NCBI GenBank assembly: GCA_002405525.1
Contig: DHLY01000098.1
Span: 1 to 44,328 of the forward strand
Direction: 5' to 3'
From: Proteobacteria bacterium UBA4656
GTDB lineage: Bacteria; Pseudomonadota; Gammaproteobacteria; Xanthomonadales; Ahniellaceae
Length of the DNA stretch: 44,328 bases
The notes under the pieces are model-generated. The model searched no databases, was not told the DNA's origin, and saw nothing but the letters and a program-made list of their open reading frames with translations. Position numbers and translations under genes: made by a program. Of the stretch, positions 1 to 44,328 are shown in pieces (positions within the stretch are counted from its first letter, which is position 1; every line of letters begins with the position of its first letter).

Positions 1-728
1 CCGTGCACTACAACATGGGCGGCCTGCAGACCAACCACCACGGCGAGGTGGTCACGCTGCGCAACGGCGATCCCGACGCCGTGGTCCCGGGCCTGTACGC
101 GATCGGCGAGGCGGCCTGCGTGTCCGTTCACGGCGCGAATCGCCTGGGCTCGAACTCGCTGCTGGATCTCGTGGTGTTCGGGCGCGCGGTGGCCAACCGC
201 TGCGCAGAGACGATGCGCCCCAACCAGCCGCACCTGCCGCTGCCGGCGTCAGTCATCGACAAGGCGCTGGCCAACCTCGACGGACTGCGCCACGCCAAGG
301 GCGGCACATCGACCGCGAAAATCCGCGCCGACATGCAGCGCGTGATGCAGGGCAACGCCGCCGTGTTCCGCACCGGCGAGACGCTCAAGGACGGCGTGGC
401 GAAGATCAACGAGGTCCACCAGTCCTTCGCAGACGTCAAGGTCTCCGACCGCTCGCTGGTCTGGAACTCCGACCTGATCGAAACCCTGGAACTGCAGAAC
501 CTGCTCGGCCAGGCGGTGGCGACCCTGGTGTCGGCGGAAAACCGCAAGGAGTCGCGCGGAGCGCACGCGCGCGAGGACTTCAGGGATCGCGACGATCAGA
601 ACTGGCTCAAGCACACACTGTGCTGGGTCGACGAACAGGGCAAGACCCGGATCGACTACCGGCCCGTGCACCTGAACACGTTGACCCGGGACGTCGATCC
701 GGTGCCGCCGAAGGCACGCACGTACTGA
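1..728 (+). CDS. sdhA: Succinate dehydrogenase flavoprotein subunit, C-terminal part
   Basis: This is the last ~242 codons of the flavoprotein subunit of succinate dehydrogenase (complex II), which oxidises succinate to fumarate in the TCA cycle on the cytoplasmic side of the inner membrane. The window begins inside the gene, so the N-terminal FAD-binding part is missing. Visible marks are the HYNMGG stretch at the start, the [19 protein letters not shown] segment (FAD-binding and substrate region of the fumarate reductase/SdhA family), and the helical C-terminal domain ending in a typical [18 protein letters not shown] tail. sdhB follows 16 bp downstream in the same direction, so the two are surely co-transcribed. 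Identity is very secure; only the 5' end is unseen. Confidence 0.97.
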
Positions 729-744
729 GCGGACGCCGCAGACC

Positions 745-1527
745 ATGGCCGAATTCAGCCTTCCGAAGAACTCCAAGGTCCAGCCGGGCAAGCACTTCGC
801 CGCCCAGGGCGCGAAGCGCAGGCAGGTGTTCAGGATCTACCGCTGGAACCCGGACGACGGCGCCAACCCGCGCACCGACACGTACGAGGTCGACATGGAC
901 GCGTGCGGGCCGATGGTCCTGGACGCCCTGATCAAGATCAAGAACGAGATCGACCCGACGCTGACCTTCCGCCGCTCCTGCCGCGAGGGCATCTGCGGCT
1001 CCTGCGCGATGAACATCGACGGCACCAACACGCTGGCCTGCACCAAGGCCTGCGCCGATGTCTCGGGCGAGGTGCGCGTCTACCCGCTGCCGCACATGCC
1101 GGTGATCAAGGACCTGGTGCCGGACCTCACGCATTTTTATGCGCAGTACGCCTCGATCAAGCCGTGGCTGCGCACGCAGAGCCCGACCCCGGCCGACCGC
1201 GAGCGCCTGCAGTCGCCGGATGACCGCAGGAAACTCGACGGACTGTACGAGTGCATCCTGTGCGCCTGCTGCAGCACCTCGTGCCCGTCGTACTGGTGGA
1301 ACGGCGACCGCTACCTGGGCCCGGCGATCCTGCTGCAGGCCTACCGCTGGATCGTGGATTCGCGTGACGAGGACACCGGCGCGCGGCTCGACGACCTGGA
1401 GGATCCGTTCCGCCTGTACCGCTGCCATACCATCATGAACTGCGCGAAGACCTGCCCGAAGGGACTCAATCCCGCCAAGGCGATCGCGGAGATCAAGAAG
1501 CTGATGGTGCAGCGGCGCGGGCTCTGA
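745..1527 (+). CDS. sdhB: Succinate dehydrogenase iron-sulfur subunit
   Basis: This subunit carries electrons from the SdhA flavin through three iron-sulfur centres to quinone in the membrane. The 260-residue protein shows all ligand cysteines: C79, C84, C87 and C99 for the [2Fe-2S] plant-type ferredoxin domain (CREGICGSC), then C170, C173, C176 and C180 ([12 protein letters not shown]) and C227, C233, C237 ([14 protein letters not shown]) for the [4Fe-4S] and [3Fe-4S] centres. Length and motif order match the family. The ATG lies 16 bp after sdhA, and sdhE follows 10 bp later, giving the usual sdhAB-sdhE order. The membrane-anchor genes sdhC and sdhD would be upstream of the window. Confidence 0.98.
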
Positions 1528-1537
1528 GGCGGCGCGA

Positions 1538-1786
1538 ATGGATGTGCCGCGGGTGGCCCGTCTGCGCTGGCGCTGCCGGCGCGGCATGCGGGAGCTGGAC
1601 CAATTGTTCGCCGGGTGGCTGGACCATCACGGCGCCGCCGCCGACCCGGCCACCGTCGACGCCTTCGAGGCCCTGCTGATGGTCGAGGACAGCGAGCTCT
1701 GGGCCTGGTGCATGGGCCGCGGCGCGCCGGAGCGCGCCGACTGGCAGGTCATCCTTGGCCAGATTCGAAGCCCCGCTGGTGTTTGA
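1538..1786 (+). CDS. sdhE: FAD assembly factor SdhE (YgfY family)
   Basis: SdhE is a small cytoplasmic helical protein that helps attach FAD covalently to SdhA. The 82-residue product has the family signature RRGMRELD at about residues 14-21 and the conserved DSELWAWCMGR segment in its second half; the usual length is 80-95 residues. It lies 10 bp downstream of sdhB and its 3' end overlaps the next frame by about 30 bp, consistent with translation from the same message. Function is inferred from family and from its position directly behind sdhB. Confidence 0.9.
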   Translation: MDVPRVARLRWRCRRGMRELDQLFAGWLDHHGAAADPATVDAFEALLMVEDSELWAWCMGRGAPERADWQVILGQIRSPAGV

Positions 1787-2192
1787 GTTGCGTGCTTCGC
1801 GCGGCTTCCGCGCCGGGCTGGCACTTGCGGTCGCCGCGGCCGTCGGCGCGGTGCTGCTTTCGGACCTGCCGCGCGCGCTCGCGGTCGTGCTGGTCGGGTT
1901 CGCGCTGTTCGTCGGCGGGCGCGCATGGCGGGCACAGGAGCGGCTTTCCGGGCTGTTCCTGCGTCTTTCGGCGGACGATGCCATTGACTGGCGTCGGCCC
2001 GACGGGGTCGAAGGGCACGGCCGACTGTGTGACCACGCTCGCCTCGGGCCCCTGGCGGCGCTGACCGCGCGTGCCACGGACGGGCGGTTGCACCGCTTCG
2101 CGGTCTGGCGCGACATGCTCGAACCCGACGGCTGGCGGCGCCTGAACGCCGCACTCGCACGCAGGGGCGCGGCGGATTCCTACAAGTCCTGA
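1755..2192 (+). CDS. YgfX/CptA-like membrane protein
   Basis: A ~145-residue protein with a strongly hydrophobic stretch of two membrane helices at about residues 16-55 and a basic cytoplasmic tail ending WRRLNAALARRG. Position directly behind sdhE and this layout are those of the YgfX (CptA) family, a small inner-membrane protein nearly always encoded beside sdhE/ygfY. Its biochemical role is unsettled: in Escherichia coli it has been described as a toxin acting on cytoskeletal proteins, a description not assumed here. The start is uncertain: a TTG at 1755 overlaps sdhE, and a GTG at 1779 in the same frame is an alternative. Confidence 0.65.
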   Translation: MARFEAPLVFELRASRGFRAGLALAVAAAVGAVLLSDLPRALAVVLVGFALFVGGRAWRAQERLSGLFLRLSADDAIDWRRPDGVEGHGRLCDHARLGPLAALTARATDGRLHRFAVWRDMLEPDGWRRLNAALARRGAADSYKS

Positions 2193-2239
2193 GCCCGCGT
2201 CCGGCTAGACTGCGCGGCGTCCCCACTCTGCCAACGCCC

Positions 2240-3484
2240 ATGTTCCGTCCCCTGCCGTGGTTCATCGGCCTGCGCTATCTGCGCGCCAAGCGCCGCAACC
2301 ACTTCATCTCCTTCATCTCGATGGTGTCGATGCTGGGCATTGCGCTGGGGGTGGCGGCGCTGATCACCGTGATCTCGGTCATGAACGGATTCGAGAAGGA
2401 ACTGCGTGCGCGAATCCTCGGCATGGTCTCGCACGCCACGGTGTCCGGGGTGGGGGAGGGGCTTGCCGAATGGCCGCGCGCCATCGAGGTTGCCAAGGAC
2501 ACGCCCCACGTGCTCGGTGCTGCTCCGTACGTGGAGCGCGAAGTCATGCTGCAGGCCGCGCGGGTCAGCGGCGGCGCGATCCGCGGCGTGCGGCCCGACC
2601 TCGAACCCGAGGTCAGCGAGATCGACCAGCGCATGGCGGAGGGCGAGTGGTCATCGCTGGTCGCAGGCAAGTACCATATCGTGCTCGGGCGCGAACTGGC
2701 GCTGTGGCTCGGCGTCGGCATCGGCGACCCTGTGATGGTCTACGCCCCGATGGCTCGCTCGACCCCGATCGGCACCATGCCGGTCACGCGCCGCTTCACC
2801 GTCACCGGCATCTTCGAGGCCGGCATGGCCGAGTACGACCGCTACCTCGCGGTGGTTCACATCGACGACGCCGCGCGCCTGTTCCGCATGGGCGAAAACG
2901 TCAGCGGCGTGCGCCTGAAGCTGGACGACATGTTCCGCGCGTGGGCGGTGGCGCGCGACCTCGCCGAGCGTCTCGGCGGCTACTACCGGGTGCGCGACTG
3001 GACGCAGGAGCACGCCAACTTCTTCCGCGCGGTGAAGACCGAGCGCGTGGTGATGTTCGTGATCCTGTCGCTGATCGTCGCCGTCGCCGCCTTCAACCTG
3101 GTGTCCACCCTGGTGATGCTGGTCACCGACAAGCAGGCCGACATCGCCATCCTGCGCACGCTGGGCGCCAGTCCCGGGACCATCATGGGGGTGTTCGTCG
3201 TGCAGGGCATGGTGTCGGGCGTGATCGGGATCGTGGTCGGCGTGGTCGGAGGGTCCCTGCTGGCCGCCAACGTGCAGGCCGTGATGGCCGCGATCGAACG
3301 CGGCTTCGGTTTCCAGCTTATGCCGGCAGATGTCTATTACATCAGCGACCTGCCGTCCGAACTGCGCTGGGACGACGTGGCGTCGATCTGCGTGGTGGCC
3401 TTCGTTTTCTGCCTGATCGCGACCCTTTATCCCGCATGGCGCGCCGCGCGCACCCCGCCGGCGGAGGCGCTGCGCCATGAGTGA
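2240..3484 (+). CDS. lolC: Lipoprotein-releasing ABC transporter permease LolC/LolE
   Basis: Inner-membrane permease of the Lol system, which extracts outer-membrane lipoproteins from the inner membrane and passes them to the chaperone LolA. The 414-residue protein has the family start ([21 protein letters not shown]), a first membrane helix at about 25-45, a large periplasmic domain, and three further helices in the last third, followed by the conserved [18 protein letters not shown] tail. Only one permease gene precedes lolD, so this may work as a homodimer-type (LolF-like) permease rather than as a LolC/LolE pair; a second gene elsewhere cannot be excluded. Its stop overlaps the lolD start by 8 bp, so the two are translationally coupled. 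Confidence 0.95.
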
Positions 3485-4169
3485 GGCCGCGCCCGTGCTG
3501 CGCGCGCGCGGCATCGCCAAGACCTATGCGGAGGGCGATCTGCGCACCGAGGTGCTGCACGCGGTGGACCTCGAAGTACAGGCGGGCGAGACGGTCGCCA
3601 TCGTCGGCGCATCGGGCGCCGGCAAGAGCACGCTGCTGCACATCATCGGCGGACTGGACCTGCCCACGGCCGGTGAAGTCGAGATCACTGGACAGCGCAT
3701 GTCGGCGCTGTCCGACCACGCGCGCGGGATGCTGCGCAACCGCGCGCTGGGCTTCGTCTACCAGTTCCACCATCTGCTGCCGGAGTTCACCGCGCTGGAG
3801 AACGTCGCCATGCCACTTCTGGTCGCGGGCGCACCGGTCGCGGACGCCGCGGCGCGCGCTGGCGCGCTACTGGATCGCGTGGGCCTCGGCGCGCGCAGAC
3901 GCCACAAGCCGGGCGAGATGTCCGGCGGCGAACGCCAGCGCGCGGCGGTCGCGCGTGCGCTGGTGACGCGGCCGGCCTGCGTGCTGGCCGACGAACCGAC
4001 CGGCAACCTCGACGAGCGCAACGCGCGCCAGATCTATGACCTGATGCTGGAACTCAATCGCGAGGCCCGTACCAGCCTCGTGCTGGTGACCCACGATCGT
4101 GCGCTGGCGCGACGCATGGACCGCGTCCTCGAACTCGGCGGCGGCGGGCTGCACGCCGTGCCCGACTGA
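3477..4169 (+). CDS. lolD: Lipoprotein-releasing ABC transporter ATP-binding protein LolD
   Basis: Cytoplasmic ATPase that powers lipoprotein extraction by the LolC/E permease. The 230-residue protein shows a Walker A loop (GASGAGKST, about residues 43-51), the ABC signature [15 protein letters not shown], Walker [14 protein letters not shown] and the switch His in LVTHD. The ATG at 3477 sits inside the end of lolC. Gene pairing, length and motifs all agree with LolD of the MacB-like ABC group. Confidence 0.96.
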
Positions 4170-4185
4170 CCGCACCCACCCCGGC

Positions 4186-6471
4186 ATGGACGCCGACCGC
4201 ATCGCCCCGTTCGGACGCGCCGTCGCGCTGGCGCTGCTCGGCGGCTGCCTTTGCGCGTTCCTGCTGGCGACCCTGCCGCCCATCGCAATCTGCGTGGCGC
4301 TGGGGGCGCTGGGCGCGCTGGGCTGGCAGCGTGGCGGACGGGCACGGGCAGTGGGCGCGTTCGCCTTCGGCTTCGGCTGGGCTCTGGTGCACGCGCATTC
4401 TGCGATGGCCCAGCGGCTCGATCCGGCACTCGAGGATCGCCCTCTGCGGGTAAAGGGCGTCGTCGTCGGTCTGCCGGAGGCGGGCATCGAACGGCAGCGC
4501 TTCGAGTTCCACACCGCGTTCGCGGCGATCCACGGGCAGCCTGTCGACCTGCGCGGCACCCTTCGTCTCTCCCGGTGGCGCGACCCGGCGCCTATCCGCG
4601 CTGGCGAGCGACTGGAGATGATCGTGGTCCTGCGGCGTCCGCGCGGGCTGCGAAACCCGGGCGGGTTCGACTTCGAGCGCCTCGCGCTCGAGCGGCGGTA
4701 TGCAGCGACCGGGCATGTGCGCGAGTTCCTGCAGCGCGGCACCATCGAGCCGGGTGTCGACGCTTGGCGCGAGGCCGTCGCCCACCGCATCGCCATCGCG
4801 GTTGCCGACCTGGAGGCGTCGGCGCTCCTGCGCGCGCTCGCGGTCGGCGATCAGGCGGCGATTCCGGACTCCCTTTGGCAGGTGTTCCGGGCCACCGGTA
4901 CCACCCATCTGGTCGCGATTTCGGGCTTCCATATCGGGCTGGTCGGAGCCTTCGCAGCACTGATCGCCGGGCTGGTCCACCGCCTCTTGCCAGGCGCGGG
5001 CCGGCGGATACCGCGACGCTCCCTCGCGGCCTGGGCAGCGCTGGCGGGTGCCGGCGGGTACTCCCTGCTGGCGGGCCTGTCCTTGCCGGTGCAGCGCACA
5101 CTGGCCATGCTTGCTGCGGTGCTGATCGCAGTGGTCCTGCGTCGCCGTCTCGGCGCGGGCGGGGCGCTGGCGCTGGCGGCGCTGGCGGTGTTGCTGTTCG
5201 ATCCGCTCGCGGTGCTCAACGCGGGCTTCTGGCTGTCGTTCGGCGGGGTGTTCTGGCTGCTGTTCGCGCTGGACGGCCGCCCGCCCGGCGGCTGGTGGAT
5301 GGCCTGGACCCGTGCCCAGTGGGTGGCGTCCGTTGCGCTGCTGCCCCTCGGGGTGGCGTGGTTCCAGCAGACCTCGCTGGCGGGACCGCTGGCGAACGTG
5401 GCGGCGATCCCGTGGGTGAGTTTCGTCATGGTTCCTTTGCTTCTGCTGGCGATCGGACTGGCCCCGTTGGCTGTCGTCTCCGATCTGCTGATGCGCGTCG
5501 CAGCCCACGCCGCCCGGGCCTACCTCGATCTGCTGCAGTGGATCGCGACGTGGCCGCTGGCAGCCATCGACCTGCCGCCGCCCGACCCGCTCACGCTCGC
5601 TCTGGCGGTCGCGGGTGCTGCGATCGTGCTGCTGCCGCGGGCGGTGCCCGGTCGCCTGCTGGCGCCGCTGCTGTGGCTTCCGATGCTTTGGCCGCGGCTA
5701 CCGGGACCCGCCCCTGGCAGCGTGGACCTCACAGTGCTGGACGTGGGGCAGGGGCTCGCGGTGGTCGTGCGCACCGCCGGCCACGCCCTGCTGTACGACA
5801 CCGGTCCGGCGCGGCCCGAGGGCTTCGATGCCGGTGCGGCGGTCGTCGTGCCGGCGCTGCGGGCGATCGGCGTGCGGCGACTCGACCGGGTGGTGATCAG
5901 TCATGGCGACGGCGACCACGCAGGCGGGGCGGAGGCGGTGCTGCGGAGCCATCCGAGGGCAGACGTGCTGGCCGGCCCCGGCAGCGGGCGAGGCCGGACC
6001 TGCGAGGCCGGCATGCGTTGGACCTGGGACGGGGTCGATTTCGAGATCCTGCATCCGCCGGAGCATTTTCCGCCGCTCGGCAACGAAGCCTCGTGCGTGC
6101 TGCGGGTCGCCGCCGGCGAGCGTGCGGTCCTGCTGCCCGGCGACATCGGCGCGATCGTCGAGCAGCGACTGGCGCGCGCGGCCCCGGTCGTGCGCGCCGA
6201 CGTGCTGGTGCTGCCGCACCACGGTAGTCGCGGCGGGTCGAGTCCGGCGCTGGTCGCCGCGGTTGCGCCGCGCATCGGCGTGGCATCGGCCGGGCACCGC
6301 AACCGGTTCGGCCACCCCGCACCGGAAGTCGTCGACCGCCTGCGCGGCGCCGGCGCCGACGTACTGCACACCGGCACCAGCGGTGCGATCCGGTTGCGGC
6401 TGTCGCCGTCCGGCGTGCAGGTCCGCGCGCTCGAGCGGCGGTCCGTTCCACGGGCGTGGCAGGAGCCCTGA
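4186..6471 (+). CDS. comEC: DNA internalisation protein ComEC/Rec2
   Basis: Inner-membrane channel protein that passes single-stranded DNA into the cytoplasm during natural transformation. The ~761-residue product has N-terminal hydrophobic segments, the competence-domain signature TTHLVAISGFHIGLVGAF in the first half, many further membrane helices, and a C-terminal metallo-beta-lactamase domain with SHGDGDHAGGAEAV and LPGDIGA, the arrangement of full-length ComEC. The frame is open from 4099, inside lolD, but the ATG at 4186 comes just after the lolD stop and gives a normal N-terminus, so it is preferred. Presence of this gene implies the capacity for DNA uptake, though the pilus and ComEA genes are not in the window. 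Confidence 0.93.
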   Translation: MDADRIAPFGRAVALALLGGCLCAFLLATLPPIAICVALGALGALGWQRGGRARAVGAFAFGFGWALVHAHSAMAQRLDPALEDRPLRVKGVVVGLPEAGIERQRFEFHTAFAAIHGQPVDLRGTLRLSRWRDPAPIRAGERLEMIVVLRRPRGLRNPGGFDFERLALERRYAATGHVREFLQRGTIEPGVDAWREAVAHRIAIAVADLEASALLRALAVGDQAAIPDSLWQVFRATGTTHLVAISGFHIGLVGAFAALIAGLVHRLLPGAGRRIPRRSLAAWAALAGAGGYSLLAGLSLPVQRTLAMLAAVLIAVVLRRRLGAGGALALAALAVLLFDPLAVLNAGFWLSFGGVFWLLFALDGRPPGGWWMAWTRAQWVASVALLPLGVAWFQQTSLAGPLANVAAIPWVSFVMVPLLLLAIGLAPLAVVSDLLMRVAAHAARAYLDLLQWIATWPLAAIDLPPPDPLTLALAVAGAAIVLLPRAVPGRLLAPLLWLPMLWPRLPGPAPGSVDLTVLDVGQGLAVVVRTAGHALLYDTGPARPEGFDAGAAVVVPALRAIGVRRLDRVVISHGDGDHAGGAEAVLRSHPRADVLAGPGSGRGRTCEAGMRWTWDGVDFEILHPPEHFPPLGNEASCVLRVAAGERAVLLPGDIGAIVEQRLARAAPVVRADVLVLPHHGSRGGSSPALVAAVAPRIGVASAGHRNRFGHPAPEVVDRLRGAGADVLHTGTSGAIRLRLSPSGVQVRALERRSVPRAWQEP

Positions 6472-6512
6472 ACCGGGGGATCGTGCAGCAACGTCCCCCG
6501 CGGTCGCGCTGC

Positions 6513-6518
6513 TATGAT
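6513..6518 (+). promoter_or_regulatory. Candidate -10 element for exbB operon
   Basis: TATGAT matches the sigma-70 -10 consensus at five of six positions and lies about 30 bp before the exbB start in the gap after comEC. No convincing -35 hexamer is seen at the right distance, so this is a weak prediction. Confidence 0.3.
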
Positions 6519-6547
6519 TCCTGCTCCTTCCGGTGCGGGGTCGTCGC

Positions 6548-7174
6548 GTGCTCGAGCTGCTGTTGGCGGGTGGATGGGGCATGGTGCCCATCGCGTTCTG
6601 TTCCGTGCTGGTGCTCGCGATCGTGGTCGAGCGGTTCTGGACGCTGCGCGCGAAGTCGGTGACACCGACCGGCCTCGGTGCCGAGGTGCGCGACTGGGCG
6701 GCCGGACGCCGCATCGAAGCCGGCCACATCGACGCGCTGGAGGCGGGGTCGCCGCTCGGGCGGCTGCTCGGCGGCGTGCTGCGCGCCCGTCATCTGGGCC
6801 GCGATGCGGTGCGAGAAAGAGTCGAGGACATCGGCCGCCAGGTCATGCACGACCTCAACCGCTTTCTCACCACGCTCGGCACCCTGGCCCTGATCTCGCC
6901 CCTGCTCGGGCTGCTCGGCACGGTGATCGGCCTGATCCGGATGTTCCTCGCCGCCATGGTGCATGGCGTCGGCGATGCGCAGCACATGGCCGGCGGTATC
7001 GGCGAGGCGCTGGTCTGCACCGCGGCGGGGTTGTGTGTGGCAGTGCCCGCGTACGTGTTCCACCGCTATTTCCGCTCCCGCATCGCCGGCTACGGCATCG
7101 CGATGGAGCGCGAGGTGCTGGCCCTGCTGGACGCGCTCGATGCACCGTCCGCCGCGCGGGGGGCGACGCGGTGA
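6548..7174 (+). CDS. exbB: MotA/TolQ/ExbB proton channel family protein
   Basis: Inner-membrane proton channel subunit that, with ExbD, transmits proton-motive force to TonB or to a related partner. The ~208-residue protein has a membrane helix at the N-terminus (WGMVPIAFCSVLVLAIVV) and two more in the second half, with the family segment LALISPLLGLLGTVIGLIRMF and the A/G-rich GEALVCTAAGLCVAVPA. The frame extends to a GTG at 6533; the GTG at 6548 gives the usual ExbB start (VLELLLAGGWG) and is preferred. Its stop overlaps the exbD start (GTGA). Position before exbD-msbA-lpxK is common in gammaproteobacteria, where the pair is sometimes thought to serve the envelope rather than iron uptake. 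Confidence 0.92.
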   Translation: MLELLLAGGWGMVPIAFCSVLVLAIVVERFWTLRAKSVTPTGLGAEVRDWAAGRRIEAGHIDALEAGSPLGRLLGGVLRARHLGRDAVRERVEDIGRQVMHDLNRFLTTLGTLALISPLLGLLGTVIGLIRMFLAAMVHGVGDAQHMAGGIGEALVCTAAGLCVAVPAYVFHRYFRSRIAGYGIAMEREVLALLDALDAPSAARGATR

Positions 7175-7596
7175 GGATCGCGCCCCCGGGCCACGAAGAC
7201 GATTTCGAGATCAACGTGATCCCGCTGATCGACGTCATGCTGGTCCTGCTGATGTTCCTGGTCCTGACGACCACGTTCTCCAATTCGACGCGGGTCCGGA
7301 TCACCCTGCCGGAGGCATCCGCCGAGGCCGCGTCGACCGAAGGCCAGGAACTGGTGCTGCTGATCGATCGCGAAGGCCGCTACTACGTCGGGTCCAGCGA
7401 GGTGCTCAATCCGTCATTGGAGACCTTGCGTGCTGCGCTCGCGCAGGCAGCCGGCAACAACCGCGGCCAACGCGTCGTGCTGCGCGCCGACGGCCGCACG
7501 CCGCACCAGGCGGTGGTGACCGCGATGGACGCCCTGGCGCAGCTCGGTTTCGCCAATCTGCAGATTGCCACCGTTCCGGCCGAGGCCGGGCGGTAA
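7171..7596 (+). CDS. exbD: Biopolymer transport protein ExbD/TolR
   Basis: Partner of ExbB in the proton-driven motor; a single-span inner-membrane protein with a periplasmic domain. The 141-residue product has a short cytoplasmic N-terminus, one helix beginning INVIPLIDVMLVLLMFLVL that carries the essential membrane Asp, and a periplasmic domain ending in the family motif VVTAMDALAQLGFANLQIAT. It begins with GTG overlapping the exbB stop, so translation is coupled. msbA begins 4 bp after its stop. Confidence 0.93.
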   Translation: MRIAPPGHEDDFEINVIPLIDVMLVLLMFLVLTTTFSNSTRVRITLPEASAEAASTEGQELVLLIDREGRYYVGSSEVLNPSLETLRAALAQAAGNNRGQRVVLRADGRTPHQAVVTAMDALAQLGFANLQIATVPAEAGR

Positions 7597-7600
7597 GCGC

Positions 7601-9367
7601 ATGGACGCGGCAGCGCCGGACGCCGGACCGCGCGTGTCCAGCGCGGCGACCTACCGGCGGCTGCTGGGGTATACGGGCGCGCACTGGCCGCTGGCGACGC
7701 TGGCATTCTGCGGCATGCTGGTGGAGGCCGCGGCGGCGGGGGCCTTCACCGCCCTGATGAAGCCACTGATCGACCAGACCTTCGTGGCGCCGGATCCGGC
7801 CGTCGCGGCGTGGCTTCCGTTCGTCATCGTCGGTCTGTTCCTCGCCCGCGGCATGGCGACCTTCGTGACCGACTACGGAATGGCGCGCATCGGCCGCGGG
7901 GTGGTGCAGACGCTGCGCGAGCAGGTGCTGGCCAAGTACCTGCGCATGCCGTCTCGCTGGTTCGACCAGCGACCGGGTGCGGTGCTGGTGACGCGCCTGA
8001 CCTACCACACCGAGCAGGTCGCGCAAGCCAGCAGCGACGCGGTGAAGGTCGCGATCACCGATCTGCTCACGCTCGGAGCGCTGCTGACGGTGATGCTCAT
8101 GCAGAGCGTCAGGGTGACCACCGCGATGCTCATCATGGGACCCCTGATCGCCGGCATCATCACGGTGGTCGGGCGGCGCTATCGGAGGATCAACACCCGG
8201 ATCCAGGCCTCGGTGGGCGAACTGGCGCACATCGCCGAGGAAGCGGTTGGCAGCCAGCACGTGGTCAAGGTCTATGGCGGGCAGGAGCGCGAGGTGGCGC
8301 GTTTCGCGGCAGTGGCCGAGCGCAACCGCCGGCTGCAGGTCAAGGTCGAGGCCACCAAGGCGGTCAGCTCCGCGCTGGTGCAGCTGCTGGCGGCGATTGC
8401 GCTGGCGGTGATCATCTGGGTCGCGAGCCAGGAGGCGATGGCGCAGCGGCTGTCGGCGGGCGCCTTCGTGTCGCTGATGACGGCGATGATGGCCATGCTG
8501 CCGTCGCTCAAGCGCATCACCAACGTTCAGGGCATGATCCAGAAGGGCGTGGCGGCGGCGAGCGGCCTGTTCGAGGTGCTGGATGCCGAGCCCGAGTCAG
8601 ATCGCGGCACCCGTGCCCTGGCGCGAGCCGAAGGCCGGATCGTGTTCCGCGACGTTGCGGTGCGATACGCCGTTGACAAGCCGCCGGCGCTCGCCGGTCT
8701 GTCGTTCGAGGTGGCTCCAGGGACCGTCACTGCGATCGTGGGTCGATCCGGAAGCGGCAAGTCGACCCTCGTTCGCCTGCTCCCGCGGCTGTACGAGCCG
8801 GACGCAGGCACAGTGTTGCTGGACGGCGTGCCGATCTCGGATTACCGGCTGGAGGACCTCCGACGCCAGATCGCCTTGGTCAGCCAGGACGTGCTGCTGT
8901 TCGACGACACGGTCGCAGCCAACATCGCGTACGGCAGCCCCTGCGCGGTGACGCGCGAGCGGCTGGTGGACGTCGCAACCGCGGCCAACGCGCTCGATTT
9001 CATCGAGCGCCTGCCGCAGGGCTTCGATACCCCGATCGGCTCGGGCGGAATGCTGCTGTCCGGTGGCCAAAGGCAGCGACTCGCGATCGCGCGGGCCCTG
9101 CTCAAGAATGCGCCGATCCTGATCCTCGATGAAGCGACGTCCTCGCTTGACACCGAATCCGAGCGCCTGATCCAGGACGCGCTGGAGCGCACCATGCGCG
9201 GCCGCACCACGCTGGTGATCGCGCATCGTCTTTCGACCGTGGAGCACGCGGACCAGATCGTGGTGCTCGACCGCGGGCAGCTCGTCGAGCGCGGGCGCCA
9301 CGCCGAACTGCTGGCGCGCGGCGGCCACTACTCCCGGCTCTCCGGCCTCGAGCTGCGCGGCGACTGA
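7601..9367 (+). CDS. msbA: Lipid A export ABC transporter MsbA
   Basis: Homodimeric inner-membrane flippase that moves lipid A-core to the periplasmic leaflet using ATP. The 588-residue protein is a half-transporter: six membrane helices over about residues 25-310, then a nucleotide-binding domain with Walker A (GRSGSGKSTLVRLL), Q-loop, signature LSGGQRQRLAIARAL, Walker B PILILDEATSSLD and a final IAHRLST switch. The start at 7601 lies just behind exbD. The immediate neighbour lpxK, a lipid A kinase, supports MsbA over other exporters of this fold. Confidence 0.95.
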   Translation: MDAAAPDAGPRVSSAATYRRLLGYTGAHWPLATLAFCGMLVEAAAAGAFTALMKPLIDQTFVAPDPAVAAWLPFVIVGLFLARGMATFVTDYGMARIGRGVVQTLREQVLAKYLRMPSRWFDQRPGAVLVTRLTYHTEQVAQASSDAVKVAITDLLTLGALLTVMLMQSVRVTTAMLIMGPLIAGIITVVGRRYRRINTRIQASVGELAHIAEEAVGSQHVVKVYGGQEREVARFAAVAERNRRLQVKVEATKAVSSALVQLLAAIALAVIIWVASQEAMAQRLSAGAFVSLMTAMMAMLPSLKRITNVQGMIQKGVAAASGLFEVLDAEPESDRGTRALARAEGRIVFRDVAVRYAVDKPPALAGLSFEVAPGTVTAIVGRSGSGKSTLVRLLPRLYEPDAGTVLLDGVPISDYRLEDLRRQIALVSQDVLLFDDTVAANIAYGSPCAVTRERLVDVATAANALDFIERLPQGFDTPIGSGGMLLSGGQRQRLAIARALLKNAPILILDEATSSLDTESERLIQDALERTMRGRTTLVIAHRLSTVEHADQIVVLDRGQLVERGRHAELLARGGHYSRLSGLELRGD

Positions 9368-9377
9368 GCGGTGCCCG

Positions 9378-10376
9378 ATGCCTGCTCTGCGCGAGCGACT
9401 GGAAGCGATCTGGTATGGCGGTGCTCCCCCACCTTGGCCGCTGCGCGTGCTGGAGCTGGTCTACCGGGGCGCACTGGGCCTGCGGCGATGGCTGTACGGG
9501 GCCGGGATTCTGGGTAGCGCGCGGATCGGGGTCCCGGTCCTGGTGATCGGCAACCTCACCGTCGGCGGAACGGGAAAGACGCCGCTGGTGGCGGCCCTCG
9601 CCGTCGAGCTCCGCCAGCGCGGCTGGCATCCGGGAATCGCACTGCGCGGTTACGGCGGACGCCGGCGGCGCCCTGGCATGGTCGAACCGCACGCCGACCC
9701 GGCGGCGCACGGCGATGAGGCGCTGCTGCTGGTGCGCGCCACCGGCGTCCCGGTCGCCACCGGCCGCCGCCGCGCCGCGGCGGCGGCACTTCTCGCACGG
9801 CGCGGCTGCGACGTCGTGCTGTGCGATGACGGGCTGCAGCACTGGGCGCTCGCCCGCGACCTCGAAGTGCTGGTGGTGGACGGCAATCGTCGGTTCGGCA
9901 ACGGACACCTGCTGCCGGCCGGCCCCCTGCGGGAGCCGGTGTCCCGCGCCCTGGGCGTGGATCACATCGTGACCAACGGCGGAGCGCCGCGCGCGGGCGA
10001 AGTGTCGATGCGCGTCGTCGGCCAGCGCGCGCTCGCGCTCGACGGTTCGGGCCGTGCGCTGGCGCTGGATGCGCTGCGCGGCCGCGAGGTGCACGCGGTG
10101 GCCGGGATCGGCAATCCCGACCGGTTTTTCGCCCTGCTGCAGGGCTTCGGCATCCGGGTTCGACCTCATCCCTGGCCCGACCACTATCCGTTCGAGGGTC
10201 GAGAACTGGCCTTCGATGACGATCTGCCGGTGCTGGTCACCGAGAAGGATGCGGTGAAGTGCTCCCGCTTCGCCGATGCCCGGACCTGGGTGGTGCCGGT
10301 CGAGGCGGAACTGCCGCTCGCCTTCATCGATCGTCTGCACGAACAACTGCACGCCCTGTCAAGGAGGGTCGCGTGA
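9378..10376 (+). CDS. lpxK: Tetraacyldisaccharide 4'-kinase LpxK
   Basis: Phosphorylates the lipid A disaccharide precursor at the 4' position on the inner face of the inner membrane, giving lipid IVA. The 332-residue protein has the typical N-terminal amphipathic region (RLEAIWYGG), then [20 protein letters not shown] with the P-loop at about residues 60-70, and the later segments [14 protein letters not shown] and [10 protein letters not shown]. It lies 10 bp after msbA and overlaps the kdsB start by 4 bp. A small Trm112-like gene is often found between lpxK and kdsB in relatives; it is absent here. Confidence 0.96.
10361..10368 (+). promoter_or_regulatory. Strong Shine-Dalgarno of kdsB
   Basis: AAGGAGGG lies inside the end of lpxK, four to five bases before a GTG at 10373. 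This near-perfect ribosome-binding site fixes the kdsB start, although the frame is open further upstream to 10259. Confidence 0.85.
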
Positions 10377-11179
10377 TCGACCGGTTCGTCGTCGCCATCC
10401 CCGCGCGGCTCGGGTCCACACGCCTGCCGCGCAAGCCGCTGCGGCTGCTCGGTGGCCGTCCGCTGGTGGCGCATGTGGTCGAATGCGCCCGTCGTGCCGG
10501 CGCCATGGAAGTGGTGGTGGCGACCGATGCAGCGGAGATCGCCGCCGTGGTGTCGCCGCTGGGCGTTGCAGTGGCCATGACGCGCAGCGACCACCCGTCC
10601 GGCACCGACCGCCTCGCCGAGGTCGCCCACCTGCGCGGCTGGGACGACGACACCGTGGTGGTCAATCTGCAGGGCGACGAGCCGTTCGCCCCGGCGAGCG
10701 GGATCGTGGCCGTGGCGGCCGCGCTGGCAGGCGACCCCGGTACCGACATGGCCACCCTCGCCACGCCGATCGACGAGGTCGGGCAACTGTTCGATCCGAA
10801 CGTGGTCAAGGTCGTGCGCGATGCGCGCGGCCGTGCCCTGTACTTTTCGCGCGCCGCGGTGCCCTGGGCGCGCGATGCGTTCGCCGTCGATCGCACGCGG
10901 CTGCCCGGCAGTGTCGTGTTCCTGCGCCACATCGGCATCTATGCCTACCGGGCCGGATTCCTGCGGCATTTCGCCAGCTTGCCGCGCGGGTTGCTGGAGG
11001 ACGTCGAGGCGCTGGAGCAACTGCGCGTCCTCGAGGCGGGCCACGCCCTGGCCGTCGGCCTCGCCCCTGAGCCCTTCCCGCCCGGGGTCGACACCGAGGC
11101 CGATCTGGCGCGTGCCGAAACGCGGCTCGCGGGCTCTGTCGACGCGTCCCTGCAGGGCGTCGAGGGGAGATCCGGATAG
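10373..11179 (+). CDS. kdsB: 3-deoxy-manno-octulosonate cytidylyltransferase KdsB
   Basis: Makes CMP-KDO from CTP and KDO, the activated sugar joined to lipid A to start the lipopolysaccharide core. The 268-residue cytoplasmic enzyme has the nucleotidyltransferase opening [19 protein letters not shown], the conserved [12 protein letters not shown] and VNLQGDEPF segments that bind CTP and metal, and [10 protein letters not shown] near the C-terminus. The GTG start is chosen because of the strong ribosome-binding site just before it and because it yields the standard N-terminus. It is the last gene of the exbB-kdsB run; 287 bp follow before the next gene. Confidence 0.96.
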
Positions 11180-11381
11180 CGCGCCGCATGGTTGGCAGTC
11201 GTCGCGAATCGATCCGTCCGGCGAACGGTTCAGACGACGCGTGTGGCGACAGATCCCGACTGGCGCCGCGCAGAAGGCGCAGGAAGGCGCCGTCTCGACC
11301 CGCTGCGAGATGAAGAAATCATGCCGCCGGCGGCTGGCTGGATGCCGCGCTGCGTAGACGCGCACCATAGACGGTCGTCGC

Positions 11382-11397
11382 GTGAACATTTGTTCAC
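11382..11397. promoter_or_regulatory. Palindrome GTGAACATTTGTTCAC
   Basis: A 16-bp inverted repeat (7-bp arms around TT) lies about 70 bp before the NHL-protein start, in the 287-bp gap after kdsB. It contains GAAC-N4-GTTC, the core of LexA boxes in Gram-positive bacteria; xanthomonad LexA sites as I recall them look different, so it is only a candidate operator for an unknown dimeric regulator. The rest of the gap (11180-11466) shows no convincing gene. Confidence 0.35.
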
Positions 11398-11466
11398 ATG
11401 TTCGACGTCCGCTGGGCGGTGGAGCCCCTATGCTTCTGACGGGGATCAGCGGGCAGTGGGTGGGCC

Positions 11467-12897
11467 GTGGACAGCAGCGTTTCCGTTCCGGAGCTTCCGG
11501 ACGGACTGGAATGGGTGAACGTCGACCAGCCGGTGCGCCTGCGCGCGCTGCGCGGCCGGGTCGTCATCCTTCACTTCTGGAGCTATAGCAACACCCATTC
11601 GCAACACAACATTCCCGACCTTCGGCACCTCGAGGTCAAGTACCACGACGGACTGTGCGTGGTATCGATCCACTGCCCGAGGTTTCCCGCCGAGCGCGAA
11701 CCTGCGAACGTGCTCAAGGCGGTCAATCGCGCCTTCATCCGCCACCCGGTCGCGTCGGATCCCCACTTCCAGGCATGGGACGTCTGGGGCGTCAATGCCT
11801 GGCCCACGCTGGTGGTACTCGACACCTCGGGCCGTCCGGTGCGGACGTTCGTCGGCGAGGGCCATCGCAGCATGCTCGACCCGCTGGTTAACGACCTGCT
11901 GGAGGACGCGGCTGCGCGCGACGCCCGGGTGTACGAGTCCGTGCAACCGGCGGCACGGCCGGAGTCGAAGCTGCCGCTGCGGTTTCCGGGACGGGTGCTG
12001 GCGACCGAAAGCCTGCTCTATGTCGCCGACTCCGGGCACAACCGGATCATCGAAGTCACACACGACGGCCGCGTGCTCCGCCAGTTCGGATCTGGCAACC
12101 CTGGTTTCTGGGACGGCAAGGGTGGCGATGCCGCATTCAACGACCCGCAGGGCATGGCGATCGTCAAGGACCTGCTCTACGTGGCAGATCGCGGCAACCA
12201 CGCGATCCGGCGGGTGCGTCTGCACAACGGCGAGGTTGACACCCTCGCCGGCACCGGTCAGCAGGGACTGGAAGCGGTGGTGGACTCGCCAAATCTTCGG
12301 GGCACCGGTCTCAACGCGCCCTGCGACCTCACGGCGGCCGCCGAGCAACTGTTCATCGCGATGTCCGGCTCGAACCAGGTCTGGGCCATCGACCTCGCGC
12401 GCCGGATCATAGGCCGCGTGGTCGGCACCGGGGCCCATGACCTACGAGACGGCGGCATCGACATCGCAGCGTTCGCACGCCCGTCCGGCGTAGCCGCAGG
12501 CGTCCAGGCGCTCTACGTGGCCGATGCCGATGCGTCGGCAATCCGGTCGGTGCGCCTGCTCGATGCCCATGTACGCACGCTCGCCGGCGCAGGTCTGTAC
12601 GAGTCAGGTGATACCGACGGCGTCCCGAACCGGGTTCGCTTGCAGGGACCGACGGCGATCGCTCTCGATCCCGGTGGGTCGATCCTCTGGATTGCCGACA
12701 CGCTCAACGGAAAGATCAAGGCGCTGTCGCTGCGCGGCGGCGGCGTGCGTACGCTCGCCGTGCCTTACCGACTGCATGAGCCCGGGGGCATCGCGAGCGC
12801 CGCGCAGTCGCTGTGGGTCGCCAACACCAACGCCCACGAGGTGCTGCGCATCGACACCGGAACCGGCCAGATCCGGCGCGTGCCGATCGGCGACTAG
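11467..12897 (+). CDS. Thioredoxin-fold/NHL-repeat protein lacking redox cysteines
   Basis: A 476-residue protein with an N-terminal thioredoxin-like domain (about 15-150) joined to an NHL-type beta-propeller (about 165-470) whose blades carry repeats such as LYVADSGHNRIIEV, LYVADRGNHAIRRV and LWIADTLNGKIKAL. This is the layout of NHLRC2-like proteins. In those proteins the segment after FW-x-Y is usually CCINC; here it reads SNTHS at residues 41-45, so no redox cysteine pair is present and thiol exchange is unlikely. No signal peptide is seen. The start is a GTG at 11467. It is not visibly in an operon with kdsB. A binding or scaffolding role is the best guess; the true function is unknown. 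Confidence 0.75.
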   Translation: MDSSVSVPELPDGLEWVNVDQPVRLRALRGRVVILHFWSYSNTHSQHNIPDLRHLEVKYHDGLCVVSIHCPRFPAEREPANVLKAVNRAFIRHPVASDPHFQAWDVWGVNAWPTLVVLDTSGRPVRTFVGEGHRSMLDPLVNDLLEDAAARDARVYESVQPAARPESKLPLRFPGRVLATESLLYVADSGHNRIIEVTHDGRVLRQFGSGNPGFWDGKGGDAAFNDPQGMAIVKDLLYVADRGNHAIRRVRLHNGEVDTLAGTGQQGLEAVVDSPNLRGTGLNAPCDLTAAAEQLFIAMSGSNQVWAIDLARRIIGRVVGTGAHDLRDGGIDIAAFARPSGVAAGVQALYVADADASAIRSVRLLDAHVRTLAGAGLYESGDTDGVPNRVRLQGPTAIALDPGGSILWIADTLNGKIKALSLRGGGVRTLAVPYRLHEPGGIASAAQSLWVANTNAHEVLRIDTGTGQIRRVPIGD

Positions 12898-13161
12898 GGA
12901 GCCTCTGAGCAAGGATCCGCAACCGCGCCGGACGTTGTGCGGCCGGCCGATAAGGAGCGCGTTGCCGGGCGTGGTGGCTCCACGCACAGGGCGCGCAACG
13001 CGGCTGGATGGCCGCAGAATCCCAGCCCCGGGGGTGGCTTCTGTGTGCGCCCGCACCCGCGTTGGCCGCCTTGGCCGTGGAACCACCACGCCCGGCGGCA
13101 CCCGCCTTGGTGCGGACAAGCACGGAAGCAACGCGAGTGCAACGCCTTGTTCAGAGGCTCC
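12898..13161. repeat. 264-bp imperfect palindrome, MITE-like
   Basis: The ends are inverted repeats: GGAGCCTCTGAGCAAGG at 12898-12914 and its complement at 13145-13161, with one mismatch in 17. A second inverted pair lies inside, 12964-12984 against 13076-13096, with 20 of 21 bases matching (GCCGGGCGTGGTGG core). The axis falls on CCCCGGGGG at 13026-13034, so the whole element folds on itself. No transposase gene lies within. It begins one base after the NHL-protein stop codon. It looks like a non-autonomous mobile element or a long extragenic palindrome; no second copy was noticed in this window. Confidence 0.6.
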
Positions 13162-13402
13162 CCAGCCGATCCCCGGATTGCCTTGCCGCGCGCCGGTCCG
13201 CCGAGGACGTTGCACGCGCATCGTCCGCGAAGCCGCGCCTGATGCTCGCCCCGCGCAGCGCGGGCGCAAAAAGCGTGTCCGGCCTGACACGATTTCGAAG
13301 GCTTGTAGCGTGCTGCCCGGCCATCCGCGCGCCAAGCGCCGTCGGTGGCGCCGAGACCCCGGTCGTTGCACTCGCGGAAGCCGGCTGGTAGACCCTTGAG
13401 CG
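13162..13402. other. Spacer between palindrome and uvrC
   Basis: About 240 bp of GC-rich DNA with a short hairpin-forming stretch near 13250-13268 (CGCCCCGCGCAGCGCGGGCG). No gene or convincing promoter is visible here; short open frames on both strands have no recognisable product. Confidence 0.4.
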
Positions 13403-15220
13403 ATGACGGAAGCGTTCGACGGCAAAGCGGTTGCGCAGGCGCTGGGCGCGGGCCCCGGCGTCTATCGCATGCTGGACGACCAGGGCGCAGTCCTCTATGT
13501 CGGCAAGGCATCGAGCCTGCGCAAGCGCGTCGGCAGCTATTTCTCGCGCCCGCAGCTGCAGCCGCGCCTGATGGCGATGGTGTCGCGCATCGCCGCCATC
13601 GAGACCACGGTAACCCGGACCGAAGCCGAGGCGCTGCTGCTGGAAAACGAACTCATCAAGTCGCTCAAGCCGCGTTACAACGTGCTGTTGCGCGACGACA
13701 AGAGCTACCCATGGATTCATCTAGCCACCGATCAGGAGTTTCCCCGCCTCGGTTTCCACCGCGGCGCGCGGGGCAGGGCGGGGCGCTACTTCGGTCCATT
13801 TCCCAGCGCGCACGCGGTACGTGAGAGCATCGATCTGCTGCAGAAGCTGTTCCGCGTACGGCAATGCGAGGACAGTTTCTTCCGCGGCCGCTCTAGACCG
13901 TGCCTGCAACACCAGATCGGACGCTGTACCGCCCCTTGCGTCGGTCTGATCAACCATGAGGAGTACGCGCGCGATGTGCGCCACACAGCGATGTTCCTCG
14001 ACGGCCGCAGCACGACGGTCACCGGCGAACTGGCGGCCGAAATGGACGCCGCCAGTCGCGCGCTGGACTTCGAACGTGCGGCACTGCTCCGCGACCAGAT
14101 CGCCACCCTCAAACAGGTGCAGGCCAGGCAGTTCGTCAGCACTGCGGAGCAGGAGGCGGATGTTCTCGGCTGCGCGGTGGGCGACGGCATGGCATGCGTG
14201 CATGCGCTGTTCTTCCGTAACGGGGTGAGCCTCGGCGGACGCTCGTTCTTTCCCCGCGCGCCGGCCGATGCCGATGCGACGACCGTGCTCGGCGCATTCG
14301 TCTCGCAGCACTATATCGAGCACCCGGCGCCTCATCTGGTGCTGCTGTCGCACCCGATCGAGGACGACGAACTGCTGTCCGCCGCATTGTCCGAGCGCCG
14401 CGGCGGAAGGGTGGAATTGCGGCATGCGCAGCGCGGCGAGCGGGCGCGGCTGGTGGAAATGGCGCTGCGCAACGCCATGCAGGCGATCGCCACCCAGAAA
14501 CTGAGCCGCGATACCATCGAGGCGCGCTGGAACTCGCTGGCGACGCTCCTCGGCCTCGAGACCCCGCCGGCCCGCATCGAGTGTTTCGACGTCAGCCACA
14601 TACGGGGTGAGGCCACGGTGGCGTCCTGCGTGGTGTTCGACCGCAGCGGGCCGGTAAAAGCGCAATATCGTCGCTACAACATCGATGGCGTGGCGCCCGG
14701 CGACGACTATGGCGCGATGCGCCAAGCCCTGCAGCGGCGCTTCCGCCGCGCGCAGAAGGAGCACGGACCAATACCGGACCTGCTGCTCATCGATGGTGGG
14801 CGAGGGCAATTGGCCCAAGCCGAAGCGGTTCTATCCGAACTTGCGGTTCAGGGAGTCGCGGTGGTCGGCGTCGCGAAGGGGCCGGATCGCCGGCCCGGTC
14901 TCGAAGAACTGGTTCTCGGCGGTCCGAGCGGCCGTGCGCTGCGGCCGCGCGAGGATGATCCGGGGCTGCATCTGGTGCAGTGGGTGCGCGACGAGGCGCA
15001 CCGCTTCGCCATTACCGGGCACCGCGCTCGGCGCCAGAAGACCCGCGATACCAGCACGCTGGAGGGGATCGCCGGGATCGGCGTGCGGCGCCGATCGCTG
15101 CTGCTCAGGCACTTTGGTGGCCTCGCCGGCGTGCAGGGCGCGGGCGTGGAGGAACTGGCCGCGGTGCCCGGCATCGACCGCGCGCTGGCCGCGCGCATCT
15201 ATCAGGCGCTGCACGGATGA
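13403..15220 (+). CDS. uvrC: Excinuclease ABC subunit C
   Basis: Makes the two incisions flanking a DNA lesion in nucleotide excision repair, together with UvrA and UvrB. The 605-residue protein has the GIY-YIG nuclease domain at the start (GPGVYRMLD, then VLYVGKASSLRKRVGSYF), a cysteine-containing middle region, a UVR domain near 200-235 that contacts UvrB, the RNase H-like nuclease domain with IECFDVSHIRGE and DLLLIDGGRGQL, and C-terminal helix-hairpin-helix repeats (LEGIAGIGVRRRSLLLRHFGG). The length is typical. It is followed by pgsA, the usual uvrC-pgsA pair of gammaproteobacteria. Confidence 0.97.
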   Translation: MTEAFDGKAVAQALGAGPGVYRMLDDQGAVLYVGKASSLRKRVGSYFSRPQLQPRLMAMVSRIAAIETTVTRTEAEALLLENELIKSLKPRYNVLLRDDKSYPWIHLATDQEFPRLGFHRGARGRAGRYFGPFPSAHAVRESIDLLQKLFRVRQCEDSFFRGRSRPCLQHQIGRCTAPCVGLINHEEYARDVRHTAMFLDGRSTTVTGELAAEMDAASRALDFERAALLRDQIATLKQVQARQFVSTAEQEADVLGCAVGDGMACVHALFFRNGVSLGGRSFFPRAPADADATTVLGAFVSQHYIEHPAPHLVLLSHPIEDDELLSAALSERRGGRVELRHAQRGERARLVEMALRNAMQAIATQKLSRDTIEARWNSLATLLGLETPPARIECFDVSHIRGEATVASCVVFDRSGPVKAQYRRYNIDGVAPGDDYGAMRQALQRRFRRAQKEHGPIPDLLLIDGGRGQLAQAEAVLSELAVQGVAVVGVAKGPDRRPGLEELVLGGPSGRALRPREDDPGLHLVQWVRDEAHRFAITGHRARRQKTRDTSTLEGIAGIGVRRRSLLLRHFGGLAGVQGAGVEELAAVPGIDRALAARIYQALHG

Positions 15221-15377
15221 GGGCAAATGCGGCAGACTACGCCGCTGCCGGCGCTTCCGGCGCCTGTCGCCCGGTATCCGCGATCCAGTCGTCGCCGGGA
15301 CGGCTGGCACCGCGGCTCGAGGGCGCGAACGGGTGCCGCGGCGCGTATGGGAGCCCAATCTGCGATGCCCTGATGCG

Positions 15378-15947
15378 ATGCCGCTGACCATTCCCAACCT
15401 TCTGACGCTGTTCCGCATCGCGCTGGTGCCGATGATGGTGGTGGCTTTCTACCTGCCGTATCCGGGTATGAACCTTCTCGCGGCCAGCTTGTTCGTCGCC
15501 GGCGCGCTCACCGACTGGCTCGACGGATGGATCGCGCGACGTTGGGGCATGACATCCGCGTTCGGGGCTTTTCTCGACCCGGTGGCGGACAAGATCGCCG
15601 TCGTGGTCGCGCTGTTCCTGATCGTCCAGGCCGACCCGACGCCCCTGATGGCGGTTGTCGCCGCGATCATCGTCGGCCGAGAAGTCACGATCTCGGCGTT
15701 GCGAGAGTGGATGGCGGCGATCGGCGAGCGAATGGCCGTCGGAGTCGCCGCGATCGGCAAGATCAAAACCATCGTGCAGATGGTTGCGATCAGCGTGCTG
15801 CTGTTCCAGCACCCGAAGTTTCCGCTCCTTGCGTTACCGCTCTATGAGACCGGGCGCTGGCTGCTGGTCGGCGCGGCCGTGCTCACGCTGTGGTCGGCTG
15901 CGCAGTACCTCAAGGCCGCATGGCCACTGATTCGCGATCGTCAGTGA
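15378..15947 (+). CDS. pgsA: CDP-diacylglycerol-glycerol-3-phosphate phosphatidyltransferase
   Basis: Inner-membrane enzyme that makes phosphatidylglycerophosphate, the committed step to phosphatidylglycerol and cardiolipin. The 189-residue product opens MPLTIPNLLTLFRI and carries the CDP-alcohol phosphotransferase signature DWLDGWIARRWG...GAFLDPVADK at about residues 50-75, with several membrane helices. The frame is open further upstream into uvrC, but the ATG at 15378 gives the standard N-terminus and length. It lies 157 bp after uvrC and shortly before the tRNA cluster. Confidence 0.95.
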   Translation: MPLTIPNLLTLFRIALVPMMVVAFYLPYPGMNLLAASLFVAGALTDWLDGWIARRWGMTSAFGAFLDPVADKIAVVVALFLIVQADPTPLMAVVAAIIVGREVTISALREWMAAIGERMAVGVAAIGKIKTIVQMVAISVLLFQHPKFPLLALPLYETGRWLLVGAAVLTLWSAAQYLKAAWPLIRDRQ

Positions 15948-15973
15948 GCAACGGCGCGAGTTTCCCCGAGGGG

Positions 15974-16001
15974 TTGACAGCCCCGGGGCCTTCCGTATGA
16001 T
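15974..16001 (+). promoter_or_regulatory. Sigma-70 promoter of tRNA-Gly
   Basis: A perfect -35 hexamer TTGACA (15974-15979) is followed after 16 bases by -10 TATGAT (15996-16001). Transcription would start near 16008, five bases before the mature tRNA. The GC-rich stretch after the -10 (GCGCGTTCGC) resembles the discriminator of stringently controlled stable-RNA promoters. Confidence 0.8.
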
Positions 16002-16012
16002 GCGCGTTCGCT

Positions 16013-16088
<76 letters not shown>

Positions 16089-16165
16089 GATTCCGTTCAA
16101 GCAGGACCTCGGCGCCCCCGGGGTCTTGTCGTTTCTGGCGGCGCCATGCGCCGTCGCGCCATCAC

Positions 16166-16239
16166 GGCCTGGTGGCAGAGTGGTCATGCAGCGGCCTGCA
16201 AAGCCGTGTACGCCGGTTCGATTCCGACCCAGGCCTTCA
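16166..16239 (+). tRNA. tRNA-Cys (anticodon GCA)
   Basis: Acceptor arms GGCCTGG and CCAGGCC enclose a normal cloverleaf with anticodon loop CTGCAAA (GCA) and T-loop GTTCGATTC. The discriminator base is T (U73), as expected for cysteine tRNA. The three bases after it read TCA, so a proper CCA end is not encoded and would be added by nucleotidyltransferase. Confidence 0.93.
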
Positions 16240-16363
16240 CCATCGCGAGTTCGGCGCCGGCCGTCCGCACCGCTGTTCGATTGTCGCGATTGGTAGCCCG
16301 AGGCACGGCGAGAGGCCCGTACACCTGCCTCCTAGCGGTTTCGGGGCAGGGGCCGTCGAGGGC

Positions 16364-16369
16364 TATGAT
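16364..16369 (+). promoter_or_regulatory. Candidate -10 of tRNA-Leu
   Basis: TATGAT lies nine bases before the tRNA-Leu gene, placing a start point almost at its 5' end. No good -35 is seen at the proper distance, so the gene may instead be read through from the tRNA-Gly promoter. Confidence 0.35.
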
Positions 16370-16377
16370 TGCGGCGC

Positions 16378-16466
16378 GCCCGGGTGGCGAAATCGGTAGC
16401 CGCAAGGGACTTAAAATCCCCCGGCCCGCAAGGGCCATGCCGGTTCGAGTCCGGCCCCGGGCACCA
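16378..16466 (+). tRNA. tRNA-Leu (anticodon TAA)
   Basis: An 89-base class II tRNA with acceptor arms GCCCGGG and CCCGGGC, anticodon loop CTTAAAA giving UAA, a long variable arm (GGCCCGCAAGGGCC) and encoded CCA. It is the last tRNA of the cluster and marks the edge between core genes and the accessory sulfonate locus downstream. No duplicate of its 3' end was noticed in the window. Confidence 0.96.
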
Positions 16467-16611
16467 TTATTCGGGATGCGCACGGCCAGAGAAGTCTTTT
16501 TGCGCCGGTGTCTGCACGAACGCAAGACGATGAACGGCTGCGGCGTGCTGAAGCCGCCAGCGGGCCGGCCGAACGTCGCTTCCAGCGCAGTCGTGGACGG
16601 CCCGGGGTACC

Positions 16612-17094
16612 ATGGCGATCTCGCAGCAACCGGAGCGTGAGGTGGTGGAGCGATTGAGTCGTCTTTCCCGCAGTCTGTGGTTCCGCGGGCTCGTCACGCT
16701 GGCGGCGCTCGGATCGACGGTGGCAATCGGCCCTTGGATGGTGGTTGCCGTGCTTTCAGCAGCCGGCGTTTTCTTCGAAGGTTCGTGGGCGGCGGGCGTC
16801 GCGCTGGGGTCCTTGGGCGCTGGCGGATTACTCGGCTTGGCCGGGCTTTGGCTGGGAGCGGCTTTGCCGGTGCAGGTCGTTGCATCGCATGCATGGCTTG
16901 GCCGCATCGTGCAATGCCTGCTCTCCGTCGGCACCGTTGCCGCGCTGGCGGTGGCCGCATGGCTCGCGGCCGGCGGAGCCCTGATGGCTTCGGTGCTGAT
17001 GTGTGGAATTGCGATCGTCGGCGGCGTGTTGCTGGTCGGTTGCATCGAATCGGTGAGGAGGCTTCCGGAGCAGCCACCCCATGCGTCGTGCTGA
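16612..17094 (+). CDS. Hypothetical membrane protein, 160 residues
   Basis: An unrecognised protein made mostly of hydrophobic helices: about residues 24-55, 62-92, 100-122 and 125-147, with a basic, polar N-terminus (PEREVVERLSRLSRSLWFRG). No known domain is apparent. It lies alone between tRNA-Leu and the promoter of the aldehyde dehydrogenase gene. Codon composition looks normal for the region (high GC third positions), so it is probably a real inner-membrane protein; whether it takes part in the neighbouring sulfonate pathway cannot be told. Confidence 0.55.
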   Translation: MAISQQPEREVVERLSRLSRSLWFRGLVTLAALGSTVAIGPWMVVAVLSAAGVFFEGSWAAGVALGSLGAGGLLGLAGLWLGAALPVQVVASHAWLGRIVQCLLSVGTVAALAVAAWLAAGGALMASVLMCGIAIVGGVLLVGCIESVRRLPEQPPHASC

Positions 17095-17095
17095 C

Positions 17096-17123
17096 TTGAC
17101 ATAATATGTATTAGACGCATAAC
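17096..17123 (+). promoter_or_regulatory. Promoter and possible operator of the SLA dehydrogenase gene
   Basis: A perfect -35 TTGACA (17096-17101) lies 16 bases from a -10-like CATAAC (17118-17123). The spacer holds an AT-rich imperfect inverted repeat (TATG at 17105-17108 and CATA at 17118-17121) containing GTATTAGAC, which resembles half of a HutC-type GntR operator. A bound repressor here would block the polymerase. The nearest GntR gene is at 25358. Promoter assignment is fair; operator assignment is speculative. Confidence 0.5.
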
Positions 17124-17204
17124 GGCACTGCGCCGTCGCAACGCCCCCAACAATCCCCGCGCAACGGTCGAACACGGCCGACCCCGCACCGACCATTGCC
17201 AGCC

Positions 17205-18692
17205 ATGGAACACCGCAACAATCCACTTCTCGCGCTGCAGACTCCGGACGTGTTGCAGACCCACGCGCTGTTGGACGGCACATGGATCGCCGGCCCCGCG
17301 AGGTTCGACGTGATCGATCCGGCGACGGGAGAAAAACTCGCCGACGTCCCGCTGCTCGGTGCATCCGAAGCGGATGCCGCGATCGCAGCCGCCGCAATCG
17401 CCCTGCCGCCTTGGCGGGCCAGGACGGCCAGGGACCGGGCCGGGATCCTCCGGCGCTGGTTCGACCTGCTACAAGCGCACGCCGACGACCTCGCTCGGAT
17501 CATGACCGCCGAACAAGGCAAGCCGCTGGCCGAGGCGCGCGCCGAGGTCACTTTCGGCGCGAGTTTCATCGAATGGTTCGCCGAGGAGGCGCGCCGCGTC
17601 TACGGCGAGACCATCCCGACCAACGATCCGAACAAGCGCTACCTCGTCGTCCGGCAGCCGATCGGGATCTGCGCGGCGATTACCCCCTGGAATTTCCCGA
17701 TTGCGATGATCACCCGCAAGGTCGCGCCCGCGCTCGCTGCCGGCTGCACCGTGGTGGTCAAGCCCGCCGAGGCCACGCCCCTGTGCGCGCTGGCTTTGGC
17801 CAGACTCGCCCACCAGGCGGGTTTGCCCGCGGGCGTGCTCAATGTCCTGACCTCGGACGCGAGCGGCTCGGTGGCGATCGGCAAGGCCCTGTGCGCCAGC
17901 CCGCTGGTGCGCCACCTCTCCTTCACCGGCTCGACCGAGGTCGGTCGCCTGCTCGCGGCGCAATGCGCGCCGAGCGTGAAGAAGTTGAGCCTCGAACTGG
18001 GCGGCAACGCACCCTACATAGTTTTCGACGATGCCGACCTCGACAGCGCGGTCGAGGGCGCGATGGTCAGCAAGTACCGCAACGCCGGACAGACCTGCGT
18101 CTGCGCGAACCGCTTCCTCGTGCAGGCGGGGGTCTACGAGGCCTTCGTCGAGCGGCTGGCGGCCAAGGCGCGCGACATCCGGCTCGGTACCGGCTTCGAG
18201 CCCGGGGTGGCCCAGGGCCCGCTGATCGACGACGACGCGGTCGCGAAGGTCGAGTCCCACGTCGCCGATGCTCTCGCCAAGGGCGCACGTTTGCTCGCTG
18301 GCGGTCGCCGTGCGAATGCGGTCGGTCCGCGCTTCTTCATGCCGACCGTGCTGGCCGACGTCACGCCGGAGATGCGTTGCGCTCGCGAGGAAACCTTCGG
18401 CCCGGTCGCCGCGGTATTCCGCTTCGAGACCGAAGCAGACGCCATCGCACTGGCCAACGCCACCGAGTCGGGGCTTGCCAGCTACCTGTACAGCCGCGAC
18501 ATCGGGCGTATCTTCCGCGTCGCCGAGGCGCTCGAGTACGGCATGGTCGGCGTCAACACCGGGCTGGTGTCGACCGCCGAAGTGCCGTTCGGCGGTGTCA
18601 AGCAGTCGGGCCTGGGCCGCGAAGGCGCGCGCCAGGGAATCGACGAGTATGTCGAGACCAAGTACCTCTGCCTCGGCGACATCCTGAAATGA
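17205..18692 (+). CDS. GabD-like aldehyde dehydrogenase, predicted sulfolactaldehyde dehydrogenase
   Basis: A 495-residue NAD(P)-dependent aldehyde dehydrogenase very like E. coli GabD: catalytic Cys298 in RNAGQTCVCANR, base Glu264 in LELGGNAP, ITPWNFPIAMITRK cofactor segment and the PFGGVKQSGLGREG end. GabD-type enzymes normally oxidise succinate semialdehyde, but the sulfolactaldehyde dehydrogenase of sulfoglycolysis (SlaB of Pseudomonas putida SQ1) belongs to the same group, and succinate semialdehyde and SLA are similar acidic aldehydes. Beside genes for SQ breakdown and sulfolactate use, oxidation of SLA to (S)-sulfolactate is the likelier role. It has its own promoter and converges with glpK. 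A housekeeping GabD role remains possible. The ATG at 17205 gives the standard N-terminus. Confidence 0.8.
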   Translation: MEHRNNPLLALQTPDVLQTHALLDGTWIAGPARFDVIDPATGEKLADVPLLGASEADAAIAAAAIALPPWRARTARDRAGILRRWFDLLQAHADDLARIMTAEQGKPLAEARAEVTFGASFIEWFAEEARRVYGETIPTNDPNKRYLVVRQPIGICAAITPWNFPIAMITRKVAPALAAGCTVVVKPAEATPLCALALARLAHQAGLPAGVLNVLTSDASGSVAIGKALCASPLVRHLSFTGSTEVGRLLAAQCAPSVKKLSLELGGNAPYIVFDDADLDSAVEGAMVSKYRNAGQTCVCANRFLVQAGVYEAFVERLAAKARDIRLGTGFEPGVAQGPLIDDDAVAKVESHVADALAKGARLLAGGRRANAVGPRFFMPTVLADVTPEMRCAREETFGPVAAVFRFETEADAIALANATESGLASYLYSRDIGRIFRVAEALEYGMVGVNTGLVSTAEVPFGGVKQSGLGREGARQGIDEYVETKYLCLGDILK

Positions 18693-18720
18693 TCCGCCGC
18701 GCCGTGCCGCCGGTGCGTTG

Positions 18721-20205
18721 TCATTCCTCGCTCCACCCCCGCGCCCGCGCCACTGCGCGCGACCATTGGCGCATCGCCTCCCCTGCCTGGTCGCGGCCGA
18801 TGCCGGGCTCGAAGACCCGTTCCGCCTGCCAGGCCCCCGCCAGATCCTCGGCCGTCGACCAGAAGCCCGTGGCGAGGCCAGCCAGATAGGCCGCACCGAG
18901 CGCGGTGGTCTCGGTGACCCGCGGCCGGACCACCGGCACGCCCAGCAAGTCGGCCTGGAACTGCATCAGCAGATCGTTGGCGGTCGCCCCGCCGTCGACC
19001 CGCAGTTCGATCAGCGGCTGGCCGGCGTCAGCCTGCATCGCGGCCAGCAGTTCGGCGCTCTGGAAGGCGATCGATTCCAGCGCCGCGCGGGCTAGATGGC
19101 CACGATGGCTGCCGCGCGACAGGCCGAGAATGGTGCCGCGCGCATAGGCGTCCCAGTGCGGGCTGCCGAGCCCGGTGAACGCCGGCACCAGGAACACGCC
19201 GCCGTTGTCCGGCACGCTGGCCGCGAGCGCCTCGACATCGGCAGAGCGCTCGATCAGTCCCAGTCCGTCGCGCAGCCACTGCACCACCGCGCCGCCCACG
19301 AACACGCTGCCTTCGAGCGCGTACGAGCGTGACCCGACGTCCCACGCCACCGTCGTCAGCAAGCGGTGGCGCGAACGCAGCGGCCGCGAGCCGGTGTTCA
19401 TCAGCATGAAGCATCCGGTGCCGTAGGTGTTCTTGGCCATTCCGGGCCGGAAGCAGGTCTGGCCGAACAGCGCGGCCTGCTGGTCGCCCGCGATCCCGGT
19501 CAAGGGAACCTCGTGACCCTCGATCCGCGCCACCAGGCCCGTGTCGGCGGAGGATGGCAGCACCCGCGGCAGGCAGGCCGCAGGAACGTCGAACAGCGCC
19601 AGCATCTCCGGATCCCAGCCGCCTTCCAGGTTCATCAGCAGCGTGCGGCTGGCGTTGCTGGCATCGGTCACGTGCGCCTGTCCGCCGGTCAGTTTCCACG
19701 CCAGCCAACTGTCGACGGTGCCGAAACACAGTTCGCCGCGCTCCGCCCTGGCGCGCGCGTCCGGCACATGGTCCAGCAGCCAGGCCAGCTTGGTGCCGGA
19801 GAAGTAGGGATCGATCAGCAGGCCGGTCCGCTGCGCGACCCGCGCCTCGTGCCCTGCCGTGCGCAACGCGTCGCAGCGTTCCGCCGTGCGTCGATCCTGC
19901 CAGACGATGGCGGGCGCCACCGGATGCCCGGTGTCCCGCTCCCACAACACCACCGTCTCGCGCTGGTTGGTGATGCCGACCGCCGCCAGATCGCCCGCCG
20001 CGACTCCCGCGCGGGCAAGCACCTCCGCGATGGTCACCGCCTGCGAGACCCAAATCTCGTTGGCGTCGTGTTCGACCCAGCCTGGCCGGGGGAAGTGTTG
20101 CGTGAACTCGCGCTGCGCGACGGCGACGATCCCGCCGCGCCAATCGAACAGGATCGAGCGCGAACTGGTGGTGCCCTGGTCCAGGGCGAGGACGTAGCGC
20201 GACAT
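18721..20205 (-). CDS. glpK: Glycerol kinase
   Basis: Phosphorylates glycerol to sn-glycerol-3-phosphate in the cytoplasm. The 494-residue protein opens [18 protein letters not shown], the phosphate-binding part of the FGGY sugar kinase fold, and has [14 protein letters not shown], the [14 protein letters not shown] segment and the [19 protein letters not shown] adenosine-binding region. The ATG at 20205 follows a GGGAG ribosome-binding site; the open frame further upstream is not coding. It is the last gene of a leftward operon that starts with suyA, 20 bp behind glpD. With desulfonation genes in the same operon, its glycerol probably comes from sulfoquinovosyl glycerol. Confidence 0.95.
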
Positions 20206-20225
20206 GTGTGCTCCCTTCGGGCTGC

Positions 20226-21719
20226 TTACGCCACCGCCGGCCGGCGCGCGGCGATCCAACGGTCGAGGATGGCCGGCGCCTCCGGGCCGAGATGCAGTCC
20301 CAGCTTGCTGCGCCGCCAGAGGATGTCGTCGGCGGTGCACGCCCACTCCTCGCGTAACAGATAGTCGATCTCGGTCGCGTACAGGCCGGGCAACACCGCA
20401 TCACCAAGATCCGCCATCGCCTTCGCGGCGCCAAGGATCCTCTCCATGCGGGTGCCGTAGGCTCGCGCCAGCCGCAAACACAAGGCGGATGGCAGCCACG
20501 GCCAGCGCGCTGCGGTTTCGCGCTGGAAACGATCGAAGTCCGCGCCCGGCAGGTCGCCGCCCGGCAGCGGCACGCCCGCCGTCCAGGCCGTCCGGTTCCC
20601 ACCGAGCGCCGTCGCGACGCGATCGACCGCCGCTTCGGCCAGTACCCGATAAGTGGTCAGCTTGCCGCCGAACACGGACAGCGCCGGCGCGCCTTGCTCA
20701 TCCAGGTCGAGCACGTAGTCCCGGGTCACGGCCGAAGGATCGTCGGAATCATCGTCGAGCAAGGGGCGCAGGCCGGCGAAACTCCACACCACGTCCGCCG
20801 CCGCGATGCCCCTGGCGAAGTAACGATTTGCCATCATGCACAGGTATTCGATCTCGGCACCGCTGATCCGCGCCGCGCCGGGATCGCCCCCGTGTTCGAC
20901 GTCGGTGGTGCCGAGCAGCGTGAAGTCGCCCTCGTAGGGCAGCGCGAACACGATCCGCCGGTCCGGGGCCTGAAAGATGTAGGCATGGTCATGATCGAAC
21001 AGGCGCCGCACCACGATGTGGCTGCCCTTCACGAGGCGCACCCTGTGCCGGGCAGCCAGCGGCGAGCGGCGGTGCAGGAAGTCGGCCGCCCAAGGCCCCG
21101 CGGCGTTGACCAGCGCCCGAGCGCCGACCGCGGTGCGTCCGCTCGGACCCGCCAGCAACGCGTGCCAGCCGCCGTCGCGCGTCACCGCCTCGCAGCGGGT
21201 GCGGGTCAGCACCGTGGCGCCGCGCTCGCGCGCGTCGATCGCGTTGAGCACGACCAGTCGTGCGTCGTCGGCCCATCCATCCGAGTATTCGAAACCGCGT
21301 CGGAACGCAGGTCTCAGCGCCCTGCCCGCTGGGTGGCTGCGCAGGTCGACGGCGCGCGACCCGGCCAGGCGGTCGCGACGCGCAAGGTGGTCGTAGAAGA
21401 ACAGTCCGACGCGGATCATCCATGCCGGCCGCAGGTGCGCATCGTGCGGCATCACGAAGCGCATCGGCCACAGGATATGCGGGGCAGCAGCGATCAGGCG
21501 CTCTCGCTCGGCGAGCGCCTTGCGCACCAGACGGAACTCTCGATGCTCGAGGTAGCGAAGGCCGCCGTGGATCAGCTTGGTACTGGCCGACGAGGTGTGG
21601 CCCGCCAGGTCGTCCTGCTCGACCAGCAGCACGGACAAACCACGGCCGGCCGCATCACGGGCGATGCCGGCGCCATTGATTCCGCCACCGACCACCAGCA
21701 GGTCGTAATCGCCGTTCAT
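20226..21719 (-). CDS. glpD: Aerobic glycerol-3-phosphate dehydrogenase
   Basis: Membrane-associated flavoenzyme that oxidises glycerol-3-phosphate to dihydroxyacetone phosphate and passes electrons to quinone. The 497-residue protein has the FAD-binding start [22 protein letters not shown], then [45 protein letters not shown] and [11 protein letters not shown], all close to E. coli GlpD. The ATG at 21719 matches the E. coli N-terminus; an in-frame ATG at 21776 overlaps the slcC stop and would add 19 residues. It feeds glycerol carbon into DHAP, the same product the predicted SFP aldolase makes. Confidence 0.95.
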
Positions 21720-21772
21720 GCGCGCGGGTTCCGTGCCGATGCGCCGCGCGGCCGCGGGGCGGGCGCCGTCGC

Positions 21773-22699
21773 TCATCCGGCAAGGCGTGCGGCCACCGCC
21801 CGCGCGGTGACGTCGCTGACCCGCACGTTGGATTCGACCGTCACGCCGGCGATGTGGGGCGTCAGCAGGAGGTTCGGTATTCCGGCGAAGGCTTTGCCGC
21901 CGGCGGGATCGACCGGTTCGCACTCGAACACATCGAGCGCCGCTCCGCCCAGGCGCCCGGACCGCAGGGCGTCGACGAGGGCCGCTTCGTCCACGATTCC
22001 ACCTCGCGCCGCGTTGACGAGGATCGCATCCGGCTTCATTCGCGCCAGCGCGTCGGCGTCGACCAGCCGCGTGGTCTGCGGCGTCAGCGGGACATGCAGG
22101 CTGACCACGTCGCTGGTCGCAAGCAGGTTGGCCAGGGTCAGGTTGTCGACGCCGGCCCACGCGGGATGCGCGGCGGGCAGGAATGGGTCGTGCGCGGCAA
22201 TCGTCATTCCGAGCGCGCGGGCGCGGCTCGCGGTCTCGCGCGCGATGGCGCCGAAGCCGACCAGGCCGAGGCGCTTGCCATGGGCCTCGCGTCCCATCAG
22301 GCGCTGGCGCGGCCACTGCCCGGCAACGACCGCGGCGCTCGCGAACCAGGCGCCGCGCAGCAGCAGCAGCGCGGCCGTGACGACGTACTCCGCGACCGAA
22401 AGGTCATTTGCGCCGGTGGCGGGGAACACGTCGATCCGGCGCGACCGGCACGCCTCCACGTCGATGTTGTCGAGGCCGACGCCGAGGCGTCCGACCACCG
22501 CCAGCGCGGGGGCCTGGTCGAGCAACGGACCGCGCACCTGGGTGCGATTGCGCACGATCAGGCCCCGCGCGCCGGCCAGCGCCGCACGCAGCGCGTCGGG
22601 CGAGTCGACCAGCGTCGGGTCGTAGCGCACATCGAAGCCCGACAAATGCGCGCGGATGGCGGCCTCGTCCATGAATTCGGTGATCACGATGTCTGCCAT
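21773..22699 (-). CDS. slcC: D-2-hydroxyacid dehydrogenase, predicted (S)-sulfolactate dehydrogenase
   Basis: A 308-residue NAD-dependent dehydrogenase of the D-isomer 2-hydroxyacid family: substrate domain first, a Rossmann domain with LGLVGFGAIA near 144-153, and catalytic Arg232 (NAARGG), Glu261 (ECEP) and His282 (TPHIAG). The N-terminus VITEFMDEAA resembles known SlcC proteins, which oxidise (S)-sulfolactate to sulfopyruvate. Together with the ComC-like gene next to it and SuyAB, it forms the two-enzyme inversion route described in Chromohalobacter salexigens, where (S)-sulfolactate becomes (R)-sulfolactate. The operon context makes a general hydroxyacid role less likely. The gap to comC is 35 bp. 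Confidence 0.85.
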   Translation of the reverse strand: MADIVITEFMDEAAIRAHLSGFDVRYDPTLVDSPDALRAALAGARGLIVRNRTQVRGPLLDQAPALAVVGRLGVGLDNIDVEACRSRRIDVFPATGANDLSVAEYVVTAALLLLRGAWFASAAVVAGQWPRQRLMGREAHGKRLGLVGFGAIARETASRARALGMTIAAHDPFLPAAHPAWAGVDNLTLANLLATSDVVSLHVPLTPQTTRLVDADALARMKPDAILVNAARGGIVDEAALVDALRSGRLGGAALDVFECEPVDPAGGKAFAGIPNLLLTPHIAGVTVESNVRVSDVTARAVAARLAG

Positions 22700-22734
22700 C
22701 AGTCCCCCATCTGGCGCGCACCTGCCGCGCCGCG

Positions 22735-23748
22735 TCAGGCCGCGGGCGCCAGGTTGCGGATTTCGTCGTGCAGTGCGCGCGGAACGCTGATGCCGTCACG
22801 CATGGCGCGCGCACGCAGCGCCAAGCGTCGCTCGCCCGGAAGACGTACGTCCGGGTCGGCGGCGATCATTTCCAACAGAGTGCCCATGCGGGCGATGTAG
22901 GCGCCGCCGGACAGCGCCCGGGCATCGATCGCGATCAGCAACTGGCCGACGCCGGGCGGCCCGCCTCGGTCGTCGAAGAAGGAGCTGGCTTCCCAGGCCC
23001 AGCTGGAACCGGTCAGTGCGGCGGCGAGGACTTCGACCATCAGCGCCAGCGCCGCGCCCTTGGGCCCGCCGATCGGCAGCAGCGTACCGGCCAGCGCCGC
23101 GCCGGGATCGGTGGTGGGCTGCCCCGCCGCATCCAGCGCCCAGCCCTCGGGAATGGCGCTGCCCGACTTCTGAGCGGCGACGATCCTGCCGCGCGCGGCG
23201 ACTGACAGCGCGAGATCCACCACCAGCGGCGGATGCGCACCCGGCAGCGGAGCGGCGAAGGCGAGCGGATTAGTACCCAGCATCGGCCGCCGGCCGCCCC
23301 ATGCCGCCATGGCCTTGGGGGTGTTGCCCACCACGAGCGCGACCAGCCCCTCGACGGCCAGCCGTTCGGCGTGTGCACCGGCCTGGCCGAAGTGGTGCGA
23401 GCGGTGCAGTGCGGCCACCGCGATACCGCACTCCCGCGCCAGGGGCGCCAGCGCCACCAGCGCGGCGTCGATCGCCGGATAGGCGAGGCCATGGCCGGCG
23501 TCGACGCGCAGCGCCGCCGTGGCGACGCGTTCAACGCGCGGCATGACGCGCCCGTCGACCTTGCCGCAGCGAACGTGCAGAGCGTAGGACGGCACACGCG
23601 ACAGCCCGTGCCCAGCCTGCCCGTCCGCTTCAGCCGTGACCAGCGCACGCGCAGTCGCCAGCGCACCGGTGGCGGACGCGCCACTAGCCTCGAGCGCGGC
23701 GGCGCACAGCGCTTCGGCATCGCGCAGGCTGAGCCGGACCGTGTCCAC
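22735..23748 (-). CDS. comC: Ldh2-family oxidoreductase, predicted (R)-sulfolactate dehydrogenase
   Basis: A ~337-residue member of the malate/L-lactate dehydrogenase (Ldh2) family, distinct in fold from classical Rossmann dehydrogenases. Visible family segments are GQAGHGLSRVPSYA, VAALHRSHHFGQAGAHAERLA, GRRPMLGTNPLAFAAP and IGGPKGAALALMVE. ComC proteins of this family interconvert sulfopyruvate and (R)-sulfolactate with NAD(P)H. Here it would reduce the sulfopyruvate made by SlcC, giving the isomer that SuyAB cleaves. The open frame extends to 24066 inside suyB, but the N-terminal part of that frame is antisense-like low-complexity sequence; a GTG at 23748, 14 bp behind suyB, gives a normal-length protein. 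Confidence 0.85.
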   Translation of the reverse strand: MDTVRLSLRDAEALCAAALEASGASATGALATARALVTAEADGQAGHGLSRVPSYALHVRCGKVDGRVMPRVERVATAALRVDAGHGLAYPAIDAALVALAPLARECGIAVAALHRSHHFGQAGAHAERLAVEGLVALVVGNTPKAMAAWGGRRPMLGTNPLAFAAPLPGAHPPLVVDLALSVAARGRIVAAQKSGSAIPEGWALDAAGQPTTDPGAALAGTLLPIGGPKGAALALMVEVLAAALTGSSWAWEASSFFDDRGGPPGVGQLLIAIDARALSGGAYIARMGTLLEMIAADPDVRLPGERRLALRARAMRDGISVPRALHDEIRNLAPAA

Positions 23749-23762
23749 CGCGGCGATCGCTC

Positions 23763-24935
23763 TCAGGCGCTGCGATACAGCTTGGTCATCACGAACTCGC
23801 GATGGCCGAGCGCCTCGGCGGCGGTGAGTCGGCCATTGGCCGTGCGAACGATCATGTCGATCAGCAAGTCGCCCGCTTCGTCGATCGTCATCTCGCGGCG
23901 AACGATCCCGGAGACATCGACATCGACGTGCTCGGACATGACGCGGACTGTGCGCGGATTCCCGGTGACCTTGATCACCGGCATGATGGGGTTGCCGATC
24001 ACGTTGCCCTGGCCGGTGGGGAAGATGTGCACCACGTAACCCGCCGCCGCCTGCAGCGTGCAGCACTCGGCCGCGGCCGAGGAGGTATCCATGAAGTACA
24101 GCCCGGGCCCTGCAGACGGCGCCTCGGCGGGCTGCAGCACGTCGATGAAACTGACCTTCTTGCCGATCTTCTCGAGGTTGCCGAGCGCTTTCTCCTCGAT
24201 CGTGGTCAGGCCGCCGGCGATGTTGCCCTTGGTCGGCTGGCTGTCGGAAAGGTCGGAGGTCTTGTGCGCCTCGATCACGTCATCCTGGTAGGCCTTCCAG
24301 GTCCGCATGAACTTGTCGCGCACCGCCGGCGAGGCGGCGCGCGCGGCCGCCAGGTGCTCGGCGCCGGTCAGTTCGGAGGTCTCGCCGAAGCAGCCGTAAA
24401 GACCGGCGGGAACCAGCTTGTCGTACATGTTGCCGACCGTCGGACAAGAGGCGAGCCCGGTGGTCGTGTCGGATTCACCGCACTTCGCGGCGATCCACAG
24501 TTCGGCCAGATCGCACTCCTCCCGAACCTGCTCGGTCGCCCAGTGCACGAACTCCTTGGCCTTGCGCGACGCCGCGGCGACGGTGGCGATATCGCCGTTA
24601 CCTTCGATCCAGAAACCGGCCACCGGCTTGCCGGTCGCGGCGATCCCGTCGACGATCCGGCGCGTCCAGCCCGGTTCGATACCGATCACCACGCAGGCGG
24701 CGACGTTGGGGTTGGCGCCGGTGCCGATCATGGTGCGGAAATGCAGTTCCAGGTCCTCGCCGAACTGCAGGCGACCATACGCGTGCGGCAGCGCGATCGT
24801 TCCCTGGATATGCGCGGCGACGGCCTCGCAGGCCGCGTTCGAGATGTCGTCGACCGGCAGGATCGCGACGTAGTTGCGGACGCCTACGCGACCGTTCCCG
24901 CGCCGGTAGGCCCAGATCTTCCTGCGCATGCTCAT
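23763..24935 (-). CDS. suyB: (R)-sulfolactate sulfo-lyase, large subunit
   Basis: With SuyA this enzyme splits (R)-sulfolactate into pyruvate and sulfite, the carbon-sulfur bond cleavage of the pathway. The 390-residue protein belongs to the UxaA/altronate dehydratase C-terminal family and has [21 protein letters not shown], the long run [39 protein letters not shown] and [22 protein letters not shown]. Altronate dehydratase would be a single ~500-residue protein or lie among uronate genes; here the domain is split from its small SAF partner and lies beside slcC and comC, as in established suyAB clusters. The spacing to suyA is 15 bp. Confidence 0.92.
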
Positions 24936-24950
24936 GTCGTGGCCCCCGGG

Positions 24951-25238
24951 CTACCAGCGCTTGGTCTTGAGATTGTGGACATGAACATGCTCGCCGCGCT
25001 TCGCCGGCGCCACCATGCGCCCGATGTCCTGCCCGTACTTGATGACGGTATCGCCGGGCGCGAGGTCGCGCAGCGCGACCTTGTGGCCGATCGGCACGTC
25101 CATCGACACCGGCATCCGGAAATCGGTGTTGTCGTGGGTCACCACGCAGAGCATCTCGGTGCCGGCTGCGAGGCCCTCGACCACCACGACTCCCACGTTG
25201 TCGGCCGGATCGTGGACCAGAAGATGGGGGATGCTCAC
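24951..25238 (-). CDS. suyA: (R)-sulfolactate sulfo-lyase, small subunit
   Basis: A 95-residue SAF-domain protein (FRMPVSMDVPIGHKVALRDLAPGD, then YGQDIGRMVAPAKRGEHVHVHN) matching the small subunit of SuyAB and the N-terminal domain of altronate dehydratase. It is needed with SuyB for desulfonation. The frame is open to 25265, but the GTG at 25238 is preceded by a strong AAGGAGG, fixing the start. It is the first gene of the leftward operon suyA-suyB-comC-slcC-glpD-glpK and is divergent from the GntR regulator gene. Confidence 0.92.
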   Translation of the reverse strand: MSIPHLLVHDPADNVGVVVVEGLAAGTEMLCVVTHDNTDFRMPVSMDVPIGHKVALRDLAPGDTVIKYGQDIGRMVAPAKRGEHVHVHNLKTKRW

Positions 25239-25244
25239 CGCGGG

Positions 25245-25251
25245 CCTCCTT
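25245..25251 (-). promoter_or_regulatory. Shine-Dalgarno of suyA
   Basis: AAGGAGG on the minus strand, six bases before a GTG. It decides the start of suyA against the longer open frame. Confidence 0.85.
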
Positions 25252-25267
25252 CGGCAGTCCTGCAACT

Positions 25268-25288
25268 CTTGTAGAACACATCATACAG
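25268..25288. promoter_or_regulatory. Candidate divergent control site between suyA and the GntR gene
   Basis: The only AT-rich stretch in the 119-bp gap contains TGTA (25270-25273) and TACA (25284-25287) as a 4-bp inverted repeat around ten bases. On the minus strand, TATGAT (complement of 25280-25285) matches a -10 element for the suyA operon, so a repressor at this palindrome would overlap the promoter. The regulator encoded next door is the natural candidate. The site and the promoter are predictions only. Confidence 0.4.
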
Positions 25289-25357
25289 CAGAGGCTGGAC
25301 GTCGGCGCAAGGCGCGCGTACCCTTTGGATTCCGAGTCCGACGACGCGCTTGCCGCC

Positions 25358-26077
25358 ATGGACGCATCGCCCCAGTACCGCCCGCTCTACCGGCAGGTCT
25401 ACGACTTCCTCGTGAAGCAGATCGCGGAGTCCGCATGGCGGCCGAGCGAGGCGCTGCCCAGCGAACAGGCGCTGGCCGGCCAGTTGAACGTCAGCCAGGG
25501 GACGGTGCGCAAGGCACTGGACGCGCTGGCGGTCGAGAAGGTGATCGAGCGCCGTCAGGGCAAGGGCACCTTCGTCGCCGAGCACACGCAGGAGCGCGCG
25601 CTGTTCCGCTTCTTCCGCCTTTCGGAGCCCGGCTCGGAACGCGCAACGCCGACCAGCGCGGACGAATCGGTGCGGCGCCGCGCGGCGCGGGCGCCTGAAC
25701 TTCGCCGACTGCGGCTCGACGCCGGCGAGCAGGTGGTGGAGGTCGTGCGGACCCGCATGGTAGGCGGCAGGCCGGCGGTGTTCGAGCGCATTATCCTGCC
25801 GCTCCGGCAGTTTCCCGACATCGACCGCAGGCTGCCGCTGCCGAATGCGCTTTACGCGATGTTCCAGCAGGAGTACGGCGTCAACATCGTCAGTGCCGAG
25901 GAGGAACTGCGGGCCGATGTGACGCGCGCCCAGGACGCGCGTCGACTGCCGCTCGCCGTCGGCGCGCCGCTGCTGCACATCGACCGGGTCGCGATCGCGA
26001 TCGATGGCAGCCGGGTCGAGTGGCGCATCAGCCGCTGCGACACGTCGCGGCTGGTCTACGCCGTGACCCTGTCCTGA
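25358..26077 (+). CDS. GntR/HutC-family transcriptional regulator
   Basis: A 239-residue regulator with an N-terminal winged helix (QVYDFLVKQIAESAWRPSEALPSEQALAGQLNVSQGTVRKALDAL, then KVIERRQGKGTFVA) and a C-terminal UTRA ligand-binding domain (about 90-235). UTRA domains often bind sugar phosphates or organic acids that release the repressor. The gene lies between the leftward desulfonation operon and the rightward sulfosugar catabolic genes, so it probably controls both arms; SF, SFP or sulfolactate are plausible effectors. E. coli uses a DeoR-type regulator for SQ, so the control here would differ. The ATG at 25358 is preferred to the upstream TTG at 25325. Confidence 0.88.
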   Translation: MDASPQYRPLYRQVYDFLVKQIAESAWRPSEALPSEQALAGQLNVSQGTVRKALDALAVEKVIERRQGKGTFVAEHTQERALFRFFRLSEPGSERATPTSADESVRRRAARAPELRRLRLDAGEQVVEVVRTRMVGGRPAVFERIILPLRQFPDIDRRLPLPNALYAMFQQEYGVNIVSAEEELRADVTRAQDARRLPLAVGAPLLHIDRVAIAIDGSRVEWRISRCDTSRLVYAVTLS

Positions 26078-26102
26078 ACGGCGACGGATGCGGGCCGCGC
26101 CC

Positions 26103-27002
26103 ATGTCCAGGGTCCTCTGTGTGGGTCACGCAGTGCAAGACTTCGTGTTCCGCGTGCCGGAACTCCCTGCCACGGCGCGGAAGCACCAGGCTTCCGCCTT
26201 CGCCTGCGTCGGCGGCGGCCCGGCGGCCACCGCGGCGGTGGCGATCGCGAGACTTGGCGGCGAGCCCCTGCTCGCGGCGCGCCTGGGCGACGATGCGGTC
26301 GCCGGACTGATCGAGGCGGAACTCGTCGGCCACGGCGTGGACTGCGCGTGGCTGCGCCGATTCCCCGGCTGCGCGTCCTCACTGTCGGCGGTTCTTCTCG
26401 ATGCCGCCGGCGAGCGCATGATCGTCAACTATCTCGATGTTCGCATGCAGGTTGCCGCCGACTGGCTGCCGGACCCTGGTGCCCTCGGCTGCGCCGCGGT
26501 GCTCGCCGACAGCCGCTGGCCGGAGGGCGCGCTGGCTGCGTTGACGGCTGCGCGGGCCGCGGGTCTGCCTGGCGTACTGGATGCTGACCGGCCGGTACCG
26601 GCGCAGCGCGCCGTGCTGGCCGCGGCGAGCCACCTCGCCTTCTCGCACGAGGCGTTGGCCGATTTCACCGGCGAGACGGACCCGGTGCGCGCGCTCGGCC
26701 TCGTGTCGCGCGGACTGGACGCCTGGTGCTGCGTCACGGTCGGCGCCGAGGGGGTGCATGTCCTGTCCCGCGGCGAGTACCGGCACCTGCCCGGGCATCG
26801 CGTGACAGCGGTCGACACGCTCGGTGCAGGAGATGTCTGGCACGGCGCGTTCGCGCTGGCGCTGGCTGAGGGCGCCGAAAACCTCGACGCCGTGCGCTTC
26901 GCGTCCGCCGCCGCCGCCCTGAAGGTGCAGCGCGGCGGCGGCCGCGCCGGCGCGCCGACGCGCGCCGAGGTCGACGATTTCATGGCTTCCCATCCGGAGT
27001 AG
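26103..27002 (+). CDS. PfkB-family kinase, predicted 6-deoxy-6-sulfofructose kinase
   Basis: A 299-residue ribokinase-fold sugar kinase close to E. coli YihV, which phosphorylates sulfofructose at C1. From the ATG at 26103 it aligns with YihV, as I recall its sequence, without gaps for at least 139 residues, sharing VGGGPAATAAVA at 36-47. The three residues reported to bind the sulfonate in YihV, Lys27, Asn109 and Arg138, are all present at the same numbers (Lys27; Asn109 in GERMIVNY; Arg138 in ADSRW). The catalytic anion hole TLGAGDVWHGAFALAL is intact. The gene is 25 bp behind the regulator and 4 bp before the aldolase. This is the strongest single indicator of a sulfosugar substrate. An ATG at 26088 would add five residues. 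Confidence 0.88.
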   Translation: MSRVLCVGHAVQDFVFRVPELPATARKHQASAFACVGGGPAATAAVAIARLGGEPLLAARLGDDAVAGLIEAELVGHGVDCAWLRRFPGCASSLSAVLLDAAGERMIVNYLDVRMQVAADWLPDPGALGCAAVLADSRWPEGALAALTAARAAGLPGVLDADRPVPAQRAVLAAASHLAFSHEALADFTGETDPVRALGLVSRGLDAWCCVTVGAEGVHVLSRGEYRHLPGHRVTAVDTLGAGDVWHGAFALALAEGAENLDAVRFASAAAALKVQRGGGRAGAPTRAEVDDFMASHPE

Positions 27003-27006
27003 CGGC

Positions 27007-28053
27007 ATGCAGCTGTCCGCAGGAAAGTACCGTGGCATGCGCCGCCTCGCCGACCGCCAGGGCCGGTTCAAGATGACTGCGGTCGACCAGCGGCCTCCGA
27101 TCAAGAACCTGATCCGCGAGCGCCGTGGCACCGCGCAGGCCGTGTGGGAGGACGTCGCCGGTTTCAAGGAGCTCCTGATCCGCGAACTGCAGGGCGAATC
27201 GACCGCGATGCTGCTCGATCCGCATTATGCCTACCCCCGCGGGGTGACGATGCTGGACGCGTCGCTCGGCATGATCCTGACCCTCGAGGACTCGCTTTTC
27301 GTCGAGACGCCGGGTGGGCGCCTGTCGGCCGAGATCGACGACTGGTCGGTGGAGAAGATCAAGCGTGCCGGCGGCGACGCCGTAAAGGTGCTGACCTGGT
27401 ACCGCCCGGACGCCGATGCGGCGGTGCGTGAGGCGCAGCAGGCCTTTACCGCGCGTGTCGGCGAGGCCTGCCGCCGTTACGACCTGCCCTACGTCTTCGA
27501 GTTGCTGGTCTATCCGCTGGCGCGCGACGCCGAGCAGACCCCCGAGTACGTGGAGATGAAGACCAAGCAGCCCGAGCTGGTGCTCGACAGCGTGCGCACC
27601 TTCGCCGATCCGGTGTTCGGCGTCGACCTGTTCAAGCTGGAGAGCCCGGTCCCCGCAGCCGACCTGCCCGAGCCGGGCACGGCCGGCGCGGACCACGCGC
27701 AGGCGCTGTTCGACGAACTCGGCCGTATCGCCGGCCGCCCCTGGGTGATGCTCTCGGCAGGTGCCGGGATGCAGCAGTTCCGCCGCGTGTTGCACTACGC
27801 CTACGCCGCGGGCGCGTCCGGCTACCTGGCTGGCCGAGCGATCTGGCTCGACGCCTTTCAGCGCTTCCCCGACTGGCGCGCGGTCGAGGCTGGCCTGCGC
27901 GCGGACGCGGTGCCGTACATGCAGGAACTCAATGCACTCACCGACGCCGCGGCGCAGCCGTGGCACGCGCACCCCTGCTACGGCGAGGGCGGTCCGCGGG
28001 TGCTGCCCGAGGATGCCTCGTTCCGTCACTACTACCCTGGATTCGGAGCCTGA
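27007..28053 (+). CDS. LacD/YihT-like class I aldolase, predicted sulfofructose-1-phosphate aldolase
   Basis: A 348-residue TIM-barrel aldolase of the tagatose-1,6-bisphosphate aldolase (LacD) family, which includes the SFP aldolase YihT. It shows FKMTAVDQRPPIKN at the start, the Schiff-base lysine region VDLFKLESPVP, and AGASGYLAGRAIW near the end; in YihT the Arg of the GRA motif contacts the sulfonate. The segment LTWYRPDAD resembles YihT (LVLWRSDED) rather than LacD, which lacks that Arg. It is longer than YihT (about 290), with a C-terminal extension ending SFRHYYPGFGA. It would split SFP into DHAP and sulfolactaldehyde. The start is the ATG at 27007. Confidence 0.82.
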   Translation: MQLSAGKYRGMRRLADRQGRFKMTAVDQRPPIKNLIRERRGTAQAVWEDVAGFKELLIRELQGESTAMLLDPHYAYPRGVTMLDASLGMILTLEDSLFVETPGGRLSAEIDDWSVEKIKRAGGDAVKVLTWYRPDADAAVREAQQAFTARVGEACRRYDLPYVFELLVYPLARDAEQTPEYVEMKTKQPELVLDSVRTFADPVFGVDLFKLESPVPAADLPEPGTAGADHAQALFDELGRIAGRPWVMLSAGAGMQQFRRVLHYAYAAGASGYLAGRAIWLDAFQRFPDWRAVEAGLRADAVPYMQELNALTDAAAQPWHAHPCYGEGGPRVLPEDASFRHYYPGFGA

Positions 28054-28054
28054 C

Positions 28055-29464
28055 ATGGCACTGACCTTCGGCGTCGCGGCCCTCGCGAGACCGACCTTCG
28101 ACGTCCCTTTCGCCGAGGAGACCAAGGCGCGCGCCTTCGCGGCGCTGGACGCCGCCGGCATCCGCACCGTCGGCCCGCGCGAACTGCTGTTCGACCGCGC
28201 CGCAGCCGAACGGGCCCTCACCGAGATCGCCGCCGCCGGCGAAATCGACCTGATGCTCATCCTGCAGGTCACCTTCACCGACGCCACGATGACGGTCGAG
28301 ATCGCGCGGGGCGCGCAGGTGCCGCTGGCGATCTGGGCGCTTCCCGAGCCCCGCGCCGGCGGACGTCTGCGGCTGAATGCGTATTGCGGGCTCAACCTGG
28401 CCGCGCATGCGCTCGGCCGCGCCGGCGTGCCGCACGGGTGGCTGTACGCCGATCCGGACACGACCGGGATCGGCGACAGCCTGCGCGCACTGGCGCGGAC
28501 TGCGGCAAGGACTGCAACGCTGGCGCGACCGCCGGTCGCAGCCGGCGTCGAGGTCGACCACGCCGCGGCCGAGCGTGCGCTGGCGAAGCTGGAGGGCGGC
28601 AAGGTCGCCGTGGTCGGCAAGCACCCCGACGGCTTCGACACCTGCGAGTACGACGGCGGCCTGCTGCAACGCCTTGCCGGCATCGAGGTGGAGACGATCC
28701 AGCTGGCGCAGCTGTTCGAAAAGGCGCGGGCCGCCGACGCGGGTCGCGTCGCCGCCGTGCGCGCCGCTGCCGCGACCGGACTGTCCGGGCTTGATGCGGT
28801 CGACCAGCAGCAACTCGACCGCTCGTTCCGCGTCTTCTGCGCGCTGCAGGACGTGCAGCGCGAAACCGGCGCGCAGGGCATGGCCGTGCGCTGCTGGCCG
28901 GAGATGTTCACCGAGTATGGCTGCGCCGCCTGCGGGCCGATGGCGATGATGAACGGGCAGCGTGTGCCGTCGGCCTGCGAAGCGGACGTCAACGGCTCGA
29001 TCACTCAGCTGCTCATGCAGACTCTCGCCGACGAGCCGGCATGGATGGCCGACCTGGTGGACATCGACGGGAGGGACGACAGCGCGGTGTTCTGGCACTG
29101 CGGACTGGCGCCGCTGTCGATGCGCGACCCCGAAGCTGAGGCGCAGGCCACCATCCATACCAACCGCAGAATGCCGCTCCTGCACCAGTTCCCGCTCCGA
29201 CCCGGGCGCATCACCCTGGCGCGCCTGTCGCGGTCGCGCAACGAGGTCAAGCTGATGATCGCCGGCGCGGAGGTGGTGCGCGCTCCGATGGCCTTCACCG
29301 GCTGCTCCGGCACCGTCCGCTTCGACCGCCCGGCCGGCGAGGTCTGCCGGCGCATCATCGAGGAGGGCCTCGAGCACCATTTCGCCCTGGCCTACGGCGA
29401 CCATCGCCCTGCCCTGCGCGGCGTCGCGCAGCGCTGGAACCTGCCGCTGCTGGAATTGGCGTGA
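28055..29464 (+). CDS. L-fucose/L-arabinose isomerase-family protein, predicted sulfoquinovose isomerase
   Basis: A 469-residue protein of the fucose/arabinose isomerase superfamily, metal-dependent aldose-ketose isomerases of the cytoplasm. Visible parts are the N-terminal Rossmann-like domain with LMLILQVTFTDATM, the metal-site region RCWPEMFTEYGCAACGPMAMMN followed by PSACEADVNGSITQLLM, and the C-terminal domain with HCGLAPLSM and HHFALAYGDHR. E. coli uses the unrelated YihS for SQ to SF; a sulfo-EMP variant (often called sulfo-EMP2) is, as I recall, reported to use a fucose-isomerase-like enzyme, which fits the kinase and aldolase next door. It starts right behind the aldolase stop and overlaps the GH31 start by 4 bp, so the genes form one operon. 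Confidence 0.75.
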   Translation: MALTFGVAALARPTFDVPFAEETKARAFAALDAAGIRTVGPRELLFDRAAAERALTEIAAAGEIDLMLILQVTFTDATMTVEIARGAQVPLAIWALPEPRAGGRLRLNAYCGLNLAAHALGRAGVPHGWLYADPDTTGIGDSLRALARTAARTATLARPPVAAGVEVDHAAAERALAKLEGGKVAVVGKHPDGFDTCEYDGGLLQRLAGIEVETIQLAQLFEKARAADAGRVAAVRAAAATGLSGLDAVDQQQLDRSFRVFCALQDVQRETGAQGMAVRCWPEMFTEYGCAACGPMAMMNGQRVPSACEADVNGSITQLLMQTLADEPAWMADLVDIDGRDDSAVFWHCGLAPLSMRDPEAEAQATIHTNRRMPLLHQFPLRPGRITLARLSRSRNEVKLMIAGAEVVRAPMAFTGCSGTVRFDRPAGEVCRRIIEEGLEHHFALAYGDHRPALRGVAQRWNLPLLELA

Positions 29465-31491
29465 ACGGCCTTCCGACCGGCATCGAACCTCCCGACTGGG
29501 GCCGCATCCCCGCGCTTGCGGTGGACGGCGTGGCGCAGGCGCAGGCCGACGGCAGCGTGCGGGTGCCGACCACTGCGGGCGACCTCACGATCACGCTGCA
29601 TGCGTTCGGCGCGCGCCTGCGGCTGGGTCCGGCGGCGCGCGACTACGGGATCCTGGTCGCGGATCCGGCATCGCTGCCGGTCGAAATCGAAATCGCAGCC
29701 GACCGCACGCGGATCAGCGCTGGCGAGCTTGCGTTGATCCTCGAGCACGCGCCGCTGGCCTTCATCCTGGACCACGGCAGGCGGCGCGTGCAGTCGTCCC
29801 CGAGCGACGCGCACTTTGTGCGCCGGCATCGCATCCCGCCGTTTGCGCGCCTCGAACATGGCTGGCTGGTCAGCCTCGAACTGGGTCACGCCACGCGCGT
29901 CTATGGTCTGGGCGAGAAGTGGGGCCGGCTCGATCACCGCGGGGAATTGATCCGCTCCTACAACCACGACGCCCTGGGCGTGAACTCGGAACGCAGCTAC
30001 AAGAACGCGCCCTTCGCCTGGAGCCCGGACGGCTGGGGCGTGTTCGCCCACACCGCCGCGGCGGTGACCCACGGCGTCGGCTTCGCGCCCTGGTCACAGC
30101 GGGCCTATGTGCTGGAGGTGGACAGCCCGTCCCTGGACCTGTTCCTGCTCGGTGGCCGCGACGGCGCGCAGCAGCTCGCCCAATACACCGCGCTGACCGG
30201 CCGCGCTCCGGTCCCGCCGCGCTGGAGCCTGGGGCTTATCCTGTCGAAGGCGTACTACCGGGACGCTGACGAGATCCTCGCGGTGGCGCGCGAGGTTCGC
30301 CGGCGGGGGATGCCGTGCGAGACGATCACCTTCGACGGCCGCGCCTGGCAGGACACCGAGACCCGCTTCGCCTTCGAATGGTGCCCACGGCGCTACCCGG
30401 ACCCGAAGCCGGTGCTCGATGAACTGAAGGCGCTCGCTTTCCGGATCTGCGTCTGGGAGTACCCGCTGGTCTCGGTGAAGAATCCCCTGTTCAACGAGCT
30501 GGCCGCGCGCGGCTGGCTGATCCGGGACGATCGCAGCGGCGACGCCTTTCGCTACCAGTGGGACCTCGAGCCGTTCGGGCCGGTCCTGACGCCGTTGCCC
30601 GAGTCCGGGCTGCTCGACTTCACCCACCCGGAGGCTTATGCCTGGTGGCGCGATCGCCACCGTGTTCTGTTCGAGGCCGGCGTCGACATGATCAAGGCCG
30701 ACTTCGGCGAGCAGATCGGGCCCCACATGGTGGCAAGTGACGGTTCCTCCGGCAGCGAACTGCACAACGCGTATGCGCTGCTTTACAACCGCTGCGTGTA
30801 CGAGGCGGCCGAACGCTACGCGCGCGACGGGGCGTTCCTGTTCAGCCGTTCGGCCTGGGCCGGCTCGCAGCGTTACCCCGCGCAATGGGGCGGCGATCCG
30901 CAGGCCGACTGGGGCGGACTGGCGGCGAGCATCCGCGGCGCGCTGTCGTGGGGCATGACCGGCGGGCCCTACTTCGCCACCGATGTCGGCGGCTTCTATG
31001 CCGACCGGCGCGACCCCGAGCTCTACGTCCGTTGGGCGCAGGCCGCGGTGTTCGCCGCCCATATGCGCCTGCACGGCATCGGGCCGCGCGAACCCTGGAG
31101 TTACGGGGCGGAAGCGGAATCCGCGGTCGACCATGCACTGCAGTTGCGCGAGCGCCTGCTGCCCTACATCGAGCGTTGCATGGCAGATGCGCACGCGACC
31201 GGTTTGCCCGTACAGCGCGCGATGGTCCTCGCCTGTCCGGACGAACCCGCGTCCTGGGCCTTTGAGAACCAGTTCTTCCTGGGGGCTGACCTGCTGGTCG
31301 CGCCGTGCCTTGCGCCGGGTGGCGCGGTGGAGGTCTATCTGCCGACGGGCGACTGGCAGCGCTTTCCGGACGGGGACTCGTTCGCCGGTGGGCGCAGCCA
31401 CCGACTTCTACTGGGACTGTCCGAGATCGCCGCGTTCACGCGCGCCGGCAGCCCTCCGCTTCCGATCGCGGCACAGGCAGTGTGGGCTTGA
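29461..31491 (+). CDS. GH31 alpha-glycosidase, YicI-like, predicted sulfoquinovosidase
   Basis: A 676-residue GH31 enzyme with no signal peptide, so cytoplasmic. It has the N-terminal beta-sandwich, the catalytic barrel with nucleophile Asp414 (MIKADFGEQ) and acid/base Asp479 (RYPAQWGGDP), and C-terminal sheets. Overall it resembles the alpha-xylosidase YicI (KTDFGE, HWGGD). It lacks the QDWSGIR motif whose Arg and Trp define known GH31 sulfoquinovosidases (YihQ). The sugar-binding strand, FDCFW in YicI, reads FDGRAW (291-296) here, placing Arg294 near the -1 site. In this operon the likely substrate is sulfoquinovosyl glycerol or another SQ alpha-glycoside; ordinary alpha-glucoside or xyloside remains possible. 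It starts with GTG overlapping the isomerase stop. Confidence 0.85.
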   Translation: MNGLPTGIEPPDWGRIPALAVDGVAQAQADGSVRVPTTAGDLTITLHAFGARLRLGPAARDYGILVADPASLPVEIEIAADRTRISAGELALILEHAPLAFILDHGRRRVQSSPSDAHFVRRHRIPPFARLEHGWLVSLELGHATRVYGLGEKWGRLDHRGELIRSYNHDALGVNSERSYKNAPFAWSPDGWGVFAHTAAAVTHGVGFAPWSQRAYVLEVDSPSLDLFLLGGRDGAQQLAQYTALTGRAPVPPRWSLGLILSKAYYRDADEILAVAREVRRRGMPCETITFDGRAWQDTETRFAFEWCPRRYPDPKPVLDELKALAFRICVWEYPLVSVKNPLFNELAARGWLIRDDRSGDAFRYQWDLEPFGPVLTPLPESGLLDFTHPEAYAWWRDRHRVLFEAGVDMIKADFGEQIGPHMVASDGSSGSELHNAYALLYNRCVYEAAERYARDGAFLFSRSAWAGSQRYPAQWGGDPQADWGGLAASIRGALSWGMTGGPYFATDVGGFYADRRDPELYVRWAQAAVFAAHMRLHGIGPREPWSYGAEAESAVDHALQLRERLLPYIERCMADAHATGLPVQRAMVLACPDEPASWAFENQFFLGADLLVAPCLAPGGAVEVYLPTGDWQRFPDGDSFAGGRSHRLLLGLSEIAAFTRAGSPPLPIAAQAVWA

Positions 31492-31512
31492 TGCCGCGAT
31501 GCATGCGGCATC
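31490..31512 (+). terminator. Hairpin at the end of the GH31 gene
   Basis: A perfect 8-bp stem (GATGCCGC/GCGGCATC) with a 7-base loop begins within the GH31 stop codon. No run of T follows, so it may be a weak terminator or an mRNA-stabilising hairpin rather than a classical one. Confidence 0.4.
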
Positions 31513-31565
31513 GAGGCGATGAAGCGATACCGTCGCGGCGCTGCGGACCGCGCGCAGGGACCGTG

Positions 31566-31581
31566 GTTTCGTGCATGAAAC
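31566..31581. promoter_or_regulatory. Palindrome upstream of the TonB-dependent receptor
   Basis: GTTTCGTGCATGAAAC is a 16-bp inverted repeat with one mismatched pair, 67 bp before the receptor start in a 156-bp gap. It has the size and symmetry of an operator for a dimeric repressor. No clear -35/-10 pair is visible beside it. Confidence 0.4.
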
Positions 31582-31647
31582 GCGTGTGTTAGTGTCCAAA
31601 CGCCATCGTCCAACAGGGCATGGCACCAACCTGGGGAGGTGCATCCA

Positions 31648-33987
31648 ATGAACCAATCGAAGCTCAACCTTCTGCCGCGTCATCGGCTGGCAGTCGCCAT
31701 GATCGCCGCGCTGGCCAGTGCCCAAGCGTCCGCCCAGCAGCCCGCCGCCGAAGACGAGCAGGCGACCCTGCTGGACACGCTGGTGGTCACCGCGCAGAAA
31801 CGCGAACAGTCCTTGCAGGAAGTGCCGGTGGCGCTGACCTACGTCGACGGCAGCCAGATCGAGACCCTCGGCGGCTACAACGTGGAGCAGCTCAAGCTGC
31901 TGGTGCCATCGCTGAACATCCGCAAGACCAACACCGCACTCAACCAGGCTTTGTTCCTGCGCGGCGTCGGCACCATCAACTTCGCGATCGCAGCCCAGCC
32001 CAGCGTCGCCTCCGTCCTCGACGGCGTGGTGCTGTCCTCGGCCGGCGAAGCGTTCGGCGATCTGTACGACATCGAGCGCATCGAGGTGCTGCGCGGCCCG
32101 CAGGGGACGCTGTTCGGGAAGAATGCATCCGCCGGCGTGGTCAACATCGTGTCGAAGATGCCGACCGACGACTTCGGCGCGTATTTCGACTTGGGCTGGT
32201 TCGAGGACAACGAAAAACGTATCCGAGCGGCCGTCAACGCGCCGTTCTCGCCGACGCTGCGCTCGCGCACCACGGTCACGTGGGGTGACTTCGACGGCTA
32301 CATCGACAACCTGAGTTCGACGCCCGCCGGCGGCAAGCTCAACGGCTACGACCGCAAGGGCATCCGTACCGTCTGGCAAGCTGATCCGTCCGACAGCACC
32401 CAGCTCACCTTCATCGCCGACTACCGGGATTCCGACGACAACTGCTGCGTCGAGGTGATCGGCACCGCGCCGACCGGCGCCAACGGCCCCGCGCTCAACT
32501 CCCTGTTGCGCACCAACTTCCGCGGCGACGCGACGCGCGAAGTGCGGCAGAACCTGGAGATGCGCTCGACCGAGGAAGCCTGGGGGCTTTCGCTGCAGGC
32601 GGACGTGAGCCTCGAGAATTCGACGCTGACTTCGATCACGGCGTACCGCACCTGGGACACCACCGAGTTCCGCGAAGGCGACTGGCTCGACACGCCGGCG
32701 GCCTACGTCGGCAATGCCTTCGCGCAATTGCATGATTTCGGCCCGCAGGAAACCGACACGTTCTCCCAGGAGCTTCGCCTCGCCGGGTCGACCGACATCG
32801 TCGACTATGTCCTCGGAGCCTTCTACTCCAAGACCGACGCCGAGCGGTTCTTCCGCCGCGACACCATCGTCTGCCGCTCGACCACATCGGCTCCGGACTC
32901 GACCGGGCTGGCACCCTGCCGGCCCGGCAGCTCGGTGGTCGAAACACCCTCGGCCAACGCCCTGTTCGGCGCCGACTTCAAGAACCTCGCGGTATTCGCC
33001 GACGGCACCTTCCCGGTGACCGACAGCTGGAACCTGATCGGCGGGCTGCGCTGGACGAAGGACGAGATCAGCTACCAGCACAGGTACAACTTCTCGCCGA
33101 TTCCGGGCCCGGGCATCCGCACCCAGGCCGGCGGAGGCACGGCGTTCCTGAGCGGCGAGGACGACTCGACCAACGTGTCCGGTCGCGCGGGCCTGCAGTG
33201 GGACGTGAACGACGACTTCATGAGCTACCTGACCTACTCGCGTGGCTACAAGGGTCCGGCCTTCAACGTGTTCTTCAACATGGGCCCGAACAACACCCCG
33301 GTGATCGACGCCGAGACTGCCGATTCGTACGAACTCGGGTTCAAGTCGACGCTGGGCGACGGCCGTTACATCGTCAGCGGCGCCGCCTTCTCCGCGACCT
33401 ACGACAACTTCCAGGCCAACAACTTCCTGTTCCTCAACGGCGCGCTGATCACCACCCTGACCAACGCCGGCGAGGTCAAGACCGAGGGCCTCGAACTGGA
33501 GATCCTCGCCCGGCCTACCGAAGCCCTGTCGATCAGCGGCGGCGTCGCCTACACCGATGCGCGGGTGGAGAGCTTCCCGGTTCCGGCGACCGCGCCGCCA
33601 GGCACGTTGCCCACGGTGCGCAGCGGCACCCAGCTCCCGCTGGCGCCCAAGCTCAAGGCCTCGCTCGCCGGCCAGTATCAGTTCGATTTCGACTCCTTCA
33701 ACTTCTCGCCGGGTTTGGTCGTCGCCTACCAGGATGAGCAGTGGTCCGACCTCAACGAGCCCGCGGCCCTTCGAATTCCAGGCTACACCACGGTCGATCT
33801 GACCTTCACCTTCGCCGACAAGGACGACCGTTATCGGCTGACGCTGATCGGGCGCAACGTCACCGACCAGCAGTTCGTGGCGCTGCGCACTGCAGGCGGG
33901 CCGGGCGGCGTGCCGCGCCTGCAGATCCCCCGCGATGCGGATCGCTACTTCGGGCTGCAGTTCCGGATGAACTTCGGCGCGCCGTAA
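31648..33987 (+). CDS. TonB-dependent outer-membrane receptor
   Basis: A 779-residue outer-membrane transporter. It has a signal peptide (about 1-30, cut after ASAQ), a TonB box region LLDTLVVTAQKREQ, a plug domain (about 50-170, with ERIEVLRGPQGTLFGKNASAGVVNI) and a 22-strand-type barrel ending in the aromatic YFGLQFRMNFGAP. The ribosome-binding site GGGGAGGT fixes the ATG at 31648. It is related to the broad group of xanthomonad and sphingomonad receptors for plant or algal compounds rather than to a known siderophore receptor. Its place between the GH31 gene and the TRAP transporter suggests uptake of sulfoquinovosyl glycerol or SQ across the outer membrane. A strong hairpin follows it. 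Confidence 0.9.
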   Translation: MNQSKLNLLPRHRLAVAMIAALASAQASAQQPAAEDEQATLLDTLVVTAQKREQSLQEVPVALTYVDGSQIETLGGYNVEQLKLLVPSLNIRKTNTALNQALFLRGVGTINFAIAAQPSVASVLDGVVLSSAGEAFGDLYDIERIEVLRGPQGTLFGKNASAGVVNIVSKMPTDDFGAYFDLGWFEDNEKRIRAAVNAPFSPTLRSRTTVTWGDFDGYIDNLSSTPAGGKLNGYDRKGIRTVWQADPSDSTQLTFIADYRDSDDNCCVEVIGTAPTGANGPALNSLLRTNFRGDATREVRQNLEMRSTEEAWGLSLQADVSLENSTLTSITAYRTWDTTEFREGDWLDTPAAYVGNAFAQLHDFGPQETDTFSQELRLAGSTDIVDYVLGAFYSKTDAERFFRRDTIVCRSTTSAPDSTGLAPCRPGSSVVETPSANALFGADFKNLAVFADGTFPVTDSWNLIGGLRWTKDEISYQHRYNFSPIPGPGIRTQAGGGTAFLSGEDDSTNVSGRAGLQWDVNDDFMSYLTYSRGYKGPAFNVFFNMGPNNTPVIDAETADSYELGFKSTLGDGRYIVSGAAFSATYDNFQANNFLFLNGALITTLTNAGEVKTEGLELEILARPTEALSISGGVAYTDARVESFPVPATAPPGTLPTVRSGTQLPLAPKLKASLAGQYQFDFDSFNFSPGLVVAYQDEQWSDLNEPAALRIPGYTTVDLTFTFADKDDRYRLTLIGRNVTDQQFVALRTAGGPGGVPRLQIPRDADRYFGLQFRMNFGAP

Positions 33988-34005
33988 CTCGCCGCGTAGC
34001 CCTCG

Positions 34006-34033
34006 GGCGGACCCCTCCAGCGGGGGGTCCGCC
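34006..34033 (+). terminator. Strong hairpin after the receptor gene
   Basis: A perfect 10-bp GC-rich stem (GGCGGACCCC/GGGGTCCGCC) around an 8-base loop lies 18 bp after the receptor stop and ends 11 bp before dctQ. Few T residues follow. It may end transcription partly, giving more receptor than transporter mRNA. Confidence 0.6.
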
Positions 34034-34044
34034 GTGTTCCGCCG

Positions 34045-34623
34045 ATGCGCAACCCGCGCCCCAATCCCTTGCTGGCAACCCTCGATCGTTCGATCGCAGT
34101 GCTGGCCACCGTGAACCAGCCCGTGGCGCGCGCGGGCCGGCGGGCTGCGGGGCTGCTGGTCGCGTGCATGCTGGCGCTGGCCCTCGTGCAGATCGTCTCG
34201 CGCGCGATCTTCGGACACACTCTCGACTGGGCGGAAGAACTGGCGCGCTTCATGCTGGTGTGGGCGGTACTGCTGGTCGCGCCGTTCGCGCACCGCAGCG
34301 GCGCCAAGGTGGCGATCGATTCGCTGGCGCGGTCGCTGCCGCCGCGCCTCCTGCTGATGGTCAGCGTATTGCTCAACCTGCTCGCCGGCTGGATCTGCTT
34401 CATGCTGCTGGCAGAGAGCTTTGCATTCTGGCAGCGCGGCCTGTCGCTGTCGGCTTCCGCACTGCCGATCCGCATGGCGTGGGTCTACGCCATCGTGCCC
34501 GCGGCGCTCTTGGCCATGATGCTGGTCGCTGCCGAGCTGGTGCTGCGCCTGGTCGCCACCGCGTTCCGACCCGATCCGAAGCTGCGCCTGATCGGATCGG
34601 TCGCGGCCGTCGACGAGGACTGA
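34045..34623 (+). CDS. dctQ: TRAP transporter small permease, DctQ family
   Basis: The small four-helix membrane subunit of a tripartite ATP-independent periplasmic transporter. The 192-residue protein has helices near 38-55, 70-88, 102-125 and 145-170 and the DctQ signature SRAIFGHTLDWAEELARFMLVWAVLLVAPFAHRSGAKVAID. It precedes the large permease gene by 5 bp and the binding-protein gene follows that, the usual set, though in the order Q-M-P. TRAP systems import organic acids and, in several bacteria, organosulfonates such as isethionate, dihydroxypropanesulfonate and sulfolactate, using the sodium gradient. Confidence 0.93.
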   Translation: MRNPRPNPLLATLDRSIAVLATVNQPVARAGRRAAGLLVACMLALALVQIVSRAIFGHTLDWAEELARFMLVWAVLLVAPFAHRSGAKVAIDSLARSLPPRLLLMVSVLLNLLAGWICFMLLAESFAFWQRGLSLSASALPIRMAWVYAIVPAALLAMMLVAAELVLRLVATAFRPDPKLRLIGSVAAVDED

Positions 34624-34628
34624 CGCGC

Positions 34629-35918
34629 GTGTCGACTGCCTTCCTCTGGTTGTTCATCATGCTGCTCGCGCTCGGCATGCCGGTGGTGTTCGCTCTGCTG
34701 GTCGGGCCAGGACTCAGTCTGCTGCTGGACGGCCAGCAGCCGTTCTTCGCCGCACTGCTGTCGCGGCTGTACAACGGCGTGGACAGCTTCCCGCTGCTGG
34801 CGGTGCCGTTCTTCATCCTCGCCGGCGAACTGATGAACTCCGGCGGCATCACCGCGCGCATCGTGCGCTTCAGCCAGTCACTGGTGGGCCACGTGCGCGG
34901 CGGACTCGCGCAGGTCAACATCATGTCGTCGATGCTGTTCGCCGGCATCTCCGGCTCCGCGGTCGCCGACGCCTCGGCGATCGGCAAGATGCTGATCCCG
35001 GCGATGGAGGCCAACGGCTACCGGCGCAGCTTCGCCGCCGCTGTCACCGCCGCGGCGGCGGTGATCGGGCCGATCATCCCGCCGTCGGGGATCATGATCC
35101 TGTACGGCTTCGTGATGAACCTCTCCATCGGCGCCCTGTTCGCGGCCGGCGTGGTGCCCGGCGTACTGATGGGTCTCGGGCTGATGGCGGTGACCCGCCT
35201 GCTGGCGAGCCGCTACGACCTGCCGGTCGCGGCACCGCGGGCCACCTGGGCCGAGCGCGGGCGCTCCTTCCGCGGCGCGATCGTCGCTTTGGTGATGCCG
35301 GTGATCCTGCTCGGCGGCATGCTCGGCGGGATCTTCACCGCCACCGAGGCGGCCGCCGTGGCCGCCGGCTACGCTCTGCTGGTCACCCTGTTCGTGCTCA
35401 AGAGCCTCAAGGCAGGCGAACTGCCTGGAATCTTCGTCACCACCGCGCTGCAGTCGGGCGTGATCCTGCTGCTGGTCGGCGCGGCGGTGACCTTCGGCTG
35501 GCTGGTGACCATGTCCGGCATGGCCGACAGCATGGCGGCGATGCTGCTCGGTGTGAGCGACAATCCGCTGGTCCTGCTGCTGCTGCTCAACCTGCTCCTT
35601 TTCGTGATTGGCATGTTCCTCGACGCCGGCCCGGCGATCCTGATCCTGGGCCCGGTGTTCGGTCCGGCCTTCACCGCGCTCGGCGTCGATCCGATCCACC
35701 TCGCGCTCGTGATGTGCATCAACCTCACCGTCGGGCTGACCACGCCGCCGATGGGCCTGGTGCTGTTCGTGACCGCGTCGATCGCCAACGAGAAGGTCGA
35801 GGCCATCGTGCGCGCGCTGCTCCCATTCCTCGCCGTGCAGGTGCTGGTGATCGTGGCGGTGACCTGCTTTCCTGCGCTGACCCTCACGCTGCCGCGCTGG
35901 CTGGGGCTGGTCCAATGA
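34629..35918 (+). CDS. dctM: TRAP transporter large permease, DctM family
   Basis: The large permease subunit with about 12 membrane helices that drives substrate movement with sodium. The 429-residue protein opens with hydrophobic LWLFIMLLALGMPVVFALL and shows the DctM segments PFFILAGELMNSGGI, FAGISGSAVADASAIGKMLIP, AAAAVIGPIIPPSGIMILYG and NLTVGLTTPPMGLVLFV. A GTG at 34629, 5 bp after dctQ, gives the family-like start; the frame is open further upstream but without coding sense. The binding-protein gene begins 10 bp downstream. Confidence 0.94.
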   Translation: MSTAFLWLFIMLLALGMPVVFALLVGPGLSLLLDGQQPFFAALLSRLYNGVDSFPLLAVPFFILAGELMNSGGITARIVRFSQSLVGHVRGGLAQVNIMSSMLFAGISGSAVADASAIGKMLIPAMEANGYRRSFAAAVTAAAAVIGPIIPPSGIMILYGFVMNLSIGALFAAGVVPGVLMGLGLMAVTRLLASRYDLPVAAPRATWAERGRSFRGAIVALVMPVILLGGMLGGIFTATEAAAVAAGYALLVTLFVLKSLKAGELPGIFVTTALQSGVILLLVGAAVTFGWLVTMSGMADSMAAMLLGVSDNPLVLLLLLNLLLFVIGMFLDAGPAILILGPVFGPAFTALGVDPIHLALVMCINLTVGLTTPPMGLVLFVTASIANEKVEAIVRALLPFLAVQVLVIVAVTCFPALTLTLPRWLGLVQ

Positions 35919-35928
35919 GTCGCCCGCG

Positions 35929-36978
35929 ATGAACGGCACCCTGGTCGCCCGCGCCCTGCTGGTCCTGATCCTGCTCGGCGGCCTCGCCGGCATCGTGGCC
36001 TCGCGAGCCGAGCGCACCGAACTGACGATCCGCATCGCCTTCCTCGCCTCGAAGGACGACGAGGACTATGTCGGCGCCCTCGCCTTCAAGCAGACCGTCG
36101 AGGGGCTGCTGCAGGGGCGGGCCACGGTGAAGATCTATCCGTCCGGACAGTTCTGCGGCAGCGAACGCGAATGCATCGAAAGCATGCAGAGCGGCGTTCT
36201 CGAGATGCACCAGACCACGGTCGGCGGGCTCGCGGCGCTGTATGGCGCGGTGCAGGTGCTCGATCTGCCCTACTCCTTCCGCGATGATGCGGTCGTCGAG
36301 TGCGTGGTCGACGGCCCTATCGTGAGGGCGATCGGCGACGCGATCCTCGCCGACGGCCTGGGCCTGCGGCTGATGGCGGTGGGCAACACCGGTGGCTGGC
36401 GCAGTTTCGGCACCACGCGGCAGCCGGTTGCATCGGCCGACGAACTGGCCGGCTTGCGTATACGCACCCTCCCCTCGGCCCTCGAACAGCAGATGGTTCG
36501 CGACCTTGGCGCGTCGCCGATGGCCCTGCCTTGGTCGGAGGTCTACAGCGCCCTCAGCGCCGGGCTGCTGGACGGCATCAAGAACAGCGCGCAGGACATC
36601 GTCGGCATGAAGCTCGACGATCACGTGCGGCATCTTTTCCTCGATCGGCACAGCTACATGGCGGCGCTGTGGTGGTATTCGGAGAAACAGTGGCAGGCGC
36701 TGCCGGCCGATGCGCAGCATGCCGTCCGCGAGGGCTTTCGCGCACTGGCGACGGCGACGCGCAAGGCGGCGAGCGATCGCGAACGCCCGGCGATGGAAGC
36801 CTTCGAACGCCGCGGCGGCAGGGTGACGGTCGCCACCCCGATCCAGCGCGACGAGTTGCGGCGACGCACTGCCAGCCTGCGCGACTGGTACCAGGCGCGA
36901 TTCGGGGACGCCTGGCTGAGACAGCTCGACGCCGAGATCGCGCGTTGCGAGGCTGCTCACCCTACCGACCAACCCTGA
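35929..36978 (+). CDS. dctP: TRAP transporter periplasmic solute-binding protein, DctP family
   Basis: Captures the substrate in the periplasm and hands it to DctQM. The 349-residue protein has an N-terminal hydrophobic signal or anchor (ALLVLILLGGLAGIVA), then the binding domain with YPSGQFCGSERECIESMQSGVLEM, the ELAGLRIRTLPS segment whose Arg binds the substrate's acidic group in TRAP proteins, and SALSAGLLDGIKNSAQDI. Two cysteines (in FCGSEREC) may form a disulfide. In this locus the acidic group bound is predicted to be a sulfonate. Substrate could be SQ, its glycoside, or sulfolactate; the sequence alone does not decide. Confidence 0.92.
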   Translation: MNGTLVARALLVLILLGGLAGIVASRAERTELTIRIAFLASKDDEDYVGALAFKQTVEGLLQGRATVKIYPSGQFCGSERECIESMQSGVLEMHQTTVGGLAALYGAVQVLDLPYSFRDDAVVECVVDGPIVRAIGDAILADGLGLRLMAVGNTGGWRSFGTTRQPVASADELAGLRIRTLPSALEQQMVRDLGASPMALPWSEVYSALSAGLLDGIKNSAQDIVGMKLDDHVRHLFLDRHSYMAALWWYSEKQWQALPADAQHAVREGFRALATATRKAASDRERPAMEAFERRGGRVTVATPIQRDELRRRTASLRDWYQARFGDAWLRQLDAEIARCEAAHPTDQP

Positions 36979-36996
36979 CTCCGACGGAACACCCGC

Positions 36997-37458
36997 ATGC
37001 GCATCCTGTTCGTCGATGCCGGCAATTACTGCCGGTCCCCCGCCGCCGAAACCGTCGCCCGCACCCACGCCGCCCGCGCCGGGGTCTCGGACCGGTTCTC
37101 CTTCGGTTCGGCGGGACTCAAGGACAAGCACGCCGGCGACACCGCCGATCCGCGGACCATCGAGGCCTGTCGCGTGCGCGGCTACGGGCTCGACGACTTC
37201 CGGTGCCGCGAGATCACGGCGCATGATTTCGCGGACGCGAACCTGATCCTGGCCATGGACCGCGAGAACCTGGCCGCGCTGGAGGCGCGCCGGCCCGACG
37301 GCAACCGGACCCCGATTCGGCTGTTCCTTGGCGAGCACGAAGTGCCGGATCCATACTTCGGCGACACCGATGGATTCGACACGATGATGGAGCAGATCGA
37401 AGCCGGCGCGGCGAGCCTGCTGAGCCACCTCGCCGACGCACCCGCGTCCGGGCGCTAA
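36997..37458 (+). CDS. Low-molecular-weight phosphatase-like protein with Cys-to-Asp change
   Basis: A 153-residue protein with the fold of low-molecular-weight tyrosine phosphatases and arsenate reductases. The family's active-site loop is VCLGNICRSP; here it reads VDAGNYCRSP (residues 6-14), so the nucleophilic Cys is Asp7 while Cys12, Arg13 and Ser14 remain. The general-acid Asp in VPDPYFGD (Asp118) and the C-terminal FDTMMEQIEAGAASLL helix are kept. A normal phospho-cysteine mechanism is ruled out, so it may bind ligands without catalysis or use Asp7 in another reaction. It lies 18 bp behind dctP and may share its mRNA. Its role is unknown. Confidence 0.75.
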   Translation: MRILFVDAGNYCRSPAAETVARTHAARAGVSDRFSFGSAGLKDKHAGDTADPRTIEACRVRGYGLDDFRCREITAHDFADANLILAMDRENLAALEARRPDGNRTPIRLFLGEHEVPDPYFGDTDGFDTMMEQIEAGAASLLSHLADAPASGR

Positions 37459-37591
37459 ACCGGCGGCGAAGCGCAGGGCTGATCTTCGCGCCGCGCCGTG
37501 GGTACGGGCACTCCCGCGGGTTGCCGCTGCGCCGCCGGAAGATGCCGGGCAACCGGTTCAACCTGGCCGCGGTCCATGGCAGGCTGACGAC

Positions 37592-38941
37592 ATGGCCGCA
37601 CTGCTCCGCATCGCCCTGCTGCTTACGATCGCCTGGATGGGATGGACCGCGCTGTTGTACTTCGGCCAGCGCGGGGTGGCGTTCCCCGGCGCGGGCTTGC
37701 GGTCCGGACCGACGGCGCCGCCGGAACTGGCGACCGCCGTCATCATCGACCGCGTCACGCCCGCTGGACACGCCATCTTCCTGCGCTCCGTCACCGCCTG
37801 GGCAACGGCCCCGGCGATCCTGTTCGCCCACGGCAACGCGGAGTTCGCGGCACAGAACGTGGCGTCGTTCCGGCCTTGGGCGGATGCGGGCTTGCATGTC
37901 CTGCTGGTCGAGTATCCGGGCTACGACGGCGCCCCTGGCAGACCGACGCAGGCCACGATCGACGCCCTGTGGCTCGCGGCCTTCGACTGGCTTGCGGCGC
38001 GCCCGGAGGTCGATGCGCGACGGATCGTCGGCTTCGGACGCTCGCTCGGGTCCGGGCCGACCGCCGCGCTCGCCGCTCGGCGGCCGCTGGCCGCCGTGGT
38101 GCTGCAGTCGGGGTTTGCCGACACGGTGCGCTTCGCGCACGCCCGCTTGCTGCCCGGTTTCCTGGTACGGGACCGGTGGGACAACGTCGGCGCGCTGCGC
38201 GCCTTCGGCGGCCCCGTGTTCGCCAGCCACGGGCGGCACGACGCTATCATTCCGCCGTCGCATGCGGAATCGCTCGCCGCGCTGCCCAACGTGCACCTCG
38301 AATGGCAAGACTGTGGCCACAACGATTGCCCGCTGTTCGATGCCGCATACCGCCAACGCGCTCTGGCGTTCCTTGCCGCCGCCGGCGTGTTGCCTTCGGG
38401 GCCGGGCACGCCCGCCGCACCCTCGGCCCGGCCGCCCGGTTCAGGGGCGGTCCAGGAAAGCGCGCCGGTACTCGCGCGGCCCCAGGCCGGTCCGCTTCGC
38501 GAGCTGGCGATGGAAGTGGCCCAGTGTCGGGAATCCGCAGCGGCGCGCGACCTCGGCGATCGGCCGCTGCGAGTGGCGCAGCAGCAGGCAGGATTCGGCG
38601 ATCCGCACGTCGTTGAGGTAGGCCGAGAAGGGCCGCCCGGCGCGGCGCCGGAATGCGCGACTGAACGAGCCGGGGGCCACGCTGAGTCGCCGAGCCCCTT
38701 CAGCCACGGTGAGAGGGCGGTCAAAATCGCGGTGGATCCACGCCAGCACGCGGCCGAGGCGAGGGTCCTCTCCGGGCAAGGCGGCGGTGCGTGCGCCGGG
38801 GGCCTGCCGGACGAGGCCCGCTTCGGCGTTCGCGATGCGCCCCACCAGCGCCAGCGCGCGGCCGAGCCGTTCCAGCCCGTCGCTGTCGGCGATGGCCTGC
38901 AAGTCCGCGATCGCCGCTGCGCGCAGCGACCCCTCCAGTAG
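37592..38941 (+). CDS. Alpha/beta hydrolase with overlong C-terminus
   Basis: A 449-codon frame whose first ~265 residues form a clear alpha/beta hydrolase: an N-terminal membrane segment (about 4-22), LFAHGNAEF oxyanion region, nucleophile elbow GFGRSLGSGP, acid GRHDAIIPP and His in CGHNDCPLF. Hydrolases of this BEM46/YfhR-like type are usually 250-300 residues. Beyond about 38390 the frame has no recognisable domain and runs about 500 bp antisense through the convergent AraC gene before a stop at 38941. Either the natural stop was lost or the tail is real but unusual. Substrate unknown; a membrane-anchored esterase-like enzyme is the best description. Confidence 0.7.
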   Translation: MAALLRIALLLTIAWMGWTALLYFGQRGVAFPGAGLRSGPTAPPELATAVIIDRVTPAGHAIFLRSVTAWATAPAILFAHGNAEFAAQNVASFRPWADAGLHVLLVEYPGYDGAPGRPTQATIDALWLAAFDWLAARPEVDARRIVGFGRSLGSGPTAALAARRPLAAVVLQSGFADTVRFAHARLLPGFLVRDRWDNVGALRAFGGPVFASHGRHDAIIPPSHAESLAALPNVHLEWQDCGHNDCPLFDAAYRQRALAFLAAAGVLPSGPGTPAAPSARPPGSGAVQESAPVLARPQAGPLRELAMEVAQCRESAAARDLGDRPLRVAQQQAGFGDPHVVEVGREGPPGAAPECATERAGGHAESPSPFSHGERAVKIAVDPRQHAAEARVLSGQGGGACAGGLPDEARFGVRDAPHQRQRAAEPFQPVAVGDGLQVRDRRCAQRPLQ

Positions 38942-39283
38942 CGCCGACCGCGCCCCCTCGGCGAGACAATCCCGAGCAGCCTTCAGTTCAGGCAGCAGTC
39001 CGAGTCCGGGCGGCAGCGTCAGGTGCAGCACCAGCGCGGACGCACCTCCGCCATCGCCGCGGCTCCACCACACATGCGGCACTCGTGGAGGTACCAGCAC
39101 CACGTCCCCCGCAGCGAACGGTGACACCTGGCCGTCGATCACGCGCACACCGGCGCCATCGCGAATCCATGTGACTTCGAGCGCCGCATGGTGGTGATAG
39201 GGGCCGTCGAAGCGCTCGCAATCCAGGATCAACAGCTGCGTGGTCGCTGCGACGTGCGCCAAAGGTTCGGGAATCGCACGCAT
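38441..39283 (-). CDS. AraC-family transcriptional regulator
   Basis: A 280-residue regulator with an N-terminal cupin sugar-binding domain (HHHAALEVTWIRDGAG, then FAAGDVVLVPPRVPHVWWS) and two C-terminal helix-turn-helix units (PLTVAEGARRLSVAPGSFSRAFRRRAG and RPIAEVARRCGFPTLGHFHRQLAKRTGLGPREYRR). It is divergent from the GH13-GH92 operon and probably activates it in response to a sugar. Its 3' half is overlapped on the other strand by the extended hydrolase frame. Confidence 0.9.
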   Translation of the reverse strand: MRAIPEPLAHVAATTQLLILDCERFDGPYHHHAALEVTWIRDGAGVRVIDGQVSPFAAGDVVLVPPRVPHVWWSRGDGGGASALVLHLTLPPGLGLLPELKAARDCLAEGARSALLEGSLRAAAIADLQAIADSDGLERLGRALALVGRIANAEAGLVRQAPGARTAALPGEDPRLGRVLAWIHRDFDRPLTVAEGARRLSVAPGSFSRAFRRRAGRPFSAYLNDVRIAESCLLLRHSQRPIAEVARRCGFPTLGHFHRQLAKRTGLGPREYRRAFLDRP

Positions 39284-39312
39284 GAAAAGCTTGCCTTGCC
39301 AGAATCGGCACA

Positions 39313-39349
39313 GTATGGGTCATACCCGGATGTCGTGCTGCATCATGCA
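39313..39349. promoter_or_regulatory. Two small palindromes in the araC-GH13 divergent gap
   Basis: GTATGGGTCATAC (39313-39325) is a perfect 5-bp inverted repeat around GGT, and TGCATCATGCA (39339-39349) is a perfect 5-bp inverted repeat around C. They are 13 bases apart in the 104-bp gap between the divergent genes, where control of the glycan operon would act. No clear promoter hexamers were recognised. Confidence 0.35.
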
Positions 39350-39387
39350 CCGACCATGATGTGGTACCGACGTATCCGCCCCGTCCG

Positions 39388-41049
39388 ATGCCGCTGACGA
39401 CCGATGGACCGCCCCTGACCGCCTGCCCCTGGTGGCGCGGCGCGGTGCTGTACCAGGTCTACCTGCGCAGCTTCGCGGACGGCGACGGCGACGGGCTCGG
39501 CGACCTCCGCGGACTGATCGGCCGACTCGACCATATCGCCGGCCTGGGCGTCGACGGGCTGTGGCTGGGGCCCTTCTACCCCACGCCGGACCGCGACTTC
39601 GGTTATGACGTCAGTGACCACTGCGCGGTGGACCCGCGCTTCGGCACGCTCGACGACTTCGACCACCTCCTGCGCGAGGCCCATGCGCGCGGGCTGAAGG
39701 TGATCATCGACCAGGTCTGGAGCCACACCGCGGCCGAACATCCGTGGTTCACCGACAGCCGCGCCTCGCGCGACAACCCGAAGGCCGACTGGTACGTGTG
39801 GGCCGATCCACGCCCCGACGGCAGCCCGCCCAACAACTGGCAGAGCTGGATGGGCGGCAGCGCCTGGCGCTGGGAGCCGCGCCGCGGCCAGTACCACCTG
39901 CACAACTTCCTGCCCACCATGCCCGACCTCAACCTGCACCATCCGCCGGTGCAGGAGGCGCTGCTCGCGATCGCCGATTTCTGGCTGGCGCGCGGCGTCG
40001 ATGGATTCCGCCTCGACACCGCGAACCTGTACTTCCACGACCGCCAACTGCGCGACAACCCCGCGCTGCCGCCGGAGCGCCGCGGCCGCAGCCCGGTACT
40101 GATGCAGGAGCACCGCTACAACGCCGACCAGCCCGAGACCCTGCCCTTCCTCGAAGCGTTGCGCCGGCGCCTGGACGCGCACGGCGCGCGGATGGCGGTC
40201 GGCGAGATCGGCGGCGCCAACTGGGACGCCCGCATGGCCGAGTACACGGAAGGCACCGGGCGCCTGCACTCGGCGTACTCCTTCGCGTTCCTCGGCGCGC
40301 GCCCCGGTCCGGCGGAAATTGCCGCGCGGCTCGACGCCTGGTCGAACCGCAGTGGCTGGCCGAGCTGGGCCTTCTCCAACCACGACGTGCCGCGGGTCGC
40401 CACGCGCTGGTCGGGCCCCGGCGCCGCCGCGTTCGACTTCGGCGGCGGCGGCGGCGCCGACACGGCGCGTGGCGCGGTGCCGCCGGAGACCTGGATGGCC
40501 CTGTTGCTCGCCCTGCGCGGCACGATCTTCATCTACCAGGGCGAGGAACTCGGCCTCGAGGAGGCGCAGGTCCCACCGGAGCGGATGCGCGATCCCTTCG
40601 GCCTCGCCCACTGGCCCCTGCTGCGCGGCCGCGACGGGTGCCGCACGCCGATGCCGTGGCAGGCCGATGCAGCGCACGCGGGCTTCAGCGCGGTGGAACC
40701 GTGGCTGCCGGTCGCCGACGGCCATCGTGCGCGTGCCGTCGACCGCCAGGCGGCCGATCCGCACTCGATGCTGTCGACCACGCGCCGCTTGCTGCACCTG
40801 CGCCGCGCCCACGAGGCGCTGCGCCACGGCGAACTCGCGCTCGCCGCCGCGGACGACGGTCTGCTGCACCTGGTGCGGCGCGGCGGCGCATCGGTGGTGC
40901 AGGCGGCCTTCAACCTCGGCACGACAGCGCGCCGCATCGCCATCGCCGCGGCCGGCCGGCGCACGCTCTGGTCCGGCGGCGCCCTGCCCGCGTCCACCCA
41001 CCTCGACCTGCCGCCGGGCGCCGCCTGGTATGGCCTCGGAGAACCCTGA
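39388..41049 (+). CDS. GH13 alpha-glucosidase
   Basis: A 553-residue cytoplasmic GH13 enzyme of the oligo-1,6-glucosidase/alpha-glucosidase type. It opens WWRGAVLYQVYLRSFADGDGDG, and shows the nucleophile in GVDGFRLDTANLY, acid/base Glu in MAVGEIGG, and the third acidic residue in FSNHDVPR, with IYQGEELGLEEAQVP and RTPMPWQ typical of exo-acting enzymes. It resembles the xanthomonad alpha-glucosidases that hydrolyse or transfer short alpha-glucosides such as maltose. The ATG at 39388 is preferred to a GTG at 39361. Its stop overlaps the next start (TGATG), so it heads an operon with the dioxygenase, TIM-barrel and GH92 genes. Confidence 0.92.
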   Translation: MPLTTDGPPLTACPWWRGAVLYQVYLRSFADGDGDGLGDLRGLIGRLDHIAGLGVDGLWLGPFYPTPDRDFGYDVSDHCAVDPRFGTLDDFDHLLREAHARGLKVIIDQVWSHTAAEHPWFTDSRASRDNPKADWYVWADPRPDGSPPNNWQSWMGGSAWRWEPRRGQYHLHNFLPTMPDLNLHHPPVQEALLAIADFWLARGVDGFRLDTANLYFHDRQLRDNPALPPERRGRSPVLMQEHRYNADQPETLPFLEALRRRLDAHGARMAVGEIGGANWDARMAEYTEGTGRLHSAYSFAFLGARPGPAEIAARLDAWSNRSGWPSWAFSNHDVPRVATRWSGPGAAAFDFGGGGGADTARGAVPPETWMALLLALRGTIFIYQGEELGLEEAQVPPERMRDPFGLAHWPLLRGRDGCRTPMPWQADAAHAGFSAVEPWLPVADGHRARAVDRQAADPHSMLSTTRRLLHLRRAHEALRHGELALAAADDGLLHLVRRGGASVVQAAFNLGTTARRIAIAAAGRRTLWSGGALPASTHLDLPPGAAWYGLGEP

Positions 41050-41855
41050 TGCACTGGCTCGACGAACCCGCATCGACCACCGCCGCCGAGCGCGCGGCCT
41101 TCGCACGCGACGGCCACCTCACCCTGCGCGGCCTGCTGCCGGCGGGCGACCTGGACCGGATCGGCCGCGAGATCACGCGGCTCACGCTGCAATTGAACAC
41201 GGAACAGCGCACGCTGGACGAACGCGATACCTATGGCCGCGCGTTCCTTCAGGTGATGAACCTGTGGGAGAAGAGCCCGCTCGCGGGACGCTTCGTGATG
41301 GGCCAGCGCCTCGCGCGCGTGGCGGCCGAACTGCTCGGCGTGAGCGGCGTGCGTCTTTACCACGACCAGTCGCTCTACAAGGAACCCGGCGGCGGACTGA
41401 CGCCTGCGCACGCGGACCAGTTCTACTGGCCGCTGGCCAGCGACCGCACGGTGACGGCCTGGATCCCGCTGCAGGACGTGCCGATGGCGATGGGGCCGCT
41501 GGGCTTCTACAGCGGCAGCCAGCGCGTCGCGGAAGGGCGCGACCTCGGCATCTCCGACGCCAGCGAGGACGACATCCCGGCGCGAATGGCCGCGCTGGGG
41601 CACCCGTACGCGTGCACGCCGTTCGCGCTGGGCGACGTGAGCTTCCACCTCGGCTGGACCTTCCACCGCGCGGAACCGAACACCTCCGACCGGCCGCGCT
41701 CGGTGATGACGGTGATCTACATGGCCGACGACATGCGCCTGCTCGATCGCCTCAACTCGGTGCAGGAAAACGACCGCGCCCAGTGGTGTCCTGGCGTCGC
41801 CGCAGGTGCGCGGGTCGATTCGCCGAAGAACCCCGTGGTGTGGTCGGCCGCGTGA
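41049..41855 (+). CDS. Phytanoyl-CoA dioxygenase (PhyH) family protein
   Basis: A 268-residue Fe(II)/2-oxoglutarate-dependent oxygenase. The iron ligands are His121 and Asp123 in TPAHADQFYWP and probably His206 in GWTFHRAEPN; Arg217 in RPRSVMTVIY would bind 2-oxoglutarate. The MGPLGFYSGSQR stretch is typical of the PhyH family. Known members hydroxylate small molecules, lipids or osmolytes, and the substrate here cannot be named. Its start overlaps the GH13 stop, and its stop overlaps the next start, so it is translated with carbohydrate genes and probably acts on a sugar-related compound. Confidence 0.85.
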   Translation: MHWLDEPASTTAAERAAFARDGHLTLRGLLPAGDLDRIGREITRLTLQLNTEQRTLDERDTYGRAFLQVMNLWEKSPLAGRFVMGQRLARVAAELLGVSGVRLYHDQSLYKEPGGGLTPAHADQFYWPLASDRTVTAWIPLQDVPMAMGPLGFYSGSQRVAEGRDLGISDASEDDIPARMAALGHPYACTPFALGDVSFHLGWTFHRAEPNTSDRPRSVMTVIYMADDMRLLDRLNSVQENDRAQWCPGVAAGARVDSPKNPVVWSAA

Positions 41856-42709
41856 AGCCGCTCCGCCTGCTGGCGCTGGCCACCGTGCAGGGCCTGCCGC
41901 GCGGCTCCAGCGGCGCGCGCGCCACGCTGGACGCGCAACTGGCGATGCTGCCGGCGCACGGCGTCACCGGCGTGCTGGCCTGGGACCACGCACCCGCGAT
42001 CCGCGCCGCGGGGCTCGCGCTGCACGCGATGGCGCGCCTCGATGCGCCGGCCGACGCCGGCACGCTGGTCGCCCGCCACGCGGGCGAAGGCGCGGCGAGC
42101 ACCACCCTGCACGTGGGCACCGCCTTCGACGACGATGACCGCCTCGACCGGTACGCCGATGCCTTGCTGTCCGCCGCCGACCGCCATCGCCACCCGGTGC
42201 TGGTCGAAACCCATCGCGCGACGGTGACCCAGGATGCCTGGCGCACGCTGCGCTGGGTCGCACGCTTCCCGGCGCTGCGGTTCGCGCTCGACGCCTCGCA
42301 TTGGGTGGTCGCGGGCGAACTCGACTACGGCGGCGGCTTCGACGCGCGCCTGCCCTTGCTCGACCCCATCCTGCGCCGCAGCCCGCTCGTGCAGGGACGC
42401 ATCGCCAGCGGCGGCGCGATCCAGGTCGGCGTCGACGATCCCGGGCCGTGGCGCGCGCAGGCCGCGGCCTTGTGGGCGCGCGCGTTCGCCCTGCGCAGGG
42501 CCGAAGCGCCACTGGAGCCGATCGCGTTCTGCCCCGAACTGCTCCCCCACGTCATCGGCTCCCCGCCGCGATGGATCGGCTATGCGCCGGTGCGCCGCGG
42601 CGATACCGAGCCGCTGGGCATCCAGGAGACCACCGATCGTTTCGCCGAGGCGCTGCACCTGTTCGAACTGGCGGAACACTGCGCCAGCAACCCGCCCACC
42701 TTCGCCTGA
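41852..42709 (+). CDS. Sugar isomerase/epimerase-like TIM-barrel protein
   Basis: A ~285-residue protein starting with GTG overlapping the preceding stop (GTGA). Segments such as HPVLVETHRATVTQDAWRTLRWVARFPALRFALDASHWVVAGE suggest the xylose-isomerase-like TIM-barrel fold, where a Glu, an Asp and a His bind the metal (here E in VETHR, D in LDASHW). No signal peptide is seen. The family includes sugar-phosphate epimerases and isomerases, but divergence is too great to name a substrate. It sits between the dioxygenase and the secreted GH92 enzyme. The frame is open far upstream to 40319 but only as a shadow. Confidence 0.65.
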   Translation: MKPLRLLALATVQGLPRGSSGARATLDAQLAMLPAHGVTGVLAWDHAPAIRAAGLALHAMARLDAPADAGTLVARHAGEGAASTTLHVGTAFDDDDRLDRYADALLSAADRHRHPVLVETHRATVTQDAWRTLRWVARFPALRFALDASHWVVAGELDYGGGFDARLPLLDPILRRSPLVQGRIASGGAIQVGVDDPGPWRAQAAALWARAFALRRAEAPLEPIAFCPELLPHVIGSPPRWIGYAPVRRGDTEPLGIQETTDRFAEALHLFELAEHCASNPPTFA

Positions 42710-42718
42710 ATCCGCACG

Positions 42719-44328
42719 ATGAAGACCCTCCGGATGCTGTGCGCGATCCTGCTGGCCGTTGCCCCACCGGTGCTGGCGCAGCGCGCGGGCCACGTCGACG
42801 ACGTCGATCCGCGGATTGGCACGCGGGGCACCGGGCATGTGTTCCCCGGTGCCCTGGTCCCGTTCGGCATGGTGCAGCCAGGCCCCGACAACGCCGACCA
42901 GGGCTGGAGCTTCAGCAGCGGCTACCAGTACGACGCGCCACGCATCCTCGGCTTCTCCAACACCCACATCAGCGGCGCCGGGATCCCCGAACTGGGCGAC
43001 GTGCTGCTGCTGCCGAACGGCGGACCACGGTGGACCGCGGCGACGCGCACCTTCGACAGCGACTACCGCAAGGACACCGAAGTGGCGCAGCCCGGCTACT
43101 ACGCCGTGCGCCTGGCGGCGCGCGCGGTGCAGGTCGAACTCACCGCCACCGAGCGCGTCGCGCTGCACCGCTACACCTTCGACCGCGCCGGCCGGGTGCA
43201 GGTGCTGGTCGACCTGCAGCATGGATTGCGCTTCAAGACCGCGCCACGCGTGACCCGTTCGCAGCACGACGTCGGCCGCGATGGCCTGCGCGCCACCGTG
43301 CATTCGTCGAACTGGGTCGACCGCCAGGCCAGCGTGGCGTTGCGCTTCGACCATCCGGTCGCCGAGTGGCGCGCGCTGCCCGCACGCGAAGACGACCGCG
43401 CACCGCGCATCCTGTTCACCTTCGACCTCGGCGACAGCCGCACGCTGCAGGCGCGCGTCGCACTGTCCACCGTCGACGAGGCGGGTGCCGCGGCCAACCT
43501 CGCGAGCGCCGACGCGCTCGATTTCGAGGCCGCGCGCAGCGCCGCGCGTGACGCATGGCAGGTCCTGCTGTCGCGGATCGCGATCGACGCGCCGCCCTCG
43601 CAGCGCCGGGTCTTCTACTCCGCGCTCTACCGCACCCTGATGCATCCCTCGCAGATCGCCGACGTCGACGGTCGCGTGCGCGGGCCGAAGGGCGAAGTGA
43701 TCGAGGCGCCGGGCGGCGTGTACTACTCGACGCTGAGCTTGTGGGACACGTTCCGCGCCTCGCATCCGCTGTTCACGCTGGTGGTGCCCGAGCGCGTGCC
43801 GGGCTTCGTCAACACTCTGCTCGCGCACGAAGCGCAGATGGGTTACCTGCCCTTGTGGACGGCGTGGGGCCGCGAGACCCACACCATGATCGGCAATCCG
43901 GCGCTGCCGGTGATCAGCGACGCGATCGCCAAGGGCTTCGACGGGATCGATGCCGAGGCCGCGCTGGCGGCCATGCTCCGCACCAGCACCGCGGAGCGCC
44001 CGCACGCCCCCGCGTGGGCGCAGCGCGGCTGGGCGCTGCTCGACCAGCACGGCTACCTGCCCTTCGACGCGGTGCCCGGCGAATCGGTGAGCAAGACCGC
44101 GGAGTACGGCTACGGGGACGCCGCGGTGGCCGAGGTCGCGCGCCACCTCGGTCGGCTGGCGGATGCGGAACGCTTCCAGCGCCGGGCCGGCGCATGGAAG
44201 GCGCTGTTCGATCCCGAAACGCGAACGCTGCGCGGGCGCGACCGCAAGGGCGCCTGGCGCACGCCCTTCGATCCCACCGCGGCGACCAGCCCGATGAACA
44301 ATCCGGGCGACTACACCGAGGCCAACGC
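42719..44328 (+). CDS. GH92 alpha-mannosidase, partial (runs off the window)
   Basis: The N-terminal ~536 residues of a GH92 exo-alpha-mannosidase, a calcium-dependent enzyme that trims mannose from N-glycans or mannans. A signal peptide (MKTLRMLCAILLAVAPPVLAQ) exports it to the periplasm. Family marks are VDPRIGTRGTGHVFPGALVPFGMVQPGPDN, FSNTHISGAGIPELGDVLLLP, YYSTLSLWDTFRASHPLFTLV and LPLWTAWGRETHTMIGNP. Full-length members are about 740-800 residues, so roughly a third is missing beyond 44328. It starts 10 bp after the TIM-barrel gene and completes an operon for alpha-linked glycans. Confidence 0.94.
   Translation, partial: MKTLRMLCAILLAVAPPVLAQRAGHVDDVDPRIGTRGTGHVFPGALVPFGMVQPGPDNADQGWSFSSGYQYDAPRILGFSNTHISGAGIPELGDVLLLPNGGPRWTAATRTFDSDYRKDTEVAQPGYYAVRLAARAVQVELTATERVALHRYTFDRAGRVQVLVDLQHGLRFKTAPRVTRSQHDVGRDGLRATVHSSNWVDRQASVALRFDHPVAEWRALPAREDDRAPRILFTFDLGDSRTLQARVALSTVDEAGAAANLASADALDFEAARSAARDAWQVLLSRIAIDAPPSQRRVFYSALYRTLMHPSQIADVDGRVRGPKGEVIEAPGGVYYSTLSLWDTFRASHPLFTLVVPERVPGFVNTLLAHEAQMGYLPLWTAWGRETHTMIGNPALPVISDAIAKGFDGIDAEAALAAMLRTSTAERPHAPAWAQRGWALLDQHGYLPFDAVPGESVSKTAEYGYGDAAVAEVARHLGRLADAERFQRRAGAWKALFDPETRTLRGRDRKGAWRTPFDPTAATSPMNNPGDYTEAN

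What the first reader, a model, noticed from the sequence alone, without database searches (positions are those of the whole stretch)
17096..36978. A single locus encoding a complete sulfoquinovose-to-pyruvate-plus-sulfite pathway
Directly visible are homologues for every step: outer- and inner-membrane uptake, GH31 glycosidase, fucose-type isomerase, YihV-like kinase, LacD/YihT-like aldolase, GabD-like dehydrogenase, slcC, comC, suyA and suyB, plus glpK and glpD. Known sulfoglycolysis of the Embden-Meyerhof type usually ends with excretion of DHPS, and sulfolactate desulfonation is usually found in a second organism. Here an EMP-type upper half and a Suy-type lower half are joined in one gene cluster of a gammaproteobacterium. 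I know of no well-described case of this combination, though I could not search for one. Net inference: SQ gives DHAP, pyruvate and sulfite, with full use of all six carbons.
Basis: partly seen in the sequence, partly recalled or inferred. Interest (0 to 1): 0.95.

Follow-up and report, generated by a model that had tools for sequence, protein, structure and literature searches.

The report
Single-locus sulfoquinovose-to-sulfite pathway
This 20-kb bacterial gene cluster encodes relatives of all the enzymes predicted to take the plant sulfo-sugar sulfoquinovose down to pyruvate, a triose phosphate and sulfite inside one cell, and the same kind of two-arm gene set recurs in other proteobacteria, so complete breakdown would not need the two partner species usually described.

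Summary
No activity was measured, but comparative evidence that both arms form one pathway is strong. Of 21 relatives with full flanks and isomerase identity of at least 50%, SuyB lies in the locus in 18. A palindrome, TCTTATATAAGA, lies between suyA and gntR in 28 of 28 relatives with at most one mismatch. Exact copies outside the fetched loci marked an aldolase in one genome and suyAB on another contig in a second. The window's own copy is degraded (3 mismatches). The GH31 lacks two of YihQ's three sulfonate residues, yet it alternates with GH188-like sulfoquinovosidases (21, 50, never both), and its group recurs in TauD/aldo-keto-reductase clusters that look like sulfo-ASDO. Precedents: an actinobacterial cluster (PMC11465081), TAL plus SuyAB (PMC9594981), sulfofucose plus SuyAB (PMC12421959). 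So: a new variant of extended sulfoglycolysis, whose new points are the shared operator and a predicted GH31 sulfoquinovosidase clade.

The parts
17196..18692 (+). gabD/slaB-like aldehyde dehydrogenase, predicted sulfolactaldehyde dehydrogenase (likely start 17205)
   Evidence: Aldedh 570 bits; SSADH family, above one cut-off and below another; 581 bits to RlGabD 8c54. WNF, Arg and Arg-x5-Cys positions given for RlGabD are kept, but E. coli SSADH keeps them too, so they do not discriminate.
18721..20205 (-). glpK, glycerol kinase
   Evidence: 748 bits, above NCBIfam cut-off
20226..21719 (-). glpD, glycerol-3-phosphate dehydrogenase
   Evidence: 750 bits, above NCBIfam cut-off
21773..22699 (-). 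slcC-like 2-hydroxyacid dehydrogenase, predicted (S)-sulfolactate dehydrogenase
   Evidence: nearest NCBIfam models are phosphoglycerate dehydrogenases, below cut-off; 68% to the hydroxyacid dehydrogenase of the Paracoccus versutus suy region
22735..23748 (-). comC-like Ldh_2 protein, predicted sulfopyruvate/(R)-sulfolactate dehydrogenase
   Evidence: Ldh_2 321 bits; best NCBIfam model is L-sulfolactate dehydrogenase, below its cut-off (183 of 500); 56% to the P. versutus Ldh protein, over a stretch cut by the end of the fetched region
23763..24935 (-). suyB, sulfolactate sulfo-lyase large subunit
   Evidence: GD_AH domains; 75% P. versutus, 67% Cupriavidus pinatubonensis beside hpsN/hpsO
24951..25238 (-). 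suyA, sulfolactate sulfo-lyase small subunit (GTG start)
   Evidence: 71% P. versutus, 51% C. pinatubonensis
25267..25278 (.). degraded copy of the TCTTATATAAGA operator between the two divergent arms (TCTTGTAGAACA, 3 mismatches)
   Evidence: aligned with the site of 28 relatives; sister L088 also degraded
25325..26077 (+). GntR/UTRA regulator (likely start 25358)
   Evidence: GntR 71 bits, UTRA 89 bits
26103..27002 (+). PfkB kinase, predicted sulfofructose kinase
   Evidence: best PDB sequence match is YihV 7ag6 (204 bits); 42% to YihV; K27, N109, R138 of YihV kept
27007..28053 (+). LacD-family class I aldolase, predicted sulfofructose-1-phosphate aldolase
   Evidence: DeoC/LacD; lysine of DLFKLES aligned with that of YihT's DLYKVEM
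28055..29464 (+). SftI/SqvD-like aldose-ketose isomerase, predicted sulfoquinovose isomerase
   Evidence: only NCBIfam match is sulfoquinovose isomerase SftI (256 bits, cut-off 700); model pLDDT 85, L-arabinose/L-fucose isomerase fold
29461..31491 (+). GH31 glycosidase of a non-YihQ group, predicted sulfoquinovosidase
31639..33987 (+). TonB-dependent receptor
   Evidence: TonB barrel 154 bits, plug 55 bits
34045..34623 (+). TRAP small permease DctQ
   Evidence: 82 bits
34629..35918 (+). TRAP large permease DctM
   Evidence: 392 bits on the longer frame 33741-35918; start from the sequence
35929..36978 (+). TRAP solute-binding protein DctP
   Evidence: 169 bits; second-best PDB sequence match is an isethionate-binding DctP
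36997..37458 (+). LMW-PTP-like protein with Asp in place of the catalytic Cys; conserved last gene of the unit
   Evidence: LMWPc 100 bits; VDAGNYCRSP

Best explanation
The locus encodes relatives of every enzyme of a predicted pathway that would take up sulfoquinovosyl glycerol or sulfoquinovose, run it through an EMP-type upper arm to DHAP and sulfolactaldehyde, and then desulfonate the C3 fragment to pyruvate and sulfite in the same cell. Likely steps: TonB receptor and TRAP transporter import the substrate; GH31 releases sulfoquinovose and glycerol; GlpK and GlpD turn the glycerol into DHAP. The FucI-fold isomerase makes sulfofructose; the YihV-like kinase makes sulfofructose-1-phosphate; the LacD-type aldolase yields DHAP and (S)-sulfolactaldehyde. 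GabD oxidises this to (S)-sulfolactate; SlcC and ComC invert it through sulfopyruvate to (R)-sulfolactate; SuyAB splits that into pyruvate and sulfite. A GntR/UTRA regulator with a palindromic operator is predicted to control both arms together. Shown here: gene content, family assignments, conservation, the operator and its placing in relatives. Inferred: every substrate, every reaction direction, and induction.
For: Gene content. Kinase: YihV is the best PDB sequence match; K27, N109 and R138 of YihV, which I recall as its sulfonate-binding residues, are kept in the window and in 66, 39 and 57 of the 66 aligned kinases, window included. Co-localisation: of 46 loci with isomerase identity >=50%, 21 have full 10-kb flanks; SuyB is in 18, kinase 21, aldolase 17, ComC 19, SlcC 19 of 21 (the best 80 of 132 loci were kept). 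Operator: <=1 mismatch in all 28 loci where suyA and gntR were both found (18 exact, 10 with one); dinucleotide shuffles of the 29 gaps, the window's included, reach that in 1 of 2900. In 12 whole genomes (about 49 Mb) the exact 12-mer stands at 9 places in 7 genomes, against 1 place for the reversed control; all 9 lie at genes of the cluster or regulon. They include a site about 30 bp before an aldolase just outside the fetched Woeseiaceae locus (10 kb past the isomerase) and one about 30 bp before suyAB on another contig in Mesorhizobium. Isomerase and SuyB protein distances correlate over 26 clusters (r=0.86, 0 of 2000 permutations). Sulfoquinovose as substrate: of 80 isomerase loci 21 carry the GH31, 50 a GH188-like protein, none both, 9 neither; 46 of the 50 keep an Arg-x-Pro-x-Leu-x-Lys motif like that of GH188. 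The Aliihoeflea protein matches SqgA 8qc3/8qc2 at 428/424 bits, a Woeseia one at 190/197 bits. The GH31 group also occurs in 4 genomes beside TauD and aldo-keto reductase genes (4 of 4) with the same operator.
Against: No activity or expression data. The GH31 has Q but neither R nor W of YihQ's recalled Q-R-W sulfonate residues. SlcC-, ComC- and isomerase matches fall below NCBIfam cut-offs. The aldolase resembles LacD more than YihT. The GabD residues do not separate it from succinate-semialdehyde dehydrogenase, and gabD is within the locus in only 5 of 80 relatives; longer stretches of two gamma relatives showed none beside glpK. The window's own operator is degraded (3 mismatches; 18 of 2000 shuffles do as well), and the sister genome has no copy at <=1 mismatch. 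Five of 12 genomes have no exact copy, and at one mismatch the motif is not enriched genome-wide (37 places against 42 for the control, 13 genomes). No mutarotase, sulfite exporter or sulfite oxidase is among the genes of the unit; the sister has a PF03601 exporter between glpD and slcC. Isomerase homologues under 50% identity are mostly without SuyB (1 of 27 loci of >=19 kb has it). Two full loci with close isomerases (L018, L038) show no SuyB.
Confidence: 0.82

Rival explanations
1. The sugar is a different 6-sulfo-hexose, above all sulfofucose, taken through sulfotagatose by an EMP-like route; the Suy arm works as described.
For: The aldolase is nearest to the tagatose-bisphosphate aldolase family. 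A PfkB/LacD pair in one cluster with SlcC, ComC and SuyAB is reported in the sulfofucose degrader Paracoccus wurundjeri (PMC12421959, passages). The same operator precedes suyA and an ABC/SDR/MR_MLE/epimerase operon in Sinorhizobium mexicanum.
Against: In P. wurundjeri those two proteins were not raised on sulfofucose and the route was ED-like. The isomerase matches only the sulfoquinovose isomerase model. The GH31 alternates with GH188-like proteins, whose studied members are sulfoquinovosidases, and glpK/glpD fit a glycerol glycoside.
Confidence: 0.08
2. The two arms are neighbours but serve different substrates: a sugar operon (for example an alpha-xyloside or other neutral glycoside) and a separate sulfolactate operon.
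For: GH31 is nearest to YicI; SuyAB with a GntR (41%) and a one-mismatch operator occurs without a sugar arm in the 31-kb stretch of Paracoccus versutus that I saw.
Against: Both arms carry the same operator, also when suyAB is on another contig; arms co-occur in 18 of 21 full loci and their distances correlate; the GH31 group recurs in TauD/AKR clusters.
Confidence: 0.06
3. The pathway runs but in part: the GH31 acts on another alpha-glycoside and free sulfoquinovose is the real substrate, or sulfolactate is mostly exported as in Arthrobacter.
For: Two of YihQ's three residues are missing; Arthrobacter sulfo-EMP strains excrete sulfolactate (PMC8873060, passages).
Against: SlcC, ComC and SuyAB stand in the same divergon; GH31/GH188 exclusivity.
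Confidence: 0.1

Closest known systems
Actinobacterial GH188 'Y160' cluster (Actinobacteria bacterium IMCC26103; PMC11465081)
   Different: GH188 and ABC transporters instead of GH31, TonB and TRAP; no ComC, GlpK or GlpD named in the part read; reported only as clusters that could represent new pathways; another phylum
Extended sulfo-TAL with SuyAB in Thermotogae and Chloroflexi (PMC9594981, passages)
   Same: SqvD-type isomerase joined to SuyAB for full use of SQ carbon
   Different: transaldolase instead of kinase plus aldolase
Tandem sulfofucose ED / SlcC-ComC-SuyAB of Paracoccus wurundjeri (PMC12421959, passages)
   Same: same predicted SlcC/ComC/SuyAB arm in one cluster; sulfite released; authors call such coexistence unusual
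   Different: sulfofucose through an ED-like upper arm; no GabD-type SLA dehydrogenase found
Sulfo-EMP with SLA dehydrogenase in Arthrobacter (PMC8873060, passages)
   Same: kinase, YihT-type aldolase and GabD-like step
   Different: YihS-type isomerase; sulfolactate is excreted
Hybrid sulfo-EMP/EMP2 clusters (PMC9594981, PMC13372026, passages)
   Same: SqvD-type or SqiA-type enzymes mixed with Yih-type ones
   Different: end product DHPS in the cultured vibrio; no Suy arm described

Membership tests
Sulfo-EMP (Yih type) | YihS-type isomerase | tested here: not met
   no meaningful match to YihS (E 2.2); L-arabinose/L-fucose isomerase fold instead
Sulfo-EMP (Yih type) | PfkB sulfofructose kinase like YihV | tested here: met
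   42% over 295 residues; best PDB sequence match
Sulfo-EMP (Yih type) | class I DeoC/LacD SFP aldolase | tested here: met
   DeoC/LacD family with lysine aligned to YihT's; 28% to YihT
Sulfo-EMP2 | SqiK (PF00365) and SqiA (PF01116) | tested here: not met
   kinase is PF00294, aldolase PF01791
Sulfo-EMP2 / sulfo-TAL isomerase SqvD/SftI | FucI-type sulfoquinovose isomerase | tested here: inconclusive
   only match is SftI model, 256 bits against cut-off 700; fold agrees
Extended sulfoglycolysis with SuyAB | sulfoglycolytic arm plus SuyAB in one cluster | tested here: met
SuyAB sulfolactate sulfo-lyase | both subunits, close to those beside sulfonate-degradation genes | tested here: met
   SuyB/SuyA 75%/71% to P. 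versutus, 67%/51% to C. pinatubonensis
SlcC/ComC sulfolactate racemase pair | opposed stereospecificity on sulfolactate | not testable with these tools
   sequence and synteny only
GH31 sulfoquinovosidase of the YihQ type | Q288, R301, W304 sulfonate-binding residues (recalled; numbering read on the E. coli sequence) | tested here: not met
   Q, E and F at those columns in the window; own motif GRAWxDTxTRF instead
GH31 family | catalytic Asp pair | tested here: met
   D405 and D472 of YihQ kept in the window and in all 22 aligned locus sequences
SLA dehydrogenase (GabD/SlaB) | activity on sulfolactaldehyde | not testable with these tools
   family and residues agree but do not discriminate

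The most novel reading that the evidence does not exclude
A GntR/UTRA regulator family with the operator TCTTATATAAGA defines a sulfosugar-desulfonation regulon in Proteobacteria into which different upper arms plug: sulfoquinovose EMP plus Suy here, sulfofucose ED plus Suy in Sinorhizobium, TauD/aldo-keto-reductase sulfoquinovose clusters in gammaproteobacteria, and Suy alone in Paracoccus. Its GH31 members with the GRAWxDTxTRF loop are a second, independently evolved sulfonate-recognising sulfoquinovosidase clade within GH31.
Probability: 0.55. Interest if true: 0.82.

Novelty: new variant of a known kind. Interest (0 to 1): 0.68.

Why it matters
Sulfoquinovose turnover is usually described as a two-species relay. 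If the prediction holds, a set of mostly uncultured freshwater, soil and marine proteobacteria would mineralise it alone, with all six carbons used and sulfite released, and surveys that look only for YihS, YihQ or DHPS/sulfolactate export would miss them. The operator gives a cheap genomic marker of the regulon that already located an aldolase and a suyAB pair outside the fetched loci, and the GH31 group is a concrete enzyme prediction that one assay can test.

Tried and rejected
A plain YihQ-type GH31 was rejected. YihS-type isomerase and SqiK/SqiA enzymes were rejected. I first took the GH188-like hits of Woeseiaceae for unrelated Gfo/Idh/MocA proteins because L017:16959-17960 does not match SqgA best; that was the wrong protein. 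The hit itself, L017:20091-21311, does match SqgA best (8zn9 198, 8qc2 197, 8qc3 190 bits, next 78). A narrow motif pattern gave 43 of 50, a wider one 46 of 50, with L014, L018, L019 and L022 without. An island at the tRNA-Leu next door was considered: the longest exact match between the tRNA-Leu region and the 3' flank is 12 bases, so no att repeat is claimed. The identity of PDB 8tnf was not resolved. The paper on YihV/YihT sulfonate residues is not held, nor is the SqoD paper, so those residues are recalled and the TauD/AKR clusters are named sulfo-ASDO-like by family only. GH31 rows: L036's protein (41%) is not counted as GH31 and lacks the motif, L015 has one change. Foldseek rmsd values for the isomerase were poor (about 23 A), so the fold statement rests on VIA-align. 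One-mismatch operator counts over whole genomes were not informative. L094 and L095 were taken on the wrong side and gave nothing used.
Full report
What is there. The window is 44,328 bases at 70% GC. Two divergent gene runs meet at a GntR/UTRA gene. Leftward lie suyA, suyB, comC, slcC, glpD, glpK; rightward gntR, a PfkB kinase, a LacD-type aldolase, a fucose-isomerase-type isomerase, GH31, a TonB receptor, TRAP DctQ, DctM, DctP and an LMW-PTP-like gene; gabD faces glpK at the left end. Spacing is tight: kinase to aldolase 4 bases, aldolase to isomerase 1, isomerase and GH31 overlap by 4, comC to suyB 14, suyB to suyA 15. A sister Lysobacteraceae genome (G013) holds the same genes from gabD to the LMW-PTP on two contigs at about 82% DNA identity, with other flanks, and with a PF03601 exporter between glpD and slcC, where the window has only 53 bases. 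So the conserved unit is 17196-37458.

Relatives. An alignment of 19 isomerases, chosen from the 120 listed of 2434 homologues, found 132 genome loci, of which 80 were kept. The two-arm arrangement recurs in Steroidobacteraceae and other gammaproteobacteria, Woeseiaceae, Hyphomicrobiales, Parvularcula/Marinicaulis and SAR324. Of 46 loci with isomerase identity of at least 50%, 21 have full flanks: SuyB in 18, kinase 21, aldolase 17, ComC 19, SlcC 19. Among 27 loci of at least 19 kb with less similar isomerases, SuyB is in 1. Of the three full loci without SuyB, Mesorhizobium (L042) has it on another contig; L018 and L038 remain without. gabD is in the locus in 5 of 80. In 369 gammaproteobacterial genomes drawn around G009, which carries the cluster, the isomerase is in 2 and SuyB in 13; both isomerase genomes (G009, G189) have SuyB within 5 kb. 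Protein distances of isomerase and SuyB over 26 clusters correlate at r=0.86 (0 of 2000 permutations reach it); this shows shared history, not by itself shared function.

Operator. Aligning the suyA-gntR gaps showed the palindrome TCTTATATAAGA. In all 28 loci with both genes it is exact (18) or has one mismatch (10); 1 of 2900 dinucleotide shuffles does as well. Further copies, some with one or two mismatches, precede the kinase in alphaproteobacteria, the TonB receptor in gammaproteobacteria and gabD in others. In 12 whole genomes exact copies stand at 9 places in 7 genomes, the reversed control at 1; five genomes have none. All 9 lie at genes of the cluster or regulon: five suyA-gntR gaps, one upstream of gabD in Exilibacterium, one before the LMW-PTP/symporter genes at the edge of the Marinicaulis cluster, one about 30 bp before an aldolase (67% identical) that lies 10 kb past the isomerase in a Woeseiaceae genome, and one about 30 bp before suyAB (71/80%) on another contig in Mesorhizobium. 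At one mismatch, places (37) do not exceed the control (42) in 13 genomes. In the window the site has three mismatches (18 of 2000 shuffles reach that), and the sister's is degraded alike, so in this lineage the operator has drifted or the regulator has changed; I have not tested which.

Which sugar. Three lines point to sulfoquinovose. First, in alphaproteobacterial versions a Gfo/Idh/MocA protein follows the isomerase; the Aliihoeflea one matches the GH188 sulfoquinovosidases 8qc3/8qc2 at 428/424 bits and keeps Arg, Leu and Lys at the sulfonate-binding places given in PMC10755693 (passages) and PMC11465081. A Woeseia relative matches them at 190/197 bits. Over 80 loci GH31 is in 21, GH188-like in 50, both in 0, neither in 9; 46 of the 50 keep the motif Arg-x-Pro-x-Leu-x-Lys. 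Second, of 6 genomes with this GH31 among the 369, one is G009, the centre of the draw, with the two-arm cluster; four have it near a TauD dioxygenase and an aldo-keto reductase (4 of 4; Pfam on three of them, BLAST on the fourth), PF03601 exporter relatives in 3 of 4, and the same operator, exact at least once in each. The review PMC12890257 (passages) gives a dioxygenase (SqoD) and a reductase (SquF) as the sulfo-ASDO pathway, found in a marine gammaproteobacterium. The sixth, G028, has the GH31 beside TRAP genes and suyAB with glpD and glpK on another contig. The symporter of those clusters recurs in three isomerase loci (L012, L021, L023) at 65-77%. Third, the GH31s share GRAWxDTxTRF in the loop that carries YihQ's Q288, R301 and W304, in 26 of 28 sequences and in neither YihQ nor YicI. 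A sulfonate role of those arginines is inference; the GH31 model (pLDDT 82) is nearest to YicI by Foldseek, with sulfoquinovosidases further down the list.

Literature. Held library only. SuyAB joined to sulfo-TAL is described for Thermotogae and Chloroflexi (PMC9594981, passages). PMC11465081 (part 1 of 2 of the text) describes an actinobacterial cluster with SLA dehydrogenase, phosphoglycerate dehydrogenase, both Suy subunits, SFP aldolase, SF kinase and fucose isomerase, as possible new pathways. PMC12421959 (passages) shows a sulfofucose ED plus SlcC/ComC/SuyAB route and calls coexistence in one bacterium unusual. The 2026 review's table gives DHPS or sulfolactate as sulfo-EMP end products (PMC12890257, passages). 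In those listings and passages I saw no report of this operator, of a non-YihQ GH31 sulfoquinovosidase group, or of the EMP-plus-Suy cluster in Proteobacteria; the operator's letters were not themselves a search term, and subscription papers were not searched.

Verdict. The locus is real, conserved and best read as a complete sulfoquinovose-to-pyruvate-plus-sulfite pathway, with joint control predicted from the operator in relatives. It is a new variant of extended sulfoglycolysis rather than a new class. What remains open is every activity, the effector of the GntR, the fate of the sulfite, and the role of the LMW-PTP-like protein.

Noticed in passing
window 36997-37458; L001, L002, L003, L004, L007, L008, L009, L020, L026, L033, L040, L046, L089: A LMW-PTP-like gene is the last gene of the unit; the first Cys of the CxGNxCRSP loop (recalled as the catalytic one) is Asp in the window, in the 12 locus copies printed, and in L089. 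In L089 it stands behind an exact operator. Function unknown.
   Followed up: partly
L082 (Zymomonas mobilis ZM4 plasmid pZZM402, 128-11361) and L085 (record 32957-33853): A related cluster in Zymomonas mobilis: class II aldolase, aldose epimerase, isomerase 38%, GH188-like protein 48%, TonB receptor, SSADH 48% and a PfkB kinase 38% across the plasmid origin; looks like a hybrid sulfo-EMP locus.
   Followed up: partly
L084 10927 and 13590 (Sinorhizobium mexicanum pEmeITTGR7c): Exact TCTTATATAAGA copies precede suyA/gntR and an ABC transporter/SDR/MR_MLE/epimerase operon of the sulfofucose type.
   Followed up: partly
L060-L066, L068-L080 (SUP05/Thioglobus-type and uncultured marine alphaproteobacteria): More distant isomerases (33-35%) share a locus with GH188-like proteins that keep the sulfonate motif, and no SuyB, suggesting sulfoquinovose use by marine lineages.
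   Followed up: no
L059 13589-15725: The SAR324 locus has a PLP-dependent (PALP) enzyme and a PF03601 exporter between GH31 and slcC; a cysteate-lyase-like role of the first is only a guess.
   Followed up: no
window 16013-16466: tRNA-Gly, tRNA-Cys and tRNA-Leu lie just upstream of the unit, downstream of uvrC; the sister genome has a tRNA-Pro about 5 kb from gabD instead.
   Followed up: partly
window 39361-44326: GH13 amylase-family and GH92 genes follow the unit; the match to the sister ends before them.
   Followed up: no
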